Virus record (IMG/VR): IMGVR_UViG_3300031566_000071
Location: 1 to 48,123 of that record
Reading direction: 5' to 3' (one strand)
DNA: 48,123 nucleotides
From: a virus
Positions within the stretch are counted from its first letter, which is position 1. Each line of letters starts with the position of its first letter. Position numbers and translations under genes: made by a program. Below are positions 1 through 48,123 of the stretch, one piece after another. Under the pieces are notes generated by a model. That model worked only from the letters and a program-made list of their open reading frames with translations. It was not told the origin of the DNA and ran no database searches.

Positions 1-210
1 AGGGCTATCGAAAAACTGGAAGATGTTACCAATGATGGCCTTCATGCTTGTCGTGAATATTCATTGACGAACACAAAACTTCAAGAAGCTGTTATGTGGG
101 CTGATTTAGGTAAGAAAAGACAGGGCGCCAACGATTGTGAGCACAAAGAACCACAAACTTATGCTTCGCCATCTTTCTTGAAACAAAAGAACGAAGAGGA
201 AACACAATGA
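1..210 (+). CDS. 3' part of a small tandem-duplicated gene crossing the circular join
   Basis: Frame 1 is open from base 1 and stops at 208-210; 69 codons are visible. Joined through the 46-bp end overlap, the gene starts at ATG 48036 and encodes 83 residues. The first 56 residues match the gene at 47836-48036 exactly; then this copy leaves the repeat (after base 125) and has its own tail, ANDCEHKEPQTYASP and onward, instead of GDNGNGKQGGK. It is a charged, mostly helical small protein with no signal peptide or known domain. Its stop overlaps the next start (ATGA at 207-210), so the two are probably translationally coupled. Function unknown. Confidence 0.75.
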   Translation, partial: RAIEKLEDVTNDGLHACREYSLTNTKLQEAVMWADLGKKRQGANDCEHKEPQTYASPSFLKQKNEEETQ

Positions 211-707
211 AAAAACTACTTTTACTCATCGTTCTTTTAACGCTGGTGTTGTTACCTATACGGTTTGTTGCGGCGCAGGATACGGGCACTAACAATGTCC
301 TCATGCTTGGCGCACGGTACGACTCGGACAAACCGTATATTTCTTTTGGTTATGCCAATCACTTGGGCGGAGCCTTATGGGGTTTCGCCTATGGTGATTT
401 TGGCGTAAACGGTGGAATAATGAACACGGAAGTCGTCGCCCTGTTCAACCTCGGTGGGCTTTGGGATAAACTTGGTAATCTCTATGTCGGCCCTGTGGCC
501 GGCCCGAATGCAGACTGGGTGAACCAGGGCGAACAAGACCTAATCAACTATATCAACGGAGCCGCAGGAGTAGCGGCGTCTTATGCTTTCACAGACAGAC
601 TCGGATTGTGCGGTATGGCAAAGTATAAGTTTACAGTCACGGATGATAATTTATATCCAAGTGGTTGGATGGTTGGATTTGCCGGTTGGTTTGGGTTTGG
701 TCTTTAA
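207..707 (+). CDS. Secreted outer-membrane beta-barrel-like protein
   Basis: 166 residues. The N-terminus is a clear Sec signal peptide (MKKLLLLIVLLTLVLLP, cleavage expected after VAA, before Q). The mature part alternates short hydrophobic/aromatic strands with glycine-rich turns (ISFGYANHLGG, LWGFAYGDFGVNGG, GVAASYAFTDRLG) and ends in aromatic-glycine strands (GWMVGFAGWFGFGL), which is the look of a small outer-membrane barrel. The start overlaps the upstream stop. A phage-encoded surface protein could modify the host envelope, for example to exclude superinfection, but that is inference; it could also be a virion or lysis component given the many exported proteins in the upstream late operon. 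Confidence 0.7.
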   Translation: MKKLLLLIVLLTLVLLPIRFVAAQDTGTNNVLMLGARYDSDKPYISFGYANHLGGALWGFAYGDFGVNGGIMNTEVVALFNLGGLWDKLGNLYVGPVAGPNADWVNQGEQDLINYINGAAGVAASYAFTDRLGLCGMAKYKFTVTDDNLYPSGWMVGFAGWFGFGL

Positions 708-729
708 CATCTCGCATCAGCTCCAGGAA

Positions 730-758
730 GTCCTGCCTGACATGGAGTTGGGCAGGAC
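730..758 (+). terminator. GC-rich hairpin, weak terminator or mRNA-end structure
   Basis: Perfect 8-bp stem GTCCTGCC (730-737) with GGCAGGAC (751-758), 13-nt loop, just after the stop at 707. There is no following T-run, so it may be an mRNA stabiliser or partial terminator rather than a full intrinsic terminator. Confidence 0.45.
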
Positions 759-778
759 ATAATTAAAGGAGACGAAAG

Positions 779-1000
779 ATGAAATTTTATATTGATTGGC
801 AACTATTCTTTGGCTCGTTAATTATAACGATAGCAACAATGCTAATATCGTTAGGAGTTTTGGCGTTGTTTGTGGGTTGTGTTTGGTATATCTCCGTGAT
901 AATAATTATCGTTGGGGTTGGTTTACTTGTTGGTGACAGTATTGAATATGGAGATAGGAGTAAGCATGGTACGCAAACGCAAAATAAGCATAACAGTTGA
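779..1000 (+). CDS. Small two-helix membrane protein
   Basis: 73 residues; two hydrophobic segments (about residues 10-34 and 36-52) followed by a polar tail. A good ribosome-binding site (AAAGGAG, 766-772) precedes ATG 779. The 3' end overlaps the next gene by 35 bp. No family recognised. Membrane placement is read directly from hydrophobicity; any role is unknown. Confidence 0.65.
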   Translation: MKFYIDWQLFFGSLIITIATMLISLGVLALFVGCVWYISVIIIIVGVGLLVGDSIEYGDRSKHGTQTQNKHNS

Positions 1001-1112
1001 CGAAGACCCCCTGGCATTAGGGGATGCGATGATATTTAAAAACAGTCGCCTCGGTCGCATCATTATAGTAATCGACCAGAAACCCAAGAAAGTCAAGAAG
1101 GTGAGGAAGTGA
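966..1112 (+). CDS. Small basic protein of unknown function
   Basis: 48 residues from ATG 966, preceded by GGAG at 956-959. It starts MVRKRKISITVDEDPLALGDAMIF-like, with a basic head, an acidic middle and a very basic Lys/Arg tail. An earlier in-frame start at 912 is possible but would extend far into the upstream gene and has no ribosome-binding site. The stop overlaps the next GTG start. No family recognised. Confidence 0.6.
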   Translation: MVRKRKISITVDEDPLALGDAMIFKNSRLGRIIIVIDQKPKKVKKVRK

Positions 1113-1477
1113 CCGTGCGGACGAAACGCATATATGTCGCCGGTGCGTACAGCGCAGACAACGCAATGGCCGTCCTCGACAATATGAGGCGAGGAATACG
1201 GTTAAGTACGCTTGTTGTACTGGCGGGGTACGCTCCTTTCAGTCCCTGGTTGGATTATAATTTTCAACTTCAACTACGAGGTGATGAGCGACTTACCATC
1301 GACGACTACTACGACTACTCAATGGCGTGGTTAGAAGCATCAGACGCTGTCTTAGTGGCCGTCGAGAGTGAAAACTCAAGAGGTACGGCAAGGGAAATAC
1401 GCCGAGCAATAGAGTTGGGAATACCTGTTTATTATAGTCTAAAAGAACTCAAGGAAAGAGAGGCGACAAGGATATGA
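1109..1477 (+). CDS. Nucleoside 2-deoxyribosyltransferase-like (DUF4406-type) protein
   Basis: 122 residues, GTG start at 1109 with GAGG at 1103-1106 and GTGA overlap with the previous stop. Features of the nucleoside deoxyribosyltransferase-like fold are visible: the N-terminal strand-loop IYVAGAYSADN, the central APFSPWLDY segment, the helix DYSMAWLEASDAVLV, then S-x-GTAREI near residue 90 and GIPVYY. In this family these segments form the nucleoside-binding pocket, with the acidic residue of the GTxxEI-type helix as nucleophile. Its neighbour at 1474 is also nucleotide-related, which supports a role in nucleotide or modified-base handling. Catalytic activity is not proven; many phage members are annotated only as DUF4406. 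Confidence 0.65.
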   Translation: MTVRTKRIYVAGAYSADNAMAVLDNMRRGIRLSTLVVLAGYAPFSPWLDYNFQLQLRGDERLTIDDYYDYSMAWLEASDAVLVAVESENSRGTAREIRRAIELGIPVYYSLKELKEREATRI

Positions 1478-1728
1478 ACATACGATTTGATTTAGTACCG
1501 ATTATGTGGTTTAGGCTTATCGCTAAGATACTGACTATCGGCGCAGAGAAGCACAAAGCCGACGACTTTAGCGGTAAGACAGAAGAGGAATACTTTAATT
1601 CTGCGGCGGGTCATATTATTGCCGACCGAGAAGGCATAAGGATTGACCCCGATGACAATCAACCGTCGATTGTCAAGGCGGCAACATGTTTGCTGATAAT
1701 TTATACGAAGAGATTAAATAACCAATGA
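1474..1728 (+). CDS. dATP/dGTP diphosphohydrolase-like protein (DUF5664-type)
   Basis: 84 residues, overlapping both neighbours by 4 bp (ATGA). The pattern is that of the phage DUF5664 family: RFDLVP at the start, ILTIGAEKHKADDF, EEEYFNSAAGHIIADREG, then DPDDNQPSIVKAATCLLIIY. In the family this all-helical unit resembles MazG-like nucleotide pyrophosphohydrolases, with metal-binding acidic and histidine residues in these segments. It is shorter than many members, and the usual His near the HLAHAA segment is replaced here (QPSIVKAA), so activity is uncertain. Pairing with the deoxyribosyltransferase-like gene at 1109 suggests a small nucleotide-metabolism unit. Confidence 0.6.
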   Translation: MNIRFDLVPIMWFRLIAKILTIGAEKHKADDFSGKTEEEYFNSAAGHIIADREGIRIDPDDNQPSIVKAATCLLIIYTKRLNNQ

Positions 1729-2858
1729 AACCCCAGGGTCGTCGATACGAGAAAAAGTATAGTCCCGAACTGATAGAACGCTTGGGCGATTTATACGAAC
1801 TCAAGAAAGTCAATGTCTCTTATTGGAAAGAAATATCAGATATTTTAAGTAAAGAGTTTGGACTTAATATTACTCAATGCTCGGCCAAGTCCCTACATCA
1901 AAGATATTGTGTCCCCGACCATCCCCAACAATCAAAACCCTATAAAGAGCAAGACGACTTTATGGGTGACGCTGTGGATATTATTCATCGCAAAAAGAAA
2001 ACAGTACAGGAAATCACCTTGCCGGAAATCCTCGATGGCTTTATCGAGAGGCAGAGTTTCCATGACAACTTCTCAATCAGACAACTAACCGCCGAACCGG
2101 CCATTAACACGAAAAAGCCCATAGCCCTGACCTTTCTATCGGATGTTCATATCGGTAGTCCCCACACTGACTACGGGGGGTTTCTCAGCGACGTAGAAAA
2201 GATAATGTCCTGTGAGCGTCATTACGTTGCCCTCGGTGGCGACTTGGCTGATAACTTCTCGCCCAACTTTAAGAACAAGGCGGCGGCGGTCTGGCAGTTA
2301 GAACCGCCACAGATACAACTATTGACCGAGGAAAAGATAATTGAATACCTTGGGGGTCGAATAATAGCCAAAATAGGCGGCAACCACGACAAAATGATAG
2401 AGCGAGACACCGGAGTATCGGCTCAATACTTTATAATGAGAAATAAGCCCTTTCCGTACCTACCGGAAGGCGGGTTGATTAAGCTCCTGATTGGAGATAT
2501 TGAATATAAGATTATCTGGAAGCATCATTATAGATTTAACTCAAGCCTAAACAAGTTCAATACCCACCACAGAATGATTGAAATGCTTGTTCCCGATGCC
2601 GATATAGCCGTCACAGAACACGAACATAGCCCCGGCATAGAATCTACCGAGGTAGGCGAGTACGATGCCCGTAAGACGCAGATAAGCGTCCGTACAGGGG
2701 CTTATAAGTTAGACGACCCGTATAGTATGGCCTATTGGAAGGCGGGCCGGATAGCCCCCCAGACGGTTATTTTGTGGCCTGACAAGAAGAAGATACTGGC
2801 CTTGCATGGCCGAGACGCAATAGAAGATGCTCAAACGTATTTGAAAGGATTAGGTTGA
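1725..2858 (+). CDS. Calcineurin-like metallophosphoesterase with N-terminal helical domain
   Basis: 377 residues. The metallophosphoesterase signature is complete: D140-x-H142 in FLSDVHIGS, GGD (171-173), GNHD (219-222), H267-H268, and the terminal H-x-H in TEHEHSPG (299-301). These residues bind the two catalytic metals in the family. The first ~65 residues look like a helix-turn-helix-type unit (SPELIERLGDLYELKK), perhaps DNA-binding. Phage members act on nucleic acids or nucleotides; the substrate here is not predictable. ATG 1725 overlaps the previous stop (ATGA), making it the third gene of a coupled nucleotide-processing row. Confidence 0.8.
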   Translation: MKPQGRRYEKKYSPELIERLGDLYELKKVNVSYWKEISDILSKEFGLNITQCSAKSLHQRYCVPDHPQQSKPYKEQDDFMGDAVDIIHRKKKTVQEITLPEILDGFIERQSFHDNFSIRQLTAEPAINTKKPIALTFLSDVHIGSPHTDYGGFLSDVEKIMSCERHYVALGGDLADNFSPNFKNKAAAVWQLEPPQIQLLTEEKIIEYLGGRIIAKIGGNHDKMIERDTGVSAQYFIMRNKPFPYLPEGGLIKLLIGDIEYKIIWKHHYRFNSSLNKFNTHHRMIEMLVPDADIAVTEHEHSPGIESTEVGEYDARKTQISVRTGAYKLDDPYSMAYWKAGRIAPQTVILWPDKKKILALHGRDAIEDAQTYLKGLG

Positions 2859-2873
2859 ACGCCCGATTTCTGT

Positions 2874-3069
2874 GCCTCAGAAGAACGGTGGCGGGGCAAG
2901 TATGAGGCAACGAGACCCTTGCGGTTTCTTCTTAGAGACTCCGCCACCGGAAAATGACAGATACACCTCCTCGCCTTATGGGCGGGGACACGGCTTCAAG
3001 CCATGTGAGCCAGCTAATCACGGGGCAAAGCGGCGGCGGGGTAGCCTAACGGATTCGCCCCGCCTGCCG
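2874..3069 (+). ncRNA. GC-rich, highly structured non-coding region
   Basis: The 275 bases between 2858 and 3133 lack a convincing gene but are full of inverted repeats. I see a 9-bp stem CGGTGGCGG (2886-2894) with CCGCCACCG (2941-2949), enclosing GCAAG (2896-2900) with CTTGC (2918-2922). GCCTCA (2874-2879) is complementary to TGAGGC (2903-2908) and crosses the 9-bp stem, so a pseudoknot is possible. Further stems: CGCC/GGCG (2972-2975, 2981-2984), GGCT/AGCC (2992-3002), and a long hairpin CGGCGGCGGGG (3031-3041) with CCCCGCC-T-GCCG (3058-3069). It may be a structured RNA or mRNA leader element. Confidence 0.4.
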
Positions 3070-3132
3070 TTATTAAAGGAAAAGGCGTTAAAGTTTAATA
3101 AGAGAAAGAGTTGTTAAGGGAAAGTTAATAGC

Positions 3133-3627
3133 GTGGACACAACTAATCTAAATGAAACCGACATACAATTAGCGATATACACCTGGCGACATCATATTCA
3201 GGCGTTCCCGTTAATAATAACTAATATATTTTTCTACAACTGGTGGGAGTGCGACGCATTATATATAACTAAGTCGGGGTATTGTCACGAGTTTGAAATC
3301 AAAATAAGCCATAGTGACTTTATCTCAGACCTTGCAAAACCCAAACATGGAAAGATACGAAACGGAACCGGCCCATCCAAGTTTTATTACGTATGCCCGC
3401 CAGATATAATAAGCCTTAGCGAAGTCCCCGAACACACAGGCCTGGCATACGTTCGTGAAACAAGGGGTATTTATATCGGGGAGCCGGACAGGGTATTGTC
3501 TCTCGATATAATAAAGGAACCACCAACCCATAAGAGGGAAAAAATATCAGACAGTAAATGGATAGCGATTGCATACAAGGCGAATGCGAGATACTGGAAA
3601 TTAAGAACTGCCGAAGTAAATATATAA
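3133..3627 (+). CDS. PD-(D/E)XK nuclease-like protein
   Basis: 164 residues, GTG start at 3133. The core reads WECDALYITKSG then EFEIKISHSDF, giving D41 and E55-x-K57, the spacing of a PD-(D/E)XK nuclease core. It continues with SDLAKPKHG, FYYVCPPDIIS and HTGLAYV, a pattern I know from small phage and bacterial proteins annotated as nuclease-like or MmcB-like repair proteins. Likely acts on DNA (repair, recombination or host DNA), but the substrate is unknown. Ribosome-binding site is weak (AAGGGAAAG). It is the last gene before the strong terminator at 3781. Confidence 0.6.
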   Translation: MDTTNLNETDIQLAIYTWRHHIQAFPLIITNIFFYNWWECDALYITKSGYCHEFEIKISHSDFISDLAKPKHGKIRNGTGPSKFYYVCPPDIISLSEVPEHTGLAYVRETRGIYIGEPDRVLSLDIIKEPPTHKREKISDSKWIAIAYKANARYWKLRTAEVNI

Positions 3628-3640
3628 ACCCCTTACATAA

Positions 3641-3739
3641 AGTTTACATATAGTTTACATATTAAAATGAAAGTATTACTAAGCCTAAGTCGATGTAACA
3701 CAGAAGACAAAAGAAATAAACGTCTAATAAACGTCTAAT
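3641..3739 (+). repeat. Two 11-bp tandem duplications in the 3' untranslated region
   Basis: AGTTTACATAT occurs twice back to back at 3641-3651 and 3652-3662. AAACGTCTAAT occurs twice back to back at 3718-3728 and 3729-3739. Both have an 11-bp period, about one helical turn. They lie between the stop at 3627 and the terminator at 3781 in otherwise gene-free, AT-rich sequence. Confidence 0.8.
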
Positions 3740-3780
3740 ATCAGTCCCTTTATTTAACATACAACCCCCCTTAAAAGGAA

Positions 3781-3817
3781 ACCCTGGTGGTTTTAATTCT
3801 CTCCACCGGGGTTTTTA
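3781..3817 (+). terminator. Strong intrinsic terminator
   Basis: ACCCTGGTGG (3781-3790) pairs with CCACCGGGGT (3803-3812), 10 bp with one T-G wobble and a 12-nt loop. Flanking AAA/TTT pairs lengthen the stem, and TTTTTAAT follows. It ends transcription of the 207-3627 gene row and insulates the promoter at 3868. Confidence 0.85.
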
Positions 3818-3820
3818 ATA

Positions 3821-3896
3821 GGTATGCCCCATACCCAATAATAGTTTAAAAAACTTAATAAAAAGACTTGACTTTATTAAGTTCTCAACATATCTT
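3821..3896 (+). promoter_or_regulatory. Promoter with upstream palindromic operator (copy A)
   Basis: A sigma70-like promoter: TTGACT (3868-3873), 17-bp spacer, TATCTT (3891-3896), predicted start near 3903. Upstream is the palindrome GGTATGCCCCATACC (3821-3835), followed by CAATAATAGTTT and ATAAAAAGACTTGACTTT. The same block, in the same order and spacing, recurs on the minus strand at 18904-18956, ahead of the leftward operon. It drives the leader and ADP-ribosyltransferase-like gene, and possibly the long row of small genes behind it. Confidence 0.7.
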
Positions 3897-3916
3897 GCCG
3901 ATAAGAAATATAAAAG

Positions 3917-4025
3917 AAGGTGAGAAAATCTTATGAATCTTGAATATATAATTTGTCAAATACCCAACAGAACGGGCGGAGCGTATCTATCTCTCACCTT
4001 TACACCTCCGTCCGTTATTGTTGGG
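3917..4025 (+). promoter_or_regulatory. Leader RNA: hairpin with anti-Shine-Dalgarno loop
   Basis: CCCAACA (3963-3969) plus AACGGGCGGAG (3971-3981) pair with CTCCGTCCGTT (4006-4016) plus TGTTGGG (4019-4025), about 18 bp with one G-T pair and a small internal loop. The loop holds TCTCACCTT (3992-4000), a perfect 9-nt complement of AAGGTGAGA (3917-3925), the ribosome-binding site of the short ORF at 3933. The two could form a long-range pseudoknot that shuts this site. Nothing here matches a riboswitch class I can name. Confidence 0.55.
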
Positions 4026-4037
4026 ATAGGAGCTTGA
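3933..4037 (+). CDS. 34-residue leader peptide
   Basis: ATG 3933 has a good ribosome-binding site (GAAGGTGAG) and reads MNLEYIICQIPNRTGG to a stop at 4035-4037. The coding sequence contains the whole hairpin of the leader RNA, so ribosome movement through it would melt the stem. The stop overlaps an ATG at 4037 (TGATG) that is in frame with the ADP-ribosyltransferase-like gene. That makes an attenuator or translational-coupling role plausible. The peptide itself resembles nothing I know, and it may be only a by-product of the RNA element. Confidence 0.45.
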   Translation: MNLEYIICQIPNRTGGAYLSLTFTPPSVIVGIGA

Positions 4038-4087
4038 TGTGTCTACCGAACTCAAGACCGGACTTGGGGTCGAAAGGAATAAATAAG

Positions 4088-4459
4088 ATGATACTTTATC
4101 ACGGCACAACCAAAGTCAAGGCCAGGTCAATACTCAAGACCGGACTTAAAGCAAATAAGATGGGGATAATCTATTTGTCGCCCACCCCAAAATTAGCCCT
4201 TCGGTGGGGCGATATTATACTCCGAGTAGAAACTGGCAAAAACAAATTGACCTCTTTTGATGGTTGTGAAGAATGGGAAGTTTTATGTTGGGGTAACATC
4301 CCTGCGAATAATATCCGAGTTTATCGAGTTGCCATTATATTAAGTCGTCAGGGAAATGATACGCTTGAGAGGGCAATCGACTTAATTAAAACTCATTCCC
4401 CGAAGCTCCCGCCAACAAGTATGTGTCAACTTAATGTTATTGAAGGTAAACTATTATGA
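4088..4459 (+). CDS. Small ADP-ribosyltransferase-fold protein
   Basis: 123 residues from ATG 4088 (AAAGGAA 9-10 nt upstream). It shows the H-Y-E layout of ADP-ribosyltransferases: YHGTT (H5), then ILKTGL and IIYLSPTPKLA (Y29), and an acidic cluster FDGCEEWEV (E61-E64) followed by GNIPANNIRVY. Proteins of this shape include KptA/Tpt1 RNA 2'-phosphotransferases and phage ADP-ribosyltransferases; I cannot choose between NAD-dependent protein or RNA modification. A longer form from ATG 4037 adds 17 residues; that stretch partly duplicates the gene's own start (CTCAAGACCGGACTT at about 4051 and 4133), so I prefer 4088. It is the first main gene after the promoter at 3868 and sits behind the regulated leader. 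Confidence 0.6.
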   Translation: MILYHGTTKVKARSILKTGLKANKMGIIYLSPTPKLALRWGDIILRVETGKNKLTSFDGCEEWEVLCWGNIPANNIRVYRVAIILSRQGNDTLERAIDLIKTHSPKLPPTSMCQLNVIEGKLL

Positions 4460-5001
4460 ATAACCAACCGAAACACAATGAGGACGGAATGGACATTCAA
4501 TTTAGTCATTCAACATTAGGCTACCTCATTAGAAAGAAATTTGATTCTGTCACAGACTCTTATGGTCGAGGGAATAAAAAATTAAGTTGGCGAGACAGAA
4601 ACAGAAACAGGTGTAATGAGTGTCGCCGGGAAAGTCGCCAAAACAACCCCGAACTCCACAACAGGTACAAATGCGAATATAGGTATCGGCATCCACAAAA
4701 ATCACGCGCCCACTACAACCTAACCGATGCTATACGCCGAAGCAAAATAGAACGCCCTAACCAATGTACAATCTGCGGCAAGCTCTGCACCCCCGAAGGT
4801 CATCATCCCGATTATTCTAAACCCCTCGATGTCGTATGGGCTTGCCGTGATTGTCACAAGTCATTGCATATCCAATTAGATAAATTAGACGAGCTTTTTT
4901 CGTTATCATTATCAGAGCCGATGCGTCCAGTCTCTCACGTTTACCATAGCTACCCGGCGGGCGTGTCGGCTCATTTAAACAAGGAGGTAGAAAATGTCTG
5001 A
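4456..5001 (+). CDS. HNH-like zinc protein
   Basis: 181 residues; ATG 4456 overlaps the previous stop by 4 bp. The central part has a basic Arg/Asn-rich stretch and CNECRR, then CTICGKLCTPEGHHPDYSKP, DVVWACRDCHKSLH: two CxxC pairs around HHPDYSKP. This is the zinc-finger/HNH-like motif common in phage accessory proteins. In true HNH nucleases the HH pair and the terminal H would be catalytic. It may be a homing-type nuclease or just a zinc-binding DNA-binding protein. The C-terminal ~35 residues are unlike the rest. Confidence 0.6.
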   Translation: MNNQPKHNEDGMDIQFSHSTLGYLIRKKFDSVTDSYGRGNKKLSWRDRNRNRCNECRRESRQNNPELHNRYKCEYRYRHPQKSRAHYNLTDAIRRSKIERPNQCTICGKLCTPEGHHPDYSKPLDVVWACRDCHKSLHIQLDKLDELFSLSLSEPMRPVSHVYHSYPAGVSAHLNKEVENV

Positions 5002-5698
5002 AATCAGATATAAGCTAACCAACCAAAATATGCAAACTTATCACGAGTTTCAGTGGGAGTTGGGAAAAAAATACGTTATTGAAAACGACAAAGACGCGTT
5101 ATGCGGAGGGGGATTCTTCCATTTTTACTGTCATCCACTATTGGCGATACTGCACAATCCTATTCATATCCAGCTTTCAAACCCTCGCTTATTTAAAGCT
5201 AAAGTGTCGGGAAAAAACAAGACGGACGGTCAACTTAAAGAAGGATGGAAAAAGGCAACGCTGATTGAGGAAATTCCCATCCCGGAGATAACAATCAAAC
5301 AGAAAATACGATACGGCATATTGTGTGTGTTGGAAGTATATAACGAAAATAGTTTTGTAGAATGGGCAAATAATTGGTTATCGGGAAAAGATAGAAGTCG
5401 TGCCGCCGCCCGTGCCAGCGCCGATGCCGCCGTCGCCGCCGCCCAGGGCACCGCGGCCGCCGCCGCGGCCGCCTATGCCGCCGCCGCCGCCGCCGCCCAG
5501 GGCACCGAGGCCGCCGCCGCGGCCGCCTATGCCGCCGCCGCCGCCCAGGGCACCGAGGCCGCCGCCGCGGCCGCCTATGCCGCCGCCGCCGCCCAGGGCA
5601 CCGCGGCCGCCTATGCCGCCGCCATGGCCGCCGATGGTGCCAAGAACATAGATTTAATTAAAATAGCTGAAAAAGCGATAAACGACCCTAACCAATAA
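4994..5698 (+). CDS. DUF7666-like protein with alanine-repeat tail
   Basis: 234 residues, strong ribosome-binding site AGGAGG. Residues about 1-135 follow a pattern common in phage proteins (a YHEFQWELGKKY segment, CGGGFFHFYCHPL, then GWKKATLIEEIPIPEITI), which I associate with the DUF7666 family of unknown function. Residues ~136-215 are almost pure alanine broken by Tyr, Gln-Gly-Thr and Glu, encoded by the repeat at 5400-5640; the last 20 residues return to normal composition. Alanine-rich tails occur in this family. The repeat could form a helical rod or spacer. Confidence 0.6.
   Translation: MSEIRYKLTNQNMQTYHEFQWELGKKYVIENDKDALCGGGFFHFYCHPLLAILHNPIHIQLSNPRLFKAKVSGKNKTDGQLKEGWKKATLIEEIPIPEITIKQKIRYGILCVLEVYNENSFVEWANNWLSGKDRSRAAARASADAAVAAAQGTAAAAAAAYAAAAAAAQGTEAAAAAAYAAAAAQGTEAAAAAAYAAAAAQGTAAAYAAAMAADGAKNIDLIKIAEKAINDPNQ
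5400..5640 (+). repeat. GCC-rich in-frame tandem repeat, about 48-bp unit
   Basis: The unit encodes A6-Y-A5-Q-G-T-E (16 residues, 48 bp). There are two near-perfect units and longer or shorter flanking ones, so copy number and unit length vary. Nearly every alanine codon is GCC, producing a very GC-rich island in a moderate-GC genome. Repeats of this kind expand and contract by slippage, and the assembled copy number may be wrong. Confidence 0.9.
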
Positions 5699-5715
5699 AC
5701 CAAAGGAGTGTAGCT

Positions 5716-5889
5716 ATGGAACAAACAGTTGAACAAAAACAGAAGGAGTTGCAAAGACTCAAGCTAAAGCGAGGACACGCAGAAAAAGCGGCCGATTACT
5801 TGCGGAAACAATTAGAGATTACCGAGGTTCGCAGTGCTGGCCTCTTGGACGAAATCAGGGCACTGGAAAGCGGGGCCACCAATGGGTAA
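5716..5889 (+). CDS. 57-residue coiled-coil protein
   Basis: ATG 5716 with AAAGGAG upstream. The sequence (MEQTVEQKQKELQRLKLKRG and onward) is a charged heptad-like coiled coil for most of its length. It overlaps the next start by 8 bp. Function unknown; probably a small DNA-metabolism accessory or regulator by context only. Confidence 0.6.
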   Translation: MEQTVEQKQKELQRLKLKRGHAEKAADYLRKQLEITEVRSAGLLDEIRALESGATNG

Positions 5890-6061
5890 GTCAGAAGACC
5901 AGGATTATGCCGCCCAGGCCGCCGAGATGCAACTTGATTGTATCCGCCAGGACTTCGACGGCGATATTGAGGCCTATGCGGCGGGGCAACCGCCGAAAGG
6001 AATGAACCATATACCGGAGGTGCAAAATGTCACAGACGATACGACAAATGATAATAGATGA
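5882..6061 (+). CDS. Small acidic protein of unknown function
   Basis: 59 residues from ATG 5882, overlapping the previous gene. It reads MGKSEDQDYAAQAAEMQLDC and contains a PPKGMNHIPE segment. A longer frame from 5834 has no ribosome-binding site and lies inside the upstream gene. It overlaps the next gene by 35 bp. No family recognised. Confidence 0.5.
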   Translation: MGKSEDQDYAAQAAEMQLDCIRQDFDGDIEAYAAGQPPKGMNHIPEVQNVTDDTTNDNR

Positions 6062-6548
6062 TGACGGCGTAACATCATTATTACGCGAACTTAGAAAAAT
6101 GCCGGAGCGCGTCAAGGACGCCAGCGATACGCTGACCGACGCTGAATTTGAAGCGGCGGGGTTGCCGTCGCAACTCAAAGAAGCTGACCAGAAGATTGCC
6201 GACGTTGAGCGTGAGGCTATGTTTGAAATCCTTAATAAACCCGGCGATAACGGCAAACCCAAATATACTAACGACAATCAACGCAAAGCTGCCCAGGCGG
6301 TCATTCTCAGCACAAGCGAAGACTACGCTGCCGCAAAGAACGACCTACTCAAACTCAAACAGCACAAAGCCGAAGTGGAAAATCATATCGGTATAACCCG
6401 CAACCAAATGTCCTATGCCAACAATCTTTTTAACGTAACCATTGCGGCGGCCAATCTCATAGCCGGGTTGTGTTACGAAAACACGACGGCCGGCAAACTC
6501 GAATACATCGAAAGATTAAAAGGAATCTTAAAGGAGATAGAAAAATGA
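6027..6548 (+). CDS. Helical protein upstream of a zinc-cluster protein
   Basis: 173 residues, good ribosome-binding site (CCGGAGGTG). Highly helical and charged, with coiled-coil-prone stretches (LREL through about residue 70, DLLKLKQHKAEVE around 115). No catalytic motif. It overlaps the next gene by 4 bp (ATGA), suggesting joint expression and perhaps a complex with it. In many phages a pair of this kind lies in the recombination/replication cassette, but I cannot name the family. Confidence 0.6.
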   Translation: MSQTIRQMIIDDDGVTSLLRELRKMPERVKDASDTLTDAEFEAAGLPSQLKEADQKIADVEREAMFEILNKPGDNGKPKYTNDNQRKAAQAVILSTSEDYAAAKNDLLKLKQHKAEVENHIGITRNQMSYANNLFNVTIAAANLIAGLCYENTTAGKLEYIERLKGILKEIEK

Positions 6549-7387
6549 GTAAAGAACTTATCGTACCGAAAAATACGTTTGCTATTTTAGAGACGGCAAA
6601 CTCGTTACCGAAAATCGACCCCGAACTGCAAAAAGAACTCGACGCAGACGACAGTAAGGGGTTTGAAACGGCAACCGGATTTATCCCGATTGTCAGTATC
6701 CGGCAGAAAGACTTCGTTATAATTGACGAAGAGGGGAATAAAAAAATCATTTTTCCCTCTGGCGGATTCAAAATGTTTGATTCCGTAAGCGCAGAAATGG
6801 GTCAACAAATTGCCGACGTTGACGGTAGCGGTCTCACCTTAACCTTCTTGCTTGACCGCACTGGCCGGGTATTGTTTGAAAAGCTCACCAGTGACAAGCC
6901 GGAGTGTCGTTCTAACGACGGTATAACGGGGAACGGAACGCCAGGTGGTGACTGCGCCAAGTGTCCGCTTTCTCAATTCCGGGACAACGGAGAAAGACCC
7001 AAATGTCAGCAACTAATAAATATCCTCGTTTTTGACCACGCCCTGAAAGCCTGTTATCTTCTCCGGTTTGGCCCCTCAGCATTAAAGCCGTATGGCAGTT
7101 TCAAGGAAATGATTCGCCGTAGCAGTTATCCGGTACACGCCATAGTCGTCAAAGTAAAGACGGAGTTCCGAAATGACAAAGGTGAATACTTTGTCCCCGT
7201 CTTTGAAATCGTTAACGACCTGGGCGGTGAACACATTGACATCTTTAAAAAGATGAAACAATTCCGAGGCAGTCTCAAGAGCGTATTCGGACGTACTGCC
7301 GAAGTTGTCGAAGAAGAAGAGCCGCCCAACGGCGACAAACCCGAACCCGTCGAAACTGACTACACACAAGAAGATGCGCCATGTTAA
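6545..7387 (+). CDS. Putative zinc-cluster nucleic-acid-binding protein
   Basis: 280 residues from ATG 6545. After an N-terminal beta-rich part (ATGFIPIVSIRQKDF), a cysteine cluster appears: ECRSNDG, then GGDCAKCPLSQF and KCQQ (about residues 120-155), followed by LINILVFDHALKACYLLRFG. Then a second beta-rich domain and an acidic C-terminal tail (VVEEEEPPNGDKPEP). A Cys4 insert and acidic tail are typical of phage proteins that bind single-stranded DNA or act with recombinases, so an SSB-like role is plausible but unproven. An upstream frame extension to 6470 is not needed. Confidence 0.5.
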   Translation: MSKELIVPKNTFAILETANSLPKIDPELQKELDADDSKGFETATGFIPIVSIRQKDFVIIDEEGNKKIIFPSGGFKMFDSVSAEMGQQIADVDGSGLTLTFLLDRTGRVLFEKLTSDKPECRSNDGITGNGTPGGDCAKCPLSQFRDNGERPKCQQLINILVFDHALKACYLLRFGPSALKPYGSFKEMIRRSSYPVHAIVVKVKTEFRNDKGEYFVPVFEIVNDLGGEHIDIFKKMKQFRGSLKSVFGRTAEVVEEEEPPNGDKPEPVETDYTQEDAPC

Positions 7388-7488
7388 AGAAACTTGACGA
7401 CTTTATTGACCGCGCCTTTTGGCCGTGGTTACTCGTGGCCGTGCTGTATTTCGGCGGACATATAATAATATGGAAATTAACAAGATGA
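7381..7488 (+). CDS. 35-residue single-span membrane peptide
   Basis: ATG 7381 overlaps the previous stop by 7 bp. The peptide starts MLKKLDDFIDRAFWPWLLVA and has one hydrophobic segment (about residues 14-32) between charged ends. Such peptides are common in phages and seldom have known functions. Confidence 0.55.
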   Translation: MLKKLDDFIDRAFWPWLLVAVLYFGGHIIIWKLTR

Positions 7489-7498
7489 GGAGAATAAT

Positions 7499-7711
7499 AT
7501 TAGTGAAGTATTATGTATTGCTAAGTGCCCGCTTTGCGGTTATCCAAACTTAGTTGATAACACTGAACGACCCAATCTTTTGACGTTTGGTGAAATTACA
7601 GACGAAGGAGATAACAAATACAAACTTTTACAGGAACAACTTATAAGTACGGTTGAAACCTGTTTCAGTTGTGAAAAAGATTTCGTTAAAACAAGAAGGG
7701 TCGCGGAGTAA
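7499..7711 (+). CDS. Zinc-ribbon protein with probable ATT start
   Basis: The open frame encodes a two-pair zinc ribbon: KCPLCGYPNL near residue 12 and CFSCEKDF near residue 55, about 70 residues in all. No ATG, GTG or TTG precedes the first Cys pair in this frame. ATT 7499, six bases after AGGAG (7488-7492), is the likely start; ATT is used rarely (infC, pcnB). The paired cysteines argue that the frame is real. It ends 6 bases before the structured RNA at 7718. Confidence 0.55.
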   Translation: MSEVLCIAKCPLCGYPNLVDNTERPNLLTFGEITDEGDNKYKLLQEQLISTVETCFSCEKDFVKTRRVAE

Positions 7712-7717
7712 CAATGA

Positions 7718-7848
7718 GGCGGGGTGGCGGAATGAAAACGGTTATTGCTAACGGCTTGGCTCTGCAGGGTCAGTCGTGCCGGGTAGATGCCCAACTGGAA
7801 TGAGTTGGTTGCAGGAGGTGGCGCGGTTCTACCCGTCCCGCCCCCGCC
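7718..7848 (+). ncRNA. Compact structured RNA with tRNA-like ends
   Basis: Between two genes lies a 131-nt element closed by GGCGGGG (7718-7724) plus GCGG (7727-7730), pairing with CCGC-CCCCGCC (7838-7848), 11 bp with a 2-nt bulge. Inside, CGGGTAGA (7780-7787) pairs with TCTACCCG (7828-7835), and CCAACT/AGTTGG (7791-7796, 7803-7808) forms a hairpin with loop GGAATG. CGGC (7752-7755) can pair with GCCG (7778-7781), but this competes with the second stem. The 3' end is followed by CCA (7849-7851). The 5' GGTGGCGGAAT recalls tRNA-Leu, but no anticodon or T-arm fits. It looks like a stable phage ncRNA; I cannot assign a family. Confidence 0.5.
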
Positions 7849-7868
7849 CCAAATAAAGGAGGAAGAAG

Positions 7869-8294
7869 ATGAAAGAAGTTGTAATAAATGTTTGTTTTGG
7901 TGGGTTCTCATTATCTTATGACGCCGTTATGGAATACGCCAAGAAAAAAGGTATAACCATTTACGCCTTCGTTGACAAAGGGGACAAAAATAGCAACCTT
8001 AATCTCGAAAAATTCAAACCATATAATCCCCATAGCAACAGAAAAGTCTTTCTTATTCACTATTCAAAAAAACCATTAAGCGGCGACACCTGCGATGAAG
8101 AAGGATATTTTTCAGATAGAGACATAGAAAGAGACGACCCAGTTTTAATAGAAATAATTAAGGAAATGGGAGAAAAGGCAAGCGGAAAATTGGCGAAACT
8201 TAAAATCGTCGAAATACCCGATGACATAGAGTGGGAGGTTGAAGAACATGACGGAAACGAATGGGTCTCAGAAAAACACAGAACTTGGAATTAA
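7869..8294 (+). CDS. Conserved phage protein, unknown function
   Basis: 141 residues with an excellent ribosome-binding site (AAAGGAGG). The sequence follows a pattern I have seen in many phages: CFGGFSLSYDAVMEYAKKKG at the start, a variable middle, then RDDPVLIEIIKEMGEKASG, KLKIVEIPDDIEWEVEEHDG and EWVSEKHRTW at the end. The family has no established role. The last 47 bp overlap the next gene. Confidence 0.75.
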   Translation: MKEVVINVCFGGFSLSYDAVMEYAKKKGITIYAFVDKGDKNSNLNLEKFKPYNPHSNRKVFLIHYSKKPLSGDTCDEEGYFSDRDIERDDPVLIEIIKEMGEKASGKLAKLKIVEIPDDIEWEVEEHDGNEWVSEKHRTWN

Positions 8295-8460
8295 CCCCAT
8301 GACCCCCGGAATGTTTAGGTCGTGGCGGCAGTATTGGCGCATGATGGGTGAACTGGCCGTGCTTCTCGTTGGCGCAGTTGTGATAATCGCCGGTACTCTA
8401 CTGGCGACGTGGTACGCAATCGGCCCGGCTGTTGACTGGGCAGTAAGGAAAATGATTTAA
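8248..8460 (+). CDS. Single-span membrane protein
   Basis: 70 residues from ATG 8248 (GGGAGG upstream). A polar N-terminus of about 38 residues precedes a long hydrophobic segment (ELAVLLVGAVVIIAGTLLAT) and a short basic tail. No family recognised. Confidence 0.6.
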   Translation: MTETNGSQKNTELGINPMTPGMFRSWRQYWRMMGELAVLLVGAVVIIAGTLLATWYAIGPAVDWAVRKMI

Positions 8461-8473
8461 CAAGGAAGTAGTT

Positions 8474-8554
8474 ATGGAAACATTCTTATCAATACAAAGA
8501 GAAGTTGATATTGAATATACAACTACCCCAACCCAACCCGGAGAGGGGGAGTGA
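8474..8554 (+). CDS. 26-residue peptide
   Basis: ATG 8474 with AAGGAAG seven to eight bases upstream, reading METFLSIQREVDIEYTTTPT and a GEGE end. Its stop overlaps the next start (TGATG), as for its neighbours. The Thr/Pro end and short length give no clue to function; it may serve mainly for translational coupling. Confidence 0.35.
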   Translation: METFLSIQREVDIEYTTTPTQPGEGE

Positions 8555-8781
8555 TGGATTATAAACGATTTTTAGGGATGTTGTTATACGGAGTGGCTTT
8601 TGGTTTTGCCGCCACTTTGATAATGTTGATAATAAAATTCCTGTGGATTTTTAATACCGACGTTCTTGGAATTAAGCAAGGAGGCGCAGAGGTGGCTATT
8701 CTATTTCAAATATTAGCTATTGTCGCGGGGATAGTTTTTCCCGTCATCGTTCATAACCTTGAGGAACCACCCCATGAATAA
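8554..8781 (+). CDS. Two-span membrane protein
   Basis: 75 residues from ATG 8554. Two hydrophobic helices (about residues 8-30 and 44-68) joined by a short polar loop with GIKQGG. An in-frame GTG at 8551 is possible. No recognised family. Confidence 0.6.
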   Translation: MDYKRFLGMLLYGVAFGFAATLIMLIIKFLWIFNTDVLGIKQGGAEVAILFQILAIVAGIVFPVIVHNLEEPPHE

Positions 8782-8995
8782 GCCATATTACCGCAACGAG
8801 CCGTGCCCGCTATGTCAGGGCAGACACTTACTCAACGGGCGACTCTGTACGCTTTGTAAGGGCGATGGCTTTGTCCCGGTGCGGCAGAAATCCCTGGGCG
8901 AAATTGTGGTCGAGGCCGCCTACGGTATGCTCGTGGTAGACATAACGAATACGAAGAGTTTCTTAGCCGCCCAGCCGCAGAGCGGCAAGGAGTGA
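8774..8995 (+). CDS. Small zinc-finger protein with DnaJ-like CxxC pairs
   Basis: 73 residues from ATG 8774. Two cysteine pairs, CPLCQG and CTLCKGDG, 14 residues apart, resemble half of the zinc-binding repeat of DnaJ. The rest is a helix with no known motif. It overlaps the previous gene by 8 bp and is probably co-translated. Confidence 0.6.
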   Translation: MNKPYYRNEPCPLCQGRHLLNGRLCTLCKGDGFVPVRQKSLGEIVVEAAYGMLVVDITNTKSFLAAQPQSGKE

Positions 8996-8998
8996 AGG

Positions 8999-9169
8999 AT
9001 GAAAAATATTAGAATATTTGGCCGATTTGTCGGCTTACCGCTGTGGGACAAAGACCATGACGACAATATTATTAAAATGGTGATTGGGTTCCCGATGCTG
9101 GAAGTCCGAGTATTCGACCCAACAAGAGAAAGAGTGATACCCGTCTCGGAGACAAGGAGGAATGAATGA
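8999..9169 (+). CDS. 56-residue protein of unknown function
   Basis: ATG 8999 follows AAGG; the protein reads MKNIRIFGRFVGLPLWDKDH and ends in basic, acidic turns (ETRRNE). The stop overlaps ATG 9166 by 4 bp. Too short for domain assignment. Confidence 0.55.
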   Translation: MKNIRIFGRFVGLPLWDKDHDDNIIKMVIGFPMLEVRVFDPTRERVIPVSETRRNE

Positions 9170-9423
9170 AAAAGTATAAGTGGATTACGATTAAAGAAGT
9201 GCGTGGTCAGCCTGGAGTCGGTTATGTCGGATGGCCGATTTATGACATTATTAACAATAAATCACAGGATTATCTTGGAGGTATATTCTTTTACGAGGAA
9301 TGGAAACAGTATGTTGTTCAGCTTGAAGAGGGCGGCGTATTCAACAACTCCTGTCTTCGTGACATCCTCGACTTCATGGATAATGAAATACCGAAAGAAG
9401 GCGAGGATGCCTTTGAAGACTAA
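9166..9423 (+). CDS. Conserved small phage protein, unknown function
   Basis: 85 residues, start within AAGGAGGAATGAATGA. Tryptophan-rich pattern with spaced W, LGGIFFYEEWKQYVV, then F-NNSCLRDILDFMDN. I have seen this arrangement (a short W-rich N-terminus, LG.I.WY..WR.Y, C-L-.-I at the end) in many phage accessory regions. No function is established. Confidence 0.7.
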   Translation: MKKYKWITIKEVRGQPGVGYVGWPIYDIINNKSQDYLGGIFFYEEWKQYVVQLEEGGVFNNSCLRDILDFMDNEIPKEGEDAFED

Positions 9424-9613
9424 AGAGAAACGTCAATGGATTAGGACGCTCCGAAGTATTTGGCACGAGGTCGATTACTGGGACTTCGGTGTGGGGTTTC
9501 CTTCCTACAAGTGTAAATGTGGGCTTGAAATATGGGAATACGAAGTGTACAAAACCCGCAAAACAAAGCCCATAGACAATCTCTGCAAGCGGTGCCAGAA
9601 AGCGAGGTCGTGA
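9407..9613 (+). CDS. Small zinc-ribbon protein
   Basis: 68 residues from ATG 9407, overlapping the previous gene by 17 bp. C-x-C (KCKCGLEIW) and CKRCQ are 24 residues apart and could bind zinc. The rest is basic and aromatic (KRQWIRTLRSIWHEVDYW), as expected for a nucleic-acid-binding protein. A longer frame from 9203 has no support. Confidence 0.55.
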   Translation: MPLKTKEKRQWIRTLRSIWHEVDYWDFGVGFPSYKCKCGLEIWEYEVYKTRKTKPIDNLCKRCQKARS

Positions 9614-9681
9614 TGAACGAAATAGAGATTGCAATGCTTTTATTGAAGAGATATTCAGGCAGACGGAAAATGATTATCTGA
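9613..9681 (+). CDS. 22-residue ORF, possibly the frameshifted start of the next gene
   Basis: ATG 9613 (TGATG overlap) reads MNEIEIAMLLLKRYSGRRKM to a stop at 9679. In the -1 frame the same DNA continues as FIEEIFRQTENDYLKENEM straight into the coiled-coil gene at 9693, which otherwise has no good ribosome-binding site. One missing T in the GCTTTTATT stretch (9635-9643), or -1 slippage there, would make a single gene 9613-9992. Confidence 0.4.
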   Translation: MNEIEIAMLLLKRYSGRRKMII

Positions 9682-9692
9682 AAGAAAATGAG

Positions 9693-9992
9693 ATGTTGAA
9701 ACAAGCCGTTAAGAATAAAACAGAAATATTGTCAATAAGCGAATCCATGTATGAACACATAAAGGCCGAGAACGCCGAGTTGAAGCGACAAAGAGATGAG
9801 GCGGTAGAGTTAATAACATTGTTGTTTGTATTTATAACTAAGATTAACGACGATATTATGAACGGCTCAGAACCCTGGCACGATGAAAAACCTGAAAATT
9901 GGGACAACATTCACGATGAACTTGGTATTAAACATAAAACGGTAAAGCAATTCCTCGCCAACCTCAAGGAGGTGAAAGATGGCGAAGACTAA
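9693..9992 (+). CDS. Coiled-coil protein
   Basis: 99 residues from ATG 9693. Residues ~1-45 are a coiled coil (EHIKAENAELKRQRDEAVEL), then a hydrophobic stretch LITLLFVFITKI and a Trp-rich segment (EPWHDEKPENW). The frame extends upstream to about 9612 without a start codon, see the entry at 9613. The end overlaps the next gene by 14 bp and carries its ribosome-binding site. Confidence 0.6.
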   Translation: MLKQAVKNKTEILSISESMYEHIKAENAELKRQRDEAVELITLLFVFITKINDDIMNGSEPWHDEKPENWDNIHDELGIKHKTVKQFLANLKEVKDGED

Positions 9993-10194
9993 AATAGCAA
10001 CGCTATACGCATTACAAAACTATTGGACGGTTGGTGTCTCTGTCTTGGTGGAACACGGACGGACTCTTGATAAAATATACACCGAGACCAGTGAGAATGA
10101 TTATTGCTTCATAACCAAGTGGGAAGAACAACTCACGGTTGGTTTGGCTCTCCTGATGTGGATTGAAGATTTGCTTGAATATTATGGCGATTAA
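9979..10194 (+). CDS. 71-residue protein of unknown function
   Basis: ATG 9979 with AAGGAGG upstream. Mostly helical with aromatic residues (YALQNYWTVGVSVLVEHGRT) and an acidic end (IEDLLEYYGD). No motif recognised. Confidence 0.55.
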   Translation: MAKTKIATLYALQNYWTVGVSVLVEHGRTLDKIYTETSENDYCFITKWEEQLTVGLALLMWIEDLLEYYGD

Positions 10195-10232
10195 ACATTT
10201 ACGGGTACGACAATACCCGGAAAGGAGACCCC

Positions 10233-10283
10233 ATGACAAACGATGAAATACGGAAACTCAAGGAGGAGCAAAGTGAAAACTAA
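10233..10283 (+). CDS. 16-residue coupling ORF
   Basis: ATG 10233 with AAAGGAG upstream gives MTNDEIRKLKEEQSEN. Its codons CTC AAG GAG GAG also form the ribosome-binding site of the gene starting at GTG 10273. The same double use of LKEE codons as a ribosome-binding site occurs at about 10561, 11459 and 11648. It probably serves translational coupling. Confidence 0.3.
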   Translation: MTNDEIRKLKEEQSEN

Positions 10284-10581
10284 CATAGTGTTATACCGAG
10301 CCACATTAAGCCCGTTTAAGATTATATCAGATACTGCTACCTACAAAGACGGATGGTACAAAACACGACAAGGCCCGGTATCTCAATACAAGTCTCGGTT
10401 TAACGATGACCAAAGAAAGTCAATGGGGGTCGGGCTAACGCCTACCGAAGCGGTTTGGTTTGCCATCGGTCATCTCGACGAAAGGATAAAATACTACAAG
10501 GAAACTCTTAAAAACATCACAGATAAAAGATTAAGATTTTTAAGGTGGAGTGAGAAAGAACTCAAGGAGGAAAACAAATGA
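10273..10581 (+). CDS. Unknown protein, GTG start
   Basis: 102 residues. I prefer GTG 10273 because AAGGAGGAG lies 5 bases upstream; ATG 10243 is in frame but has no ribosome-binding site. The protein reads MKTNIVLYRATLSPFK and later GVGLTPTEAVWFAIGHLDER with a Lys/Glu-rich tail KELKEENK. The tail codons are also the ribosome-binding site of the next gene. No family recognised. Confidence 0.55.
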   Translation: MKTNIVLYRATLSPFKIISDTATYKDGWYKTRQGPVSQYKSRFNDDQRKSMGVGLTPTEAVWFAIGHLDERIKYYKETLKNITDKRLRFLRWSEKELKEENK

Positions 10582-10904
10582 AAGTTGATAGTAAGTACAA
10601 AAACCCGGATAAGCTCATTCAGCAATTAAGAAATAAAATTAAATGGGAAGATAATAGTGTGAATTACTGGAAGGGTGAAACCAAGAAAGTTCGAGGTGAA
10701 CTTATCATATCGTGGAACCCTGTTGAAAACACACAAAGTTGTGATAACAGTCACGAGTTAGGTATATTAAGACCCGGTGACATCGTTGCAATCATCGGTC
10801 ACGTCACGGAAGTCTCAGCTAAGACTGACCCGTCTTGTAAAAACGAATCTTCTGAAATAACCTATATACGAAAAGAAACCCGGCGCATCGGGCGTTGGTA
10901 TTGA
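10578..10904 (+). CDS. Duplicated accessory protein, copy 1
   Basis: 108 residues; ATGA overlap with the previous gene. An N-terminal helical part (KYKNPDKLIQQLRNKIKW) precedes a beta-rich part: GELIISWNPVENTQSC, LRPGDIVAIIGHVTEVSAKT, RRIGRWY. It is paralogous to 11665-11991 (offset 1087 bp); the N- and C-terminal thirds are most alike and the helical middle has diverged. LRPGDIVAIIGHVTEV suggests a small barrel, perhaps ligand- or nucleic-acid-binding, but this is a guess. Confidence 0.6.
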   Translation: MKVDSKYKNPDKLIQQLRNKIKWEDNSVNYWKGETKKVRGELIISWNPVENTQSCDNSHELGILRPGDIVAIIGHVTEVSAKTDPSCKNESSEITYIRKETRRIGRWY

Positions 10905-10915
10905 GGAGGAAACAG

Positions 10916-11173
10916 ATGGCGAATGAACTGAAACCGTGCCCGTGTTGTGGGGGAGAAGCGACGATTGATAGTTTTGTGTGGGGCGGATTAAATTACAGAA
11001 TTGTATGTAGTTGTGGCATAATAACGAAATATTTTGTTTTATTAGAAGAAGCCACAACCGCCTGGAACCGCAGAGACGGGGAGGGGACAATCCTGTGTGA
11101 ACACGAATATCAACCGGGATTCTTTATAATATTATCCACAAGGGAGGAGGTGCCCGATGGCGATGAGGTATGA
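10916..11173 (+). CDS. Lar-type restriction-alleviation-like zinc protein, copy 1
   Basis: 85 residues from ATG 10916 with TTGAGGAGG upstream. The start ELKPCPCCGGEA, the internal C-x-C (VCSCG) and the later EEATTAWNRRDG form the signature of Lar-like proteins (LKPCPFCGG, A-xx-WN-R). Family members alleviate type I restriction in some phages, but most are uncharacterised zinc fingers. Beyond WNRR there is an added tail (LCEHEYQPGFFIILSTREEV) that is identical in the copy at 12003. Confidence 0.7.
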   Translation: MANELKPCPCCGGEATIDSFVWGGLNYRIVCSCGIITKYFVLLEEATTAWNRRDGEGTILCEHEYQPGFFIILSTREEVPDGDEV

Positions 11174-11200
11174 TACTAATGACAAATAACTAATAAAAGG

Positions 11201-11262
11201 TCCCGCCCTGATGACAAGTCGCCAAGGGCGACTTCCCTTAGGATAGTCAGGGCGGTCATTTT
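11201..11262 (+). terminator. Double-stem hairpin with T-tract
   Basis: CCGCCCTGA (11203-11211) pairs with TCAGGGCGG (11247-11255), 9 bp. Inside, AAGTCGCC-AAG-GGCGACTT (11216-11234) is a perfect 8-bp hairpin. TCATTTTAAT follows. It probably terminates or attenuates transcription after the first Lar-like gene; it could also be a small structured RNA. Confidence 0.6.
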
Positions 11263-11274
11263 AATAGAAGTTAG

Positions 11275-11484
11275 TCACACCAATGTCCAATATGTAAAAA
11301 AACAATATGGCCAACAATTTACCAGACAAAACAAAAGTTGAATTTACCATACGAACCATATCAAGAAGATGGGGACGATTGGATACATGACAAATATATG
11401 AAAGATTCGAGATATAATCGAGGTCTTTATACCCAAGCGAGGTTTTTGGGAATCTTCAAGGAGGAGCATGATGATAGTATTTGA
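11275..11484 (+). pseudogene. Zinc-ribbon frame without a start, probable remnant
   Basis: After a stop at 11272-11274 the frame reads HQCPICKKTIWPTIY, then about 50 residues ending FLGIFKEEHDDSI. It has protein-like composition and a CxxC pair at its very start, but no ATG, GTG or TTG lies before the cysteines. It sits just behind the hairpin at 11201-11255 and beside the duplicated segment. Either its start was lost when the segment was duplicated, or it uses a very rare start. Confidence 0.4.
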
Positions 11485-11668
11485 GGAATTATTCTTAAAT
11501 GTCACGGAAAAGTTAACAGACATAGAAATTGACTTGGACACCATGAAAAGAGAATATGATGTCTTGGTTGACGAAAACAACAAATTAACAAACATCAAAG
11601 AAGGACTTGAAAATGAAGTAGGAGAACTCCGAGGTAAAATTCAAGAACTCAAGGAGGAAAACAAATGA
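11468..11668 (+). CDS. Short coiled-coil protein
   Basis: 66 residues from ATG 11468 with AAGGAGGAGC upstream. Almost all of it is a coiled coil (DIEIDLDTMKREYDVL, ENKLT-like heptads) ending ELKEENK. The last 20 bases match the end of the gene at 10273, marking the left edge of the duplicated segment. It may oligomerise or act as an adaptor; unknown. Confidence 0.6.
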   Translation: MMIVFEELFLNVTEKLTDIEIDLDTMKREYDVLVDENNKLTNIKEGLENEVGELRGKIQELKEENK

Positions 11669-11991
11669 AAGTTGATAGTAAGTACAAAAACCCAGATAAG
11701 TTTATTGAAGGGCTTCAAAGACAACTCAAATGGGCAAACGAAATAGCGAGAAAAAATTGGGATATGTGGGTTAAGGGAAAAGGTGAACTTATCGTATCGT
11801 GGAACCCCGTGGAAAACATACAAAGTTGTGGCAACAATCATAAATTGGGTACATTAAAGCCCGGTGACATCATCGCAATCATCGGCCACGTCACGGAAGT
11901 TTCAGTCAAAACTGACCCATCGTGCAATAACGAATCGTCCAAATATACTTACACCCTTAAAGAAACCCGGCGCATCGGGCGCTGGTATTGA
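11665..11991 (+). CDS. Duplicated accessory protein, copy 2
   Basis: 108 residues, paralogue of 10578-10904. Conserved: KVDSKYKNPDK, GELIVSWNPVEN, GTLKPGDIIAIIGHVTEVS, ETRRIGRWY. Changed: the helical stretch 14-35 and the segment after DPSC. Overlaps the coiled-coil gene by 4 bp. Unequal divergence suggests selection for different partners while the beta-rich core is kept. Confidence 0.6.
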   Translation: MKVDSKYKNPDKFIEGLQRQLKWANEIARKNWDMWVKGKGELIVSWNPVENIQSCGNNHKLGTLKPGDIIAIIGHVTEVSVKTDPSCNNESSKYTYTLKETRRIGRWY

Positions 11992-12002
11992 GGAGGAAAC
12001 AG

Positions 12003-12269
12003 ATGGCGAATAAACTGAAACCGTGCGGACATTGCAACAATAAGGCCGAGCTAATGGTTGGTGAAAGCGGACTCGGCGGGGAAGTTAAATGCACCGAGTG
12101 TTGGATGCGTACTGGCTGGTACGAAGACCCCGCAGACGCAATCTATATATGGAACCGCAGAGACGGGGAGGGGACAATCCTGTGTGAACACGAATATCAA
12201 CCGGGATTCTTTATAATATTATCCACAAGGGAGGAGGTATCACATGAGCGAAACAAAGATACCGAGTGA
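12003..12269 (+). CDS. Lar-type restriction-alleviation-like zinc protein, copy 2
   Basis: 88 residues from ATG 12003. KLKPCGHCNNKAEL and VKCTECWMRTGWY give two CxxC pairs, followed by DAIYIWNRRDG, the Lar-like signature. The tail after WNRR matches copy 1 through STREEV, then diverges (SHERNKDTE). The zinc-finger core differs much more from copy 1 than the tail does. If Lar-like, the two copies might act on different restriction enzymes; this is untested. Confidence 0.7.
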   Translation: MANKLKPCGHCNNKAELMVGESGLGGEVKCTECWMRTGWYEDPADAIYIWNRRDGEGTILCEHEYQPGFFIILSTREEVSHERNKDTE

Positions 12270-12486
12270 GGTAGCGGTGAAATGGGCGGGAATTGTAGAA
12301 AAAATAGCAGATAAATATGGTGCAAGCATTCAAAAAATGATAAATGAAGCCATTGAAAATATCCCCCTAACACTAAAAAGGGAAGTTGAATTAGATAAAA
12401 ATAACGAGGAGTTAAAGAATAAATTTATCGCCGACATCGCCGCCATCATCGACAAGGCGATTGCAGAACACGAAAGGAGCAAGTAA
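12244..12486 (+). CDS. Small helical protein
   Basis: 80 residues from ATG 12244, inside the 3' end of the previous gene, with GGGAGGAGG upstream. Fully helical and charged (VAVKWAGIVEKIADKYGASI, FIADIAAIIDKAIAEHE). No motif recognised. The stop overlaps the next ATG (TAATG). Confidence 0.55.
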   Translation: MSETKIPSEVAVKWAGIVEKIADKYGASIQKMINEAIENIPLTLKREVELDKNNEELKNKFIADIAAIIDKAIAEHERSK

Positions 12487-12734
12487 TGGCAAGGTGTTTG
12501 AAAAAAAGTGAAATAATTGAAATAATAAAGAATGGCGACCTTCAACACATAGAGGCAATTTATCACAACGGTAAATTAAGTTACGTCAATATTATATATT
12601 ACTTCAACCGGAAGCACAGCTCAAAAGTCACACTTGACTACGTAAGAAAAAATGTGTTGGAGTCCTTATTGAGAAGAGGTCTTATAAAAAAAGACCGCAC
12701 CGAAATAATTTATACGGTTGCTAATTATAAATAG
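12486..12734 (+). CDS. Winged-helix-like small protein
   Basis: 82 residues. The arrangement SEIIEIIKNGDLQHIEAIY, then VTLDYVRKNVLESLLRRGLI and KKDRTEIIYTVANYK, resembles a winged helix: recognition helix, then a beta wing. It may be a transcriptional regulator of the accessory genes; no close family named. 154 bp without a larger gene follow. Confidence 0.5.
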   Translation: MARCLKKSEIIEIIKNGDLQHIEAIYHNGKLSYVNIIYYFNRKHSSKVTLDYVRKNVLESLLRRGLIKKDRTEIIYTVANYK

Positions 12735-12804
12735 CGGGCCGGGGAACCACCCCCGACCCTAACCAACGTAAACCAACCTTATCATAAGGTGACAAGGAGG
12801 TCAC

Positions 12805-12891
12805 TTGCAAAATAGCACAACCCCTGTAAATGTCAAGACAAATAACGCACACCAGGGTCAAACACGTGAAATACCCAGATGTGATAAATGA
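12805..12891 (+). CDS. 28-residue peptide before the methyltransferase
   Basis: TTG 12805 is preceded by AAGGAGG, which lies in the loop of a hairpin GTGAC/GTCAC (12790-12804), so initiation could be controlled by folding. The peptide reads MQNSTTPVNVKTNNAHQGQT and ends in IPRCDK. Its stop overlaps the methyltransferase ATG at 12888 (ATGA). It may be a coupling leader rather than a functional protein. Confidence 0.35.
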   Translation: MQNSTTPVNVKTNNAHQGQTREIPRCDK

Positions 12892-14030
12892 TTAAAAATC
12901 AAGAACAATTTATAAATAAGGTTATTTGCGGTGATGCCCTCACGGTGCTCAAAACTATGCCTGATTGTTTTGTGCAGTGTGTGGTTACATCACCGCCTTA
13001 ACTTTACTGGGGACTGAGAGATTATGGGACGGCTAAGTGGGAAGGCGGCGATAAGGATTGTGACCATAAACCACCCGACGATGCAGGAAAGACCGATAAA
13101 CCAACGGCAGGACAAAGGGAACACGCCGGAAGATTTTCGGGGAAATATTGTTATAAGTGCGGCGCACTCCGCATTGACGACCAGCTCGGCCTTGAGTCCA
13201 CGCCGGATTGTGGGCTTCGTGAAAAGGGGTGTGGTGAATGTTATGTCTGTCGCATGGTTGAGGTCTTCGCCGAGGTCAAGCGGATACTCAGACCAGACGG
13301 CGTCATGTTTTTGAATCTTGGAGATTCTTATGCGCAATCACAATATGGCTCAGGTGGGGGCTGGGCAAAAAACGGGAACAAATATCCAAACGCTCCTGCC
13401 CAAGACAGGTCGTTATTCAAAGACCCCGGATATAAGCACGGCCTCAAGCCCAAAGACCTCGTTGGCATACCCTGGCGGGTCGCCTTTGCGCTCCAGGCTG
13501 ACGGCTGGTATCTGCGACAGGATATAATCTGGCACAAACCCAACCCGATGCCAGAATCCGTTACCGACCGATGCACGAAAGCGCATGAGTATATGTTCCT
13601 GCTATCCAAAAACCAAAAGTATTACTATGACGCGGAGGCGATAAAGGAGCCGGGGGCAGATACAGAATATACAAGAGAACGATATAAATATAAACCATCA
13701 TCACGTTCTGGTGATAGGGCTAACCCCGGCGTTGATGACGGAGTTGATAGATTTTCTAAACACTTCGGTCACGGCAAGCGCAACCGCCGCTCTGTCTGGA
13801 CTATACCGACCTGTCCCTTTAAGTCAAGTCATTTTGCCACGTTTCCGCCCGACCTGGTGAATCCCTGCATCTTGGCTGGCAGTAAACCCGGCGACATCGT
13901 TTTAGACCCGTTTGGCGGTTCTGGGACGGTTGCTATGAGGGCAAAGGCGCTCAGTCGCAAATATATCCATATAGACCTCGGCTATGAGTCGTTAGCGCAA
14001 GAACGATTAGCGCAGGAAGAGCTGTTTTGA
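12888..14030 (+). pseudogene. DNA N4/N6-methyltransferase with an in-frame TAA in motif IV
   Basis: ATG 12888 opens MIKNQEQFINKVICGDAL, the usual start of a beta-class DNA methyltransferase, and runs to VTSPP, the first residues of catalytic motif IV (S-P-P-Y). Codon 38 is then TAA (12999-13001), followed by CTT TAC TGG and the expected WGLRDYG. The same frame stays open for 342 more codons with LRPDGVMFLNLGD, QDIIWHKPNPMPESV, a Cys-rich segment and DPFGGSGT (SAM-binding motif I). Removing six bases would restore SPPYWGLRDYG. Either a 6-bp insertion has inactivated the gene or the stop is read through. A downstream fragment (start near 13254) would lack motif IV. Confidence 0.8.
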
Positions 14031-14062
14031 AAGTAGTTATATACTTTGACGAACTGTGAGAC

Positions 14063-14100
14063 AATGAAGGAAATAACTATTAATGAGGGAAATAACCATT
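14063..14100 (+). repeat. 19-bp tandem repeat of a ribosome-binding site and start
   Basis: AATGAAGGAAATAACTATT (14063-14081) and AATGAGGGAAATAACCATT (14082-14100) differ at two bases. The first copy carries its own ATG (14064), which starts a 21-residue frame overlapping the next gene. Either a duplicated initiation region or a paired protein-binding site ahead of the replication genes. Confidence 0.7.
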
Positions 14101-14101
14101 T

Positions 14102-14452
14102 ATGGCTAAAAACGCAACACAATTTGTGAAAGTTTGGACAGACATTCGAAACAAGGGATGGTGGCAAGAAAACTCTGGGATTTTTCGCGGAATTTTCCTG
14201 CAGTTGCTAATAATTGCAAAGGATAATGGGGACAGCGGAGAGATTTTTCACCGAAATTTCTCTCACTTAGCTCAAGAATTGGGTGTAGATAAGAATACTG
14301 CGAAGAGAAATCTGCGAAAACTCCACGATATTTCTCAGATAATCCTAACAGAAAAAAAAGGGTTTATAAAAATTGAAATCCCAGAATATCAACAATTTCA
14401 GGAATTGAAAGCCCATAAAAGCAAAAAGGGGGAACCACAATTTGCAAAATAA
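14102..14452 (+). CDS. Replication-initiator-like protein (helix-turn-helix)
   Basis: 116 residues from ATG 14102 (GAGGGAAATAACC upstream). It starts AKNATQFVKVWTDIRNKGWW, a form I associate with phage replisome-organiser N-terminal domains, and contains a helix-turn-helix-like stretch HLAQELGVDKNTAKRNLRKL followed by a wing (IILTEKKGFIKIEI). Such proteins bind the origin and load the helicase. The candidate origin repeats (14498-14650) and the DnaB gene follow directly, which supports the role. It lacks the C-terminal helicase-interacting domain of longer family members. Confidence 0.6.
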   Translation: MAKNATQFVKVWTDIRNKGWWQENSGIFRGIFLQLLIIAKDNGDSGEIFHRNFSHLAQELGVDKNTAKRNLRKLHDISQIILTEKKGFIKIEIPEYQQFQELKAHKSKKGEPQFAK

Positions 14453-14741
14453 AAGCAATTTATTTCCGAGAAAAGCCAGCGATTTTTCTCTTTATTTCGG
14501 TGAAAAGTCAGCGGAAAATCTCCTCGCGAGTCCCAAAATTTCTGAAAAAGTGTTCACGCTCGGTGAAAAGTCAGCGGAAAATCTCCTTGCGAGTCCCAAA
14601 ATTTCTGAAAAATGGATTTACAAAGTGAAAAGTCAGCGGTTTTTCACCGATAAATTTACTCCCCATTCTCGAACAACAACAACTATAATAAGTTACAAGC
14701 AGTGTTTTTGTGGAGGCGCACTAAAAACGTCCCTACAATAG
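14442..14741 (+). CDS. Possible repeat-containing ORF over the origin-like repeats
   Basis: A frame of 99 residues from TTG 14442 includes two copies of GEKSAENLLASPKISEK, because the 63-bp DNA repeat is a multiple of three. It overlaps the initiator gene by 11 bp. There is no recognisable domain and no good ribosome-binding site. I think the repeats are primarily DNA elements and the frame may be incidental. Confidence 0.3.
   Translation: MQNKSNLFPRKASDFSLYFGEKSAENLLASPKISEKVFTLGEKSAENLLASPKISEKWIYKVKSQRFFTDKFTPHSRTTTTIISYKQCFCGGALKTSLQ
14498..14650 (+). repeat. 63-bp direct repeats, candidate replication origin
   Basis: Two nearly identical 63-bp units start at 14498 and 14561 (CGGTGAAAAGTCAGCGG and onward). 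A third, partial copy GTGAAAAGTCAGCGG lies at about 14625, where it runs into TTTTTCACCG, the inverted form. A related TTTTCACCGAAA lies inside the initiator gene near 14246. The array is followed by an A/G-rich stretch (GAATAGAAGA repeats, 14741-14777) and a T6A8 tract. Iteron-like repeats plus an AT-rich zone between an initiator and a helicase gene are the usual form of an origin. Confidence 0.55.
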
Positions 14742-14809
14742 AAGAGAATAGAATAGAAGAGAATAGAAGAGAACAAAATGTTTTTTAAAAAAAACAAAAA
14801 GGAAAATTA

Positions 14810-16216
14810 GTGGTTACGGAATTAACTCAAAACGAAGAAGTCCGAGAAGTCGAAATTGCCCTACTTGGAACCATCCTGTCAAAACCGGACGCACTTGACG
14901 AAGTAATACCAGACATAAAAAGTCCCGATTATTTTCAGGATAAACGTCACAGGTTGATATATCGAGCCATACTCGACCTCTATGGCGACGGGGTTGCGGT
15001 TGATTTGATAATAGTTGGCGACCAGCTCTACCGAAGCGGCATCTTAGCTGAGGCGGGTGGGAAGTCTTACCTGGTTGAGATAATGGAACTGGCCAAGTTT
15101 GGACATAGAGAAATTGGTTCTTACTGTAATATCATAAACAACAACTATCGGGTTAATCGCGTCAAGGGCGGGTTGGTTGAGGTTTCGCGGGAGGCCAATA
15201 AGCCGGGGGCAGAGTATGGACACCTTAAAAATATTATTGAGGCAAGACTATTAGAGTTTGAATCGGGCACCAAGAAGCCGATTAGACTTTCCGATATGGC
15301 TGTTGACGTTGGTAATAAAATAGTAACTCCCCTGGGCGACACGAAGCCCTTTATCGAAACCAGGGTAGCAGATTTGAATCGTCTTATTGGGGGTTTTAGT
15401 AAGGGCGAAGTTGTTTATGTCGCTGCTCCCCCGTCAATGGGGAAGACTTCGTTTGCTCTCGATACTTGTTTTTTCAATTCAGATATGGGACGGGTATCTC
15501 TATTCTTTTCAATAGACCAAACCCTTATGAATATCTTTGAACGCAAAATAACGAACAAAACCGGTATTCCTAAAAATAAATTAAGAAATAAGGATTTCAC
15601 AAGAGAGGAGGAAGACAATATATGTCAGGTTTGTGCGGAGATTGCGCGGGGGGACAATGTTTTTGTCTTAGACGAGGGAGACATAACGGTTATGGATATT
15701 CGCTCAATAGCCAGAACTCAGAAGCGTAAGTATGGTCTCGACATTATCGTTGTTGACTATATTCAGCAAATAAGGCCACATCGACGGTTTGAGAATCGAA
15801 ATCTTGAAATAACAGAAATATCAAGGGTATTGAAGGTAATAGCTAAAGAACTTGACGTTGTGATGATAGGTATAAGTCAATTAAGTCGGGGGTACGAGAA
15901 TCTTAAATTTAATGTTGATGATGATTATTGGGAGATGCCCCAGTTGACCATGTTAAGGGATTCCGGCAGTCTTGAACAGGACGGTAATCTTATAATATTC
16001 CCGTGGGTGCCTTATGAAGTATTGCGGAAAAAGTATGGTGAGGGGACAACGGCTTTCATACGGATATTACAGCAACACCCCAAATATGAGAAGAAGGCAT
16101 TTTTGAATGTAGCTAAAAATAAGGATGGCGATACCGGGGTTGTTCGGTGTTGCCGAGATAAAGTTAAAATGATGTTTTACACGGAGGATGAAGAACATTC
16201 AGAATTTGATAAATAA
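14810..16216 (+). CDS. dnaB: DnaB-type replicative helicase
   Basis: 468 residues, near the usual length. The N-terminal helical domain (REVEIALLGTILSKPDAL, DKRHRLIYRAI) spans about 10-130. The RecA-like ATPase has Walker A APPSMGKT (206-213), Walker B DIIVVDYIQQI (311-321) and GISQLSRG (354-361). The segment normally FSLEM reads FSIDQ here. The enzyme unwinds DNA ahead of the fork using ATP as a hexamer. No DNA polymerase or primase gene is visible, so the host's are presumably used. Start GTG 14810; a short ORF at 14778 ending TAG overlaps it and contains T6A8C, on which a -1 slip at A-AAA-AAC would fuse ten residues onto the helicase. Confidence 0.9.
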   Translation: MVTELTQNEEVREVEIALLGTILSKPDALDEVIPDIKSPDYFQDKRHRLIYRAILDLYGDGVAVDLIIVGDQLYRSGILAEAGGKSYLVEIMELAKFGHREIGSYCNIINNNYRVNRVKGGLVEVSREANKPGAEYGHLKNIIEARLLEFESGTKKPIRLSDMAVDVGNKIVTPLGDTKPFIETRVADLNRLIGGFSKGEVVYVAAPPSMGKTSFALDTCFFNSDMGRVSLFFSIDQTLMNIFERKITNKTGIPKNKLRNKDFTREEEDNICQVCAEIARGDNVFVLDEGDITVMDIRSIARTQKRKYGLDIIVVDYIQQIRPHRRFENRNLEITEISRVLKVIAKELDVVMIGISQLSRGYENLKFNVDDDYWEMPQLTMLRDSGSLEQDGNLIIFPWVPYEVLRKKYGEGTTAFIRILQQHPKYEKKAFLNVAKNKDGDTGVVRCCRDKVKMMFYTEDEEHSEFDK

Positions 16217-16239
16217 CCAACGAACCGAGGAGGCGCGAG

Positions 16240-16578
16240 ATGGATTGTAATTTTTGGTTTTATGTGTTGTTAGTCCTTATAGTTATAATACTTATCCGAG
16301 TGTTTATAATCAAAAAGGAGACTAAAACGATAAGGATTGACCCTTTGGATGATTTAGAGCAACTAAGGCGGTGCGAAATATGCGGTAAAACGGGGAAGAA
16401 AGAACAAATGGCAAGGGTTCAGCTGGTTGGGTTTAGCGGTGAGGGTAAAATGATGTATGACCCGGATTCCATTAATGGCCGAGTGCCTAAGATGGTTTAT
16501 ATCCACGACTTCTGTCGTTCCCACAAAAAGAATTATGATCGTCGGCGTGGACACGATAGGCGCAGAGAGGAGGCGTGA
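16240..16578 (+). CDS. Membrane-anchored zinc-binding protein
   Basis: 112 residues. One N-terminal membrane span (WFYVLLVLIVIILIRVFII), then CEICGKTGKKE, HDFCRSHKKN and a very basic end (YDRRRGHDRRREEA). The Cys/His pairs could form a zinc site. The cytoplasmic part may bind nucleic acid near the membrane. No family recognised. Ribosome-binding site GAGGAGG. Confidence 0.6.
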   Translation: MDCNFWFYVLLVLIVIILIRVFIIKKETKTIRIDPLDDLEQLRRCEICGKTGKKEQMARVQLVGFSGEGKMMYDPDSINGRVPKMVYIHDFCRSHKKNYDRRRGHDRRREEA

Positions 16579-16579
16579 A

Positions 16580-17149
16580 ATGGTGTATATAGGAATTGAC
16601 CCGTCAGTAACCAATACTGGAATTGTCCTGCTTAACGGCGGAAACCCATATTGTTATAAAATCGAATGGGTTGACAAGAAAGGTGGCTATTATGCAACTC
16701 GCTCAAGGGATGGACGGATACAGGCCGAGAATTGGCATATACATGCACCCAAAGAAAAATCGGAGCTTGGTCGAATAGGTGGACTATATTGGACTTCCAA
16801 AAAAATATTGGATAGTTTTCAGATAGACTTTGGAACTCCAATTAGAATCGGAATTGAGCGCCCGATGGGGAACAACATAAGTTCTGCTGCCCTGATGGGT
16901 ATGGCTTACGCATCGATAATGCTCGGGATATATTACAGAAAAACCTCCGATTTTGTTACAACCGACATTGAAATAACGGCTTACACTCCCACAGAACTCA
17001 AGAAGTTTATAACTGGCAAGGGAAATGCTAAAAAGCAAATAATTATCCAGCAAGTATATAAGAAATATGGAATTGAGTTCGAGGACGACAACCTGGCGGA
17101 TGCCTTTGTGCTGGCCAAGATGGCGGAGGCTCACCATGCTGGTAATTGA
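16580..17149 (+). CDS. ruvC: RuvC-like Holliday-junction resolvase
   Basis: 189 residues from ATG 16580, near normal RuvC length. RNase H-fold motifs: GIDPSVTNTGIVL (D7), IGIERPMGNN (E93), and FEDDNLADAFVLA (D170/D174), the four acidic metal ligands of RuvC. GKGNAKKQ precedes the last motif, as is common. It would cut branched DNA formed in replication or recombination before packaging. An upstream extension to 16457 overlaps the previous gene and lacks support. Confidence 0.85.
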   Translation: MVYIGIDPSVTNTGIVLLNGGNPYCYKIEWVDKKGGYYATRSRDGRIQAENWHIHAPKEKSELGRIGGLYWTSKKILDSFQIDFGTPIRIGIERPMGNNISSAALMGMAYASIMLGIYYRKTSDFVTTDIEITAYTPTELKKFITGKGNAKKQIIIQQVYKKYGIEFEDDNLADAFVLAKMAEAHHAGN

Positions 17150-17465
17150 CGGAACAGAACGGGAGGGACGGCACTTAGTTGTCCTCGACGGCGAACCGAT
17201 TTATCTAACTCATGCTGCGTTCATGTGTTTACTGCGCTTGGCGGTGGGGGGGGGCTGGGTGCCGACGAATGAGATTGAACTGAACGGAAACGCCAGGAGA
17301 TATATATATTATCTTAGAAAAGAATCCGGGAATAAGATTCAAATTGAAAATAGGAGACGAGGGTATTATCGGCTTAAGCATAGGGTTAAGTTGAATTTCT
17401 TGGCTTTATTCAAACTCGAAGATTACGAGATTAAACAATTATGTACAAAAAAGCCCGGCGGTTAA
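17136..17465 (+). CDS. Winged-helix transcription-regulator-like protein
   Basis: 109 residues from ATG 17136 (GGCGGAGG upstream). IYLTHAAFMCLLRLAVGGGW, then NEIELNGNARRYIYYLRKE, IQIENRRRGYYRLK: this is the layout of the OmpR-type C-terminal winged helix (turn, recognition helix, Arg-rich wing). No receiver domain. It lies at the end of the replication row, just before a bidirectional terminator. Could control the switch to late genes, but target sites are unknown. Confidence 0.55.
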   Translation: MLVIDGTEREGRHLVVLDGEPIYLTHAAFMCLLRLAVGGGWVPTNEIELNGNARRYIYYLRKESGNKIQIENRRRGYYRLKHRVKLNFLALFKLEDYEIKQLCTKKPGG

Positions 17466-17476
17466 ACCGGGCTTTT
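17449..17476. terminator. Bidirectional terminator between convergent operons
   Basis: AAAAGCCCGG (17449-17458) and CCGGGCTTTT (17467-17476) form a 10-bp stem with an 8-nt loop, and an A-run on one side and T-run on the other serve both strands. It covers the last codons of the + gene at 17465 and lies 16 bp beyond the stop of the minus gene at 17492. Confidence 0.9.
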
Positions 17477-17491
17477 CTTGTGGGGGGAAAA

Positions 17492-17803
17492 TTAGTCCCC
17501 GTCGATTTCGGCCAGCAGGGCCTTTATGGCGTGGTGGATTGCGGGCCCCGTTACAATATCGCTTTCCGAGGTTATTACGCAGACCTCGCCTATGACTTTG
17601 ATAATCTCGTATATCTCCGGCGCCTTCGCTATCAGTCGAGCGTTGGCGAGGACTTCGGGGTTGTTGTTAAGCCCGGTACAAGTTATTGTATGATTCATTG
17701 GTGCTGATTTAGCCCGGACACAAACGGGTCGGGCCGCCTCTTTATGGCTTGGGGACATTAAGGTTATTTCCCACGGCCCCGGCGTAAATTTAGACTTATT
17801 CAT
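17492..17803 (-). CDS. TPGPW-family phage protein, copy 1
   Basis: 103 residues, start at 17803 with AAGAGGAGG upstream. KFTPGPWEI at the start and NPEVLANARLIAKAPEIYEI later match a widespread phage family of unknown function (TPGPW ... ANA-LIA-APE). It is a paralogue of the gene at 18086-18502. The 40 bases upstream of its start copy the end of the ribbon-helix-helix gene, so the duplication included that part. Confidence 0.7.
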   Translation of the reverse strand: MNKSKFTPGPWEITLMSPSHKEAARPVCVRAKSAPMNHTITCTGLNNNPEVLANARLIAKAPEIYEIIKVIGEVCVITSESDIVTGPAIHHAIKALLAEIDGD

Positions 17804-17879
17804 TTTTCCTCCTCTTGGTTTTGTCGGTTATTATTGACAGCCCAGGGCTTCGGCCTTGGTTACGCAACTGGGGGCTATC

Positions 17880-18089
17880 TTACTCAACCAACCGGATATT
17901 ATCCCACAGGACATATCCACTAACATAATGTTTGTATGGTTTACGTATTGATATTCTTAGTGCTTTGTGGTTGCGCCCTATCATCAAATATTCAAGGGGA
18001 ATCCCCGAATCTTTGGAATATTTTTTGAGTATTTGTTCTCGGTTGCGACGTTTAGGCTGTTTTAGTTGTGATAATTTATAATTACTCAT
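17880..18089 (-). CDS. Small basic protein, possible DNA-binding
   Basis: 69 residues, start at 18089, overlapping the next gene upstream by 4 bp. Very basic N-terminus (LKQPKRRNREQILKKYSK), then SGIPLEYLMIGRNHKALRIS. It might be a small DNA-binding protein. No family recognised. 76 bp to the next gene hold a remnant copy of the ribbon-helix-helix 3' end. Confidence 0.5.
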   Translation of the reverse strand: MSNYKLSQLKQPKRRNREQILKKYSKDSGIPLEYLMIGRNHKALRISIRKPYKHYVSGYVLWDNIRLVE

Positions 18090-18502
18090 CCCTCCTCTCC
18101 TTTCTCCCCGTCGATTTCGTGGAGCAGGGCGCGGATGGACTTCAACCGTTTTTCAAGGTTTGGGAGGAGGTTGTTACATTGTTCGTAGGGATAATCGTCG
18201 CCATCAGGGAGACCTGGTATTATTTCCAATCCGAGGTCTATTTTAATAATATTGACAACAACAAGGATGTCCCTTGCCGCATCAATTAACTCTTGGTATT
18301 GTGTCGGCGCCGACGCTATCAGCCGAGCGTTGGCGAGGTTGCTGGGTATGTCGGCGAAGCCGCAAACCACTATGCCGTGTTGAATAGTTTTAATAGTTTG
18401 GTTGGCCGGTATTATCCAGCATTGGATTCTTTGCTTTAGCTTCGTACCGATTGGAACCATTTCAACTTTCCACGGCCCCGGCGTAAATTTAGTCTTATTC
18501 AT
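18086..18502 (-). CDS. TPGPW-family phage protein, copy 2
   Basis: 138 residues, start at 18502 with GAGGAGGAAAA. KFTPGPWKV, then SNLANARLIASAPTQYQELI, paralogous to 17492-17803; it has an extra ~25-residue insert (LGLEIIPGLPDGDDYPYE). The DNA of this insert (18208-18229) is identical over 22 bases to coding DNA at 46205-46226 but read on the other strand. Function unknown. Confidence 0.7.
   Translation of the reverse strand: MNKTKFTPGPWKVEMVPIGTKLKQRIQCWIIPANQTIKTIQHGIVVCGFADIPSNLANARLIASAPTQYQELIDAARDILVVVNIIKIDLGLEIIPGLPDGDDYPYEQCNNLLPNLEKRLKSIRALLHEIDGEKGEEG
18208..18229. repeat. 22-bp exact match to late-gene DNA at 46205-46226
   Basis: The 22 bases beginning GGAGACCTGG and ending TTTCCAA are the same on the + strand at both places. 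Here they lie antisense to a minus-strand gene, there they code for ETWYYFQ in a plus-strand gene. Transcripts of the two genes would therefore be complementary over this stretch. Confidence 0.8.
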
Positions 18503-18669
18503 TTTTCCTCCTCCTGGTTTTGTTGGTTATCATTGACAGCCTTAATTAAAAGCCGTCTGACGTGAGCTGATAGCGTCAAGTTCTCCTGGTCAGCCCATTC
18601 GGCTAACGTAGCCTTGAGGCCGTCCGGGAGCTTGACGGTCAGCGGTTTGTTGGGGTTTGTACGGGTCAT
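18499..18669 (-). CDS. Ribbon-helix-helix repressor-like protein
   Basis: 56 residues, start at 18669, stop 18499-18501, ATGA overlap with the next gene. PLTVKLPDGLKATLAEWADQ then LTLSAHVRRLLIKAV is the beta-helix-helix layout of Arc/CopG proteins: the LTVKLP strand would enter the DNA groove as a dimer. It is the only clear DNA-binding regulator of this operon, so it is the best candidate to bind the palindromes at 18941-18956 and 3821-3835. That link is inference. Confidence 0.7.
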   Translation of the reverse strand: MTRTNPNKPLTVKLPDGLKATLAEWADQENLTLSAHVRRLLIKAVNDNQQNQEEEK

Positions 18670-18839
18670 TCCGCGCCTTCGTAAGTGTCAATTTGCTTGT
18701 CAGTGACTGGTTCCCAGCCCGTTTCGGCATCGGCGTTAAGGTTGCGCACGAGAATCCCGTTATTATCATAGAGGCAAACAGCCCAATTATTCTCACGGGC
18801 TAACTCCTCTAATTGTTTGGGGTTTAATTTTGTATTCAT
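18666..18839 (-). CDS. First gene of the leftward operon, unknown protein
   Basis: 57 residues, start at 18839 with AAGGAG 7 bases upstream; stop overlaps the repressor-like gene start. It reads MNTKLNPKQLEELARENNWA, then CLYDNNGILVRNLN and acidic residues. No known domain. As the promoter-proximal gene, its level would follow promoter B directly. Confidence 0.55.
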   Translation of the reverse strand: MNTKLNPKQLEELARENNWAVCLYDNNGILVRNLNADAETGWEPVTDKQIDTYEGAE

Positions 18840-18880
18840 TTTCTACTCCTTGTTTTAGGTTTGTTGGTCTTTGTAATACT

Positions 18881-18956
18881 AATATCGACAATTAAATTAC
18901 AAAAGTCAAGTCTTTTTATCAAAATAATCAAACTATTATTGGTTATAGGATATACC
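18881..18956 (-). promoter_or_regulatory. Leftward promoter with operator-like palindrome (copy B)
   Basis: On the minus strand TTGACT (18909-18904) is followed after 17 bp by GATATT (18886-18881). Upstream lie AAAAAGAC, CAATAATAGTTT and the near-palindrome GGTATATCCTATAACC (18956-18941). The whole block aligns with copy A at 3821-3873 with the same spacing. It would drive the five minus-strand genes. Confidence 0.65.
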
Positions 18957-18983
18957 TATGTTGCAACGAGTTATGCAGATTTG

Positions 18984-19018
18984 TGTCACAATCTTGCGGG
19001 AAATTGCAGATTGTGACA
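18984..19018. promoter_or_regulatory. Perfect 11-bp inverted repeat before the late operon
   Basis: TGTCACAATCT (18984-18994) and AGATTGTGACA (19008-19018) are exact reverse complements separated by 13 bp. The half-site recurs with one change as TGTCACATTCT at 45819-45829 in the palindrome ahead of the last late genes. Location between two divergent gene rows suggests an operator or activator site for late transcription. Confidence 0.65.
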
Positions 19019-19080
19019 TAAAAAGGGGGGTCTTTTGTTGTATATAGTAGGGGACATAATTTTTAGCTCAGAGGTTCAAC

Positions 19081-19299
19081 GTGGTTTCAAAGTTTGAACG
19101 GGAGCTGATGACGAGAGAGCAAATTGAAGAGATGGAAAAGTTTGACAAAGTGCAAAGGGTCGCTGATGTGATTTGGGAGCGGAAAACCGTAAATGTCGCT
19201 GACATAGACACGATAAGCCGTTCACCCCAGGCCAAATTAGCGGCTGTTAATTGCCATACAAAGCAGAGGTTCAAAAAGCGAGAGGGCGAAGGCGGCTAA
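19081..19299 (+). CDS. First late-row gene, small helical protein
   Basis: 72 residues from GTG 19081 (CAGAGG upstream). Charged helices (KFERELMTREQIEEMEKFDK), then VADIDTISRSPQAKLAAVNC and a basic end. Could be a small regulator or packaging accessory; no family recognised. ATG 19108 is an alternative start. 43 bp separate it from the small-terminase gene. Confidence 0.5.
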   Translation: MVSKFERELMTREQIEEMEKFDKVQRVADVIWERKTVNVADIDTISRSPQAKLAAVNCHTKQRFKKREGEGG

Positions 19300-19342
19300 C
19301 CGCCGCAGGCTCAATGAGATTATTGTAATAATTGGTAAGGTT

Positions 19343-19735
19343 ATGGCGAGACCACAAAAAGACTTAACGCAAAGCGAGATATTGGCTTGGGCTGATGGCT
19401 TGGCTGGAGTTCCGATGACAGAAACGGCGGGGCGGCTTGGTGTCTCTGAGCAGTCAATTCGCCGTTGGCGCGAGAAGGTCAAGAACTGGATAGCTCTGGA
19501 GTTCAACATCAACGAATATCGGATGCCTTTGTATTCATTATATCCGCTTATGGTCAACTCATTGATATATAACCTCAAGAAAAACGATGTCACAACGACA
19601 CTTAACTTGCTGAAGGGATTACAGATAACCATTGATAAGAGTATTCGGGAAGATACTGGTAATCTTAGCAATCTTAGCGATGATGAACTTAGAGACCGCC
19701 TACGGGAACGTATCGAGGTTAAGCGCACAGGATAA
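19343..19735 (+). CDS. terS: Small terminase subunit-like protein
   Basis: 130 residues from ATG 19343. Helix-turn-helix near the start (MTETAGRLGVSEQSIRRWRE, about 25-44), then long helices (LIYNLKKNDVTTTLNLLKGL) and an acidic/basic end. Position directly before the large terminase and the DNA-binding N-terminus followed by an oligomerisation helix fit TerS, which recognises the packaging site. Assignment rests on context and layout rather than clear family motifs. Confidence 0.65.
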   Translation: MARPQKDLTQSEILAWADGLAGVPMTETAGRLGVSEQSIRRWREKVKNWIALEFNINEYRMPLYSLYPLMVNSLIYNLKKNDVTTTLNLLKGLQITIDKSIREDTGNLSNLSDDELRDRLRERIEVKRTG

Positions 19736-21218
19736 GGCCGAAGTCGCCGTAATCCTCGAAGAAATGGACAGGCGCGACCGCGAGGAACGCGCCAGGACGT
19801 TTGTGCCTTGCGACCCGTCGATGACGACCGAGCTGGGCTTTCCGGCTAACGACCAGAAGGGCTTTATATACTCAACGGCAGATGAGCGCTGGGCGTTTGG
19901 CGGTAATAGAAGCGGCAAGACAGAGGTTACAGTACAGGATTGTAATATGTTTTGCTGTGGTACTCATCCGGTCCGGTCACAACACCGTAAACCGCCGGTA
20001 AAGGTCAGATACTGCGCCCCTCAGTGGCGAGAGGGCGTTGTTGACGTTGTGCTCCAGAAGTTTAAAGAGGTTGTGCCTCGTTGCGAGTTGCGCGGCGGCG
20101 ACTGGCCGAAGGCGTGGAGCGAGAGAGAGCACAAGTTACACTACAAAAACGGTTCTTATATCCAGTTTAAGTCGTTTGAAGAGGAACTTAATACATTCGG
20201 CGGTGCTAACCTTGACGCAGTATATCAGGACGAGAAGGGGTCGCGTAGCAAGTTTGACGAAAACTGTGCCCGGTTGACCGACCGCAACGGCTTCTTTGCC
20301 TCCTCAATGACACCAGAAGAGGGTATTACATGGGAGGAAGACCAGGTAAACGACCCGCCAGAAGGCATTAACGTTGAGCATTGGTTCTTTGATGTTCGGG
20401 GTAATCCGCACCTAAACCCGGAAGGCGTTGAAAAGTTTCTCGCCAAGTTTAAGGGGACGGCCTTGTATGAGACTAAGGTTATGGGACAGTTTGCAGCTCT
20501 GACAGGCCTTGTCTTACCGCAGTGGAGCCCCGCTATTCACGTTATCCCCGACATTGAGATACCTAAGCACTGGCCACGCGTATTCTGTATTGATATGCAC
20601 ACTCGGACACCATCGGCGGCCATGGCGGCGGCATGGAGTCCTGCCGGTGAGTTGTATATTTACTGGACGAGTAGCAAATTCTTAGACGTGCCGGCATGGA
20701 AGGCGCATATCAGGGCGGCTTTGTCTGGTGATGAGTTTGTGCTATGGTTACTCGATGAACCAGGTAACACAGACGGCAAGGACGCTAACAACGTCGAGTC
20801 GTTCGTAAACCAGTTCAATGCTTTTCCGGGGCCGATACCTATGGAGTTAGTACGCAAGGACAGTGAAAACTTCTTTGCTTCCGGTATATATAAACTCTGG
20901 GAGTACCTGAAGCCTAAACCAATGAGCGGCAAGAGTCGCATTAAGGTCTTTAAGTCTTGTGATTACCATACCGAGCGGATTAACGGCAAGGTTGTCGGGG
21001 GATTACCCTGGGAGATGAAGAGGTATTGTTACAAGAAAGAGCAGAAGGCCGACGAGGAGACGTTACGTGAGAAGGTGCGCAAAGTCAACGACCACCTGAT
21101 TGATGACTTGCGTTATATCGTAATGGCTGGGCCGCAAGTCATACAGGAAGTCAGCACCGGCCCGCACATCGTAACGCCGAAGGGCTGGCATCCGAACAAG
21201 TGGACGGGGGTCGGGTAA
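19680..21218 (+). CDS. terL: Large terminase subunit (packaging ATPase-nuclease)
   Basis: About 512 residues from ATG 19680; ATG 19683 or 19764 are alternatives, and the frame is open to 19632. Walker A GGNRSGKT near residue 74-81, Walker B-type LDAVYQDEKG, and the RNase H-like nuclease residues VFCIDMHTRT, LWLLDEPG and HLIDDLRYIVM. It pumps DNA into the prohead and cuts it. It overlaps the small-terminase gene by about 55 bp. Packaging type (cos, pac or DTR) cannot be told from sequence alone. Confidence 0.9.
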   Translation: MMNLETAYGNVSRLSAQDKAEVAVILEEMDRRDREERARTFVPCDPSMTTELGFPANDQKGFIYSTADERWAFGGNRSGKTEVTVQDCNMFCCGTHPVRSQHRKPPVKVRYCAPQWREGVVDVVLQKFKEVVPRCELRGGDWPKAWSEREHKLHYKNGSYIQFKSFEEELNTFGGANLDAVYQDEKGSRSKFDENCARLTDRNGFFASSMTPEEGITWEEDQVNDPPEGINVEHWFFDVRGNPHLNPEGVEKFLAKFKGTALYETKVMGQFAALTGLVLPQWSPAIHVIPDIEIPKHWPRVFCIDMHTRTPSAAMAAAWSPAGELYIYWTSSKFLDVPAWKAHIRAALSGDEFVLWLLDEPGNTDGKDANNVESFVNQFNAFPGPIPMELVRKDSENFFASGIYKLWEYLKPKPMSGKSRIKVFKSCDYHTERINGKVVGGLPWEMKRYCYKKEQKADEETLREKVRKVNDHLIDDLRYIVMAGPQVIQEVSTGPHIVTPKGWHPNKWTGVG

Positions 21219-21219
21219 G

Positions 21220-21585
21220 ATGGGTTACAGAAACGAAGCGATGTTGCCCCAGGGTATTTATTTTCATACGCACGGATTTGCGGAAGATGGTAGCGGCGAA
21301 GTTGTATCTGTTCTTACCGATAGTGACACCGGGTTTAAGGTGATATTGCCGCTAATCACGACGGAAAAAGACACGAGTTGGAAATGTGATGTTTGTGGCG
21401 TAAGAAACGAAATGCGTATTACCCAGGATGGTTATTGTTGCTCCAAGTGTGGGAATAAGTTTGAGGTAGTGTATTATGACAACAGTCCAGAAGCGACAAC
21501 TAAGCACGAGCGCGAATTTAGACTCAAATTAGATGAGATTAGGCATAAACTTGAACGCAAGAACGACGAGGTTACGGATGATTAA
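21220..21585 (+). CDS. Zinc-ribbon protein in the packaging-head row
   Basis: 121 residues starting one base after the terminase stop. Beta-rich N-terminus, then CDVCGVRNEMRITQDGYCCSKCG (two zinc-binding Cys pairs, about 64-87), then a long charged helix. Not a known head protein. May be a regulator or a terminase accessory. Confidence 0.6.
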   Translation: MGYRNEAMLPQGIYFHTHGFAEDGSGEVVSVLTDSDTGFKVILPLITTEKDTSWKCDVCGVRNEMRITQDGYCCSKCGNKFEVVYYDNSPEATTKHEREFRLKLDEIRHKLERKNDEVTDD

Positions 21586-21754
21586 CGAGGATTGGGAAAA
21601 TTGGTTTAATTTTCAACCGAAGAGGTTAATGCCGCTGTTTGACGAATGTACGCCAGAAGCAAAAGTAAAGAGTTACGAAAACTGGATAAAAACAGCACCG
21701 AGATTTAGGATAGTTATAACTGACATTACGGACGACTTAACCGGTGACCACTAA
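21578..21754 (+). CDS. 58-residue protein of unknown function
   Basis: ATG 21578 overlaps the previous gene by 8 bp. It reads MINEDWENWFNFQPKRLMPL and ends DDLTGDH. Acidic and aromatic; no motif. One of five tiny genes between terminase and portal. Confidence 0.5.
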   Translation: MINEDWENWFNFQPKRLMPLFDECTPEAKVKSYENWIKTAPRFRIVITDITDDLTGDH

Positions 21755-21959
21755 CGAGGACGGCAGAGAGTTTATGGGAGAACTCGGTACAATGCACATG
21801 GGTTGTGTTTTTGTTGGTCAAGAGGCCAAAAAAGAGGACATCGAAAGGGTGTTACGGAAACGATTGGGTTGTTTTATTATCAACAAGGGAAACCCGTTCC
21901 TTGACGAGGTTGTGAATAAATTAAAGGATGAACTTTTCAATCCTCAGGAGGTATCGTGA
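21744..21959 (+). CDS. Small protein with shared N-terminus, copy 1
   Basis: 71 residues from GTG 21744. Starts MTTNEDGREFMG; the next gene starts MTVNEDGRERID, and the DNA matches closely over these first codons, so the initiation regions are duplicated. The rest differs (KKEDIERVLRKRLGCFIINK). Function unknown. Confidence 0.5.
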   Translation: MTTNEDGREFMGELGTMHMGCVFVGQEAKKEDIERVLRKRLGCFIINKGNPFLDEVVNKLKDELFNPQEVS

Positions 21960-22141
21960 CGGTTAACGAAGACGGCAGAGAGCGAATAGACTATAACGAC
22001 AGACCCCACATCCCGTTGTTCCCACTTGGTGGGCTTTTGGTATTTTTTCATGGGCCGGGTAAGGAGTGGTTTGAATACATTCCAGAGCGACCCGAACCCT
22101 TTGACCTTTGCTCGAACATCGACAAGGAGATGCCGTGGTAA
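21956..22141 (+). CDS. Small protein with shared N-terminus, copy 2
   Basis: 61 residues from GTG 21956 with CAGGAGG upstream, 4-bp overlap with the previous gene. MTVNEDGRERID is followed by HIPLFPLGGLLVFFHGPGKE, a hydrophobic stretch that is too short and broken to be a sure membrane span. Function unknown. Confidence 0.5.
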   Translation: MTVNEDGRERIDYNDRPHIPLFPLGGLLVFFHGPGKEWFEYIPERPEPFDLCSNIDKEMPW

Positions 22142-22338
22142 GTGGTGACGCTAAGACAGTAAAAACGACTAAGGGGCTTGTTTATTTACTTGCGAAGATG
22201 GGATACGAGGAAAGTGGTAAAATACCAAGCGAAGAAGAACTCCAAGCGACGGTGCAACGTAGCCGCCGCAACTTTGACAAATTCATGGAGATGTTGAATC
22301 GTGGTGAACACAAGAAGGGATTCTATCAGGTATCTTAA
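22135..22338 (+). CDS. Small helical protein
   Basis: 67 residues from GTG 22135, preceded by AAGGAG at 22124-22129. TKGLVYLLAKMGYEESGKIP then EELQATVQRSRRNFDKFMEM, helical. No motif. Overlaps the next short ORF. Confidence 0.5.
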   Translation: MVSGDAKTVKTTKGLVYLLAKMGYEESGKIPSEEELQATVQRSRRNFDKFMEMLNRGEHKKGFYQVS

Positions 22339-22444
22339 TTATGTTTGTGACAAGAGGAAAATAGCCAAAAGTACGACCGTGGTAATATGTCAACAAGACT
22401 TAGTTGATTTTATGGTTGATATTTTTCGCAACAGTAAGCGTTAA
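22301..22444 (+). CDS. 47-residue ORF before the portal gene
   Basis: GTG 22301 or 22304 with GGAG 10 bases upstream; reads NTRRDSIRYLNYVCDKRKIA, VVICQQDLVDFMVDIFRNS. It overlaps the previous gene by 38 bp. Amino-acid composition is protein-like, but it is short and has no known relative. Confidence 0.4.
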   Translation: MVNTRRDSIRYLNYVCDKRKIAKSTTVVICQQDLVDFMVDIFRNSKR

Positions 22445-22481
22445 GGAGATGCCGTAATAAGGGGTTTTGGCAAAGCATAAA

Positions 22482-22531
22482 GGATTGAGCACACGTTAAA
22501 AAGGGGCTAAAATTTATGGGGATTGAGCACA
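22482..22531 (+). repeat. Direct repeat GGATTGAGCACA before the portal gene
   Basis: GGATTGAGCACA occurs at 22482-22493 and 22520-22531, 38 bp apart; the second copy ends one base before the portal ATG. The 88 bp from 22445 to 22532 hold no gene. It could be a translational control site or a relic of duplication. Confidence 0.75.
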
Positions 22532-22532
22532 A

Positions 22533-24413
22533 ATGAGCGGCGTTATATCTACGTTGGACTTCGATGGTGAACCGCTGAAACTGGTTGAGGACGCATGGAC
22601 GTTCTCACAGACACAACAATCAGTCAGAAATAACCAATATAAAAGCGACCACCAATTATGGAACTGTTATCTGGACGAGGTTGACCGTGACCCCGACCGG
22701 GCTAATATATTCATTCCTAAGATATATTCGATTATCGAGACAAAGGTTCCACGTGAAGTCAAGTCGTTGTTCGGTACGCGGCCCTATATCCCCCTTGAGG
22801 CTAAACGCAAGGAATATCGAGAAGTCTCTGATATTCAGACGCAGATTCTTGATGAGTATTTGCATAAGGCACGGTTTTTCCCCAAGAGTGCCTTTGCCGT
22901 AAAGCTCAAGAATCTCTACGGTACATCGTTTGTTGAGACCTTGCCGTATTATGAGTCGGTACAACAGAAAATCATGGTTCCCGAGATGTTATATGGTATT
23001 CCGATTGGTATGCAGATACAGGACACTACTGTTTATCGGTTGCGGCTCAAGGTAACGGTGTTTGCGCCGTGGGAAGTATATGTTGACCCCTATGCGGTGA
23101 ACCTTGAAGAGTCGGGCGGATGTCGATATGTAATCAAATTGCAACTATGTTCTAAACGTGACCTTATGCGGCTATATGAGGCTGGCGCTTATCCGGGCAT
23201 GGATATAAATGCACTTGAAGAGGTCGAGAATCAAGATTCCGCCAAGAAGGCCAGTCATTGGGGCTTGGGGATGTTGGCTGCCCTGGGGCTTACGTCTCCC
23301 CAGAGTGATGATGACGTGGGCGTTTTGATGCGCTACGAATCCGAAGAACGGTATATCGACGTATGGAACGACATGGTGGTAGTCAGGGACATTCCGAATC
23401 CGTTTAAATATGACGAAAACGGCAAAAGGAATCGTGGACATGGGTTAATTAACCTTACTCGTTTTCATCACACCCTTGACCCGCACACTCAAAACCAGTT
23501 TTGGGGCATGGGAGAGGCCAAACCGGCAGAAATCCTGCAACATATGCTCAACGATACGTGGAACCAGACCTTCGATAATCACACGATGCTTAATCAGATG
23601 ATGATTTATTATAATAAAGATAAAATTAACCCAGATTCATTGGTGAGAACGCCGGGAAATCGCGTTGGTGTTAAAGCGGCCGATGGAGAAGATATTAGAA
23701 AATATGTTTTAGAGTCGCCGGGGCAACCCCTACCCCGTGACCATTACGTTATTCCCGAAACGATTGAGCGAATGATTGATGTAACGAGTGGTTTACATAA
23801 ACCAAACTATGGTGAGGAAAGTCCTGGTAGTAAAACACTTGGTGAGATAGCTATTCTTAAAGAAGCCGGTGACGTTCGCACGGAGTTATCGGTTGAACTT
23901 GGTGAACAGACGTATATGGCCGATTTAGCACTAAAGGCAACACATCACATCGACCAGTTTGCGACTATGGATGATGTAGTTGAGATTGTGGGTGAGGAAA
24001 AAGCGGCTCGATTGATGACACTTAACCCAAATGATTTACCGGGTGGCTTCAATTATGCCTTCAAGGGGTCGGGTAGAGTAACCAATATGCTGATTAAGCA
24101 ACGCAACATGAAGGAACTGACGCCGTTCTTGATGCAGATACCGAATGTTTTACAGGGTTGGTGGGCGCGCAAATTGCTTGAAGTGCACGAACTCGATGAC
24201 CTTGAACTTGATGAAGGTATTATTCCCGACGAGATGATGATGCAATTACAGGCACAGGCGGCGCAACAGGACATGCAAAACCAGATGATGTTGAGTCAAG
24301 TGAAGGGTGGTCAACCCGGTCAGTCGAGACAGAATAATCCTGCTATGGAGGCCCAGGCTTCCGGGCAAGAATATAATCGAACGGGTACAGATAAAAACAG
24401 TCCAGCTAAATAG
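22533..24413 (+). CDS. Portal protein
   Basis: 626 residues. NIFIPKIYSIIETKVPREVK and TRPYIPLEAKRKEY form the N-terminal wing typical of large portal proteins, followed by FAPWEVYVDPYA, the long central part with ALGL-type insert and GHGLINLTRF, then LHKPNYGEESPGSKTLGEIA, the stem/clip helices. The C-terminal ~60 residues are Gln/Met-rich (MMMQLQAQAAQQDMQNQMML), common in portals of short-tailed phages. It forms the 12-subunit DNA gate at one capsid vertex. Placement after terminase and before scaffold and capsid supports the call. Confidence 0.8.
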   Translation: MSGVISTLDFDGEPLKLVEDAWTFSQTQQSVRNNQYKSDHQLWNCYLDEVDRDPDRANIFIPKIYSIIETKVPREVKSLFGTRPYIPLEAKRKEYREVSDIQTQILDEYLHKARFFPKSAFAVKLKNLYGTSFVETLPYYESVQQKIMVPEMLYGIPIGMQIQDTTVYRLRLKVTVFAPWEVYVDPYAVNLEESGGCRYVIKLQLCSKRDLMRLYEAGAYPGMDINALEEVENQDSAKKASHWGLGMLAALGLTSPQSDDDVGVLMRYESEERYIDVWNDMVVVRDIPNPFKYDENGKRNRGHGLINLTRFHHTLDPHTQNQFWGMGEAKPAEILQHMLNDTWNQTFDNHTMLNQMMIYYNKDKINPDSLVRTPGNRVGVKAADGEDIRKYVLESPGQPLPRDHYVIPETIERMIDVTSGLHKPNYGEESPGSKTLGEIAILKEAGDVRTELSVELGEQTYMADLALKATHHIDQFATMDDVVEIVGEEKAARLMTLNPNDLPGGFNYAFKGSGRVTNMLIKQRNMKELTPFLMQIPNVLQGWWARKLLEVHELDDLELDEGIIPDEMMMQLQAQAAQQDMQNQMMLSQVKGGQPGQSRQNNPAMEAQASGQEYNRTGTDKNSPAK

Positions 24414-24426
24414 GGGGGAAATGTAA

Positions 24427-24921
24427 GTGATTAAAAAAGTTTTAGTGTTGGTGTTGTTGTTAGCGGTAACGGCAGGAGCCAACGATTTGAGGGCGATATT
24501 CTCGGACAGTATCGTTCCGGCCGATTCGGGGGATGTCCGGGCAGATACCGTATATACGCCAGCGATGGATATAAGTGGGTATAGTTGGTTACAGTTTTAT
24601 ACTCAAATAAAAGCGTATGAGAATCGAAGTGACACCAACTTTACCGATGATAGTTTTTTTGTATATGTCCAGTATTCACCGGACGGTATAATTTTCAACG
24701 CTGGCGACACACTTTGTATTGATACGTTTTTGGCGACCGGGGCGGGTTGGTCATTTCAGAACTTAACACACGATGATGCAATTCTCGGTAATTATATGCG
24801 TGGGATGTTGGTTCACTGGGATTCAATCAAAGTTAGTGAGGCGGATTCGGCACTTGTTAATCGGGGTTCGCCGTTTTACAAAGAAATGATTTTATGGATA
24901 TGTGGAAGTAAGGCAAAGTAA
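24427..24921 (+). CDS. Exported protein within the head cluster
   Basis: 164 residues from GTG 24427 (GGGGGGAAATG upstream). A plain Sec signal peptide (MIKKVLVLVLLLAVTAGA), no lipobox. The mature part is beta-rich with many Asp/Ser/Thr (IPADS-like, YSWLQFYTQIKAYENR), and resembles a single Ig- or discoidin-like sandwich domain. Its position between portal and scaffold is where capsid decoration proteins often lie, yet it seems to be secreted. Role unknown. Confidence 0.65.
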   Translation: MIKKVLVLVLLLAVTAGANDLRAIFSDSIVPADSGDVRADTVYTPAMDISGYSWLQFYTQIKAYENRSDTNFTDDSFFVYVQYSPDGIIFNAGDTLCIDTFLATGAGWSFQNLTHDDAILGNYMRGMLVHWDSIKVSEADSALVNRGSPFYKEMILWICGSKAK

Positions 24922-24953
24922 ATAAACGTTGTTGTAATTATTGATAGGAACTA

Positions 24954-25283
24954 ATGGCAAAGTACAATCTAAAACATGAGATTGCACAGTTATTCGATGA
25001 ACTGCAAATAATCGACGGGTTGAAAGCAACCGTTGACACGCCAGGATGGCGTAGTATTCGCAGTAAGTTAGAAGAAACGATTAAAGGAAATGAACAAGCG
25101 ATACTCTCGTTAAGTGAAAACCCGGTTAAGAATGCTTCCGAGATTGAGAAGCGACACTGGGCGATTGAAATTCAAAGCGGGATTATTGGTTGTGTTGAAG
25201 AGACTCTTACACAGGAGAGTTTCGTATCTGAAAAACTCAAACACCTCATGGAGATAGCTCACAGGGCTGGCCTTGATATTTAA
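24954..25283 (+). CDS. Small helical head-region protein
   Basis: 109 residues from ATG 24954. Entirely helical (HEIAQLFDELQIIDGLKATV, SEIEKRHWAIEIQSGIIGC). Similar small helical genes sit between portal and scaffold in many phages, with unknown function; it might be a scaffold partner. Confidence 0.55.
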   Translation: MAKYNLKHEIAQLFDELQIIDGLKATVDTPGWRSIRSKLEETIKGNEQAILSLSENPVKNASEIEKRHWAIEIQSGIIGCVEETLTQESFVSEKLKHLMEIAHRAGLDI

Positions 25284-25321
25284 GATAACCAGCATGGTGG
25301 GTCTTCAAGAAGGGGGAAACA

Positions 25322-26212
25322 ATGTCAGACGTTGAAAAAGAAGTCTTTGAGGGAGCCGAGGAATCGACAACTCATTCAGAGCAAGAAGTAATGGACGAAG
25401 CCGCAAAGCAGTTGGGTTTCGGTGAGGGAGAGAAACAGCCGGAAGAAGGGTCGCAAGAAGTATTGCCGGAAAATGCGCCCGTCCAAGAGGCGGATAACGC
25501 AGGCGGTGAACAGGTAGCGGAAGAAGAAATCGCTGTGCCCCCGAAAGAGGATAGCACATTCGAGGAACTTATTCAAACCCGCTATCAAAAAGCACTCGAC
25601 CGACTAAAGAAAGTTGACCCTCAGTACGATGTGTGGAAACGCGAACTGCGGGGAAAGACCGACACCTCACTCTCTGACGACGGAGATGATTATATCACCA
25701 ACATGAACAAGAACGAGCTTCAACAACTCGTTAAGCGCACGGTCACCGAGGCTTCAACGGATGCCTATCGGCAAGTGCAGGGTGAAGCTAATTACCACAA
25801 CGAGTTTAAAACGGCAGATAGTGTCATTACTACGTTCATGCAGGAAAACAAAATTCCTAAAGAAGAATTTGATTCCGCATACGATTATGCTGTGGGTTTG
25901 GGTTTAGATGTTGAAAAGCCTGGCGGCCCTTCTGCGATTGCCAAGGTTGTCATCAAGGAGTTTCAAAGGGTTGGCCTGATGAAACATTTCAGTGAAAAAG
26001 TAATCAAGGCACAGGCGGAAGCGGCTGGCAAGGTGAAGGCGGCTAATTTAGTGAAACAACCGGATGCCGCCCCGGTTCCGGGTACTACTTCAACCAACCC
26101 TAACAGTTGGATGGGGAAAGAACCCTCAGAAATGAGCAAAGAAGAACAATTAGCGGCTATGAGAGCCGTCGGCATATCAAAGGCTTCGGAAGATGTGTTT
26201 GGTAAGCCATAA
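25322..26212 (+). CDS. Scaffolding-like protein
   Basis: 296 residues, very acidic first ~90 (EEGSQEVLPENAPVQEADN), then helical stretches (FEELIQTRYQKALDRLKKVD, NELQQLVKRTV) and a basic/flexible C-terminal part with NSWMGKEPSEMSKEEQLAAM. Acidic, extended, helical composition directly before the capsid gene is typical of scaffold proteins, which shape the prohead and then leave. No protease domain is seen. Confidence 0.7.
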   Translation: MSDVEKEVFEGAEESTTHSEQEVMDEAAKQLGFGEGEKQPEEGSQEVLPENAPVQEADNAGGEQVAEEEIAVPPKEDSTFEELIQTRYQKALDRLKKVDPQYDVWKRELRGKTDTSLSDDGDDYITNMNKNELQQLVKRTVTEASTDAYRQVQGEANYHNEFKTADSVITTFMQENKIPKEEFDSAYDYAVGLGLDVEKPGGPSAIAKVVIKEFQRVGLMKHFSEKVIKAQAEAAGKVKAANLVKQPDAAPVPGTTSTNPNSWMGKEPSEMSKEEQLAAMRAVGISKASEDVFGKP

Positions 26213-26247
26213 CGGTTATATGTCGCTGATATAAAGGGGGATTTTAA

Positions 26248-27468
26248 TTGGCTGTTAATATAACTGCGGTAAGAGGGCGCTCTGATTGGTCAACGAATCG
26301 TGAAAAACTCGATTTCGCTGAGGGGATTGCGCTACTCGACCCGAATGAAAACCCGTTTACTCTAATGACCATGAAGTACGGTAGGGGTACTACGGGGAAC
26401 ATAAAACATAGTTGGTTCACGGATGAGTTGATTCCGGAGATAGATACGGTCGATACGACTACGGCGTGTGTCACTGCTGGGGTGACTCTCTGGGTGGACA
26501 ATGGCGACCGTTTCGCGATTGGCGATATTATTATGCGTACTTCCGGTCGTGAGACTTTACTGGTAACGGGGCGTTCGTCTAACGCATTGACGGTTGTTCG
26601 TGATTACGGTGCGACCTCTGGTGCTTATACGGCGTTGGCGAGTTCATTCACGGACGAGGAAGTGATTACCATTATCGGTAATGCTTTTGAAGACGGGTTT
26701 GCGTTGCCGTCGCTTCGGTCAACGACCGAAGTCCAGATGGATAACTGGTGTCAGGTTCAGCGTACTCCGTTTGGTATAGGTGAGATTGCCGCTGCTGCGG
26801 CTACCAGAGGTGAGGATGACTGGGCGTTGCAGATGCGTAAGGCCGGTATTACTCACTCGCGCAAACTTGAATACCAGAATCTTTGGGGACACCCGATGCC
26901 GGGTGATGGTAGTATTTATGCTACTACTAACGATAACCCCTCGTCTGGTGGAGGTCTATGGCACTACTTGACGGGTGGTACTGGTTTTAGTGGTACTGGC
27001 TCTTCTCGGCGTGTTTCACAGGCTGAAATCACCAAGGCTGAGTTCCTTACCTGGATTCAGAATTGTTTTCGGTACGGTTCAGCTCGAAAGGTATGTTACT
27101 GCGCTCCTATTCTACGGTCAGCGATTGATTCGTGGGGTATTGCGGATTTACAGACTTTTTCGACGAGCAAGGTTTACGGTATTGATATTGCCAAGTGGGT
27201 TTCCTCACATGGTACTATCGTATTTGTAACTCACAAGATGCTTGAACAACAGGGGGCCGAAGGCGCAACTAACTTTATGATTGATATGGATGACGTAAAG
27301 TGGTTGACCTATAGCAATTATGGTGATACTCGTCTGCGTATGCTTGAGCCTTACAAGGCTGATGGTTCGACCGTTAAAAAGGCGGAATATCAGACGGTCG
27401 GTTGTTTAGAACTTAAAACGCCGAAGAAGCACGGTGTACTTTACGGTGTGACTTCTTATGCGGCTTAA
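26248..27468 (+). CDS. Major capsid protein (SU10/DUF5309-like)
   Basis: 406 residues from TTG 26248 with AAAGGGGGA upstream. KLDFAEGIALLDPNENPFTLM is the N-terminal pattern of the DUF5309/SU10-like HK97-fold capsid proteins; later GDIIMRTSGRETLLVTGRSSN (a beta insert), RKAGITHSRKLEYQNLWG and VGCLELKTPKKHGVLYGV at the end. TTG start is unusual for the most abundant protein but the ribosome-binding site is strong. An uncleaved N-terminus is suggested by the absence of a separate delta domain. Confidence 0.8.
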   Translation: MAVNITAVRGRSDWSTNREKLDFAEGIALLDPNENPFTLMTMKYGRGTTGNIKHSWFTDELIPEIDTVDTTTACVTAGVTLWVDNGDRFAIGDIIMRTSGRETLLVTGRSSNALTVVRDYGATSGAYTALASSFTDEEVITIIGNAFEDGFALPSLRSTTEVQMDNWCQVQRTPFGIGEIAAAAATRGEDDWALQMRKAGITHSRKLEYQNLWGHPMPGDGSIYATTNDNPSSGGGLWHYLTGGTGFSGTGSSRRVSQAEITKAEFLTWIQNCFRYGSARKVCYCAPILRSAIDSWGIADLQTFSTSKVYGIDIAKWVSSHGTIVFVTHKMLEQQGAEGATNFMIDMDDVKWLTYSNYGDTRLRMLEPYKADGSTVKKAEYQTVGCLELKTPKKHGVLYGVTSYAA

Positions 27469-27478
27469 ACGCTAACGG

Positions 27479-27500
27479 GGGCGGGTACAAAATCCCGCCC
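27479..27500 (+). terminator. Short GC hairpin after the capsid gene
   Basis: GGGCGGG (27479-27485) and CCCGCCC (27494-27500), 7 bp, 8-nt loop, 11 bp after the capsid stop. No T-run follows, so partial termination or 3'-end protection of the capsid mRNA is more likely than full termination. Confidence 0.55.
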
Positions 27501-27519
27501 TCACTAAATTGAGGATACT

Positions 27520-27915
27520 ATGAGTAACGAGAGAAAATGGGTTTTTGTAGCATTGGATGGTGCGGATTTCAAATTGAATGTTTTACCCTCGACGGTCAAT
27601 GCTGTTCGTGACGGACAGGGCAATATCTTAATGATGAAAAAGATGCCGCCGGTTAATATAATTTTCAATAATGGTAAGGCCGTGATTGAAGATTCCATGG
27701 CTAAGAGAGTGAGCCATTCCTTACAGACAACTATTACACCAGAAAAAATTGTTGAATGGATTGAGGCGCAAGCTGGTTTTGGTAATAGTTTTATTTGTAT
27801 TCAATCGCCCGACAAATCTATGACTGCCGAAGAATTGGCGAAACTTAAAGAAGTCGAGACGGCCAGGTCAAAAGGGCCGAAGATTATTCAGGGCGCGCGG
27901 GGGATAAGAAATTAA
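27520..27915 (+). CDS. Head-associated protein of unknown function
   Basis: 131 residues from ATG 27520. Beta-rich first half (WVFVALDGADFKLNVLPSTV, GNILMMKKMPPVNIIF), then helical (PEKIVEWIEAQAGFG, MTAEELAKLKEVETARSKGP). Placement right after the capsid gene fits a decoration or capsid-stabilising protein. No known motif. Confidence 0.55.
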   Translation: MSNERKWVFVALDGADFKLNVLPSTVNAVRDGQGNILMMKKMPPVNIIFNNGKAVIEDSMAKRVSHSLQTTITPEKIVEWIEAQAGFGNSFICIQSPDKSMTAEELAKLKEVETARSKGPKIIQGARGIRN

Positions 27916-27937
27916 CAATCCTCTTGTACTCATAGGT

Positions 27938-28573
27938 TTGCTGTCATACCGGGGGTTGTTTCACCCCCGGATGCAGATTTCGCTGGATGCTCTTGTGCGT
28001 AAATCGCATGAAGCGGGAGTACGTCTTGCAATTAAAAAGCGATATGGTTCTATGATATGCGTATCCCGTAATAAGATTGCCGAACTTGCGATTGATACCA
28101 AGACTACTCATGTGTTGTTTATTGATAGTGATATGGTGTTTGACGACGACGCGCTATTGCGATTGCTTGCCCTCAAGAGGGATATTATAAGCGGTTTATG
28201 TACGATGGCGGGAGAACCCTATTCGCCAGTGGTGAAGCGGCTTGGGGAAGATGGCACTTATAGACCAATACCCGAGGTTGTTGACGGACGATTTCGTAGT
28301 GATGTTGATGCTGTTGGTTGTGCGTTTTTACTAATTAAGACGAGCGTATTTGAAAAACTTGAACGACCGTATTTCGCTATGCCGCCCTACGGGGAGGGCG
28401 TTATGGGAGAAGACGTTTATTTCTGCCGTAAAGCAAAAGAGGCGGGATATGATATATGTGTTGACTGTTCGTTGGAGATAGGACACATAGGCGAGCACGT
28501 ATTTACTATTAACGATTACAGGAATTATAAAGAGGCCTATGAAGAGCAAGAAGAAGAAAAAGTAAATGGGTGA
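27938..28573 (+). CDS. GT-A-fold glycosyltransferase
   Basis: 211 residues from TTG 27938. SRNKIAELAIDTKTTHVLF then IDSDMVFDDDALLRLL holds the DxD metal/nucleotide-sugar motif, and GEDVYFCRKAKEAGYDICVD is the acceptor-side motif of family-2-like transferases. The frame continues upstream as NNPLVLIGLL, which looks like the first strand of the fold; that would need ATT 27911 (GGGGG eight bases upstream), overlapping the previous stop. A hairpin CCGGGGGT/ACCCCCGG (27949-27970) abuts ATG 27971. It probably transfers a sugar with the membrane protein at 28566; whether onto virion or host glycan is unknown. Confidence 0.7.
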   Translation: MLSYRGLFHPRMQISLDALVRKSHEAGVRLAIKKRYGSMICVSRNKIAELAIDTKTTHVLFIDSDMVFDDDALLRLLALKRDIISGLCTMAGEPYSPVVKRLGEDGTYRPIPEVVDGRFRSDVDAVGCAFLLIKTSVFEKLERPYFAMPPYGEGVMGEDVYFCRKAKEAGYDICVDCSLEIGHIGEHVFTINDYRNYKEAYEEQEEEKVNG

Positions 28574-29450
28574 TGTGCTTTACATATTGTTTTTATCGTG
28601 GGTTGTATCTTACTCCGATTTCAAGATGACCAAACATAGTTGGGGTTCGATGTTTAATGGTCTCGGAGCGTTACCCCTGGCATTGGCTGGCAAACTTAAA
28701 GCACCGATGCAATACAGAATATTGGTTGCTTGGTTATGTCAATGGCTCGGCATTGAGAGACAAGACAGGGATGGCTATATAAAAACTTATTTTTACGTAA
28801 GGTTATTGGCGATAGTTTTCGCTATGACGATGGCGTTCAAATATTTTGAGGTTGTCGGTGTTAATCCGATGATAGCGACCGGGATTTTGTCGGCTTTCTT
28901 TGTGTGGGTTGCTATGTATGATTATACCGACGTTTACTTTGAGGTTGGGTTTTTTGCGGCGGCGTTTACCTGCTTACTTTTAGCCGGTGATTCAATGGTT
29001 TGTGCGATTATGATACCAACAATTACATTCATTGCCGGACTTAACCGGGAAACGGCGGTATTTATTCCTGTTGTCTGTTTGCTTTTTGGCTTTTACGATA
29101 TTGCATTCGCTGCTGGCGGGACGTTCTTAATATCCTATGTAATGGTTCGACAAATATATGGTAAGCGTGAACGGTACTGTGAGTTTTTTATGGTTCCCCA
29201 AAATATAAAACAGATACGAAAGACTTATAACCGAGGACAACCGTTTTTGTTAAATGAATATTCTCATTTTTTCGGAGTTTTACTGGCGGTCTCTGTTTTG
29301 TATTCGGTTCAAATTATTAGAGGGGTACTTACCCCGATTGAAATAAGTATGGGTGTAATGTTTGTACTCTTACTTGTGCCGTCGATATGGCGTGAGGTAA
29401 GAGTTTTTGCACCTGTAACGTTGGCGTTAATACCGATGGTGTTGAGATAG
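28566..29450 (+). CDS. Polytopic membrane protein, glycan-related candidate
   Basis: 294 residues with about eight hydrophobic spans from the first residues to the C-terminus. DYTDVYFEVGFFAA and FIAGLNRETAVFIPVVCLL resemble conserved loops of GT-C/polymerase-like membrane proteins (the LNRETA element before a span). It overlaps the glycosyltransferase gene by 8 bp, so the two act together in all likelihood, perhaps as a host surface-glycan modifying pair. It is not a structural protein and is out of place between capsid and neck genes. Confidence 0.6.
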   Translation: MGDVLYILFLSWVVSYSDFKMTKHSWGSMFNGLGALPLALAGKLKAPMQYRILVAWLCQWLGIERQDRDGYIKTYFYVRLLAIVFAMTMAFKYFEVVGVNPMIATGILSAFFVWVAMYDYTDVYFEVGFFAAAFTCLLLAGDSMVCAIMIPTITFIAGLNRETAVFIPVVCLLFGFYDIAFAAGGTFLISYVMVRQIYGKRERYCEFFMVPQNIKQIRKTYNRGQPFLLNEYSHFFGVLLAVSVLYSVQIIRGVLTPIEISMGVMFVLLLVPSIWREVRVFAPVTLALIPMVLR

Positions 29451-29457
29451 GGGGACA

Positions 29458-30120
29458 ATGACTACTCAAGAAGTTGTAAGATTGATTCAAATCGTCCCGG
29501 TAATAAGAGCGATTGAAATGCCTGAAGACGAAAAGAAAGAAGCGATTGGGAATTATATTCCGATTGCCATATCGGAAATATCGGTGAGGAGTGAAGATTT
29601 CGACTTTGCTATTGATGTCGCCGACTATACGGGTGGAAGCGTAGAAGACCAGGCCGATTATGTTTTACGGGGTGAGGGTAAACGTGATTGTCGTCAGATA
29701 ATCAATATTCGGTATGGTGACGATTATTCGTTGCTTGATAAAATGCGGCAGGTTGATGTGGACGAGTGGCTTAATAATCGTTCTCATACTTCGACGACTA
29801 TATGGGTGCCGCATGGTTTGGTTGACGAATATCCGAGAGTGAAACTGGTTGCGACTCCGGCTGTTGATGATGAGAATATCCGTTATCGTTACTTTAAAAA
29901 AAACATTACGGTTGAGAACTTTCCCGAATCGTTTATTTATGTTGTCGTGTCAGGGGTGGTTAAACGGTTAGTACCCGCCTATGGGGTAGTATTCAACAAT
30001 GACCTTGAAACTATGATTAACAATTACACAACAACTGGTGGTGCGGACAACCCGGCCAAGCGAGACCCCGAAACGGTAAGACGTAATAATTCTCGATACG
30101 GTAAGAACGGATGGTCATAA
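29458..30120 (+). CDS. Head-tail adaptor-like protein
   Basis: 220 residues from ATG 29458 (GGGGGAC upstream). N-terminal helices (VVRLIQIVPVIRAIEM), then mixed alpha/beta with YTGGSVEDQADYVLRGEGKR, and a long C-terminal segment ending PETVRRNNSRYGKNGWS. Size, position after capsid and before the neck proteins suggest an adaptor ring below the portal. No specific family recognised. Confidence 0.5.
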   Translation: MTTQEVVRLIQIVPVIRAIEMPEDEKKEAIGNYIPIAISEISVRSEDFDFAIDVADYTGGSVEDQADYVLRGEGKRDCRQIINIRYGDDYSLLDKMRQVDVDEWLNNRSHTSTTIWVPHGLVDEYPRVKLVATPAVDDENIRYRYFKKNITVENFPESFIYVVVSGVVKRLVPAYGVVFNNDLETMINNYTTTGGADNPAKRDPETVRRNNSRYGKNGWS

Positions 30121-30770
30121 TGAAAAAGTATATTATACCATTTCTTATTTTACTTTTCTCGGTATCTGCCTCGGCTCAGATTTCACCGCGGTTGGACAGT
30201 ATTGCTATCCGGTCGTTATGGCAGATAAATGTCTCCATAACCTATACGGATTTACTGACATCGGCAAAGGTATATAACGCCGTTAATTTAGCGAATTATC
30301 AAGTCTGTGTTGACTACCCGGCTATTCCGAAGTTCGACACAACCTATATAGATTCGACAATGGAGGGCGGGGCGCTTAACACTGATTTTCTGAGGGCTGG
30401 TAATTGTTTTATAATTTATGGTGACACGGCGCGCGTTCCCCTGATACCGATAATGGCGGATTCATTACAAGAGATAAAACCTACAATAGAAGCGAATATA
30501 CGAACTGTCGGCGACTATACGGGAGAAAGCTATTTCGTTATTCACGACACGACATTTTCAATATTTCCGAAGTGGCGTATGGGTTACGATTCTCTGAAGA
30601 TTTTCGTCAACTATTACGCTATGGATACGGTGTTGACGGCGGCGGCTTCGGCCACATCTATTCGACCGGAGTATAGGCAGAGGGTAATTGATTATACCTG
30701 TAAGATACTTGAAGAAATCAGAGGCAATTACGGTAGGGCAGACTATTGGCAGAAACAATATGGGAAATAA
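30120..30770 (+). CDS. Neck-region protein with signal peptide
   Basis: 216 residues from ATG 30120, which overlaps the previous stop; 30111 is an in-frame alternative. Clear Sec signal peptide (MKKYIIPFLILLFSVSASA, then Q). The body is beta-rich (YTDLLTSAKVYNAVNLANYQ, GDYTGESYFVIHDTTFSIFP), with a helical C-terminus (EYRQRVIDYTCKILEEIRGN). By gene order this is where a second adaptor or tail-completion protein belongs, yet the signal is unmistakable. Confidence 0.65.
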   Translation: MKKYIIPFLILLFSVSASAQISPRLDSIAIRSLWQINVSITYTDLLTSAKVYNAVNLANYQVCVDYPAIPKFDTTYIDSTMEGGALNTDFLRAGNCFIIYGDTARVPLIPIMADSLQEIKPTIEANIRTVGDYTGESYFVIHDTTFSIFPKWRMGYDSLKIFVNYYAMDTVLTAAASATSIRPEYRQRVIDYTCKILEEIRGNYGRADYWQKQYGK

Positions 30771-31059
30771 TCATCGGGTGGATACCCGTAACAATCTTTA
30801 TAGCGGCGGTACTTTATTTAATATGGCGAATGTTAAAAAATTTGTAATGGCGACTATTCTATTTTTAATTTTCTGTTTTGTGGGGAATACGTTGTACGGG
30901 ATATGTGCCTACCATAAGGCTTCTCGCAGTCTTGAATTGTCTGCGTTTTATCGAGGTCTTGCTGTTGATTATTATGAAGTTGGAGATTCAACCTTTAATT
31001 ATTACTGGGCTTTAGCGGATTCTCATTATGTTATATATAAAGAATTTTATGATGATTAA
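30760..31059 (+). CDS. Single-span membrane protein
   Basis: 99 residues from ATG 30760, or 78 from ATG 30823. One hydrophobic span (FVMATILFLIFCFVGNTLYG) followed by YHKASRSLELSAFYRGLAVD and an acidic C-terminus. Overlaps both neighbours. It may be a membrane partner of the exported neck proteins on either side. Confidence 0.5.
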   Translation: MGNNHRVDTRNNLYSGGTLFNMANVKKFVMATILFLIFCFVGNTLYGICAYHKASRSLELSAFYRGLAVDYYEVGDSTFNYYWALADSHYVIYKEFYDD

Positions 31060-33913
31060 ATATTTATTCATATTAGTGTTCCTGCCGGTACTGGCTTTCG
31101 GCCAGTCCGACACAGATAAGATTGACGACTTTTCGCTGGGGTTAATGACGGCCATGCCGACAATAAAGGTTCCTCTCGGCGGGGCGGTTGTATGTCAAAA
31201 TCTCGATTTAAGCGATGGCATATTGGAGGTGCGGCCTGGCTATGATTCGGTGTTCGGCTTTAAGGGTATGGACTCGATAATCGGGTTGGGGACACTGTAT
31301 AAACATGACGGTACGCAGTATATATTTGCCGTGGCTGATTCGTTGGCGGTGGGGTATGGCGGGATATACGCCTCGACTGAGGGGTCGCACGAGTTCGGGT
31401 CAACGACGGATTCGTTTTATATTGTTCCAGACACGACGGGTTACGGGGAGTGCACCGGGAAAACGGCTCTTATTAAATATTACGGATTAAGCGTTGATGT
31501 CGCGGGACATTTAAGTACGACGATTTACTCCGACACGACGTATTGTGATACTTGTGAGAACGGCAACACCGTTCCGAATGATGAGAGGACGATTGCCCGG
31601 ATATGTAGCACAATGGTTGCTCGGCTGAACGCCTCTGCGGTGGCGAGTTATTTTACTATGACTGACCACGATTCAGCTTTTTCGATGAAAGAGAAGGCGT
31701 CTTATAATTCGTCTATCAGTTACGAAACGTCAATGCCGCCATGTTATTATTATTGTTTAAACGGGTTTAGTATAACGCAGACGGAACTATCTTCCGAGAA
31801 CGCCCCGAATCGTATCTGGCCTTATTTTTCAATCCAGAGTAAGCCCCGATTTGCGCAGTTCAATGACCAGTTGTATATCGTTAATAGCGACCAGCGAGGG
31901 GTCGTTATTGACGATGCACACAACGGCTTTATAGCGCAGTCGTATCCATTACCGGCTCCGGGTGAACCGCTTATTGTGCCGCTAAAGGATACCGGGACTT
32001 CATTAGATTCTACGCTGGACGGTGAGTACAGGTATGCAATTAGACATGCTCGATGGATAGGTACGGACACAATACAGGGATTCGGGCCAATAGGTCGAGT
32101 GTCTGCACCTGTTAAAGTTAAAGACGGTCAGGTTATGTTGCGTAAGTTTCAACTACCGCCATCAGATACGGGGGGGGTTCGTCATATTTTGACGACTGAC
32201 GACACGGTTGAATTTGCGGTCTGGCGGTCAAAGGCTAATCCGGGTCGGCTAACGGCGTCGTCATATTTGTTCGATACGGGTCTGCGGCTAAAGATAGACT
32301 CATTGGGGTCGCTTGGCGATTCAATTATTTATGATAAGATTTGTGATGACAGCCTCTCGGCAGACAGTGTTCTGGCCGTCACCGATAGTCTTTATGGCCG
32401 GGACTCGACGAATGCTTTGTCACGCAGGTACGGCGCGCCGACGTTTATAAGTTGCGATACAATTACGGATACGGCGATTGCCAATTTGCATATTATGCAC
32501 GGCTGGCCCTCACAAGCCAAGAATCTCGGCGTTGTTTATTATGTCGCTTTCCACGATACCATTACGGGCAATCAGGGGCCGTTAAGTGAGGGATTGGCGG
32601 TTTATAACGCAAAAGGTACGTCTTATAATCTCGATACGGTAGTTATTGGATTGCCCCAAATACCGGATGGTGATAGTGGAATAACTCTTGATATTTATCG
32701 GGGGCAGATTTATCAGGTGGGTAGGGATACTGGGGGCTATTATAAAATTAACCCTAATTATCCCTGGAGTCGTATGTTAAGAACATTTATAGATTCTGGG
32801 TATGCGGTTGATTCTATTATAGTGCTTCCCCCGAAACTTTTAGCCCAATTATCGTCTTCCGATAGTATCTACGTAGATTCGGTGCGTCAGGACTCGCTCG
32901 ATTTATGTAAGACTTATACCGGCGTTGAACCACCATCAGTATTAGCAAATATTTTCCCTTACGACAACTATATGTTCGGATATAAGGGTAGTCAGCTCTG
33001 GCGGTCGGATTTGGATTCAGCGTATAAGTGGGGTGTGTGGAATATCACCGAAGTAAATAGGGACGATGGCGACCAGATAACACTGGTTTATCCCGGTCGT
33101 ACCGCTATGCGGATATTTAAGTTTTTCTCTAATTACAATATCTGGGACGGATACACCAAACCGGAGATTGTCGGACGCTGGGGGTGTATTGCACCCTTTA
33201 GTTACGTGCCGGGGGCACTCAATTATTATCTGTCGTCGGGGGGGATAGTCGGTGAAACTGACGGGAAACAACTTGAGCGCACCGTCAGTCAGGGGCTTAT
33301 ATCAAAACAGTTAAATAACTTCGACGACCTTTCAATGGCGACTCAATACGGCATGGTCGGTCAGTACCTGCCGACCGAGCAGATGGCCCTGTTCTGTCTC
33401 GGCGACACGACTTATGCTTACTTTGAAAAGACGGGTTCCTGGGCGACCTGGGACTTTACGTTTGGCGGCGGGTGTTTGTACGATGTCGAGGACGAGTTGG
33501 ATTTTATGCCCGGTAAAACATTCTATTTCTTTAGGGCGGGCGACTCGACGATTTATACCTACGGGACAGGAAATACTGACAACGGCGACTCGATACGGGT
33601 TGAATGGAAATCGGGGGCTATTTATCCCGACAGGTGGAAAAAACAAGTACAAGATATAGGGCTGTGGGTAGAGAGCACCAACGGCGATGATTCGCTGATT
33701 TTGGTTTATGTGTTAGACGACGGGGGGGACACGCTTTCTACCACAGCCTTTAGTGATTTGAACGATGCCCGGTATCACCTCAAGGAAGTAGCGACTGCCG
33801 AGCCGGGTCAATATTTCCAGATATACATCGTCAGCGACAAGTCTTTGGCAGACACGAGAATTAACGGCATAGATTATAAGTATATGAGGGCAGAGGGGAA
33901 ACAGGCGAAATAG
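31052..33913 (+). CDS. Tail hub/nozzle-like protein with signal peptide
   Basis: About 953 residues from ATG 31052. Signal peptide MIKYLFILVFLPVLAFG, then Q. The mature start DKIDDFSLGLMTAMPTIKVP, CQNLDLSDGILEVRPGYDSV follows the pattern of phage proteins beginning with F-GL-t, N-dl--G-L--RPGY that form a beta-propeller ring on short tails or necks (tail nozzle/stabilisation proteins). The rest is repetitive beta structure. Its position before the internal virion proteins and spike fits. Export of such a protein is unusual and unexplained. Confidence 0.6.
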   Translation: MIKYLFILVFLPVLAFGQSDTDKIDDFSLGLMTAMPTIKVPLGGAVVCQNLDLSDGILEVRPGYDSVFGFKGMDSIIGLGTLYKHDGTQYIFAVADSLAVGYGGIYASTEGSHEFGSTTDSFYIVPDTTGYGECTGKTALIKYYGLSVDVAGHLSTTIYSDTTYCDTCENGNTVPNDERTIARICSTMVARLNASAVASYFTMTDHDSAFSMKEKASYNSSISYETSMPPCYYYCLNGFSITQTELSSENAPNRIWPYFSIQSKPRFAQFNDQLYIVNSDQRGVVIDDAHNGFIAQSYPLPAPGEPLIVPLKDTGTSLDSTLDGEYRYAIRHARWIGTDTIQGFGPIGRVSAPVKVKDGQVMLRKFQLPPSDTGGVRHILTTDDTVEFAVWRSKANPGRLTASSYLFDTGLRLKIDSLGSLGDSIIYDKICDDSLSADSVLAVTDSLYGRDSTNALSRRYGAPTFISCDTITDTAIANLHIMHGWPSQAKNLGVVYYVAFHDTITGNQGPLSEGLAVYNAKGTSYNLDTVVIGLPQIPDGDSGITLDIYRGQIYQVGRDTGGYYKINPNYPWSRMLRTFIDSGYAVDSIIVLPPKLLAQLSSSDSIYVDSVRQDSLDLCKTYTGVEPPSVLANIFPYDNYMFGYKGSQLWRSDLDSAYKWGVWNITEVNRDDGDQITLVYPGRTAMRIFKFFSNYNIWDGYTKPEIVGRWGCIAPFSYVPGALNYYLSSGGIVGETDGKQLERTVSQGLISKQLNNFDDLSMATQYGMVGQYLPTEQMALFCLGDTTYAYFEKTGSWATWDFTFGGGCLYDVEDELDFMPGKTFYFFRAGDSTIYTYGTGNTDNGDSIRVEWKSGAIYPDRWKKQVQDIGLWVESTNGDDSLILVYVLDDGGDTLSTTAFSDLNDARYHLKEVATAEPGQYFQIYIVSDKSLADTRINGIDYKYMRAEGKQAK

Positions 33914-33921
33914 GGGGATAT

Positions 33922-34461
33922 ATGGACGAGATGGCAGAATTTGCCCAGTGGCTTAAACAAAAATATGGGATTGACTATCCGAGTCCGCAACTGGGCGCAG
34001 GGCAAGGTTTCAGTGGACAAGGCGGTGGTGGTCGTGCGAGTGCCGGTGGTACGGTAGGTGGAATTGGTGCGGGGGTTATGCCATTTAATCCCTGGATTGG
34101 TGGTGGGATGATGGCGGGGGGATTCTTGCTTGATGCGCTCCGTGGCGACCCTATGGCGAAGTACCGCAAGCAGGGAATGAAAACCGCACAGGAAATGGTA
34201 ACCACTAACCCCGACGTTATTAACGTCGGTGGGGCGATTGGGCGCAACCGGGCGGCTATGATTCCTCGATTGGGAGAAATGGGGGAGCAGTTTAATAAGC
34301 GATTTGGCCTCGATACCGGGACGGGGCAATATGCCAATCTGCAGGCGTTGCTCGAAAAAGAGGGGATGTTTAACCTCAACGCCTCGATGGAAAACGACAG
34401 GTTGAAGGCTCGGCAGAAGCAGTATTATACCGGGATGCTTGCCGGGGCGGGGAGGCGATAA
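33922..34461 (+). CDS. Internal virion/ejection-like protein 1
   Basis: 179 residues from ATG 33922. Glycine-rich middle (GQGFSGQGGGGRASAGGTVG, then GGIGAGVMPFNPWIGGGMMA) with a possible membrane-inserting segment, followed by helices. Small glycine-rich proteins with a hydrophobic patch followed by larger helical ones are typical of the ejection set of short-tailed phages. No catalytic motif. Confidence 0.55.
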   Translation: MDEMAEFAQWLKQKYGIDYPSPQLGAGQGFSGQGGGGRASAGGTVGGIGAGVMPFNPWIGGGMMAGGFLLDALRGDPMAKYRKQGMKTAQEMVTTNPDVINVGGAIGRNRAAMIPRLGEMGEQFNKRFGLDTGTGQYANLQALLEKEGMFNLNASMENDRLKARQKQYYTGMLAGAGRR

Positions 34462-35294
34462 TGCCAGACTATACCGACAGAGATAAACCCGGACTGGGCG
34501 CACTGAGCGATATTTTTAAGTCTGCCGCTAATATGTACACGCACATTCTCCCCGAGTATAGGCAGAAGTATGCTGAGTTTCAGGAAGAGAAGCGCAAGGC
34601 CGCACAGGGGCAGTCTAACTGGGAATCACAGCAAGGGGCGACGGCGGATTATCGGGGTTCGATGCTTGATATAGACCGGGGTAGATTAGCGGAGATGATT
34701 CGTAGTAATAAAGTAGGGGAAACGCCGAAACCTACCGAGGAAAAACCGCTTACCGAAAGCCAGGTTAAGGCGGGGTTACTTGCGGGAATGCCACCTGGAA
34801 AACAAGAACAGTATATGTTTGGTTCCGGAAAGGAGTCTAAGCCAGACGCAAGTATAGTTAGGGCGTTGTTGGATTTATGGAAAAGTCAGAGATATGTCCC
34901 AGAAGAACAGGGGGTTGACGCTAACGAGAAGCCATTTTTGAAAGAGGGGTATTATCCTCCCGTTGCTGGTGTGGCGGGTGATACTGCTAATTATATAACT
35001 CAAACAGGTCAATGGCCGTCACAACCGTTAGGTGGCATATCCGAAATGCATACACAACATAATCAGTATTTAGCAGACAAGGCCAGTGGTGGGAATCAGG
35101 TTAAATCGAGGATACCCTTCTTACAACCGGGTGTTCTTGGCGGTGCGCCGCAACAGGGAGGTACACAACGGACAGCACCGCAGTCTATGGTTGCCCCGGA
35201 GGTCGATACGTGGGGGCTGGAAAACTATTCGGAAGTCGATTGGCAGAAACTCGACGACACAACTAAAACCGCATTGTATTATAAATATAAGTAG
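34461..35294 (+). CDS. Internal virion/ejection-like protein 2
   Basis: 277 residues, ATG 34461 overlapping the previous stop (TAATG). N-terminal helices (LSDIFKSAANMYTHILPEYR, KYAEFQEEKRKAAQGQSNWE) and a long low-complexity Gln/Pro/Gly part. Matches the second ejection protein in gene order. Function by context only. Confidence 0.55.
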   Translation: MPDYTDRDKPGLGALSDIFKSAANMYTHILPEYRQKYAEFQEEKRKAAQGQSNWESQQGATADYRGSMLDIDRGRLAEMIRSNKVGETPKPTEEKPLTESQVKAGLLAGMPPGKQEQYMFGSGKESKPDASIVRALLDLWKSQRYVPEEQGVDANEKPFLKEGYYPPVAGVAGDTANYITQTGQWPSQPLGGISEMHTQHNQYLADKASGGNQVKSRIPFLQPGVLGGAPQQGGTQRTAPQSMVAPEVDTWGLENYSEVDWQKLDDTTKTALYYKYK

Positions 35295-35297
35295 GTT

Positions 35298-38200
35298 ATG
35301 CAAGAACTTTCTTACATGAGTGGGGAACAGCCCCTATTTAGACAAAAGCGGTCATTGGACGATGACCTTGCTGGGATTGGTAAGAAGCGGAAACGCTCAC
35401 TACAAGACGACTTAGCGGGAATTAGTGGAAAGCGTTCACTACAAGACGACTTGGCGGGACTTAACGCCGCCGTACCTGCCACCCCGCCCGACATCCTCGG
35501 TGGAACTCTGCCGTCCGATGCGACCAATGTAGTAAAGCCCTATAATCGTTCAGAGGAACTGTTGAGTAACTTGCCGGGCGAGCAGGTTCCAGAGCGTCCG
35601 TGGAGCGATGCGTTTATGCCGGGGATTCTACCGAAGGGGACGACTGAGAATGTCGATAGGGCGATTACTAATATTAAACCGTCTCTTTTTGGACAGCAGG
35701 AGATTCCAGAAAATTTATCGGCACAGGAAAAGGGGCGTAGAACCATGCACAATATCGGAGTAAAGGGAACGAAGTTTGCTCCCGGTCTGCTTTTGGGTGC
35801 ATTGGAAAATCCAATCGGTACGGCTGGTGCGGTTGCGTCGTTTCTCCCGGAGTTAGCGCAAAGACTCGGCAAGGCTGGCGGTGTCAACCTCAAAGAGACT
35901 TTGTTGAATCCGACTGGTGCGCCCGGTATGCCCTTTATACCGCAGCAAACAACGGAGCAAGAACAAAAAGCGGCCCAGCAAGAGACGTTGGAAAATATGT
36001 TTGACGTTATCCTTGCGGCTTCGCCTCTACTGGGGAAAGTGAAGGGTCTGCGTAAAACAGGTGAAACAATAAGTAAACAAAAGACAGGAGTAAAATATGA
36101 TAAGGAAAGTCAAGGGCGGTTATCGGGTAGTGAGCGAGTCGGGCAAGAACCTCGGCGGCCCATACCCGACAAAGGAACAGGCGGAGAAGCGGCTGAGAGA
36201 AGTCGAGTACTTCAAACACAAAAAGAAGTAACGCCCAGTCCAGTTAAGGCGAAAGAGTCGTGGGAGATGACGAAGGCATATCACGGTACTGAAAAAGAAT
36301 TTGACAAATTTGATTATTCTAAAATAGGAAGAGAAACAGACGAGGGTACTCTTGGTAGGGGATTTTATTTTGATTCGGATAAACCAATAGCAGAATTTTA
36401 TGCTAAAAGGGCAGATAGGAACAATAAGGGCGGTGTGGTCTTAACAAAATATTTAGACGTTAAAAATCCTTTTGTGGTTAGGGATAAAAGTCTATATAAA
36501 AATAATGCGGGGCTATGGAAGACCGAGACGCTAATAGAAAATCTTAGGAATAAATATCCACAAGACAAACTGAAAAACTATACGTGGGATGAGGCCCTAC
36601 AATGGTTAGATTCTGAGGTTGGGTCAATAAATAGTGAGATAACTAATTTCTTAAAAGGAAAAGGCTACGATGCAATAGAATTTAATAAGGAATTTACGGT
36701 TTTTGATGTTAAGTCTATTGTGTCCCAAAAAGAACATAAAAAACTCGTCCGCCAAGCTATCTCCGAAGGCAAGCCCGTCCCCGCCGAAGTGCTCAAGGAC
36801 TACCCCGACTTAGCGGCCAAGTACGGCACGGTACAAAATGTCGGCACATCTGAACAAGTGGCGACAAAACCGCCGAAACCGGTTACATCTGCGCCGCAAA
36901 GTAAACAGATTATTCGTTCTACCGAAATGCCGCCAGAGGGAATTTCGAGCAAACAGATAAATAAAAAAGTGTACGACAAACGTACACAAAGTCAGTTGCC
37001 CGACAACAAGTTATCGAAAAATGAGCAATTTGTCAACGAAACAGATTTCGTAGGCAAAGATTTGCAGATTGTACCCAAAAGCGGTACGGTTGAACCCAAA
37101 AAGGGTACGAAGCCGCTATCACTTGAAGAATCCCAGAAGAAGATATCGAAACAGCACAAGTTCGGCGAGCCGACGACCTTATCGTTTATGGGCGTTAATC
37201 CTACCGTGGCGAAGCAACTGGGTGGCAACGTCGTTAAGGGGATAGAGGCGGTTGGCGGAAAGATAACGCCCCCGCTTTTAAAGCAAGCCCAAAACCGGGT
37301 TAAACTCCCCGAATCAAAGCAACTATTCAAAGAAATAGAACGAGCAGACGAACTCTGGCATAGGCAGTCAGGGCAATCCATTGAGCGACTTAGGCGGTTA
37401 AAATTACAGAAGTTGTCCGACAAAGAAGCTATTAAGCTTGCCGACGAGATAGAAAATCCTAAAACCCACAACGAATACAATAAGGCTCTTGATGTACTTT
37501 ATTATAAGGCAAAAGCAAAGGGCGTTAAAATGGGGTATATCGGTAAGGGCGGTAAGCGGTATTTCCCTCGCGTATGGAAAGAGGATGCGCTCAATAAAGT
37601 ATTCGACGACCTTGAGCCGTTGTTAAAGAAATTAGACGAAGGTTCGTTTTCTGATAGGGCGGTTGGCGAGGCGATAAAACAAAAAAGTCAAATAACGCAG
37701 AAGCTGATAAATCATCTAATCGAAACCAAGCAAGCCAAATCATATACGCACGCTCTCAAGAAATTACAAAAGGAGGCCGCTAAAGAGATATTCCCCGAAA
37801 GTTCATTTGAAAAAGGCCGCACCCTCGACTTACCGTCGGATATTTATGAGCGTAATGCTAAAAAGGTATTACCGCAATACGTTGACAATATTACGAAGCG
37901 GATAGCGCAGATAGAAATATGGGGTGAGCACGGTAAGGGGGCACAGGACATATTAAGCAAAATAAGGGAAAAGGATTTTGCCGAAGGTGAAACCGCCGGT
38001 AAGGTTCTTGATATGTGGAGCGGCCAGTATGAGATGCACAAGGGCTTACGGGGAACAGCCAGAAAGGTCGTTGATGCTTATATGGGCTTTGAGTCAACTA
38101 CCAAAATTGGACTTGGCACAGCGACTATTCCGAATATAACACAGAGTACAATATCGTCAATTCCAGACCTGGGAGCGTGGAATACGGTCAAGGGTGGGTT

Positions 38201-39395
38201 TTCTCTCTTAACTTCCAAGGGTCGGTCGCAAGCAAGACAGACCGGGATGTTACGGGAATCCATGATTGACGCTTTTGCCGGTCGGGAACCAAAGGGCTTT
38301 ATGGGTAAGGTTGCCCGCAAAACCCTTACGGCGACCGGCTTTATGGGTATCAACAAATTTAACTTATACCTTGCGGCTTCGTCGTTTAGACACGCCGTTA
38401 AGGGGTGGCACAAAGCCGCACAGAATAATACGATACATGGACGTTGGGCGAGAAAGCGGCTTGGCGACCTCAATCTTAAACACACAGACAAGCTGAACGA
38501 AAACTTGATAAGAGAGAAGGCTTACAGGTTTGCAGTGGATTCACAGTTACAGCGTAACGTCCTTAAAGACCCTATTGTATTTAACGACCCAGTATGGCGT
38601 CCCCTCTTTTTGTTCAAGCGGTTTGGTTACAGGCAGGCAACATATATCAAGGATATGCTTTGGCGGGAAACCATACATCGGGGCAACCCAATGCCGCTTT
38701 TAAGATTAGTAGCGGGTGGTATTCTCGGCGGCGAGTTTGTGATATGGGCGAAGAACCAAATTAAAGAACAGCTTACGGGTGAACCGTATTATCGCAAAGA
38801 CGATAAGGATATGTTTAAGCGGATATGCAACGACCTTGCCGCCGTTGGTTCTTTTGGTATGGTATCTGATATGATGGAGATTGAAAACCTGAGTGGTCTT
38901 TGGAGCAAGGCTAAGTTTTTGGCTGGCCCCGTATTCGTATCGGATGCAGAAAAGGCGTTTGAGGCATTAACTACCGTTACTAAAGAATGGGAAAAATACG
39001 GTGACGCATGGTTGGTAACAAAGCGGAACGCTAATAGGTTGGTTGGATTCTTCGGTTCCTTGCCTCGATACGCCAGCAAGCGGATGCAGACAGCACCACA
39101 AAAGAAAAATAGATTAGAGTATTTTAGGGGCAGGGAACGCACAGATATTCTTGACTTGATGCTTAACGGTAGGGGGACAGAGGCATCGAGGCGCATACAA
39201 CTTTGGAATCAACACCACAAGGGCGAAGCCTTGACCGCCGACGACATAAATTCAGATGAATTATATAAGCGGGCGGTGTCAAGGGCAGAAACGCTTGCTA
39301 AGGCAAAGGGAACATATATACCGAAATCGACATCCGACAATCAGGGGCCGAAAGCCCCATCACCACCAAGCGCGCCGAAAGGGCCAGGGAGATAA
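35298..39395 (+). CDS. Giant internal virion protein with ADP-ribosyltransferase domain
   Basis: 1365 residues. Residues ~16-56 hold three copies of KRS-L-(D/Q)-DDLAG-(I/L). An ADP-ribosyltransferase-like domain of the type found in phage polyvalent proteins spans ~325-475: KAYHGTEKEFDKFDY, LGRGFYFDSDKPIAEFYAKR, GYDAIEFNKEFTVFDVKSI. The remainder is helical (SEKGR-type linkers, FLFKRFGYRQATYIKDMLWR) as in large ejected core proteins. Such proteins enter the cell with the DNA and may modify host targets at once. ATG 35298; ATG 35319 is a possible alternative. A separate small gene is nested at 36097-36231. Confidence 0.7.
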   Translation: MQELSYMSGEQPLFRQKRSLDDDLAGIGKKRKRSLQDDLAGISGKRSLQDDLAGLNAAVPATPPDILGGTLPSDATNVVKPYNRSEELLSNLPGEQVPERPWSDAFMPGILPKGTTENVDRAITNIKPSLFGQQEIPENLSAQEKGRRTMHNIGVKGTKFAPGLLLGALENPIGTAGAVASFLPELAQRLGKAGGVNLKETLLNPTGAPGMPFIPQQTTEQEQKAAQQETLENMFDVILAASPLLGKVKGLRKTGETISKQKTGVKYDKESQGRLSGSERVGQEPRRPIPDKGTGGEAAERSRVLQTQKEVTPSPVKAKESWEMTKAYHGTEKEFDKFDYSKIGRETDEGTLGRGFYFDSDKPIAEFYAKRADRNNKGGVVLTKYLDVKNPFVVRDKSLYKNNAGLWKTETLIENLRNKYPQDKLKNYTWDEALQWLDSEVGSINSEITNFLKGKGYDAIEFNKEFTVFDVKSIVSQKEHKKLVRQAISEGKPVPAEVLKDYPDLAAKYGTVQNVGTSEQVATKPPKPVTSAPQSKQIIRSTEMPPEGISSKQINKKVYDKRTQSQLPDNKLSKNEQFVNETDFVGKDLQIVPKSGTVEPKKGTKPLSLEESQKKISKQHKFGEPTTLSFMGVNPTVAKQLGGNVVKGIEAVGGKITPPLLKQAQNRVKLPESKQLFKEIERADELWHRQSGQSIERLRRLKLQKLSDKEAIKLADEIENPKTHNEYNKALDVLYYKAKAKGVKMGYIGKGGKRYFPRVWKEDALNKVFDDLEPLLKKLDEGSFSDRAVGEAIKQKSQITQKLINHLIETKQAKSYTHALKKLQKEAAKEIFPESSFEKGRTLDLPSDIYERNAKKVLPQYVDNITKRIAQIEIWGEHGKGAQDILSKIREKDFAEGETAGKVLDMWSGQYEMHKGLRGTARKVVDAYMGFESTTKIGLGTATIPNITQSTISSIPDLGAWNTVKGGFSLLTSKGRSQARQTGMLRESMIDAFAGREPKGFMGKVARKTLTATGFMGINKFNLYLAASSFRHAVKGWHKAAQNNTIHGRWARKRLGDLNLKHTDKLNENLIREKAYRFAVDSQLQRNVLKDPIVFNDPVWRPLFLFKRFGYRQATYIKDMLWRETIHRGNPMPLLRLVAGGILGGEFVIWAKNQIKEQLTGEPYYRKDDKDMFKRICNDLAAVGSFGMVSDMMEIENLSGLWSKAKFLAGPVFVSDAEKAFEALTTVTKEWEKYGDAWLVTKRNANRLVGFFGSLPRYASKRMQTAPQKKNRLEYFRGRERTDILDLMLNGRGTEASRRIQLWNQHHKGEALTADDINSDELYKRAVSRAETLAKAKGTYIPKSTSDNQGPKAPSPPSAPKGPGR
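36097..36231 (+). CDS. Nested out-of-frame gene, conserved small phage protein
   Basis: 44 residues, ATG 36097 with CAGGAG 6 bases upstream. It reads MIRKVKGGYRVVSESGKNLG, then GPYPTKEQAEKRLREVEYFK and a Lys tail, a pattern I recognise from free-standing small phage proteins (K-GGY-V-S--GKNLGGPY-T--EAEKRL-QVE-FKH). It lies wholly inside the giant virion gene in the +1 frame, where the host frame encodes only a Gly/Glu-rich linker just before the ADP-ribosyltransferase domain. Most likely a real overprinted or inserted gene. Confidence 0.65.
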   Translation: MIRKVKGGYRVVSESGKNLGGPYPTKEQAEKRLREVEYFKHKKK

Positions 39396-39396
39396 G

Positions 39397-39663
39397 ATGA
39401 CGGATAGTTATGCGGGGAAAACAGACAGAGATTTGATAGTCGAAATGCACACCAATATCAATACAATGTTGGTGGGGCAAAAGATACAAAACGGGAAGTT
39501 GGCAGAACACGAACAATATATTATCCAGCATAAGCAAACGCATGAAGACCTTCCGGGGCAAATAACGTGGAATGTGATTAGGAAAATCGGGGGAATATCC
39601 GTTGCGCTGACAGGGGTTGTCGGGCTTGTTTATGGGATATTAAAAATGGTACACATATTTTAG
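39397..39663 (+). CDS. Holin-like small membrane protein (XhlA-like layout)
   Basis: 88 residues from ATG 39397. Charged helical part (LIVEMHTNINTMLVGQKIQN, EHEQYIIQHKQTHEDLP), then one C-terminal membrane span (GISVALTGVVGLVYGILKMV). This is the layout of XhlA-like lysis proteins: coiled-coil, then one span. It could equally be a tail-base protein. An in-frame extension to 39256 would overlap the giant gene and is not supported. Confidence 0.5.
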   Translation: MTDSYAGKTDRDLIVEMHTNINTMLVGQKIQNGKLAEHEQYIIQHKQTHEDLPGQITWNVIRKIGGISVALTGVVGLVYGILKMVHIF

Positions 39664-39671
39664 GGGGACAC

Positions 39672-41357
39672 ATGGCGAAGAAAAAGCGGGGCGCCATCGA
39701 GGCGATACCACGAAGTCATTGGTTGTGGATAATAATTGACTTGGCGTTATTCTTCATACTGGTTTTCGGCGGCCCAATGAAGGCGTTCGGCGCGACCTAC
39801 TACGTAATGGATTCCGTCACTTTTCCGCAAGCCTCAGACGGTAACAACGGGGAAACGTGGGGACAACCCTTCGCTACTATTAGTCGCCTTCAAAACGCTA
39901 TGGTTGGTGGTGATACCGCTTTTATGCACGGTACATGGGAAGACGTGCAACTTGTTCCACCTTCGGGGGCTTCGTTTGGCGACAGAACGGCGTATATATC
40001 AGCCAACGGGAAGACGACAACGCCGACTATCGGTGACGCTCATATCTACGGCGGTAAGTTAGCAACAGGATGGACAAACATAAGTGGCAATATTTATAGG
40101 TGTCAATTTACTCAAGTTGGCGGGGAAGAACCCTATTCAACTTTTACTGACGTGACCGTATCTGGTTGCTGGCAGGATACAACAGTCCTTACTGGCATTT
40201 CAAGTTATGGAGATTTAAGCGAGGGCGAATATTACTGGACAGATGCCGGTGATGATAGTTTGTATGTATATCTTAACGATATTGGGGGGGTAGGCTACGA
40301 CCCTGCAAACTATACTATCTACGCCACTCATAAAATACCTATTCAGATGGCATACCACGATAATTTAGACTACGTTACTTTTTATGGCTTAGACGTTCGG
40401 TATGGTGGGCGGAAAGGAATCATGTTTGGCGGTAGTTATCACCACGATTCGGTATTCATCGACCATTGTATTATACGTTATGTTTCGGGCGGGGGGGCTA
40501 ACAATATAGCCTCCGTGTCGTCGATGAGTAATAATTCTTCTGACATCTCAACTTATGGTCATTATAATAGGATAAGAGCCTGCTCTTTATCCAATGTCTG
40601 GAATCATACGTCTAACAACATGGAGGGGACGGTACTATATTGCGAGATGTATATAACCACCGAAAGTTGCTACGTTTATACTCTGGAATCGGGAGTAAAC
40701 AACAAGGGTGCTCCCGTACAAAGAACGGGAGATGTTACGAAGTTTAATACGATTGTTAATTGTGAATACGGTATTGCCCGCGATGGGGCGGTAGATATTG
40801 ATAGTGTGTACGGCAACATTGTAGTGTCAAATCGGGATAATGCGAGGGGTTATGTCAACGATTTTCATCCGGGTACTTATGGGATGATATACATTTACAA
40901 TAACACCTTTCACCTCAAGTCATCTACCGGGGACGGTATAGTTTTCGGGGCTACCGATGGTTACAATAATACTTTTCCTGACTCGAACTATGTTAAGTAT
41001 AACATTATTTATTCGGCTAACGGTGATGAGGCATATATAGATAAGTATGACGACAGCGTGTTGTTGTCGGATTCTAATATATTCTATACGAGTTGGAGTT
41101 TTAGAAATTCGTTGGGTTCGGGTGATACTGCTTGGTGGGAAGCACAGGGATATGATACCCATAGCGATTTTAATGTTGCGCCCAGTTTTGTAGATACGTC
41201 GTCGGCCGTGATGAACTACGCCCGCACAGATTCTTTGAGTGCCGATATGAACTTAACCTATGGCGGCAAGACGTGGACGAAGTACGGGGCAATCCAACCA
41301 AGCGGCAGTGCGCCGCCGGAACCGGGGACAAGATATAAAATAAGGATGAAAAAATGA
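39672..41357 (+). CDS. Right-handed beta-helix tailspike-like protein with signal sequence
   Basis: 561 residues. Basic start, then one hydrophobic stretch (HWLWIIIDLALFFILVFGG, AFGA cleavage-like site). From about residue 40, rungs of parallel beta-helix: GNNGETWGQPFATISRLQNA, then DYVTFYGLDVRYGGRKGIMF, IDHCIIRYVSGGGANNIASV, GIARDGAVDIDSVYGNIVVS. This pectate-lyase-like fold is typical of tailspikes that bind or cut surface polysaccharide. C-terminus is RYKIRMKK, basic. 4-bp overlap with the next gene. Confidence 0.7.
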   Translation: MAKKKRGAIEAIPRSHWLWIIIDLALFFILVFGGPMKAFGATYYVMDSVTFPQASDGNNGETWGQPFATISRLQNAMVGGDTAFMHGTWEDVQLVPPSGASFGDRTAYISANGKTTTPTIGDAHIYGGKLATGWTNISGNIYRCQFTQVGGEEPYSTFTDVTVSGCWQDTTVLTGISSYGDLSEGEYYWTDAGDDSLYVYLNDIGGVGYDPANYTIYATHKIPIQMAYHDNLDYVTFYGLDVRYGGRKGIMFGGSYHHDSVFIDHCIIRYVSGGGANNIASVSSMSNNSSDISTYGHYNRIRACSLSNVWNHTSNNMEGTVLYCEMYITTESCYVYTLESGVNNKGAPVQRTGDVTKFNTIVNCEYGIARDGAVDIDSVYGNIVVSNRDNARGYVNDFHPGTYGMIYIYNNTFHLKSSTGDGIVFGATDGYNNTFPDSNYVKYNIIYSANGDEAYIDKYDDSVLLSDSNIFYTSWSFRNSLGSGDTAWWEAQGYDTHSDFNVAPSFVDTSSAVMNYARTDSLSADMNLTYGGKTWTKYGAIQPSGSAPPEPGTRYKIRMKK

Positions 41358-42004
41358 GGGGCTATTTAATATTATTGATGGTGGTATTGCTTTGCGGGAC
41401 GGCACACGCCGACTCTTGGTACGACACCGTGAACGCTTCGGCGGACGATGTTCATTGGGATATTGACGCAACACCCGACACTACGATGTATTTAACGGCG
41501 GCGGCCATTTATCTCAGTCCATCAAGTGTAAAGGCGGGGAGTGGTGCCGCTTTTCGCTTCTTAACCTGTCCCATACCAGCCGGGGCAACTATTACTATTT
41601 GTTCCTGCGGTTTTCAATCCAATGTCGCCGGGACAACCGAGGGTATTCTGACAATATTTAGTTTTGAGGATACCGCCGATGCAGCGACGTTCAGCGATAA
41701 GGCCGACCTGGGTGCTCGACACTGGACTACGGCCGTTGATACTGCCGCAATACCCACCTTTGCGGCCAATACTCGATATTGGGTTATTGTGGACAATGCT
41801 GTATTTCAGGAAGTTATAGACCGGGCGGACTGGGAGGAAGGTAACGATATTGCGTATAGGACTGTCAGGGGAGTGGAGTCTGCTGGTCAGGCAAAAACTT
41901 TAGCGTGGGACTATACACAAGATTACTGTGCGGAGTTACGAGTTTATTTTACGACGGGGGGGGCACCCGCCGCGACGCGCAGGAGAGTAATGCTTTTAAA
42001 ATAA
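41354..42004 (+). CDS. Exported beta-sandwich protein
   Basis: 216 residues. Signal peptide MRGYLILLMVVLLCGTAHA. The body (DDVHWDIDATPDTTMYLTAA, GTTEGILTIFSFEDTADAAT, WVIVDNAVFQEVIDRADWEE) resembles a single jelly-roll/carbohydrate-binding-like sandwich. It ends AATRRRVMLLK, a basic tag similar to the spike's. Likely a receptor-binding or spike accessory protein. No known family assigned. Confidence 0.6.
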   Translation: MRGYLILLMVVLLCGTAHADSWYDTVNASADDVHWDIDATPDTTMYLTAAAIYLSPSSVKAGSGAAFRFLTCPIPAGATITICSCGFQSNVAGTTEGILTIFSFEDTADAATFSDKADLGARHWTTAVDTAAIPTFAANTRYWVIVDNAVFQEVIDRADWEEGNDIAYRTVRGVESAGQAKTLAWDYTQDYCAELRVYFTTGGAPAATRRRVMLLK

Positions 42005-42019
42005 CTTTTAGGGGGACAA

Positions 42020-45000
42020 ATGAAAAAGTGGGGCTTGATATTTTTGGCGGTGGTGTGTCTGCTACCGTTCAGTTCGTTTAGTTACGGCATAGTAAATAAC
42101 GCGGGAGATTTACCGGCGGATAGTATATCTATACCGTTCTACGCCATAGATTCGGCGGGTAACGTCGTTGATATGGCGGCCAACGACTCGGTGTTTATCG
42201 CTATCTTTTATCCGAGCGGGGCGTTGGCTTACTGTGATACTCTGGCGTATAACGGGGCAAAGATAACAGCCGTAGTATTTTCCGGTGGAACATATTATAG
42301 CTGGAAAGAAGCGGTTGCAGACATCGACGGCACACCAGTAAACGGTGCGTATAGTTATATTTTAACCGTTGAGGATAATACTGACGCCGCCTTGCGTACA
42401 CCCCACAAAGGACACTTCCAGCTCTACACCGGGCACGACTTCGATGATTTGTACGATACCCTCTATGCGGGATATGATTCGTTGTTGCTGGTGCAGGACT
42501 CGGTTAACGGGATTATAGACACCCTGCAATCCGATAGTCTTGAAGTAAATGTTAAATATGTTGACCACAGTGCCACGGCGGCGCAAAGACTCAGCGACGT
42601 ATTCGACGGTACGGGTGCGCCTGTGACCTTTGGACAGGTAACGATAACTGGCGCAGATACCGGAATGGTTATTACGGGAACGGGTGCGGCCCCCGCTATC
42701 TATATTGAGGGCGGAGCAACAGGAAGCGGCTTTGAGATTTTTGGCGGTGGTACTTCCGGTGACGCTATGGTATTGACGGCGACTAATGGCGATGGTTTAG
42801 TAGCAACTGGAGCCGGGGCTGGCAACTACGATATTCTGGCCGACATAGCCGGGTCGGTGGATACGATAACTAAAGATGTCTCGGTCGGTAGTGCAGAAAT
42901 GGTTTTAATCTCCGATACAATTCTGTCTCGATGGATAGATTCGATTGCGAAAGGATACCTTGTTATTAAAGATACCAATATAACGGGAGAAACTCTTGCC
43001 GTTATGCCAAGTGAATGGGTTGCCGCAGATTCGGCTGGTTATCAAGGTTCGGCGGCGGGTCTTGATTCAGCAGCGGTTTACGGTGCGATGGCGCAGTGTG
43101 TAAGCGACTCATTGGCGACACTGGATACGCTCGGTTATTTAACCTGGGCGAACATAGATACATCGGCGATTGATTCGTCTGACATTATAGCTTGGTTCTT
43201 AAACAACGGCGGGTCGGATTCGACCACCGTTAATAAAGCCTGTACTGACGCCGTTAGTGGCGTGGCAGAGGAAGTCATGGACAGTCTGTTGGCCTTAGTC
43301 GAGGGCGATACGGTTACGGGTACGATAATGGCCGAGATAGTCAAAGCCAGCGATACGAGTTTATGGGCGCAACCGAAAGATATGTGGGTTGCCATAGACA
43401 CAACGACTACCGTGGATACTTCCAAGTTAGGAAAGTGGTTTATAAACAACGTCGGTGCCGGGGCTTCGGATACGGCGAATATTCTGGCCGCCTTAGTAAG
43501 GGCTGGCCTAATTCTTTATAGTAACTCCGACAGCGTATTACAACTTCGGGGACTACACATACTTGGTACGGAAGACGGCGACACGGCCTTTTATGCTCGT
43601 GCTTATCAAAGCGGAACCGGGATGGGATTTCTGGCGCAGGGCGGTAATTCGACCTCGCCCGGCATGAAGGTTGTCGGTGGCGCTGCTGGTGGCTATGGTT
43701 TTGATTTGCGTGGTGGTGGCGGTAATGCGTCAGCCCTATATGCGGCTCCGGCTGGAAGTGGAAGTGGTTTTCGTCTTACTGGTAGTACAAGTGGAAACGG
43801 TTTAATGGTGATTGGCGGTACATCTTCTGGTGTTGCGGCATACTTTGCTTCACTAACAGGTCAAAATTCAATTAGTACAACTTCTGGCGTACAAATAGGC
43901 GGTAGTTTTAGTGTGGGTTCCGATTTTAGGGTGGCTGACAGTTTTGTGGTCGGTGACGATATTGTTTGCGACTCGCTTCACGGTATAATTACCGGCGTCG
44001 ATTCTGTGCGCAACTCCATAGTCGCCAGAGACACGACTTCGGCAGGTGACAGCCTTGCCGTTATGCCTAACGATTGGCTGGCGGCCGACTCGGCTGGTTA
44101 TCAGGGTAGTGCGGCCTCGGTAACTCTCGCGGGGATATACGACACTATCGGTCAACTCTTAGACGATACCCTATCCGATATTGCGGTGGTGCCGTCTGAT
44201 ACTAATGCTCTCGGTGACACTCTGGCAGTTAAAAAAGATTCTTCTATTTATCAGGGTGCGGCTAATAGTTTAACCGCTACAATGTGCGCCGATTCGGTAG
44301 CGGCGATGATGAACGACTCGGCTTTTGCCCGTGTTGATTCTACGCAAGGATGGAAAATAACAAGACTTGAAACTGATACTATAGAGGCTAATATTAAAGG
44401 TAATATTGTCGGGTCACTTTCGGGGACGGTAACGGCTAATATGTCGCAAATTTCCGGCGACGCTACGGCAGCCAACAACCTTGAAGCCGCACTTGACGGA
44501 ACGGGTGGCATAACCCTATCGCTTGGTCATCTGAGTATTTCTGGAACGAACGGCAATTCGGGGTCGGCCTATATTTTCAACTCTGACGGCCCCGGTATGG
44601 TTGTTGTCGGTCAAGGCGACACTGACTTTGTAGGTAACATTACGGGAGCTATCGACACAGTCAGAAACGCCGGGAGCGGCACCACGGATACGACAACCAT
44701 GAAAGCTATGGCGACAAACAACCCTGGTCTCTTCTACGGGCCGACCGCGACTGGCTCTGGTATCTACACACATTACATCAAGGTTATCGACACCTCTGAC
44801 AATACTACACCGGATTCCGTACTGGCCTATATTCTTTTATCGGTTGACAATGCTTCGGGTTCAAATGTCGGTAGTGGTAAGTCTGATGCTCTCGGTTACG
44901 AGACCTTCTCGCTTGACTCCGGTTCTTACACATTCAAGTTCTTTCACCCGGAATATCAGGCTGACGAAGTAACCGATACGGTGACGGCCAGTGGTGATAC

Positions 45001-45337
45001 GACAGTAATCAGGGCTTATGATACTCATACGACTAATACGTGTCGGGTCTGGGGCTACATAATCAACCCAAGTGGTGATAGTTTAAACTTAGCATACGTT
45101 AGATTTGAAGTTCCAACAGTGAATAGAGCTTCAGACAGCGCTATTATTCTGTCGGGTCAGATAGTAGAAGCCAGAACAAACACCAATGGATATTTTTCTA
45201 AGGACTTAATAGTATCCAGCCTTCTCAACGACCAAGAATACAAAGTGACGATAGGGTGTTATGGTTATAGCGATAAGATAACCTCAATAACCGTTCCCGA
45301 CAGCACCACGTATAAGTTACACTTTGGGCTGGAATAA
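42020..45337 (+). CDS. Large fibre/adhesin-like protein with signal peptide
   Basis: 1105 residues. Signal peptide MKKWGLIFLAVVCLLPFSS. An N-terminal Ig-like part (DSISIPFYAIDSAGNVVDMA) is followed by repeats of a block around LAVMPSEWVAADSAGYQGSA (near residue 335 and again near 680, and a shorter form later), and glycine-rich collagen- or spring-like stretches (GTGAAPAIYIEGGATGSG, GGAAGGYGFDLRGGGG). The C-terminal ~180 residues contain YILLSVDNASGSNVGSGKSD and SGDSLNLAYVRFEVPTV, carboxypeptidase-regulatory-like sandwiches. Probably the host-binding fibre; Ala/Asp/Ser-rich style matches FCB-group surface proteins. Confidence 0.6.
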   Translation: MKKWGLIFLAVVCLLPFSSFSYGIVNNAGDLPADSISIPFYAIDSAGNVVDMAANDSVFIAIFYPSGALAYCDTLAYNGAKITAVVFSGGTYYSWKEAVADIDGTPVNGAYSYILTVEDNTDAALRTPHKGHFQLYTGHDFDDLYDTLYAGYDSLLLVQDSVNGIIDTLQSDSLEVNVKYVDHSATAAQRLSDVFDGTGAPVTFGQVTITGADTGMVITGTGAAPAIYIEGGATGSGFEIFGGGTSGDAMVLTATNGDGLVATGAGAGNYDILADIAGSVDTITKDVSVGSAEMVLISDTILSRWIDSIAKGYLVIKDTNITGETLAVMPSEWVAADSAGYQGSAAGLDSAAVYGAMAQCVSDSLATLDTLGYLTWANIDTSAIDSSDIIAWFLNNGGSDSTTVNKACTDAVSGVAEEVMDSLLALVEGDTVTGTIMAEIVKASDTSLWAQPKDMWVAIDTTTTVDTSKLGKWFINNVGAGASDTANILAALVRAGLILYSNSDSVLQLRGLHILGTEDGDTAFYARAYQSGTGMGFLAQGGNSTSPGMKVVGGAAGGYGFDLRGGGGNASALYAAPAGSGSGFRLTGSTSGNGLMVIGGTSSGVAAYFASLTGQNSISTTSGVQIGGSFSVGSDFRVADSFVVGDDIVCDSLHGIITGVDSVRNSIVARDTTSAGDSLAVMPNDWLAADSAGYQGSAASVTLAGIYDTIGQLLDDTLSDIAVVPSDTNALGDTLAVKKDSSIYQGAANSLTATMCADSVAAMMNDSAFARVDSTQGWKITRLETDTIEANIKGNIVGSLSGTVTANMSQISGDATAANNLEAALDGTGGITLSLGHLSISGTNGNSGSAYIFNSDGPGMVVVGQGDTDFVGNITGAIDTVRNAGSGTTDTTTMKAMATNNPGLFYGPTATGSGIYTHYIKVIDTSDNTTPDSVLAYILLSVDNASGSNVGSGKSDALGYETFSLDSGSYTFKFFHPEYQADEVTDTVTASGDTTVIRAYDTHTTNTCRVWGYIINPSGDSLNLAYVRFEVPTVNRASDSAIILSGQIVEARTNTNGYFSKDLIVSSLLNDQEYKVTIGCYGYSDKITSITVPDSTTYKLHFGLE

Positions 45338-45786
45338 TGGCTGGTCTCGACAACAAATCGTCGGCGATACTATCGACCTGTGATTTCGGGATACAGGCTG
45401 TCATCAATCGAGCAGCAGAAACATTATCACTGAAAGTTATTTGTGGACACAGAGAAAAGGCGGCGCAAGATGCCGCCTTTTCCTCTATACCTCGACGCTC
45501 AAAAAAGAAGTACCCCGATTCACCACATAATCAAGTACCGTCGTTGGCCGTCGATGTCACTCCAGACGATGTACGTTGGGACATTCTTAACGATCCGACA
45601 ATCAACCCCAAAGAATATTATAAACAGATAAACCAAGCATATTTTAATGCTGGAATCATACTTGCAACGGGTAAAGAAATAGGGACTGAATTGATTTTTG
45701 GCGGCGACTGGAACGTGGATTACAACACTAAAGATAATAATTTCAACGATTTATTCCATTTTCAGCTTAGAAACACCGAAACATAA
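45337..45786 (+). CDS. M15-family peptidase endolysin
   Basis: 149 residues from ATG 45337 (TAATG overlap). VICGHREKAAQ (34-44), SPHNQVPSLAVDVTP with H64 and D73, and DLFHFQL near the end (H141) give the zinc H-D-H triad of VanY/L-Ala-D-Glu peptidases. It would cut peptide bridges of peptidoglycan. No signal peptide, so it needs a holin; candidates are at 39397 and 47498. Confidence 0.85.
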   Translation: MAGLDNKSSAILSTCDFGIQAVINRAAETLSLKVICGHREKAAQDAAFSSIPRRSKKKYPDSPHNQVPSLAVDVTPDDVRWDILNDPTINPKEYYKQINQAYFNAGIILATGKEIGTELIFGGDWNVDYNTKDNNFNDLFHFQLRNTET

Positions 45787-45820
45787 CTCCTTATATGGTT
45801 GTCAATTAGACTGATTTATG

Positions 45821-45850
45821 TCACATTCTTTTAAAATTAAAAGAATGTGA
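45821..45850. promoter_or_regulatory. Near-perfect 30-bp palindrome
   Basis: TCACATTCTTTTAA (45821-45834) and TTAAAAGAATGTGA (45837-45850) are exact reverse complements around AA. The outer part TGTCACATTCT matches the inverted repeat at 18984-19018 in all but one base. It sits in the 132-bp gap between endolysin and the next gene. Possible regulator site, or hairpin terminator (AT-rich, no T-run). Confidence 0.65.
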
Positions 45851-45917
45851 TGGACTTTTATTTACTGAAAACAGTAGATTCTGTCAGTCAACGTAAACCA
45901 AAAGATAAGGAGTGTAT

Positions 45918-46385
45918 ATGAACGGGTACGAACAAATGCTCAAAGCCCTCGGTTTAAAGCACCTTCGGGAAAATCAAAATTCACAACAAGCAATCATTAA
46001 AACCCTCAAGCAAATCCTCGAAGCCATAAACGAATTAACGGGCGCACTACTGACCGACGACGAAGATGAATGTGAGTGCAGAGAAATAATAGATTGGAAA
46101 AATGTCGCCCGTACGCAGTTTAATAAAATCAAGAGACTGCAAGAAATAAACCAAAAATGTCAATTTCGAATCGCCTTACTTCAATCAGAACGAGATAACG
46201 CTAAGGAGACCTGGTATTATTTCCAAAAGAACCGCCTTGCCGCCTGGGAGAAGTGGTATAAGGAAAGGCAGACTTTATATTGTGAAGATTATGAAGATAC
46301 CCAGAAGTATTTTAGGAGCGACCTTCTAACGTATTTGAAGTGTGGAGAACGTTGGCTCAAGGAGGCACCGCATGAAAAGGCGTAA
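45918..46385 (+). CDS. Coiled-coil late protein of unknown function
   Basis: 155 residues from ATG 45918 with AAGGAG upstream. Helical throughout: EQMLKALGLKHLRENQNSQQ, IIKTLKQILEAINELTGALL, an acidic DDEDECECRE cluster, and a Trp/Tyr-rich ETWYYFQKNRLAAWEKWYK. Cys residues near CECRE and CGER might form a pair. The DNA for ETWYYFQ matches 18208-18229. Function unknown; may belong to lysis or exclusion functions. Confidence 0.55.
   Translation: MNGYEQMLKALGLKHLRENQNSQQAIIKTLKQILEAINELTGALLTDDEDECECREIIDWKNVARTQFNKIKRLQEINQKCQFRIALLQSERDNAKETWYYFQKNRLAAWEKWYKERQTLYCEDYEDTQKYFRSDLLTYLKCGERWLKEAPHEKA
46205..46226. repeat. 22-bp exact match to DNA at 18208-18229
   Basis: Same strand and same 22 bases as in the middle of the leftward operon; see the entry at 18208. 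Here the stretch is coding on the plus strand. Confidence 0.8.
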
Positions 46386-46752
46386 CGACATAGTGTACTG
46401 GGCGAAAGTGATAGCGGCGGGCATTATTGTCCTGGTGTTCATTTTCGGCTTCGTCTGCACGGGGTGTAGTGGAGATAGTGGCCGGGCTGAACATTATAAC
46501 GAGGATTATGAGCAGGGTTATGCGGCCGGGTATAATTCTGGTTCTGCGGCCAGGTATGATTCTGGTTCTGCGAACGGGTGCGAGGCGGAGTATCTCTTTG
46601 GTGCAATGGATTGTAGGATTTATTTTGAATTGTGGACGCGAGCACTGCTTGACGGAGACACATTAAGGGCAGACAGTCTAAAACATAATTGGGAGGTAAA
46701 ATGGGATTCCATATATCAGGTTGCGCTCGGCAATCGCTTAGATACGCTGTAA
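46372..46752 (+). CDS. Lipoprotein 1
   Basis: 126 residues from ATG 46372 (CAAGGAGG upstream). Basic start, long hydrophobic stretch (IIVLVFIFGFVC) and lipobox CTGC, so the mature protein starts at the lipidated Cys. Mature part has small repeats: YNEDYEQGYAAGYNSGSAAR then YDSGSANGCEAEY. Could be the outer-membrane spanin or an exclusion lipoprotein. Overlaps the next gene by 52 bp. Confidence 0.65.
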   Translation: MKRRNDIVYWAKVIAAGIIVLVFIFGFVCTGCSGDSGRAEHYNEDYEQGYAAGYNSGSAARYDSGSANGCEAEYLFGAMDCRIYFELWTRALLDGDTLRADSLKHNWEVKWDSIYQVALGNRLDTL

Positions 46753-47468
46753 TCTTACTGCTCTTCCTCGTCTGCACGGGGTGTTCGGAGAAGAGGGGCA
46801 CGGAATTGTACGTGGTGGGAGATACGATTGAGGTGTCTGTGCCTGCGTTGGTGGTGGATACTACGCCTAAAATACGGTGGCGAAATCATTGTCATTTTGA
46901 AGACAGAATTGACACCGTTGCGATTTCTTTTTCTGGTTGGAAAGATATAAAAATTGGGAGAGGTATTGAAAATAGAATAATGAACGACACCTTATGGTAT
47001 GTAAAATACAGCAATCGCATTATAAAAAGAATACCCGATAAATATGGCCTTTTAGATTCCTTTGTCTGCACGGCGCACGCCGAGGACAGAGATACTGCCT
47101 ACTGGGAGGAATACCGATGCACAGTCGAGGACATGGAACAACGAGGTATGGAATGTGAGAAGCGTACAATAAGATGCGACCACGGCTACCTTGATAGTAT
47201 TCATTATTTTTCCGACAGTATTGTTTTCGTCGCCTACCAACGCCGCCTCGCCCGTTGGACGTTTAAGGTGGTAGATACAAATTATCTTTGTCCCGGTGGT
47301 TTTCTTCTTCTTCACGATTATACGCAAACCCCCGACAAGTTTATATGTATCAAGGAAGACCCGCCAACATATATATACAGCACCATACCAAAAGATACTC
47401 TTTACGACACGACCTGGATACCGCTTGCCGTAATATTTATTGATACTTCCGGAGCAAACGATGAATAA
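46701..47468 (+). CDS. Lipoprotein 2
   Basis: 255 residues from ATG 46701 (GGGAGG upstream). LRYAVILLLFLVCTGC gives a signal peptide and lipobox; the DNA around CTGCACGGGGTG is shared with lipoprotein 1, so these heads are duplicated. Mature part is beta-rich with many Cys and Asp. No known domain. Too big for a typical spanin; may alter the cell surface. Confidence 0.65.
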   Translation: MGFHISGCARQSLRYAVILLLFLVCTGCSEKRGTELYVVGDTIEVSVPALVVDTTPKIRWRNHCHFEDRIDTVAISFSGWKDIKIGRGIENRIMNDTLWYVKYSNRIIKRIPDKYGLLDSFVCTAHAEDRDTAYWEEYRCTVEDMEQRGMECEKRTIRCDHGYLDSIHYFSDSIVFVAYQRRLARWTFKVVDTNYLCPGGFLLLHDYTQTPDKFICIKEDPPTYIYSTIPKDTLYDTTWIPLAVIFIDTSGANDE

Positions 47469-47497
47469 TTTTAAGAAAATAAGTGGAAGCATATAAA

Positions 47498-47836
47498 ATG
47501 AGTATTTTCACGAAGATATTAGAACCAATAGTTAAACCAATCATAAGAAGGGAAATCAAGAAAGGTATGAAAGAACTATTACAGCCGATTATTGACCTCA
47601 TCAAAGCTCTCGTTACCCCGCAACAGGGTACGAAGTTCTTAGTGACGGTCATCGGCATCGGGTCGGTAACGTGGCTTTGCTATAAGGGCTTGGCGACATT
47701 ACCGGCGGTCATAGGTATTGTCCTTATGGCGGTAGCTTATCACCTGAGCAATATCTATTTAACCAAAAAAGGCATGAACGGCAACGGCGCAAAGTCGCCG
47801 GGCGATAACGGAAACGGCAAACAAGGAGGTAAGTGA
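47498..47836 (+). CDS. Two-span membrane protein, holin candidate
   Basis: 112 residues from ATG 47498. N-terminal basic amphipathic helices (KILEPIVKPIIRREIKKGMK), two spans (KFLVTVIGIGSVTWLCYKG and LPAVIGIVLMAVAYHL), and a Gly/Asn-rich tail ending GDNGNGKQGGK. Two-span holins of lysis cassettes look like this. Its tail codons are the 5' edge of the 200-bp tandem repeat. Confidence 0.55.
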   Translation: MSIFTKILEPIVKPIIRREIKKGMKELLQPIIDLIKALVTPQQGTKFLVTVIGIGSVTWLCYKGLATLPAVIGIVLMAVAYHLSNIYLTKKGMNGNGAKSPGDNGNGKQGGK

Positions 47837-48036
47837 TGAACCCAACTACAATTAGTGACGTGATTGATTCAATCATTAGGGCTATCGAAAAACTGGAAGA
47901 TGTTACCAATGATGGCCTTCATGCTTGTCGTGAATATTCATTGACGAACACAAAACTTCAAGAAGCTGTTATGTGGGCTGATTTAGGTAAGAAAAGACAG
48001 GGCGATAACGGAAACGGCAAACAAGGAGGTAAGTGA
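47836..48036 (+). CDS. Small protein, first copy of the tandem duplication
   Basis: 66 residues from ATG 47836 (CAAGGAGG upstream). MNPTTISDVIDSIIRAIEKL, then helical to WADLGKKRQ and the same tail GDNGNGKQGGK as the preceding holin-like gene. The whole gene with its ribosome-binding site is duplicated at 48036 onward. Mostly a coiled-coil-like helix. Function unknown. Confidence 0.65.
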   Translation: MNPTTISDVIDSIIRAIEKLEDVTNDGLHACREYSLTNTKLQEAVMWADLGKKRQGDNGNGKQGGK

Positions 48037-48123
48037 TGAACCCAACTACAATTAGTGACGTGATTGATTCAATCATTAGGGCTATCGAAAAACTGGAAGA
48101 TGTTACCAATGATGGCCTTCATG
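48036..48123 (+). CDS. Second copy of the tandem gene, 5' part
   Basis: Starts at ATG 48036 and runs off the window; it continues in frame at base 1 (overlap 46 bp) and ends at 210. See the entry at 1-210. Confidence 0.75.
   Translation, partial: MNPTTISDVIDSIIRAIEKLEDVTNDGLH

Follow-up and report, generated by a model that had tools for sequence, protein, structure and literature searches.

The window, meaning the whole 48,123 nt stretch of viral DNA analyzed here, carries terminase, portal, scaffold, capsid, and ejection genes in the usual podovirus order (Table 1; genes are named by their first position). The terminase has matches among phages, and one of the ejection proteins, 35298, has an ART-PolyVal domain. 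The endolysin lacks a signal peptide (SP) and so depends on a holin for access to the wall. The holin-like 88-aa protein gave no match to Pfam, and 46701, one of two lipobox proteins, gave a weak match to a PHROG spanin family (E 0.006). For the small ORF between adaptor and nozzle, no homologue was found in the clade, that is, the seven phages made up of the window phage and six diverged relatives.

Table 1. Predicted features of the window (labels beginning with L denote other loci in the comparison)
Feature	Coordinates	Strand	Basis or remark
SP-bearing outer-membrane-barrel-like protein, clade-conserved	207..707	+	aligned with L094, L110, L111 homologues
Portal protein, no SP (cytosolic module)	22533..24413	+	phrog_332, E 8e-9
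SP-bearing small beta-type protein, decoration-like, between portal and scaffold	24427..24921	+	SP orthologues in L091, L007
Scaffold-position protein, no SP	25322..26212	+	position; L007 homologue
Major capsid protein, no SP	26248..27468	+	phrog_1328, E 1e-22
Adaptor 1, proximal, head-completion position, no SP	29458..30120	+	kept SP-less in relatives
Distal head-tail adaptor (P22 gp4/T7 gp11 type), N-terminal SP	30120..30770	+	SP, hhalign, sequons
Small ORF, hydrophobic N-terminus, between adaptor and nozzle	30823..31059	+	start uncertain, weak ribosome site
Tail nozzle/stabilization protein (P22 gp10/T7 gp12 position), N-terminal SP	31052..33913	+	SP, hhalign, sequons; SP orthologues in L090, L091, L097, L099, L100, L102
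Three ejection/internal-virion-type proteins, no SP (33922, 34461, 35298)	33922..39395	+	
88-aa protein, C-terminal TM, holin-like	39397..39663	+	small TM proteins at same place in relatives
SP-bearing tail spike/fibre-like protein, long n-region	39672..41357	+	beta-helix-like by inspection; similar SP protein in L093 (555 aa)
SP-bearing fibre-associated protein	41354..42004	+	residues 65-199 resemble tail-region proteins of L053 and L030
SP-bearing large fibre protein	42020..45337	+	C-terminal CarboxypepD_reg-like repeats
Endolysin, no SP	45337..45786	+	phrog_465, E 3.5e-17
Two overlapping lipobox genes (46372, 46701), spanin position	46372..47468	+	
Small holin-like protein, two hydrophobic segments	47483..47836	+	similar small genes in relatives

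A sequence-only reading of the window had assigned Sec signal peptides to nine proteins: 24427, 30120, 31052, 39672, 41354, and 42020 in the virion gene cluster, and 207, 46372, and 46701 elsewhere. The N-termini of all nine were inspected, and all late proteins counted here were scored with our own rule-based predictor, which applies a strict cleavage rule. In five proteins, the signal peptide has a textbook n/h/c layout and an AxA-type site: 207 (FVAA|Q), 24427 (TAGA|ND), 30120 (SASA|Q), 31052 (AFG|Q), and 41354 (AHA|D). The start of 42020 is SP-like (KKWGLIFLAVVCLLPFSSFSYG) and does not pass the strict rule; nor does that of 39672, which has a long basic n-region and one Asp interrupting the core, followed by KAFGA|TYY. 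With these two counted as SP-like, the assignments for the virion cluster and for 207 hold. The other two proteins, 46372 and 46701, carry a lipobox (VCTGC|S) and occupy the spanin position; they are ordinary lysis lipoproteins, whose export is expected, and are not anomalous. Neither the glycosylation signature nor the sharp divide between head and tail, both described below, was noted in the sequence-only reading.

The signal peptide of 24427 (MIKKVLVLVLLLAVTAGA|ND) has counterparts in the orthologues of L007 (MKKWLLWMSIPLLMVQSVTA|ND) and L091 (MKSKLLIAVLLVLPALIAA|SD). Ribosome sites upstream of 24427, 39672, and 42020 are strong, and nearly all mature chains of the SP proteins have no outstanding second hydrophobic anchor. 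Dual-start cytosolic isoforms were rejected, as no internal start that has a ribosome site and would give an SP-less product recurred consistently in these proteins. The background rate of strict calls is low, at 24 of 1185 proteins of non-clade loci. An apparent signal peptide on the terminase, read from a TTG at 19632, was discarded as an off-frame start: this ORF overlaps the preceding gene out of frame with it, and homology to the L090 protein begins near the ATG at 19683. Naive starts can give spurious SP-like reads of this kind.

The same signals were found in the six relatives, at the same genes as in the window phage, even though nozzle identity among clade phages is only 33-44%. Pooled over the seven phages, the strict rule assigns a signal peptide to 28 of 33 distal tail and fibre proteins, and SP-like starts mark the other five; among 64 proteins of the terminase, portal, scaffold, capsid, proximal adaptor, and ejection classes it assigns none (Fisher p = 1.3e-19). 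All 14 genes of the 30120 and 31052 types encode an SP-like start, which is a strict or lipobox call in 13 cases. Their h-regions vary in sequence, but the residues around the cleavage site are kept (A/G/C before Q, A, E, or N). Tail proteins of the P22/T7 type characteristically lack export signals, a trait that the 28 strict calls on distal proteins show to be absent here. The seven phages are a previously undescribed group of short-tailed phages; a search of a phage collection for cultured relatives returned only remote portal, capsid, and terminase matches.

A second signature lies within the exported chains. D-S/T-A/I/L/V/M/T is the general O-glycosylation sequon of Bacteroidota, used on noncytoplasmic proteins, and its enrichment is found mainly in Bacteroidota and Fibrobacterota (PMC12871550). 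The SP proteins of the clade contain 498 D-[ST]-[AILVMT] sequons, versus 109 +/- 10 in 1000 composition-preserving shuffles (4.5-fold, z = 40). For example, there are 8 in 30120 (0.9 expected), 29 in 31052 (5.0 expected), and 43 in 42020 (8.6 expected); 207 has none. The lipoprotein 46701, an independent periplasmic protein, has the same signature as the tail proteins (9 versus 1.1 expected). Of about 1350 proteins, 17 are significantly enriched, and all 17 belong to the clade: 16 have a strict or SP-like signal peptide and one has a lipobox. The controls are flat, whether non-SP proteins of the clade phages (53 observed, 57 expected), SP-less nozzle homologues (21 and 22), other loci (1150 and 1158), SP proteins of other loci (26 and 27), or structural proteins of five isolated Bacteroidota phages, which have no SP (113 and 124). 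The signature is a second, independent line of evidence for export and periplasmic residence. It shows evolutionary exposure to a glycosylation machinery, not occupancy on virions, and the SP proteins are likely to be glycosylated in the periplasm.

Could the enrichment reflect some other property of secreted proteins, such as composition, metal-binding turns, or proteolysis resistance, with export being real? In favour of this, the motif is short and made up largely of D, S, and T, which are frequent residues. However, the enrichment persists against composition-preserving shuffles, and it is specific to direction and to Asp. The reversed order, [ST]D, occurs 220 times versus 240 expected, and among X-[ST]-hydrophobic motifs only those with Asp as X are enriched (4.05-fold, versus 0.55 for E). 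At the third position, L is favoured 2.7-fold, I, A, and V about 1.9-fold, and T 1.6-fold, with P, Q, R, Y, and W at 0.03-0.09-fold; after Asp, Ser is favoured over Thr. These preferences match those measured in the Bacteroidota glycoproteome, and the published enrichment is mainly confined to two phyla (PMC12871550); homologues of the same fold have no enrichment. We consider an explanation other than glycosylation unlikely. Judging only from the sequon and the +1 Gln at cleavage sites, the host would be of Bacteroidota (or Fibrobacterota) type. Nozzle and terminase alignments found no relative in bacterial genome contigs.

An alternative for the hydrophobic starts themselves is that they are anchors on the cytoplasmic side, tethering tail parts to the inner membrane face with no translocation or cleavage. 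A cleavable signal peptide does resemble a short anchor, and assembly on a membrane tether would account for a link with lysis. We nonetheless regard this as quite unlikely, given that cleavage motifs recur across the clade and that the sequons mark only SP proteins and the periplasmic spanin-like lipoprotein, this type of glycosylation being one of noncytoplasmic proteins.

Are 30120 and 31052 tail proteins, as their neck and tail positions had suggested? Six SP-stripped proteins of the 30120 type align with 11 SP-less adaptors (hhalign prob 95.2, E 2.6e-8), and the SP-stripped 31052 family aligns with SP-less nozzles over ~230 columns (prob 96.6, E 5e-10). Alignments with single window proteins were suggestive only; those with six family members proved decisive. 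The 30120 orthologues also match PHROG tail/structural families. The profile comparisons support 30120 as a genuine podovirus head-tail adaptor and 31052 as a genuine tail nozzle. Fold identity rests on these comparisons because AlphaFold2 models of the two families, built from three-sequence alignments, were discarded (pLDDT 43 and 29); a search of PDB sequence profiles gave no useful match.

These homologies bear on another possibility raised by the sequence-only reading, decoration of the cell surface instead of the virion. The SP proteins would then be exported and glycosylated yet remain on the infected cell, at its surface or outer membrane, for example against superinfection, with no place in the virion. 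Phage proteins that are exported to prevent superinfection are common, and the phage also encodes the clade-conserved barrel-like protein 207. However, 30120 and 31052 are homologous to SP-less virion proteins in the same gene order, and spikes and fibres show the same pattern. The window yielded no second, SP-less copy of either gene; a podovirus of this type would then be tailless, which makes a cell-surface role alone very unlikely. That the calls are an artefact, with wrong start codons (as in the terminase ORF) or with segments buried in folded domains, is hardly credible, as the SP form is kept at the same genes in seven phages, the SP precedes a complete adaptor or nozzle domain, with the domains of SP-less homologues starting after it, and the ribosome sites noted above are strong.

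How might such a virion be built? The standard teaching is that tailed phages assemble their virions entirely in the cytosol. Here, there is good support for the signal peptides and their retention in relatives, for homology between virion connectors and both 30120 and 31052, for the sequon signature, and for Sec export of the distal tail module. Since the outer tail carries signal peptides and the same parts carry sequons, the tail appears to be made beyond the inner membrane. Assembly or maturation of part of the virion there, a possibility already raised from the N-termini, is the best-supported reading, and the window phage is probably a podovirus that infects a Bacteroidota-type host and assembles its virion in two compartments. 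On balance, we favour a scheme in which the cytosol yields sealed heads and the tail is exported, cleaved, and given O-glycans in the periplasm, the two being joined only as the inner membrane opens. Terminase, portal, scaffold, capsid, ejection proteins, and the proximal adaptor 29458, a probable cytosolic boundary component, would build and fill the head. The six SP proteins of the virion cluster would be made as preproteins and exported by host Sec. We infer that signal peptidase would then cleave them, that most D-[ST]-hydrophobic sites would be occupied through the host general O-glycosylation system, and that DNA-filled heads would meet periplasmic tail parts only once the holin opens the inner membrane, so that head-tail joining would coincide with lysis. 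It is mechanistically awkward to export a protein that has to dock onto the portal complex, and no obvious candidate was found for a gene coupling heads to periplasmic tails.

What would be the consequences of this arrangement? First, virion completion would have a built-in coupling to lysis, with head-tail joining as a lysis-coupled event. Second, periplasmic folding and host glycosylation would be open to tail proteins, and the tail is probably sugar-coated. Third, virions would bear the O-glycans of the strain they last grew in, with possible effects on adsorption, on host range, and on interaction with mucus or the immune system. Fourth, a signal peptide combined with D-[ST]-hydrophobic sites is a sequence signature that could flag such phages and hint at the host phylum from metagenomes.

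No precedent was found for two-compartment tail assembly. Full-text literature searches that covered few subscription journals returned no report of a tailed phage whose tail proteins are exported by Sec or glycosylated in the periplasm. The closest system is the P22/T7-type tail, which shares gene order and profile homology of adaptor (gp4/gp11) and nozzle (gp10/gp12); its known members assemble in the cytosol from SP-less proteins, whereas signal peptides here run from the distal adaptor outward. The phages crAss001, phi14:2, phi38:1, B40-8, and 11b probably share the host group, and the first two have a P22-like adaptor and nozzle, but their tested structural proteins have neither signal peptides nor sequon enrichment. 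Bacteroidota O-glycosylation shares the sequon, the residue preferences, and the restriction to noncytoplasmic proteins, but its known substrates are host proteins and no phage is mentioned (PMC12871550). Filamentous phages also use signal-sequence virion proteins and host Sec (M13 G3p, with a Sec/YidC-dependent coat; PMC8310372). Their coat is membrane-embedded, and the ssDNA virion is extruded through the envelope without lysis or a terminase; here, portal, capsid, and endolysin families and terminase matches indicate a tailed dsDNA phage with a soluble exported tail. Mycobacteriophages also have glycosylated virion proteins, through suggested phage capsid glycosyltransferases (PMC11256854), whereas host periplasmic glycosylation is proposed here.

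Two other explanations of the trait were rejected. Disulphides are not the main reason for export, because Cys is not notably enriched (0.76% in SP proteins versus 0.48%) and the nozzle alignment revealed no conserved pair of cysteines. Nor was a phage-encoded glycosyltransferase accepted as the cause: the one glycosyltransferase-like gene of the window phage, 27938, is not conserved with the trait. It gave no tblastn match in the clade members examined, and its homologues lie in 8 places among SP-less MCP-relative loci.

The 48,123 bases of the window make up an entire IMG/VR viral record, with a late-region gene order of the short-tailed phage type. The sequence-only reading had placed signal peptides (SPs) on several proteins of the virion gene cluster. 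According to a rule set written for this analysis, genes 207, 24427, 30120, 31052 and 41354 (named by start coordinate) encode textbook n/h/c structures with an AxA-type site. Two fibre proteins that had been named alongside them fit less closely: the N-terminus of 42020 resembles an SP but its cleavage motif is weak, and that of 39672 has a long basic n-region. The export signals of 46372 and 46701 are present as lipoprotein signals, which is ordinary for a lysis block rather than anomalous. An apparent SP on the terminase was rejected: in the longest ORF (TTG, 19632-21218), it is mimicked by an out-of-frame read of the end of the preceding gene.

Features of the window and of related loci
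Feature	Position	Remarks
Outer-membrane-barrel-like SP protein	207-707	kept in clade; adjoins small holin-like genes
Its homologues	L094; L110:2299-2772; L111:6993-7496	L094 on reverse strand
Repeat protein	4994-5698	extended Ala-rich tail (AAAAAQGTEAAAAAAY)
Terminase	ATG at 19683 (probable start)	first in late order
Portal	22533	phrog_332
Scaffold-position protein	25322	
Major capsid protein	26248	phrog_1328, E 1e-22
Glycosyltransferase-like	27938-28573	phrog_1574, E 2e-28
Polytopic membrane protein	28566-29450	directly after 27938
Proximal adaptor	29458	without SP
Distal adaptor, then nozzle	30120, 31052	between proximal adaptor and internal/ejection-type genes
Internal/ejection-type proteins	33922, 34461, 35298-39395	35298: 1365 aa, ADP-ribosyltransferase ART-PolyVal domain (Pfam E 6e-15)
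Fibre genes	39672, 41354, 42020	
Endolysin	45337	lysis block
Lipobox pair	46372/46701	lysis block, spanin position
Additional SP proteins	L090:14234-15382; L091:12366-12884	adjoin capsid or portal gene

Are the signals conserved? Portal and nozzle alignments yielded six closer relatives (L090, L091, L097, L099, L100 and L102). With the window these make seven phages, every one of which has SP-like starts on its distal adaptor and nozzle. Examples, with the residues following the predicted cleavage site in brackets, are MKKYIIPFLILLFSVSASA (QISPRLDS) in the window, MRTIRTIVSVVLSLLLLPVLAVG (QTSPRLDS) in L091 and MKRLILIAVLLVFAASVSA (ADFMDS) in L099. Orthologues of 24427 in L091 and L007 retain the SP, as do fibre genes recovered from L093, L099, L111 and L114. 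The strict rules find SPs on 28 of 33 distal proteins (the other five are SP-like by eye) but on none of the 64 proteins in the terminase, portal, scaffold, capsid, proximal-adaptor and ejection classes (Fisher p = 1.3e-19). This split sets the compartment boundary between the proximal and distal adaptors. No SPs occur on structural proteins of the Bacteroidota phages crAss001, B40-8, phi38:1, phi14:2 and 11b. Presence and conservation of the signals are tool results; cleavage is inferred. Fibre proteins with SPs (39672 and 41354; L093, L099) share similar short basic/hydrophobic C-terminal tails (RYKIRMKK, TRRRVMLLK, GQVIRVRSY, GQVIIIQ) that may act as a tag for sorting or attachment.

Single-sequence searches did not settle the tail identity of 30120 and 31052, and structure models of their families were unusable. 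Among 80 loci with related capsid genes, those examined have the order capsid, small protein, adaptor (~190 aa), stabilisation/nozzle (~500 aa), with no SP on either of the last two. In profile comparisons of six aligned family members stripped of their first 24 residues, the 30120 family matched the SP-less adaptors (probability 95.2, E 2.6e-8) and the 31052 family the SP-less nozzles (96.6, E 5e-10), bearing out the neck/tail positions proposed for both. The proximal adaptor family matched the adaptors weakly (E 0.001) and the 30120 family not at all. Orthologues of 30120 also matched PHROG tail and virion structural families. Both proteins are thus genuine virion connectors, with the SP added ahead of a complete domain.

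A second line of evidence is the sequon Asp-Ser/Thr-hydrophobic of the Bacteroidota general O-glycosylation system, which modifies only noncytoplasmic proteins. It is chiefly in Bacteroidota that such proteins carry the sequon more often than chance would predict, and Fibrobacterota are similarly enriched (PMC12871550). Mature SP proteins contain 498 sequons (D-[ST]-[AILVMT]) versus 109 +/- 10 in 1000 composition-preserving shuffles (z = 40). Before Ser/Thr-hydrophobic, only Asp is enriched (4.05-fold; Glu 0.55). Leu is favored after Ser/Thr, then Cys, Ile, Ala, Val and Thr, with Pro, Gln, Arg, Trp and Tyr nearly excluded. After Asp, Ser is favored over Thr even though Thr is the more frequent of the two overall, and the inverse order, [ST]D, shows no enrichment (220 versus 240). 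Observed and expected counts are 53 and 57 for non-SP proteins of the same phages, 21 and 22 for SP-less homologous nozzles, 11 and 6 for SP-less adaptors, 1150 and 1158 for all proteins of other loci, 26 and 27 for SP proteins of those loci, and 113 and 124 for structural proteins of isolated Bacteroidota phages. Given these controls, the signal does not come from fold or SP possession alone. Of ~1350 proteins scanned, 17 are significant, every one in the SP clade and with an SP, SP-like or lipobox start; they include the spanin-like lipoprotein 46701 (9 versus 1.1), which for other reasons would be placed in the periplasm anyway. Sequon richness reads as an independent sign that the SP proteins reside in the periplasm. 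Homology and sequon statistics are likewise tool results; glycan occupancy and host identity are what we infer. L090:14234-15382 has 20 sequons versus 3.7 expected, which suggests that head decoration too may be added outside the cytosol.

The simplest account is assembly in two compartments. Heads would be filled and sealed with the proximal adaptor in the cytosol. In the periplasm, meanwhile, folded and glycosylated copies of the distal adaptor, nozzle, spikes, fibres and small 24427-type protein would build up. Because the endolysin lacks an SP, a holin must open the inner membrane, and head-tail joining would therefore fall at lysis. Canonical holin lesions are big enough to let a phage head through. 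The analysis confirms the sequence-only observation and extends it to a clade, and the assembly scheme to which it points matches no kind of tailed-phage building known to us. The full text covered, a part of the literature, held no precedent for Sec-exported or periplasmically glycosylated tail proteins. The phage collection searched contained no cultured relative, and profile searches of bacterial genome contigs with nozzle and terminase alignments returned no host.

The glycosyltransferase-like gene and its membrane-protein neighbor form an insertion that separates the capsid gene region from the proximal adaptor; the former recurs among SP-less capsid relatives and had no tblastn match in the other SP-clade members examined. 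The ART-PolyVal protein probably enters the host together with the phage DNA. The 207 protein, with zero sequons, may have a role in lysis or superinfection exclusion.
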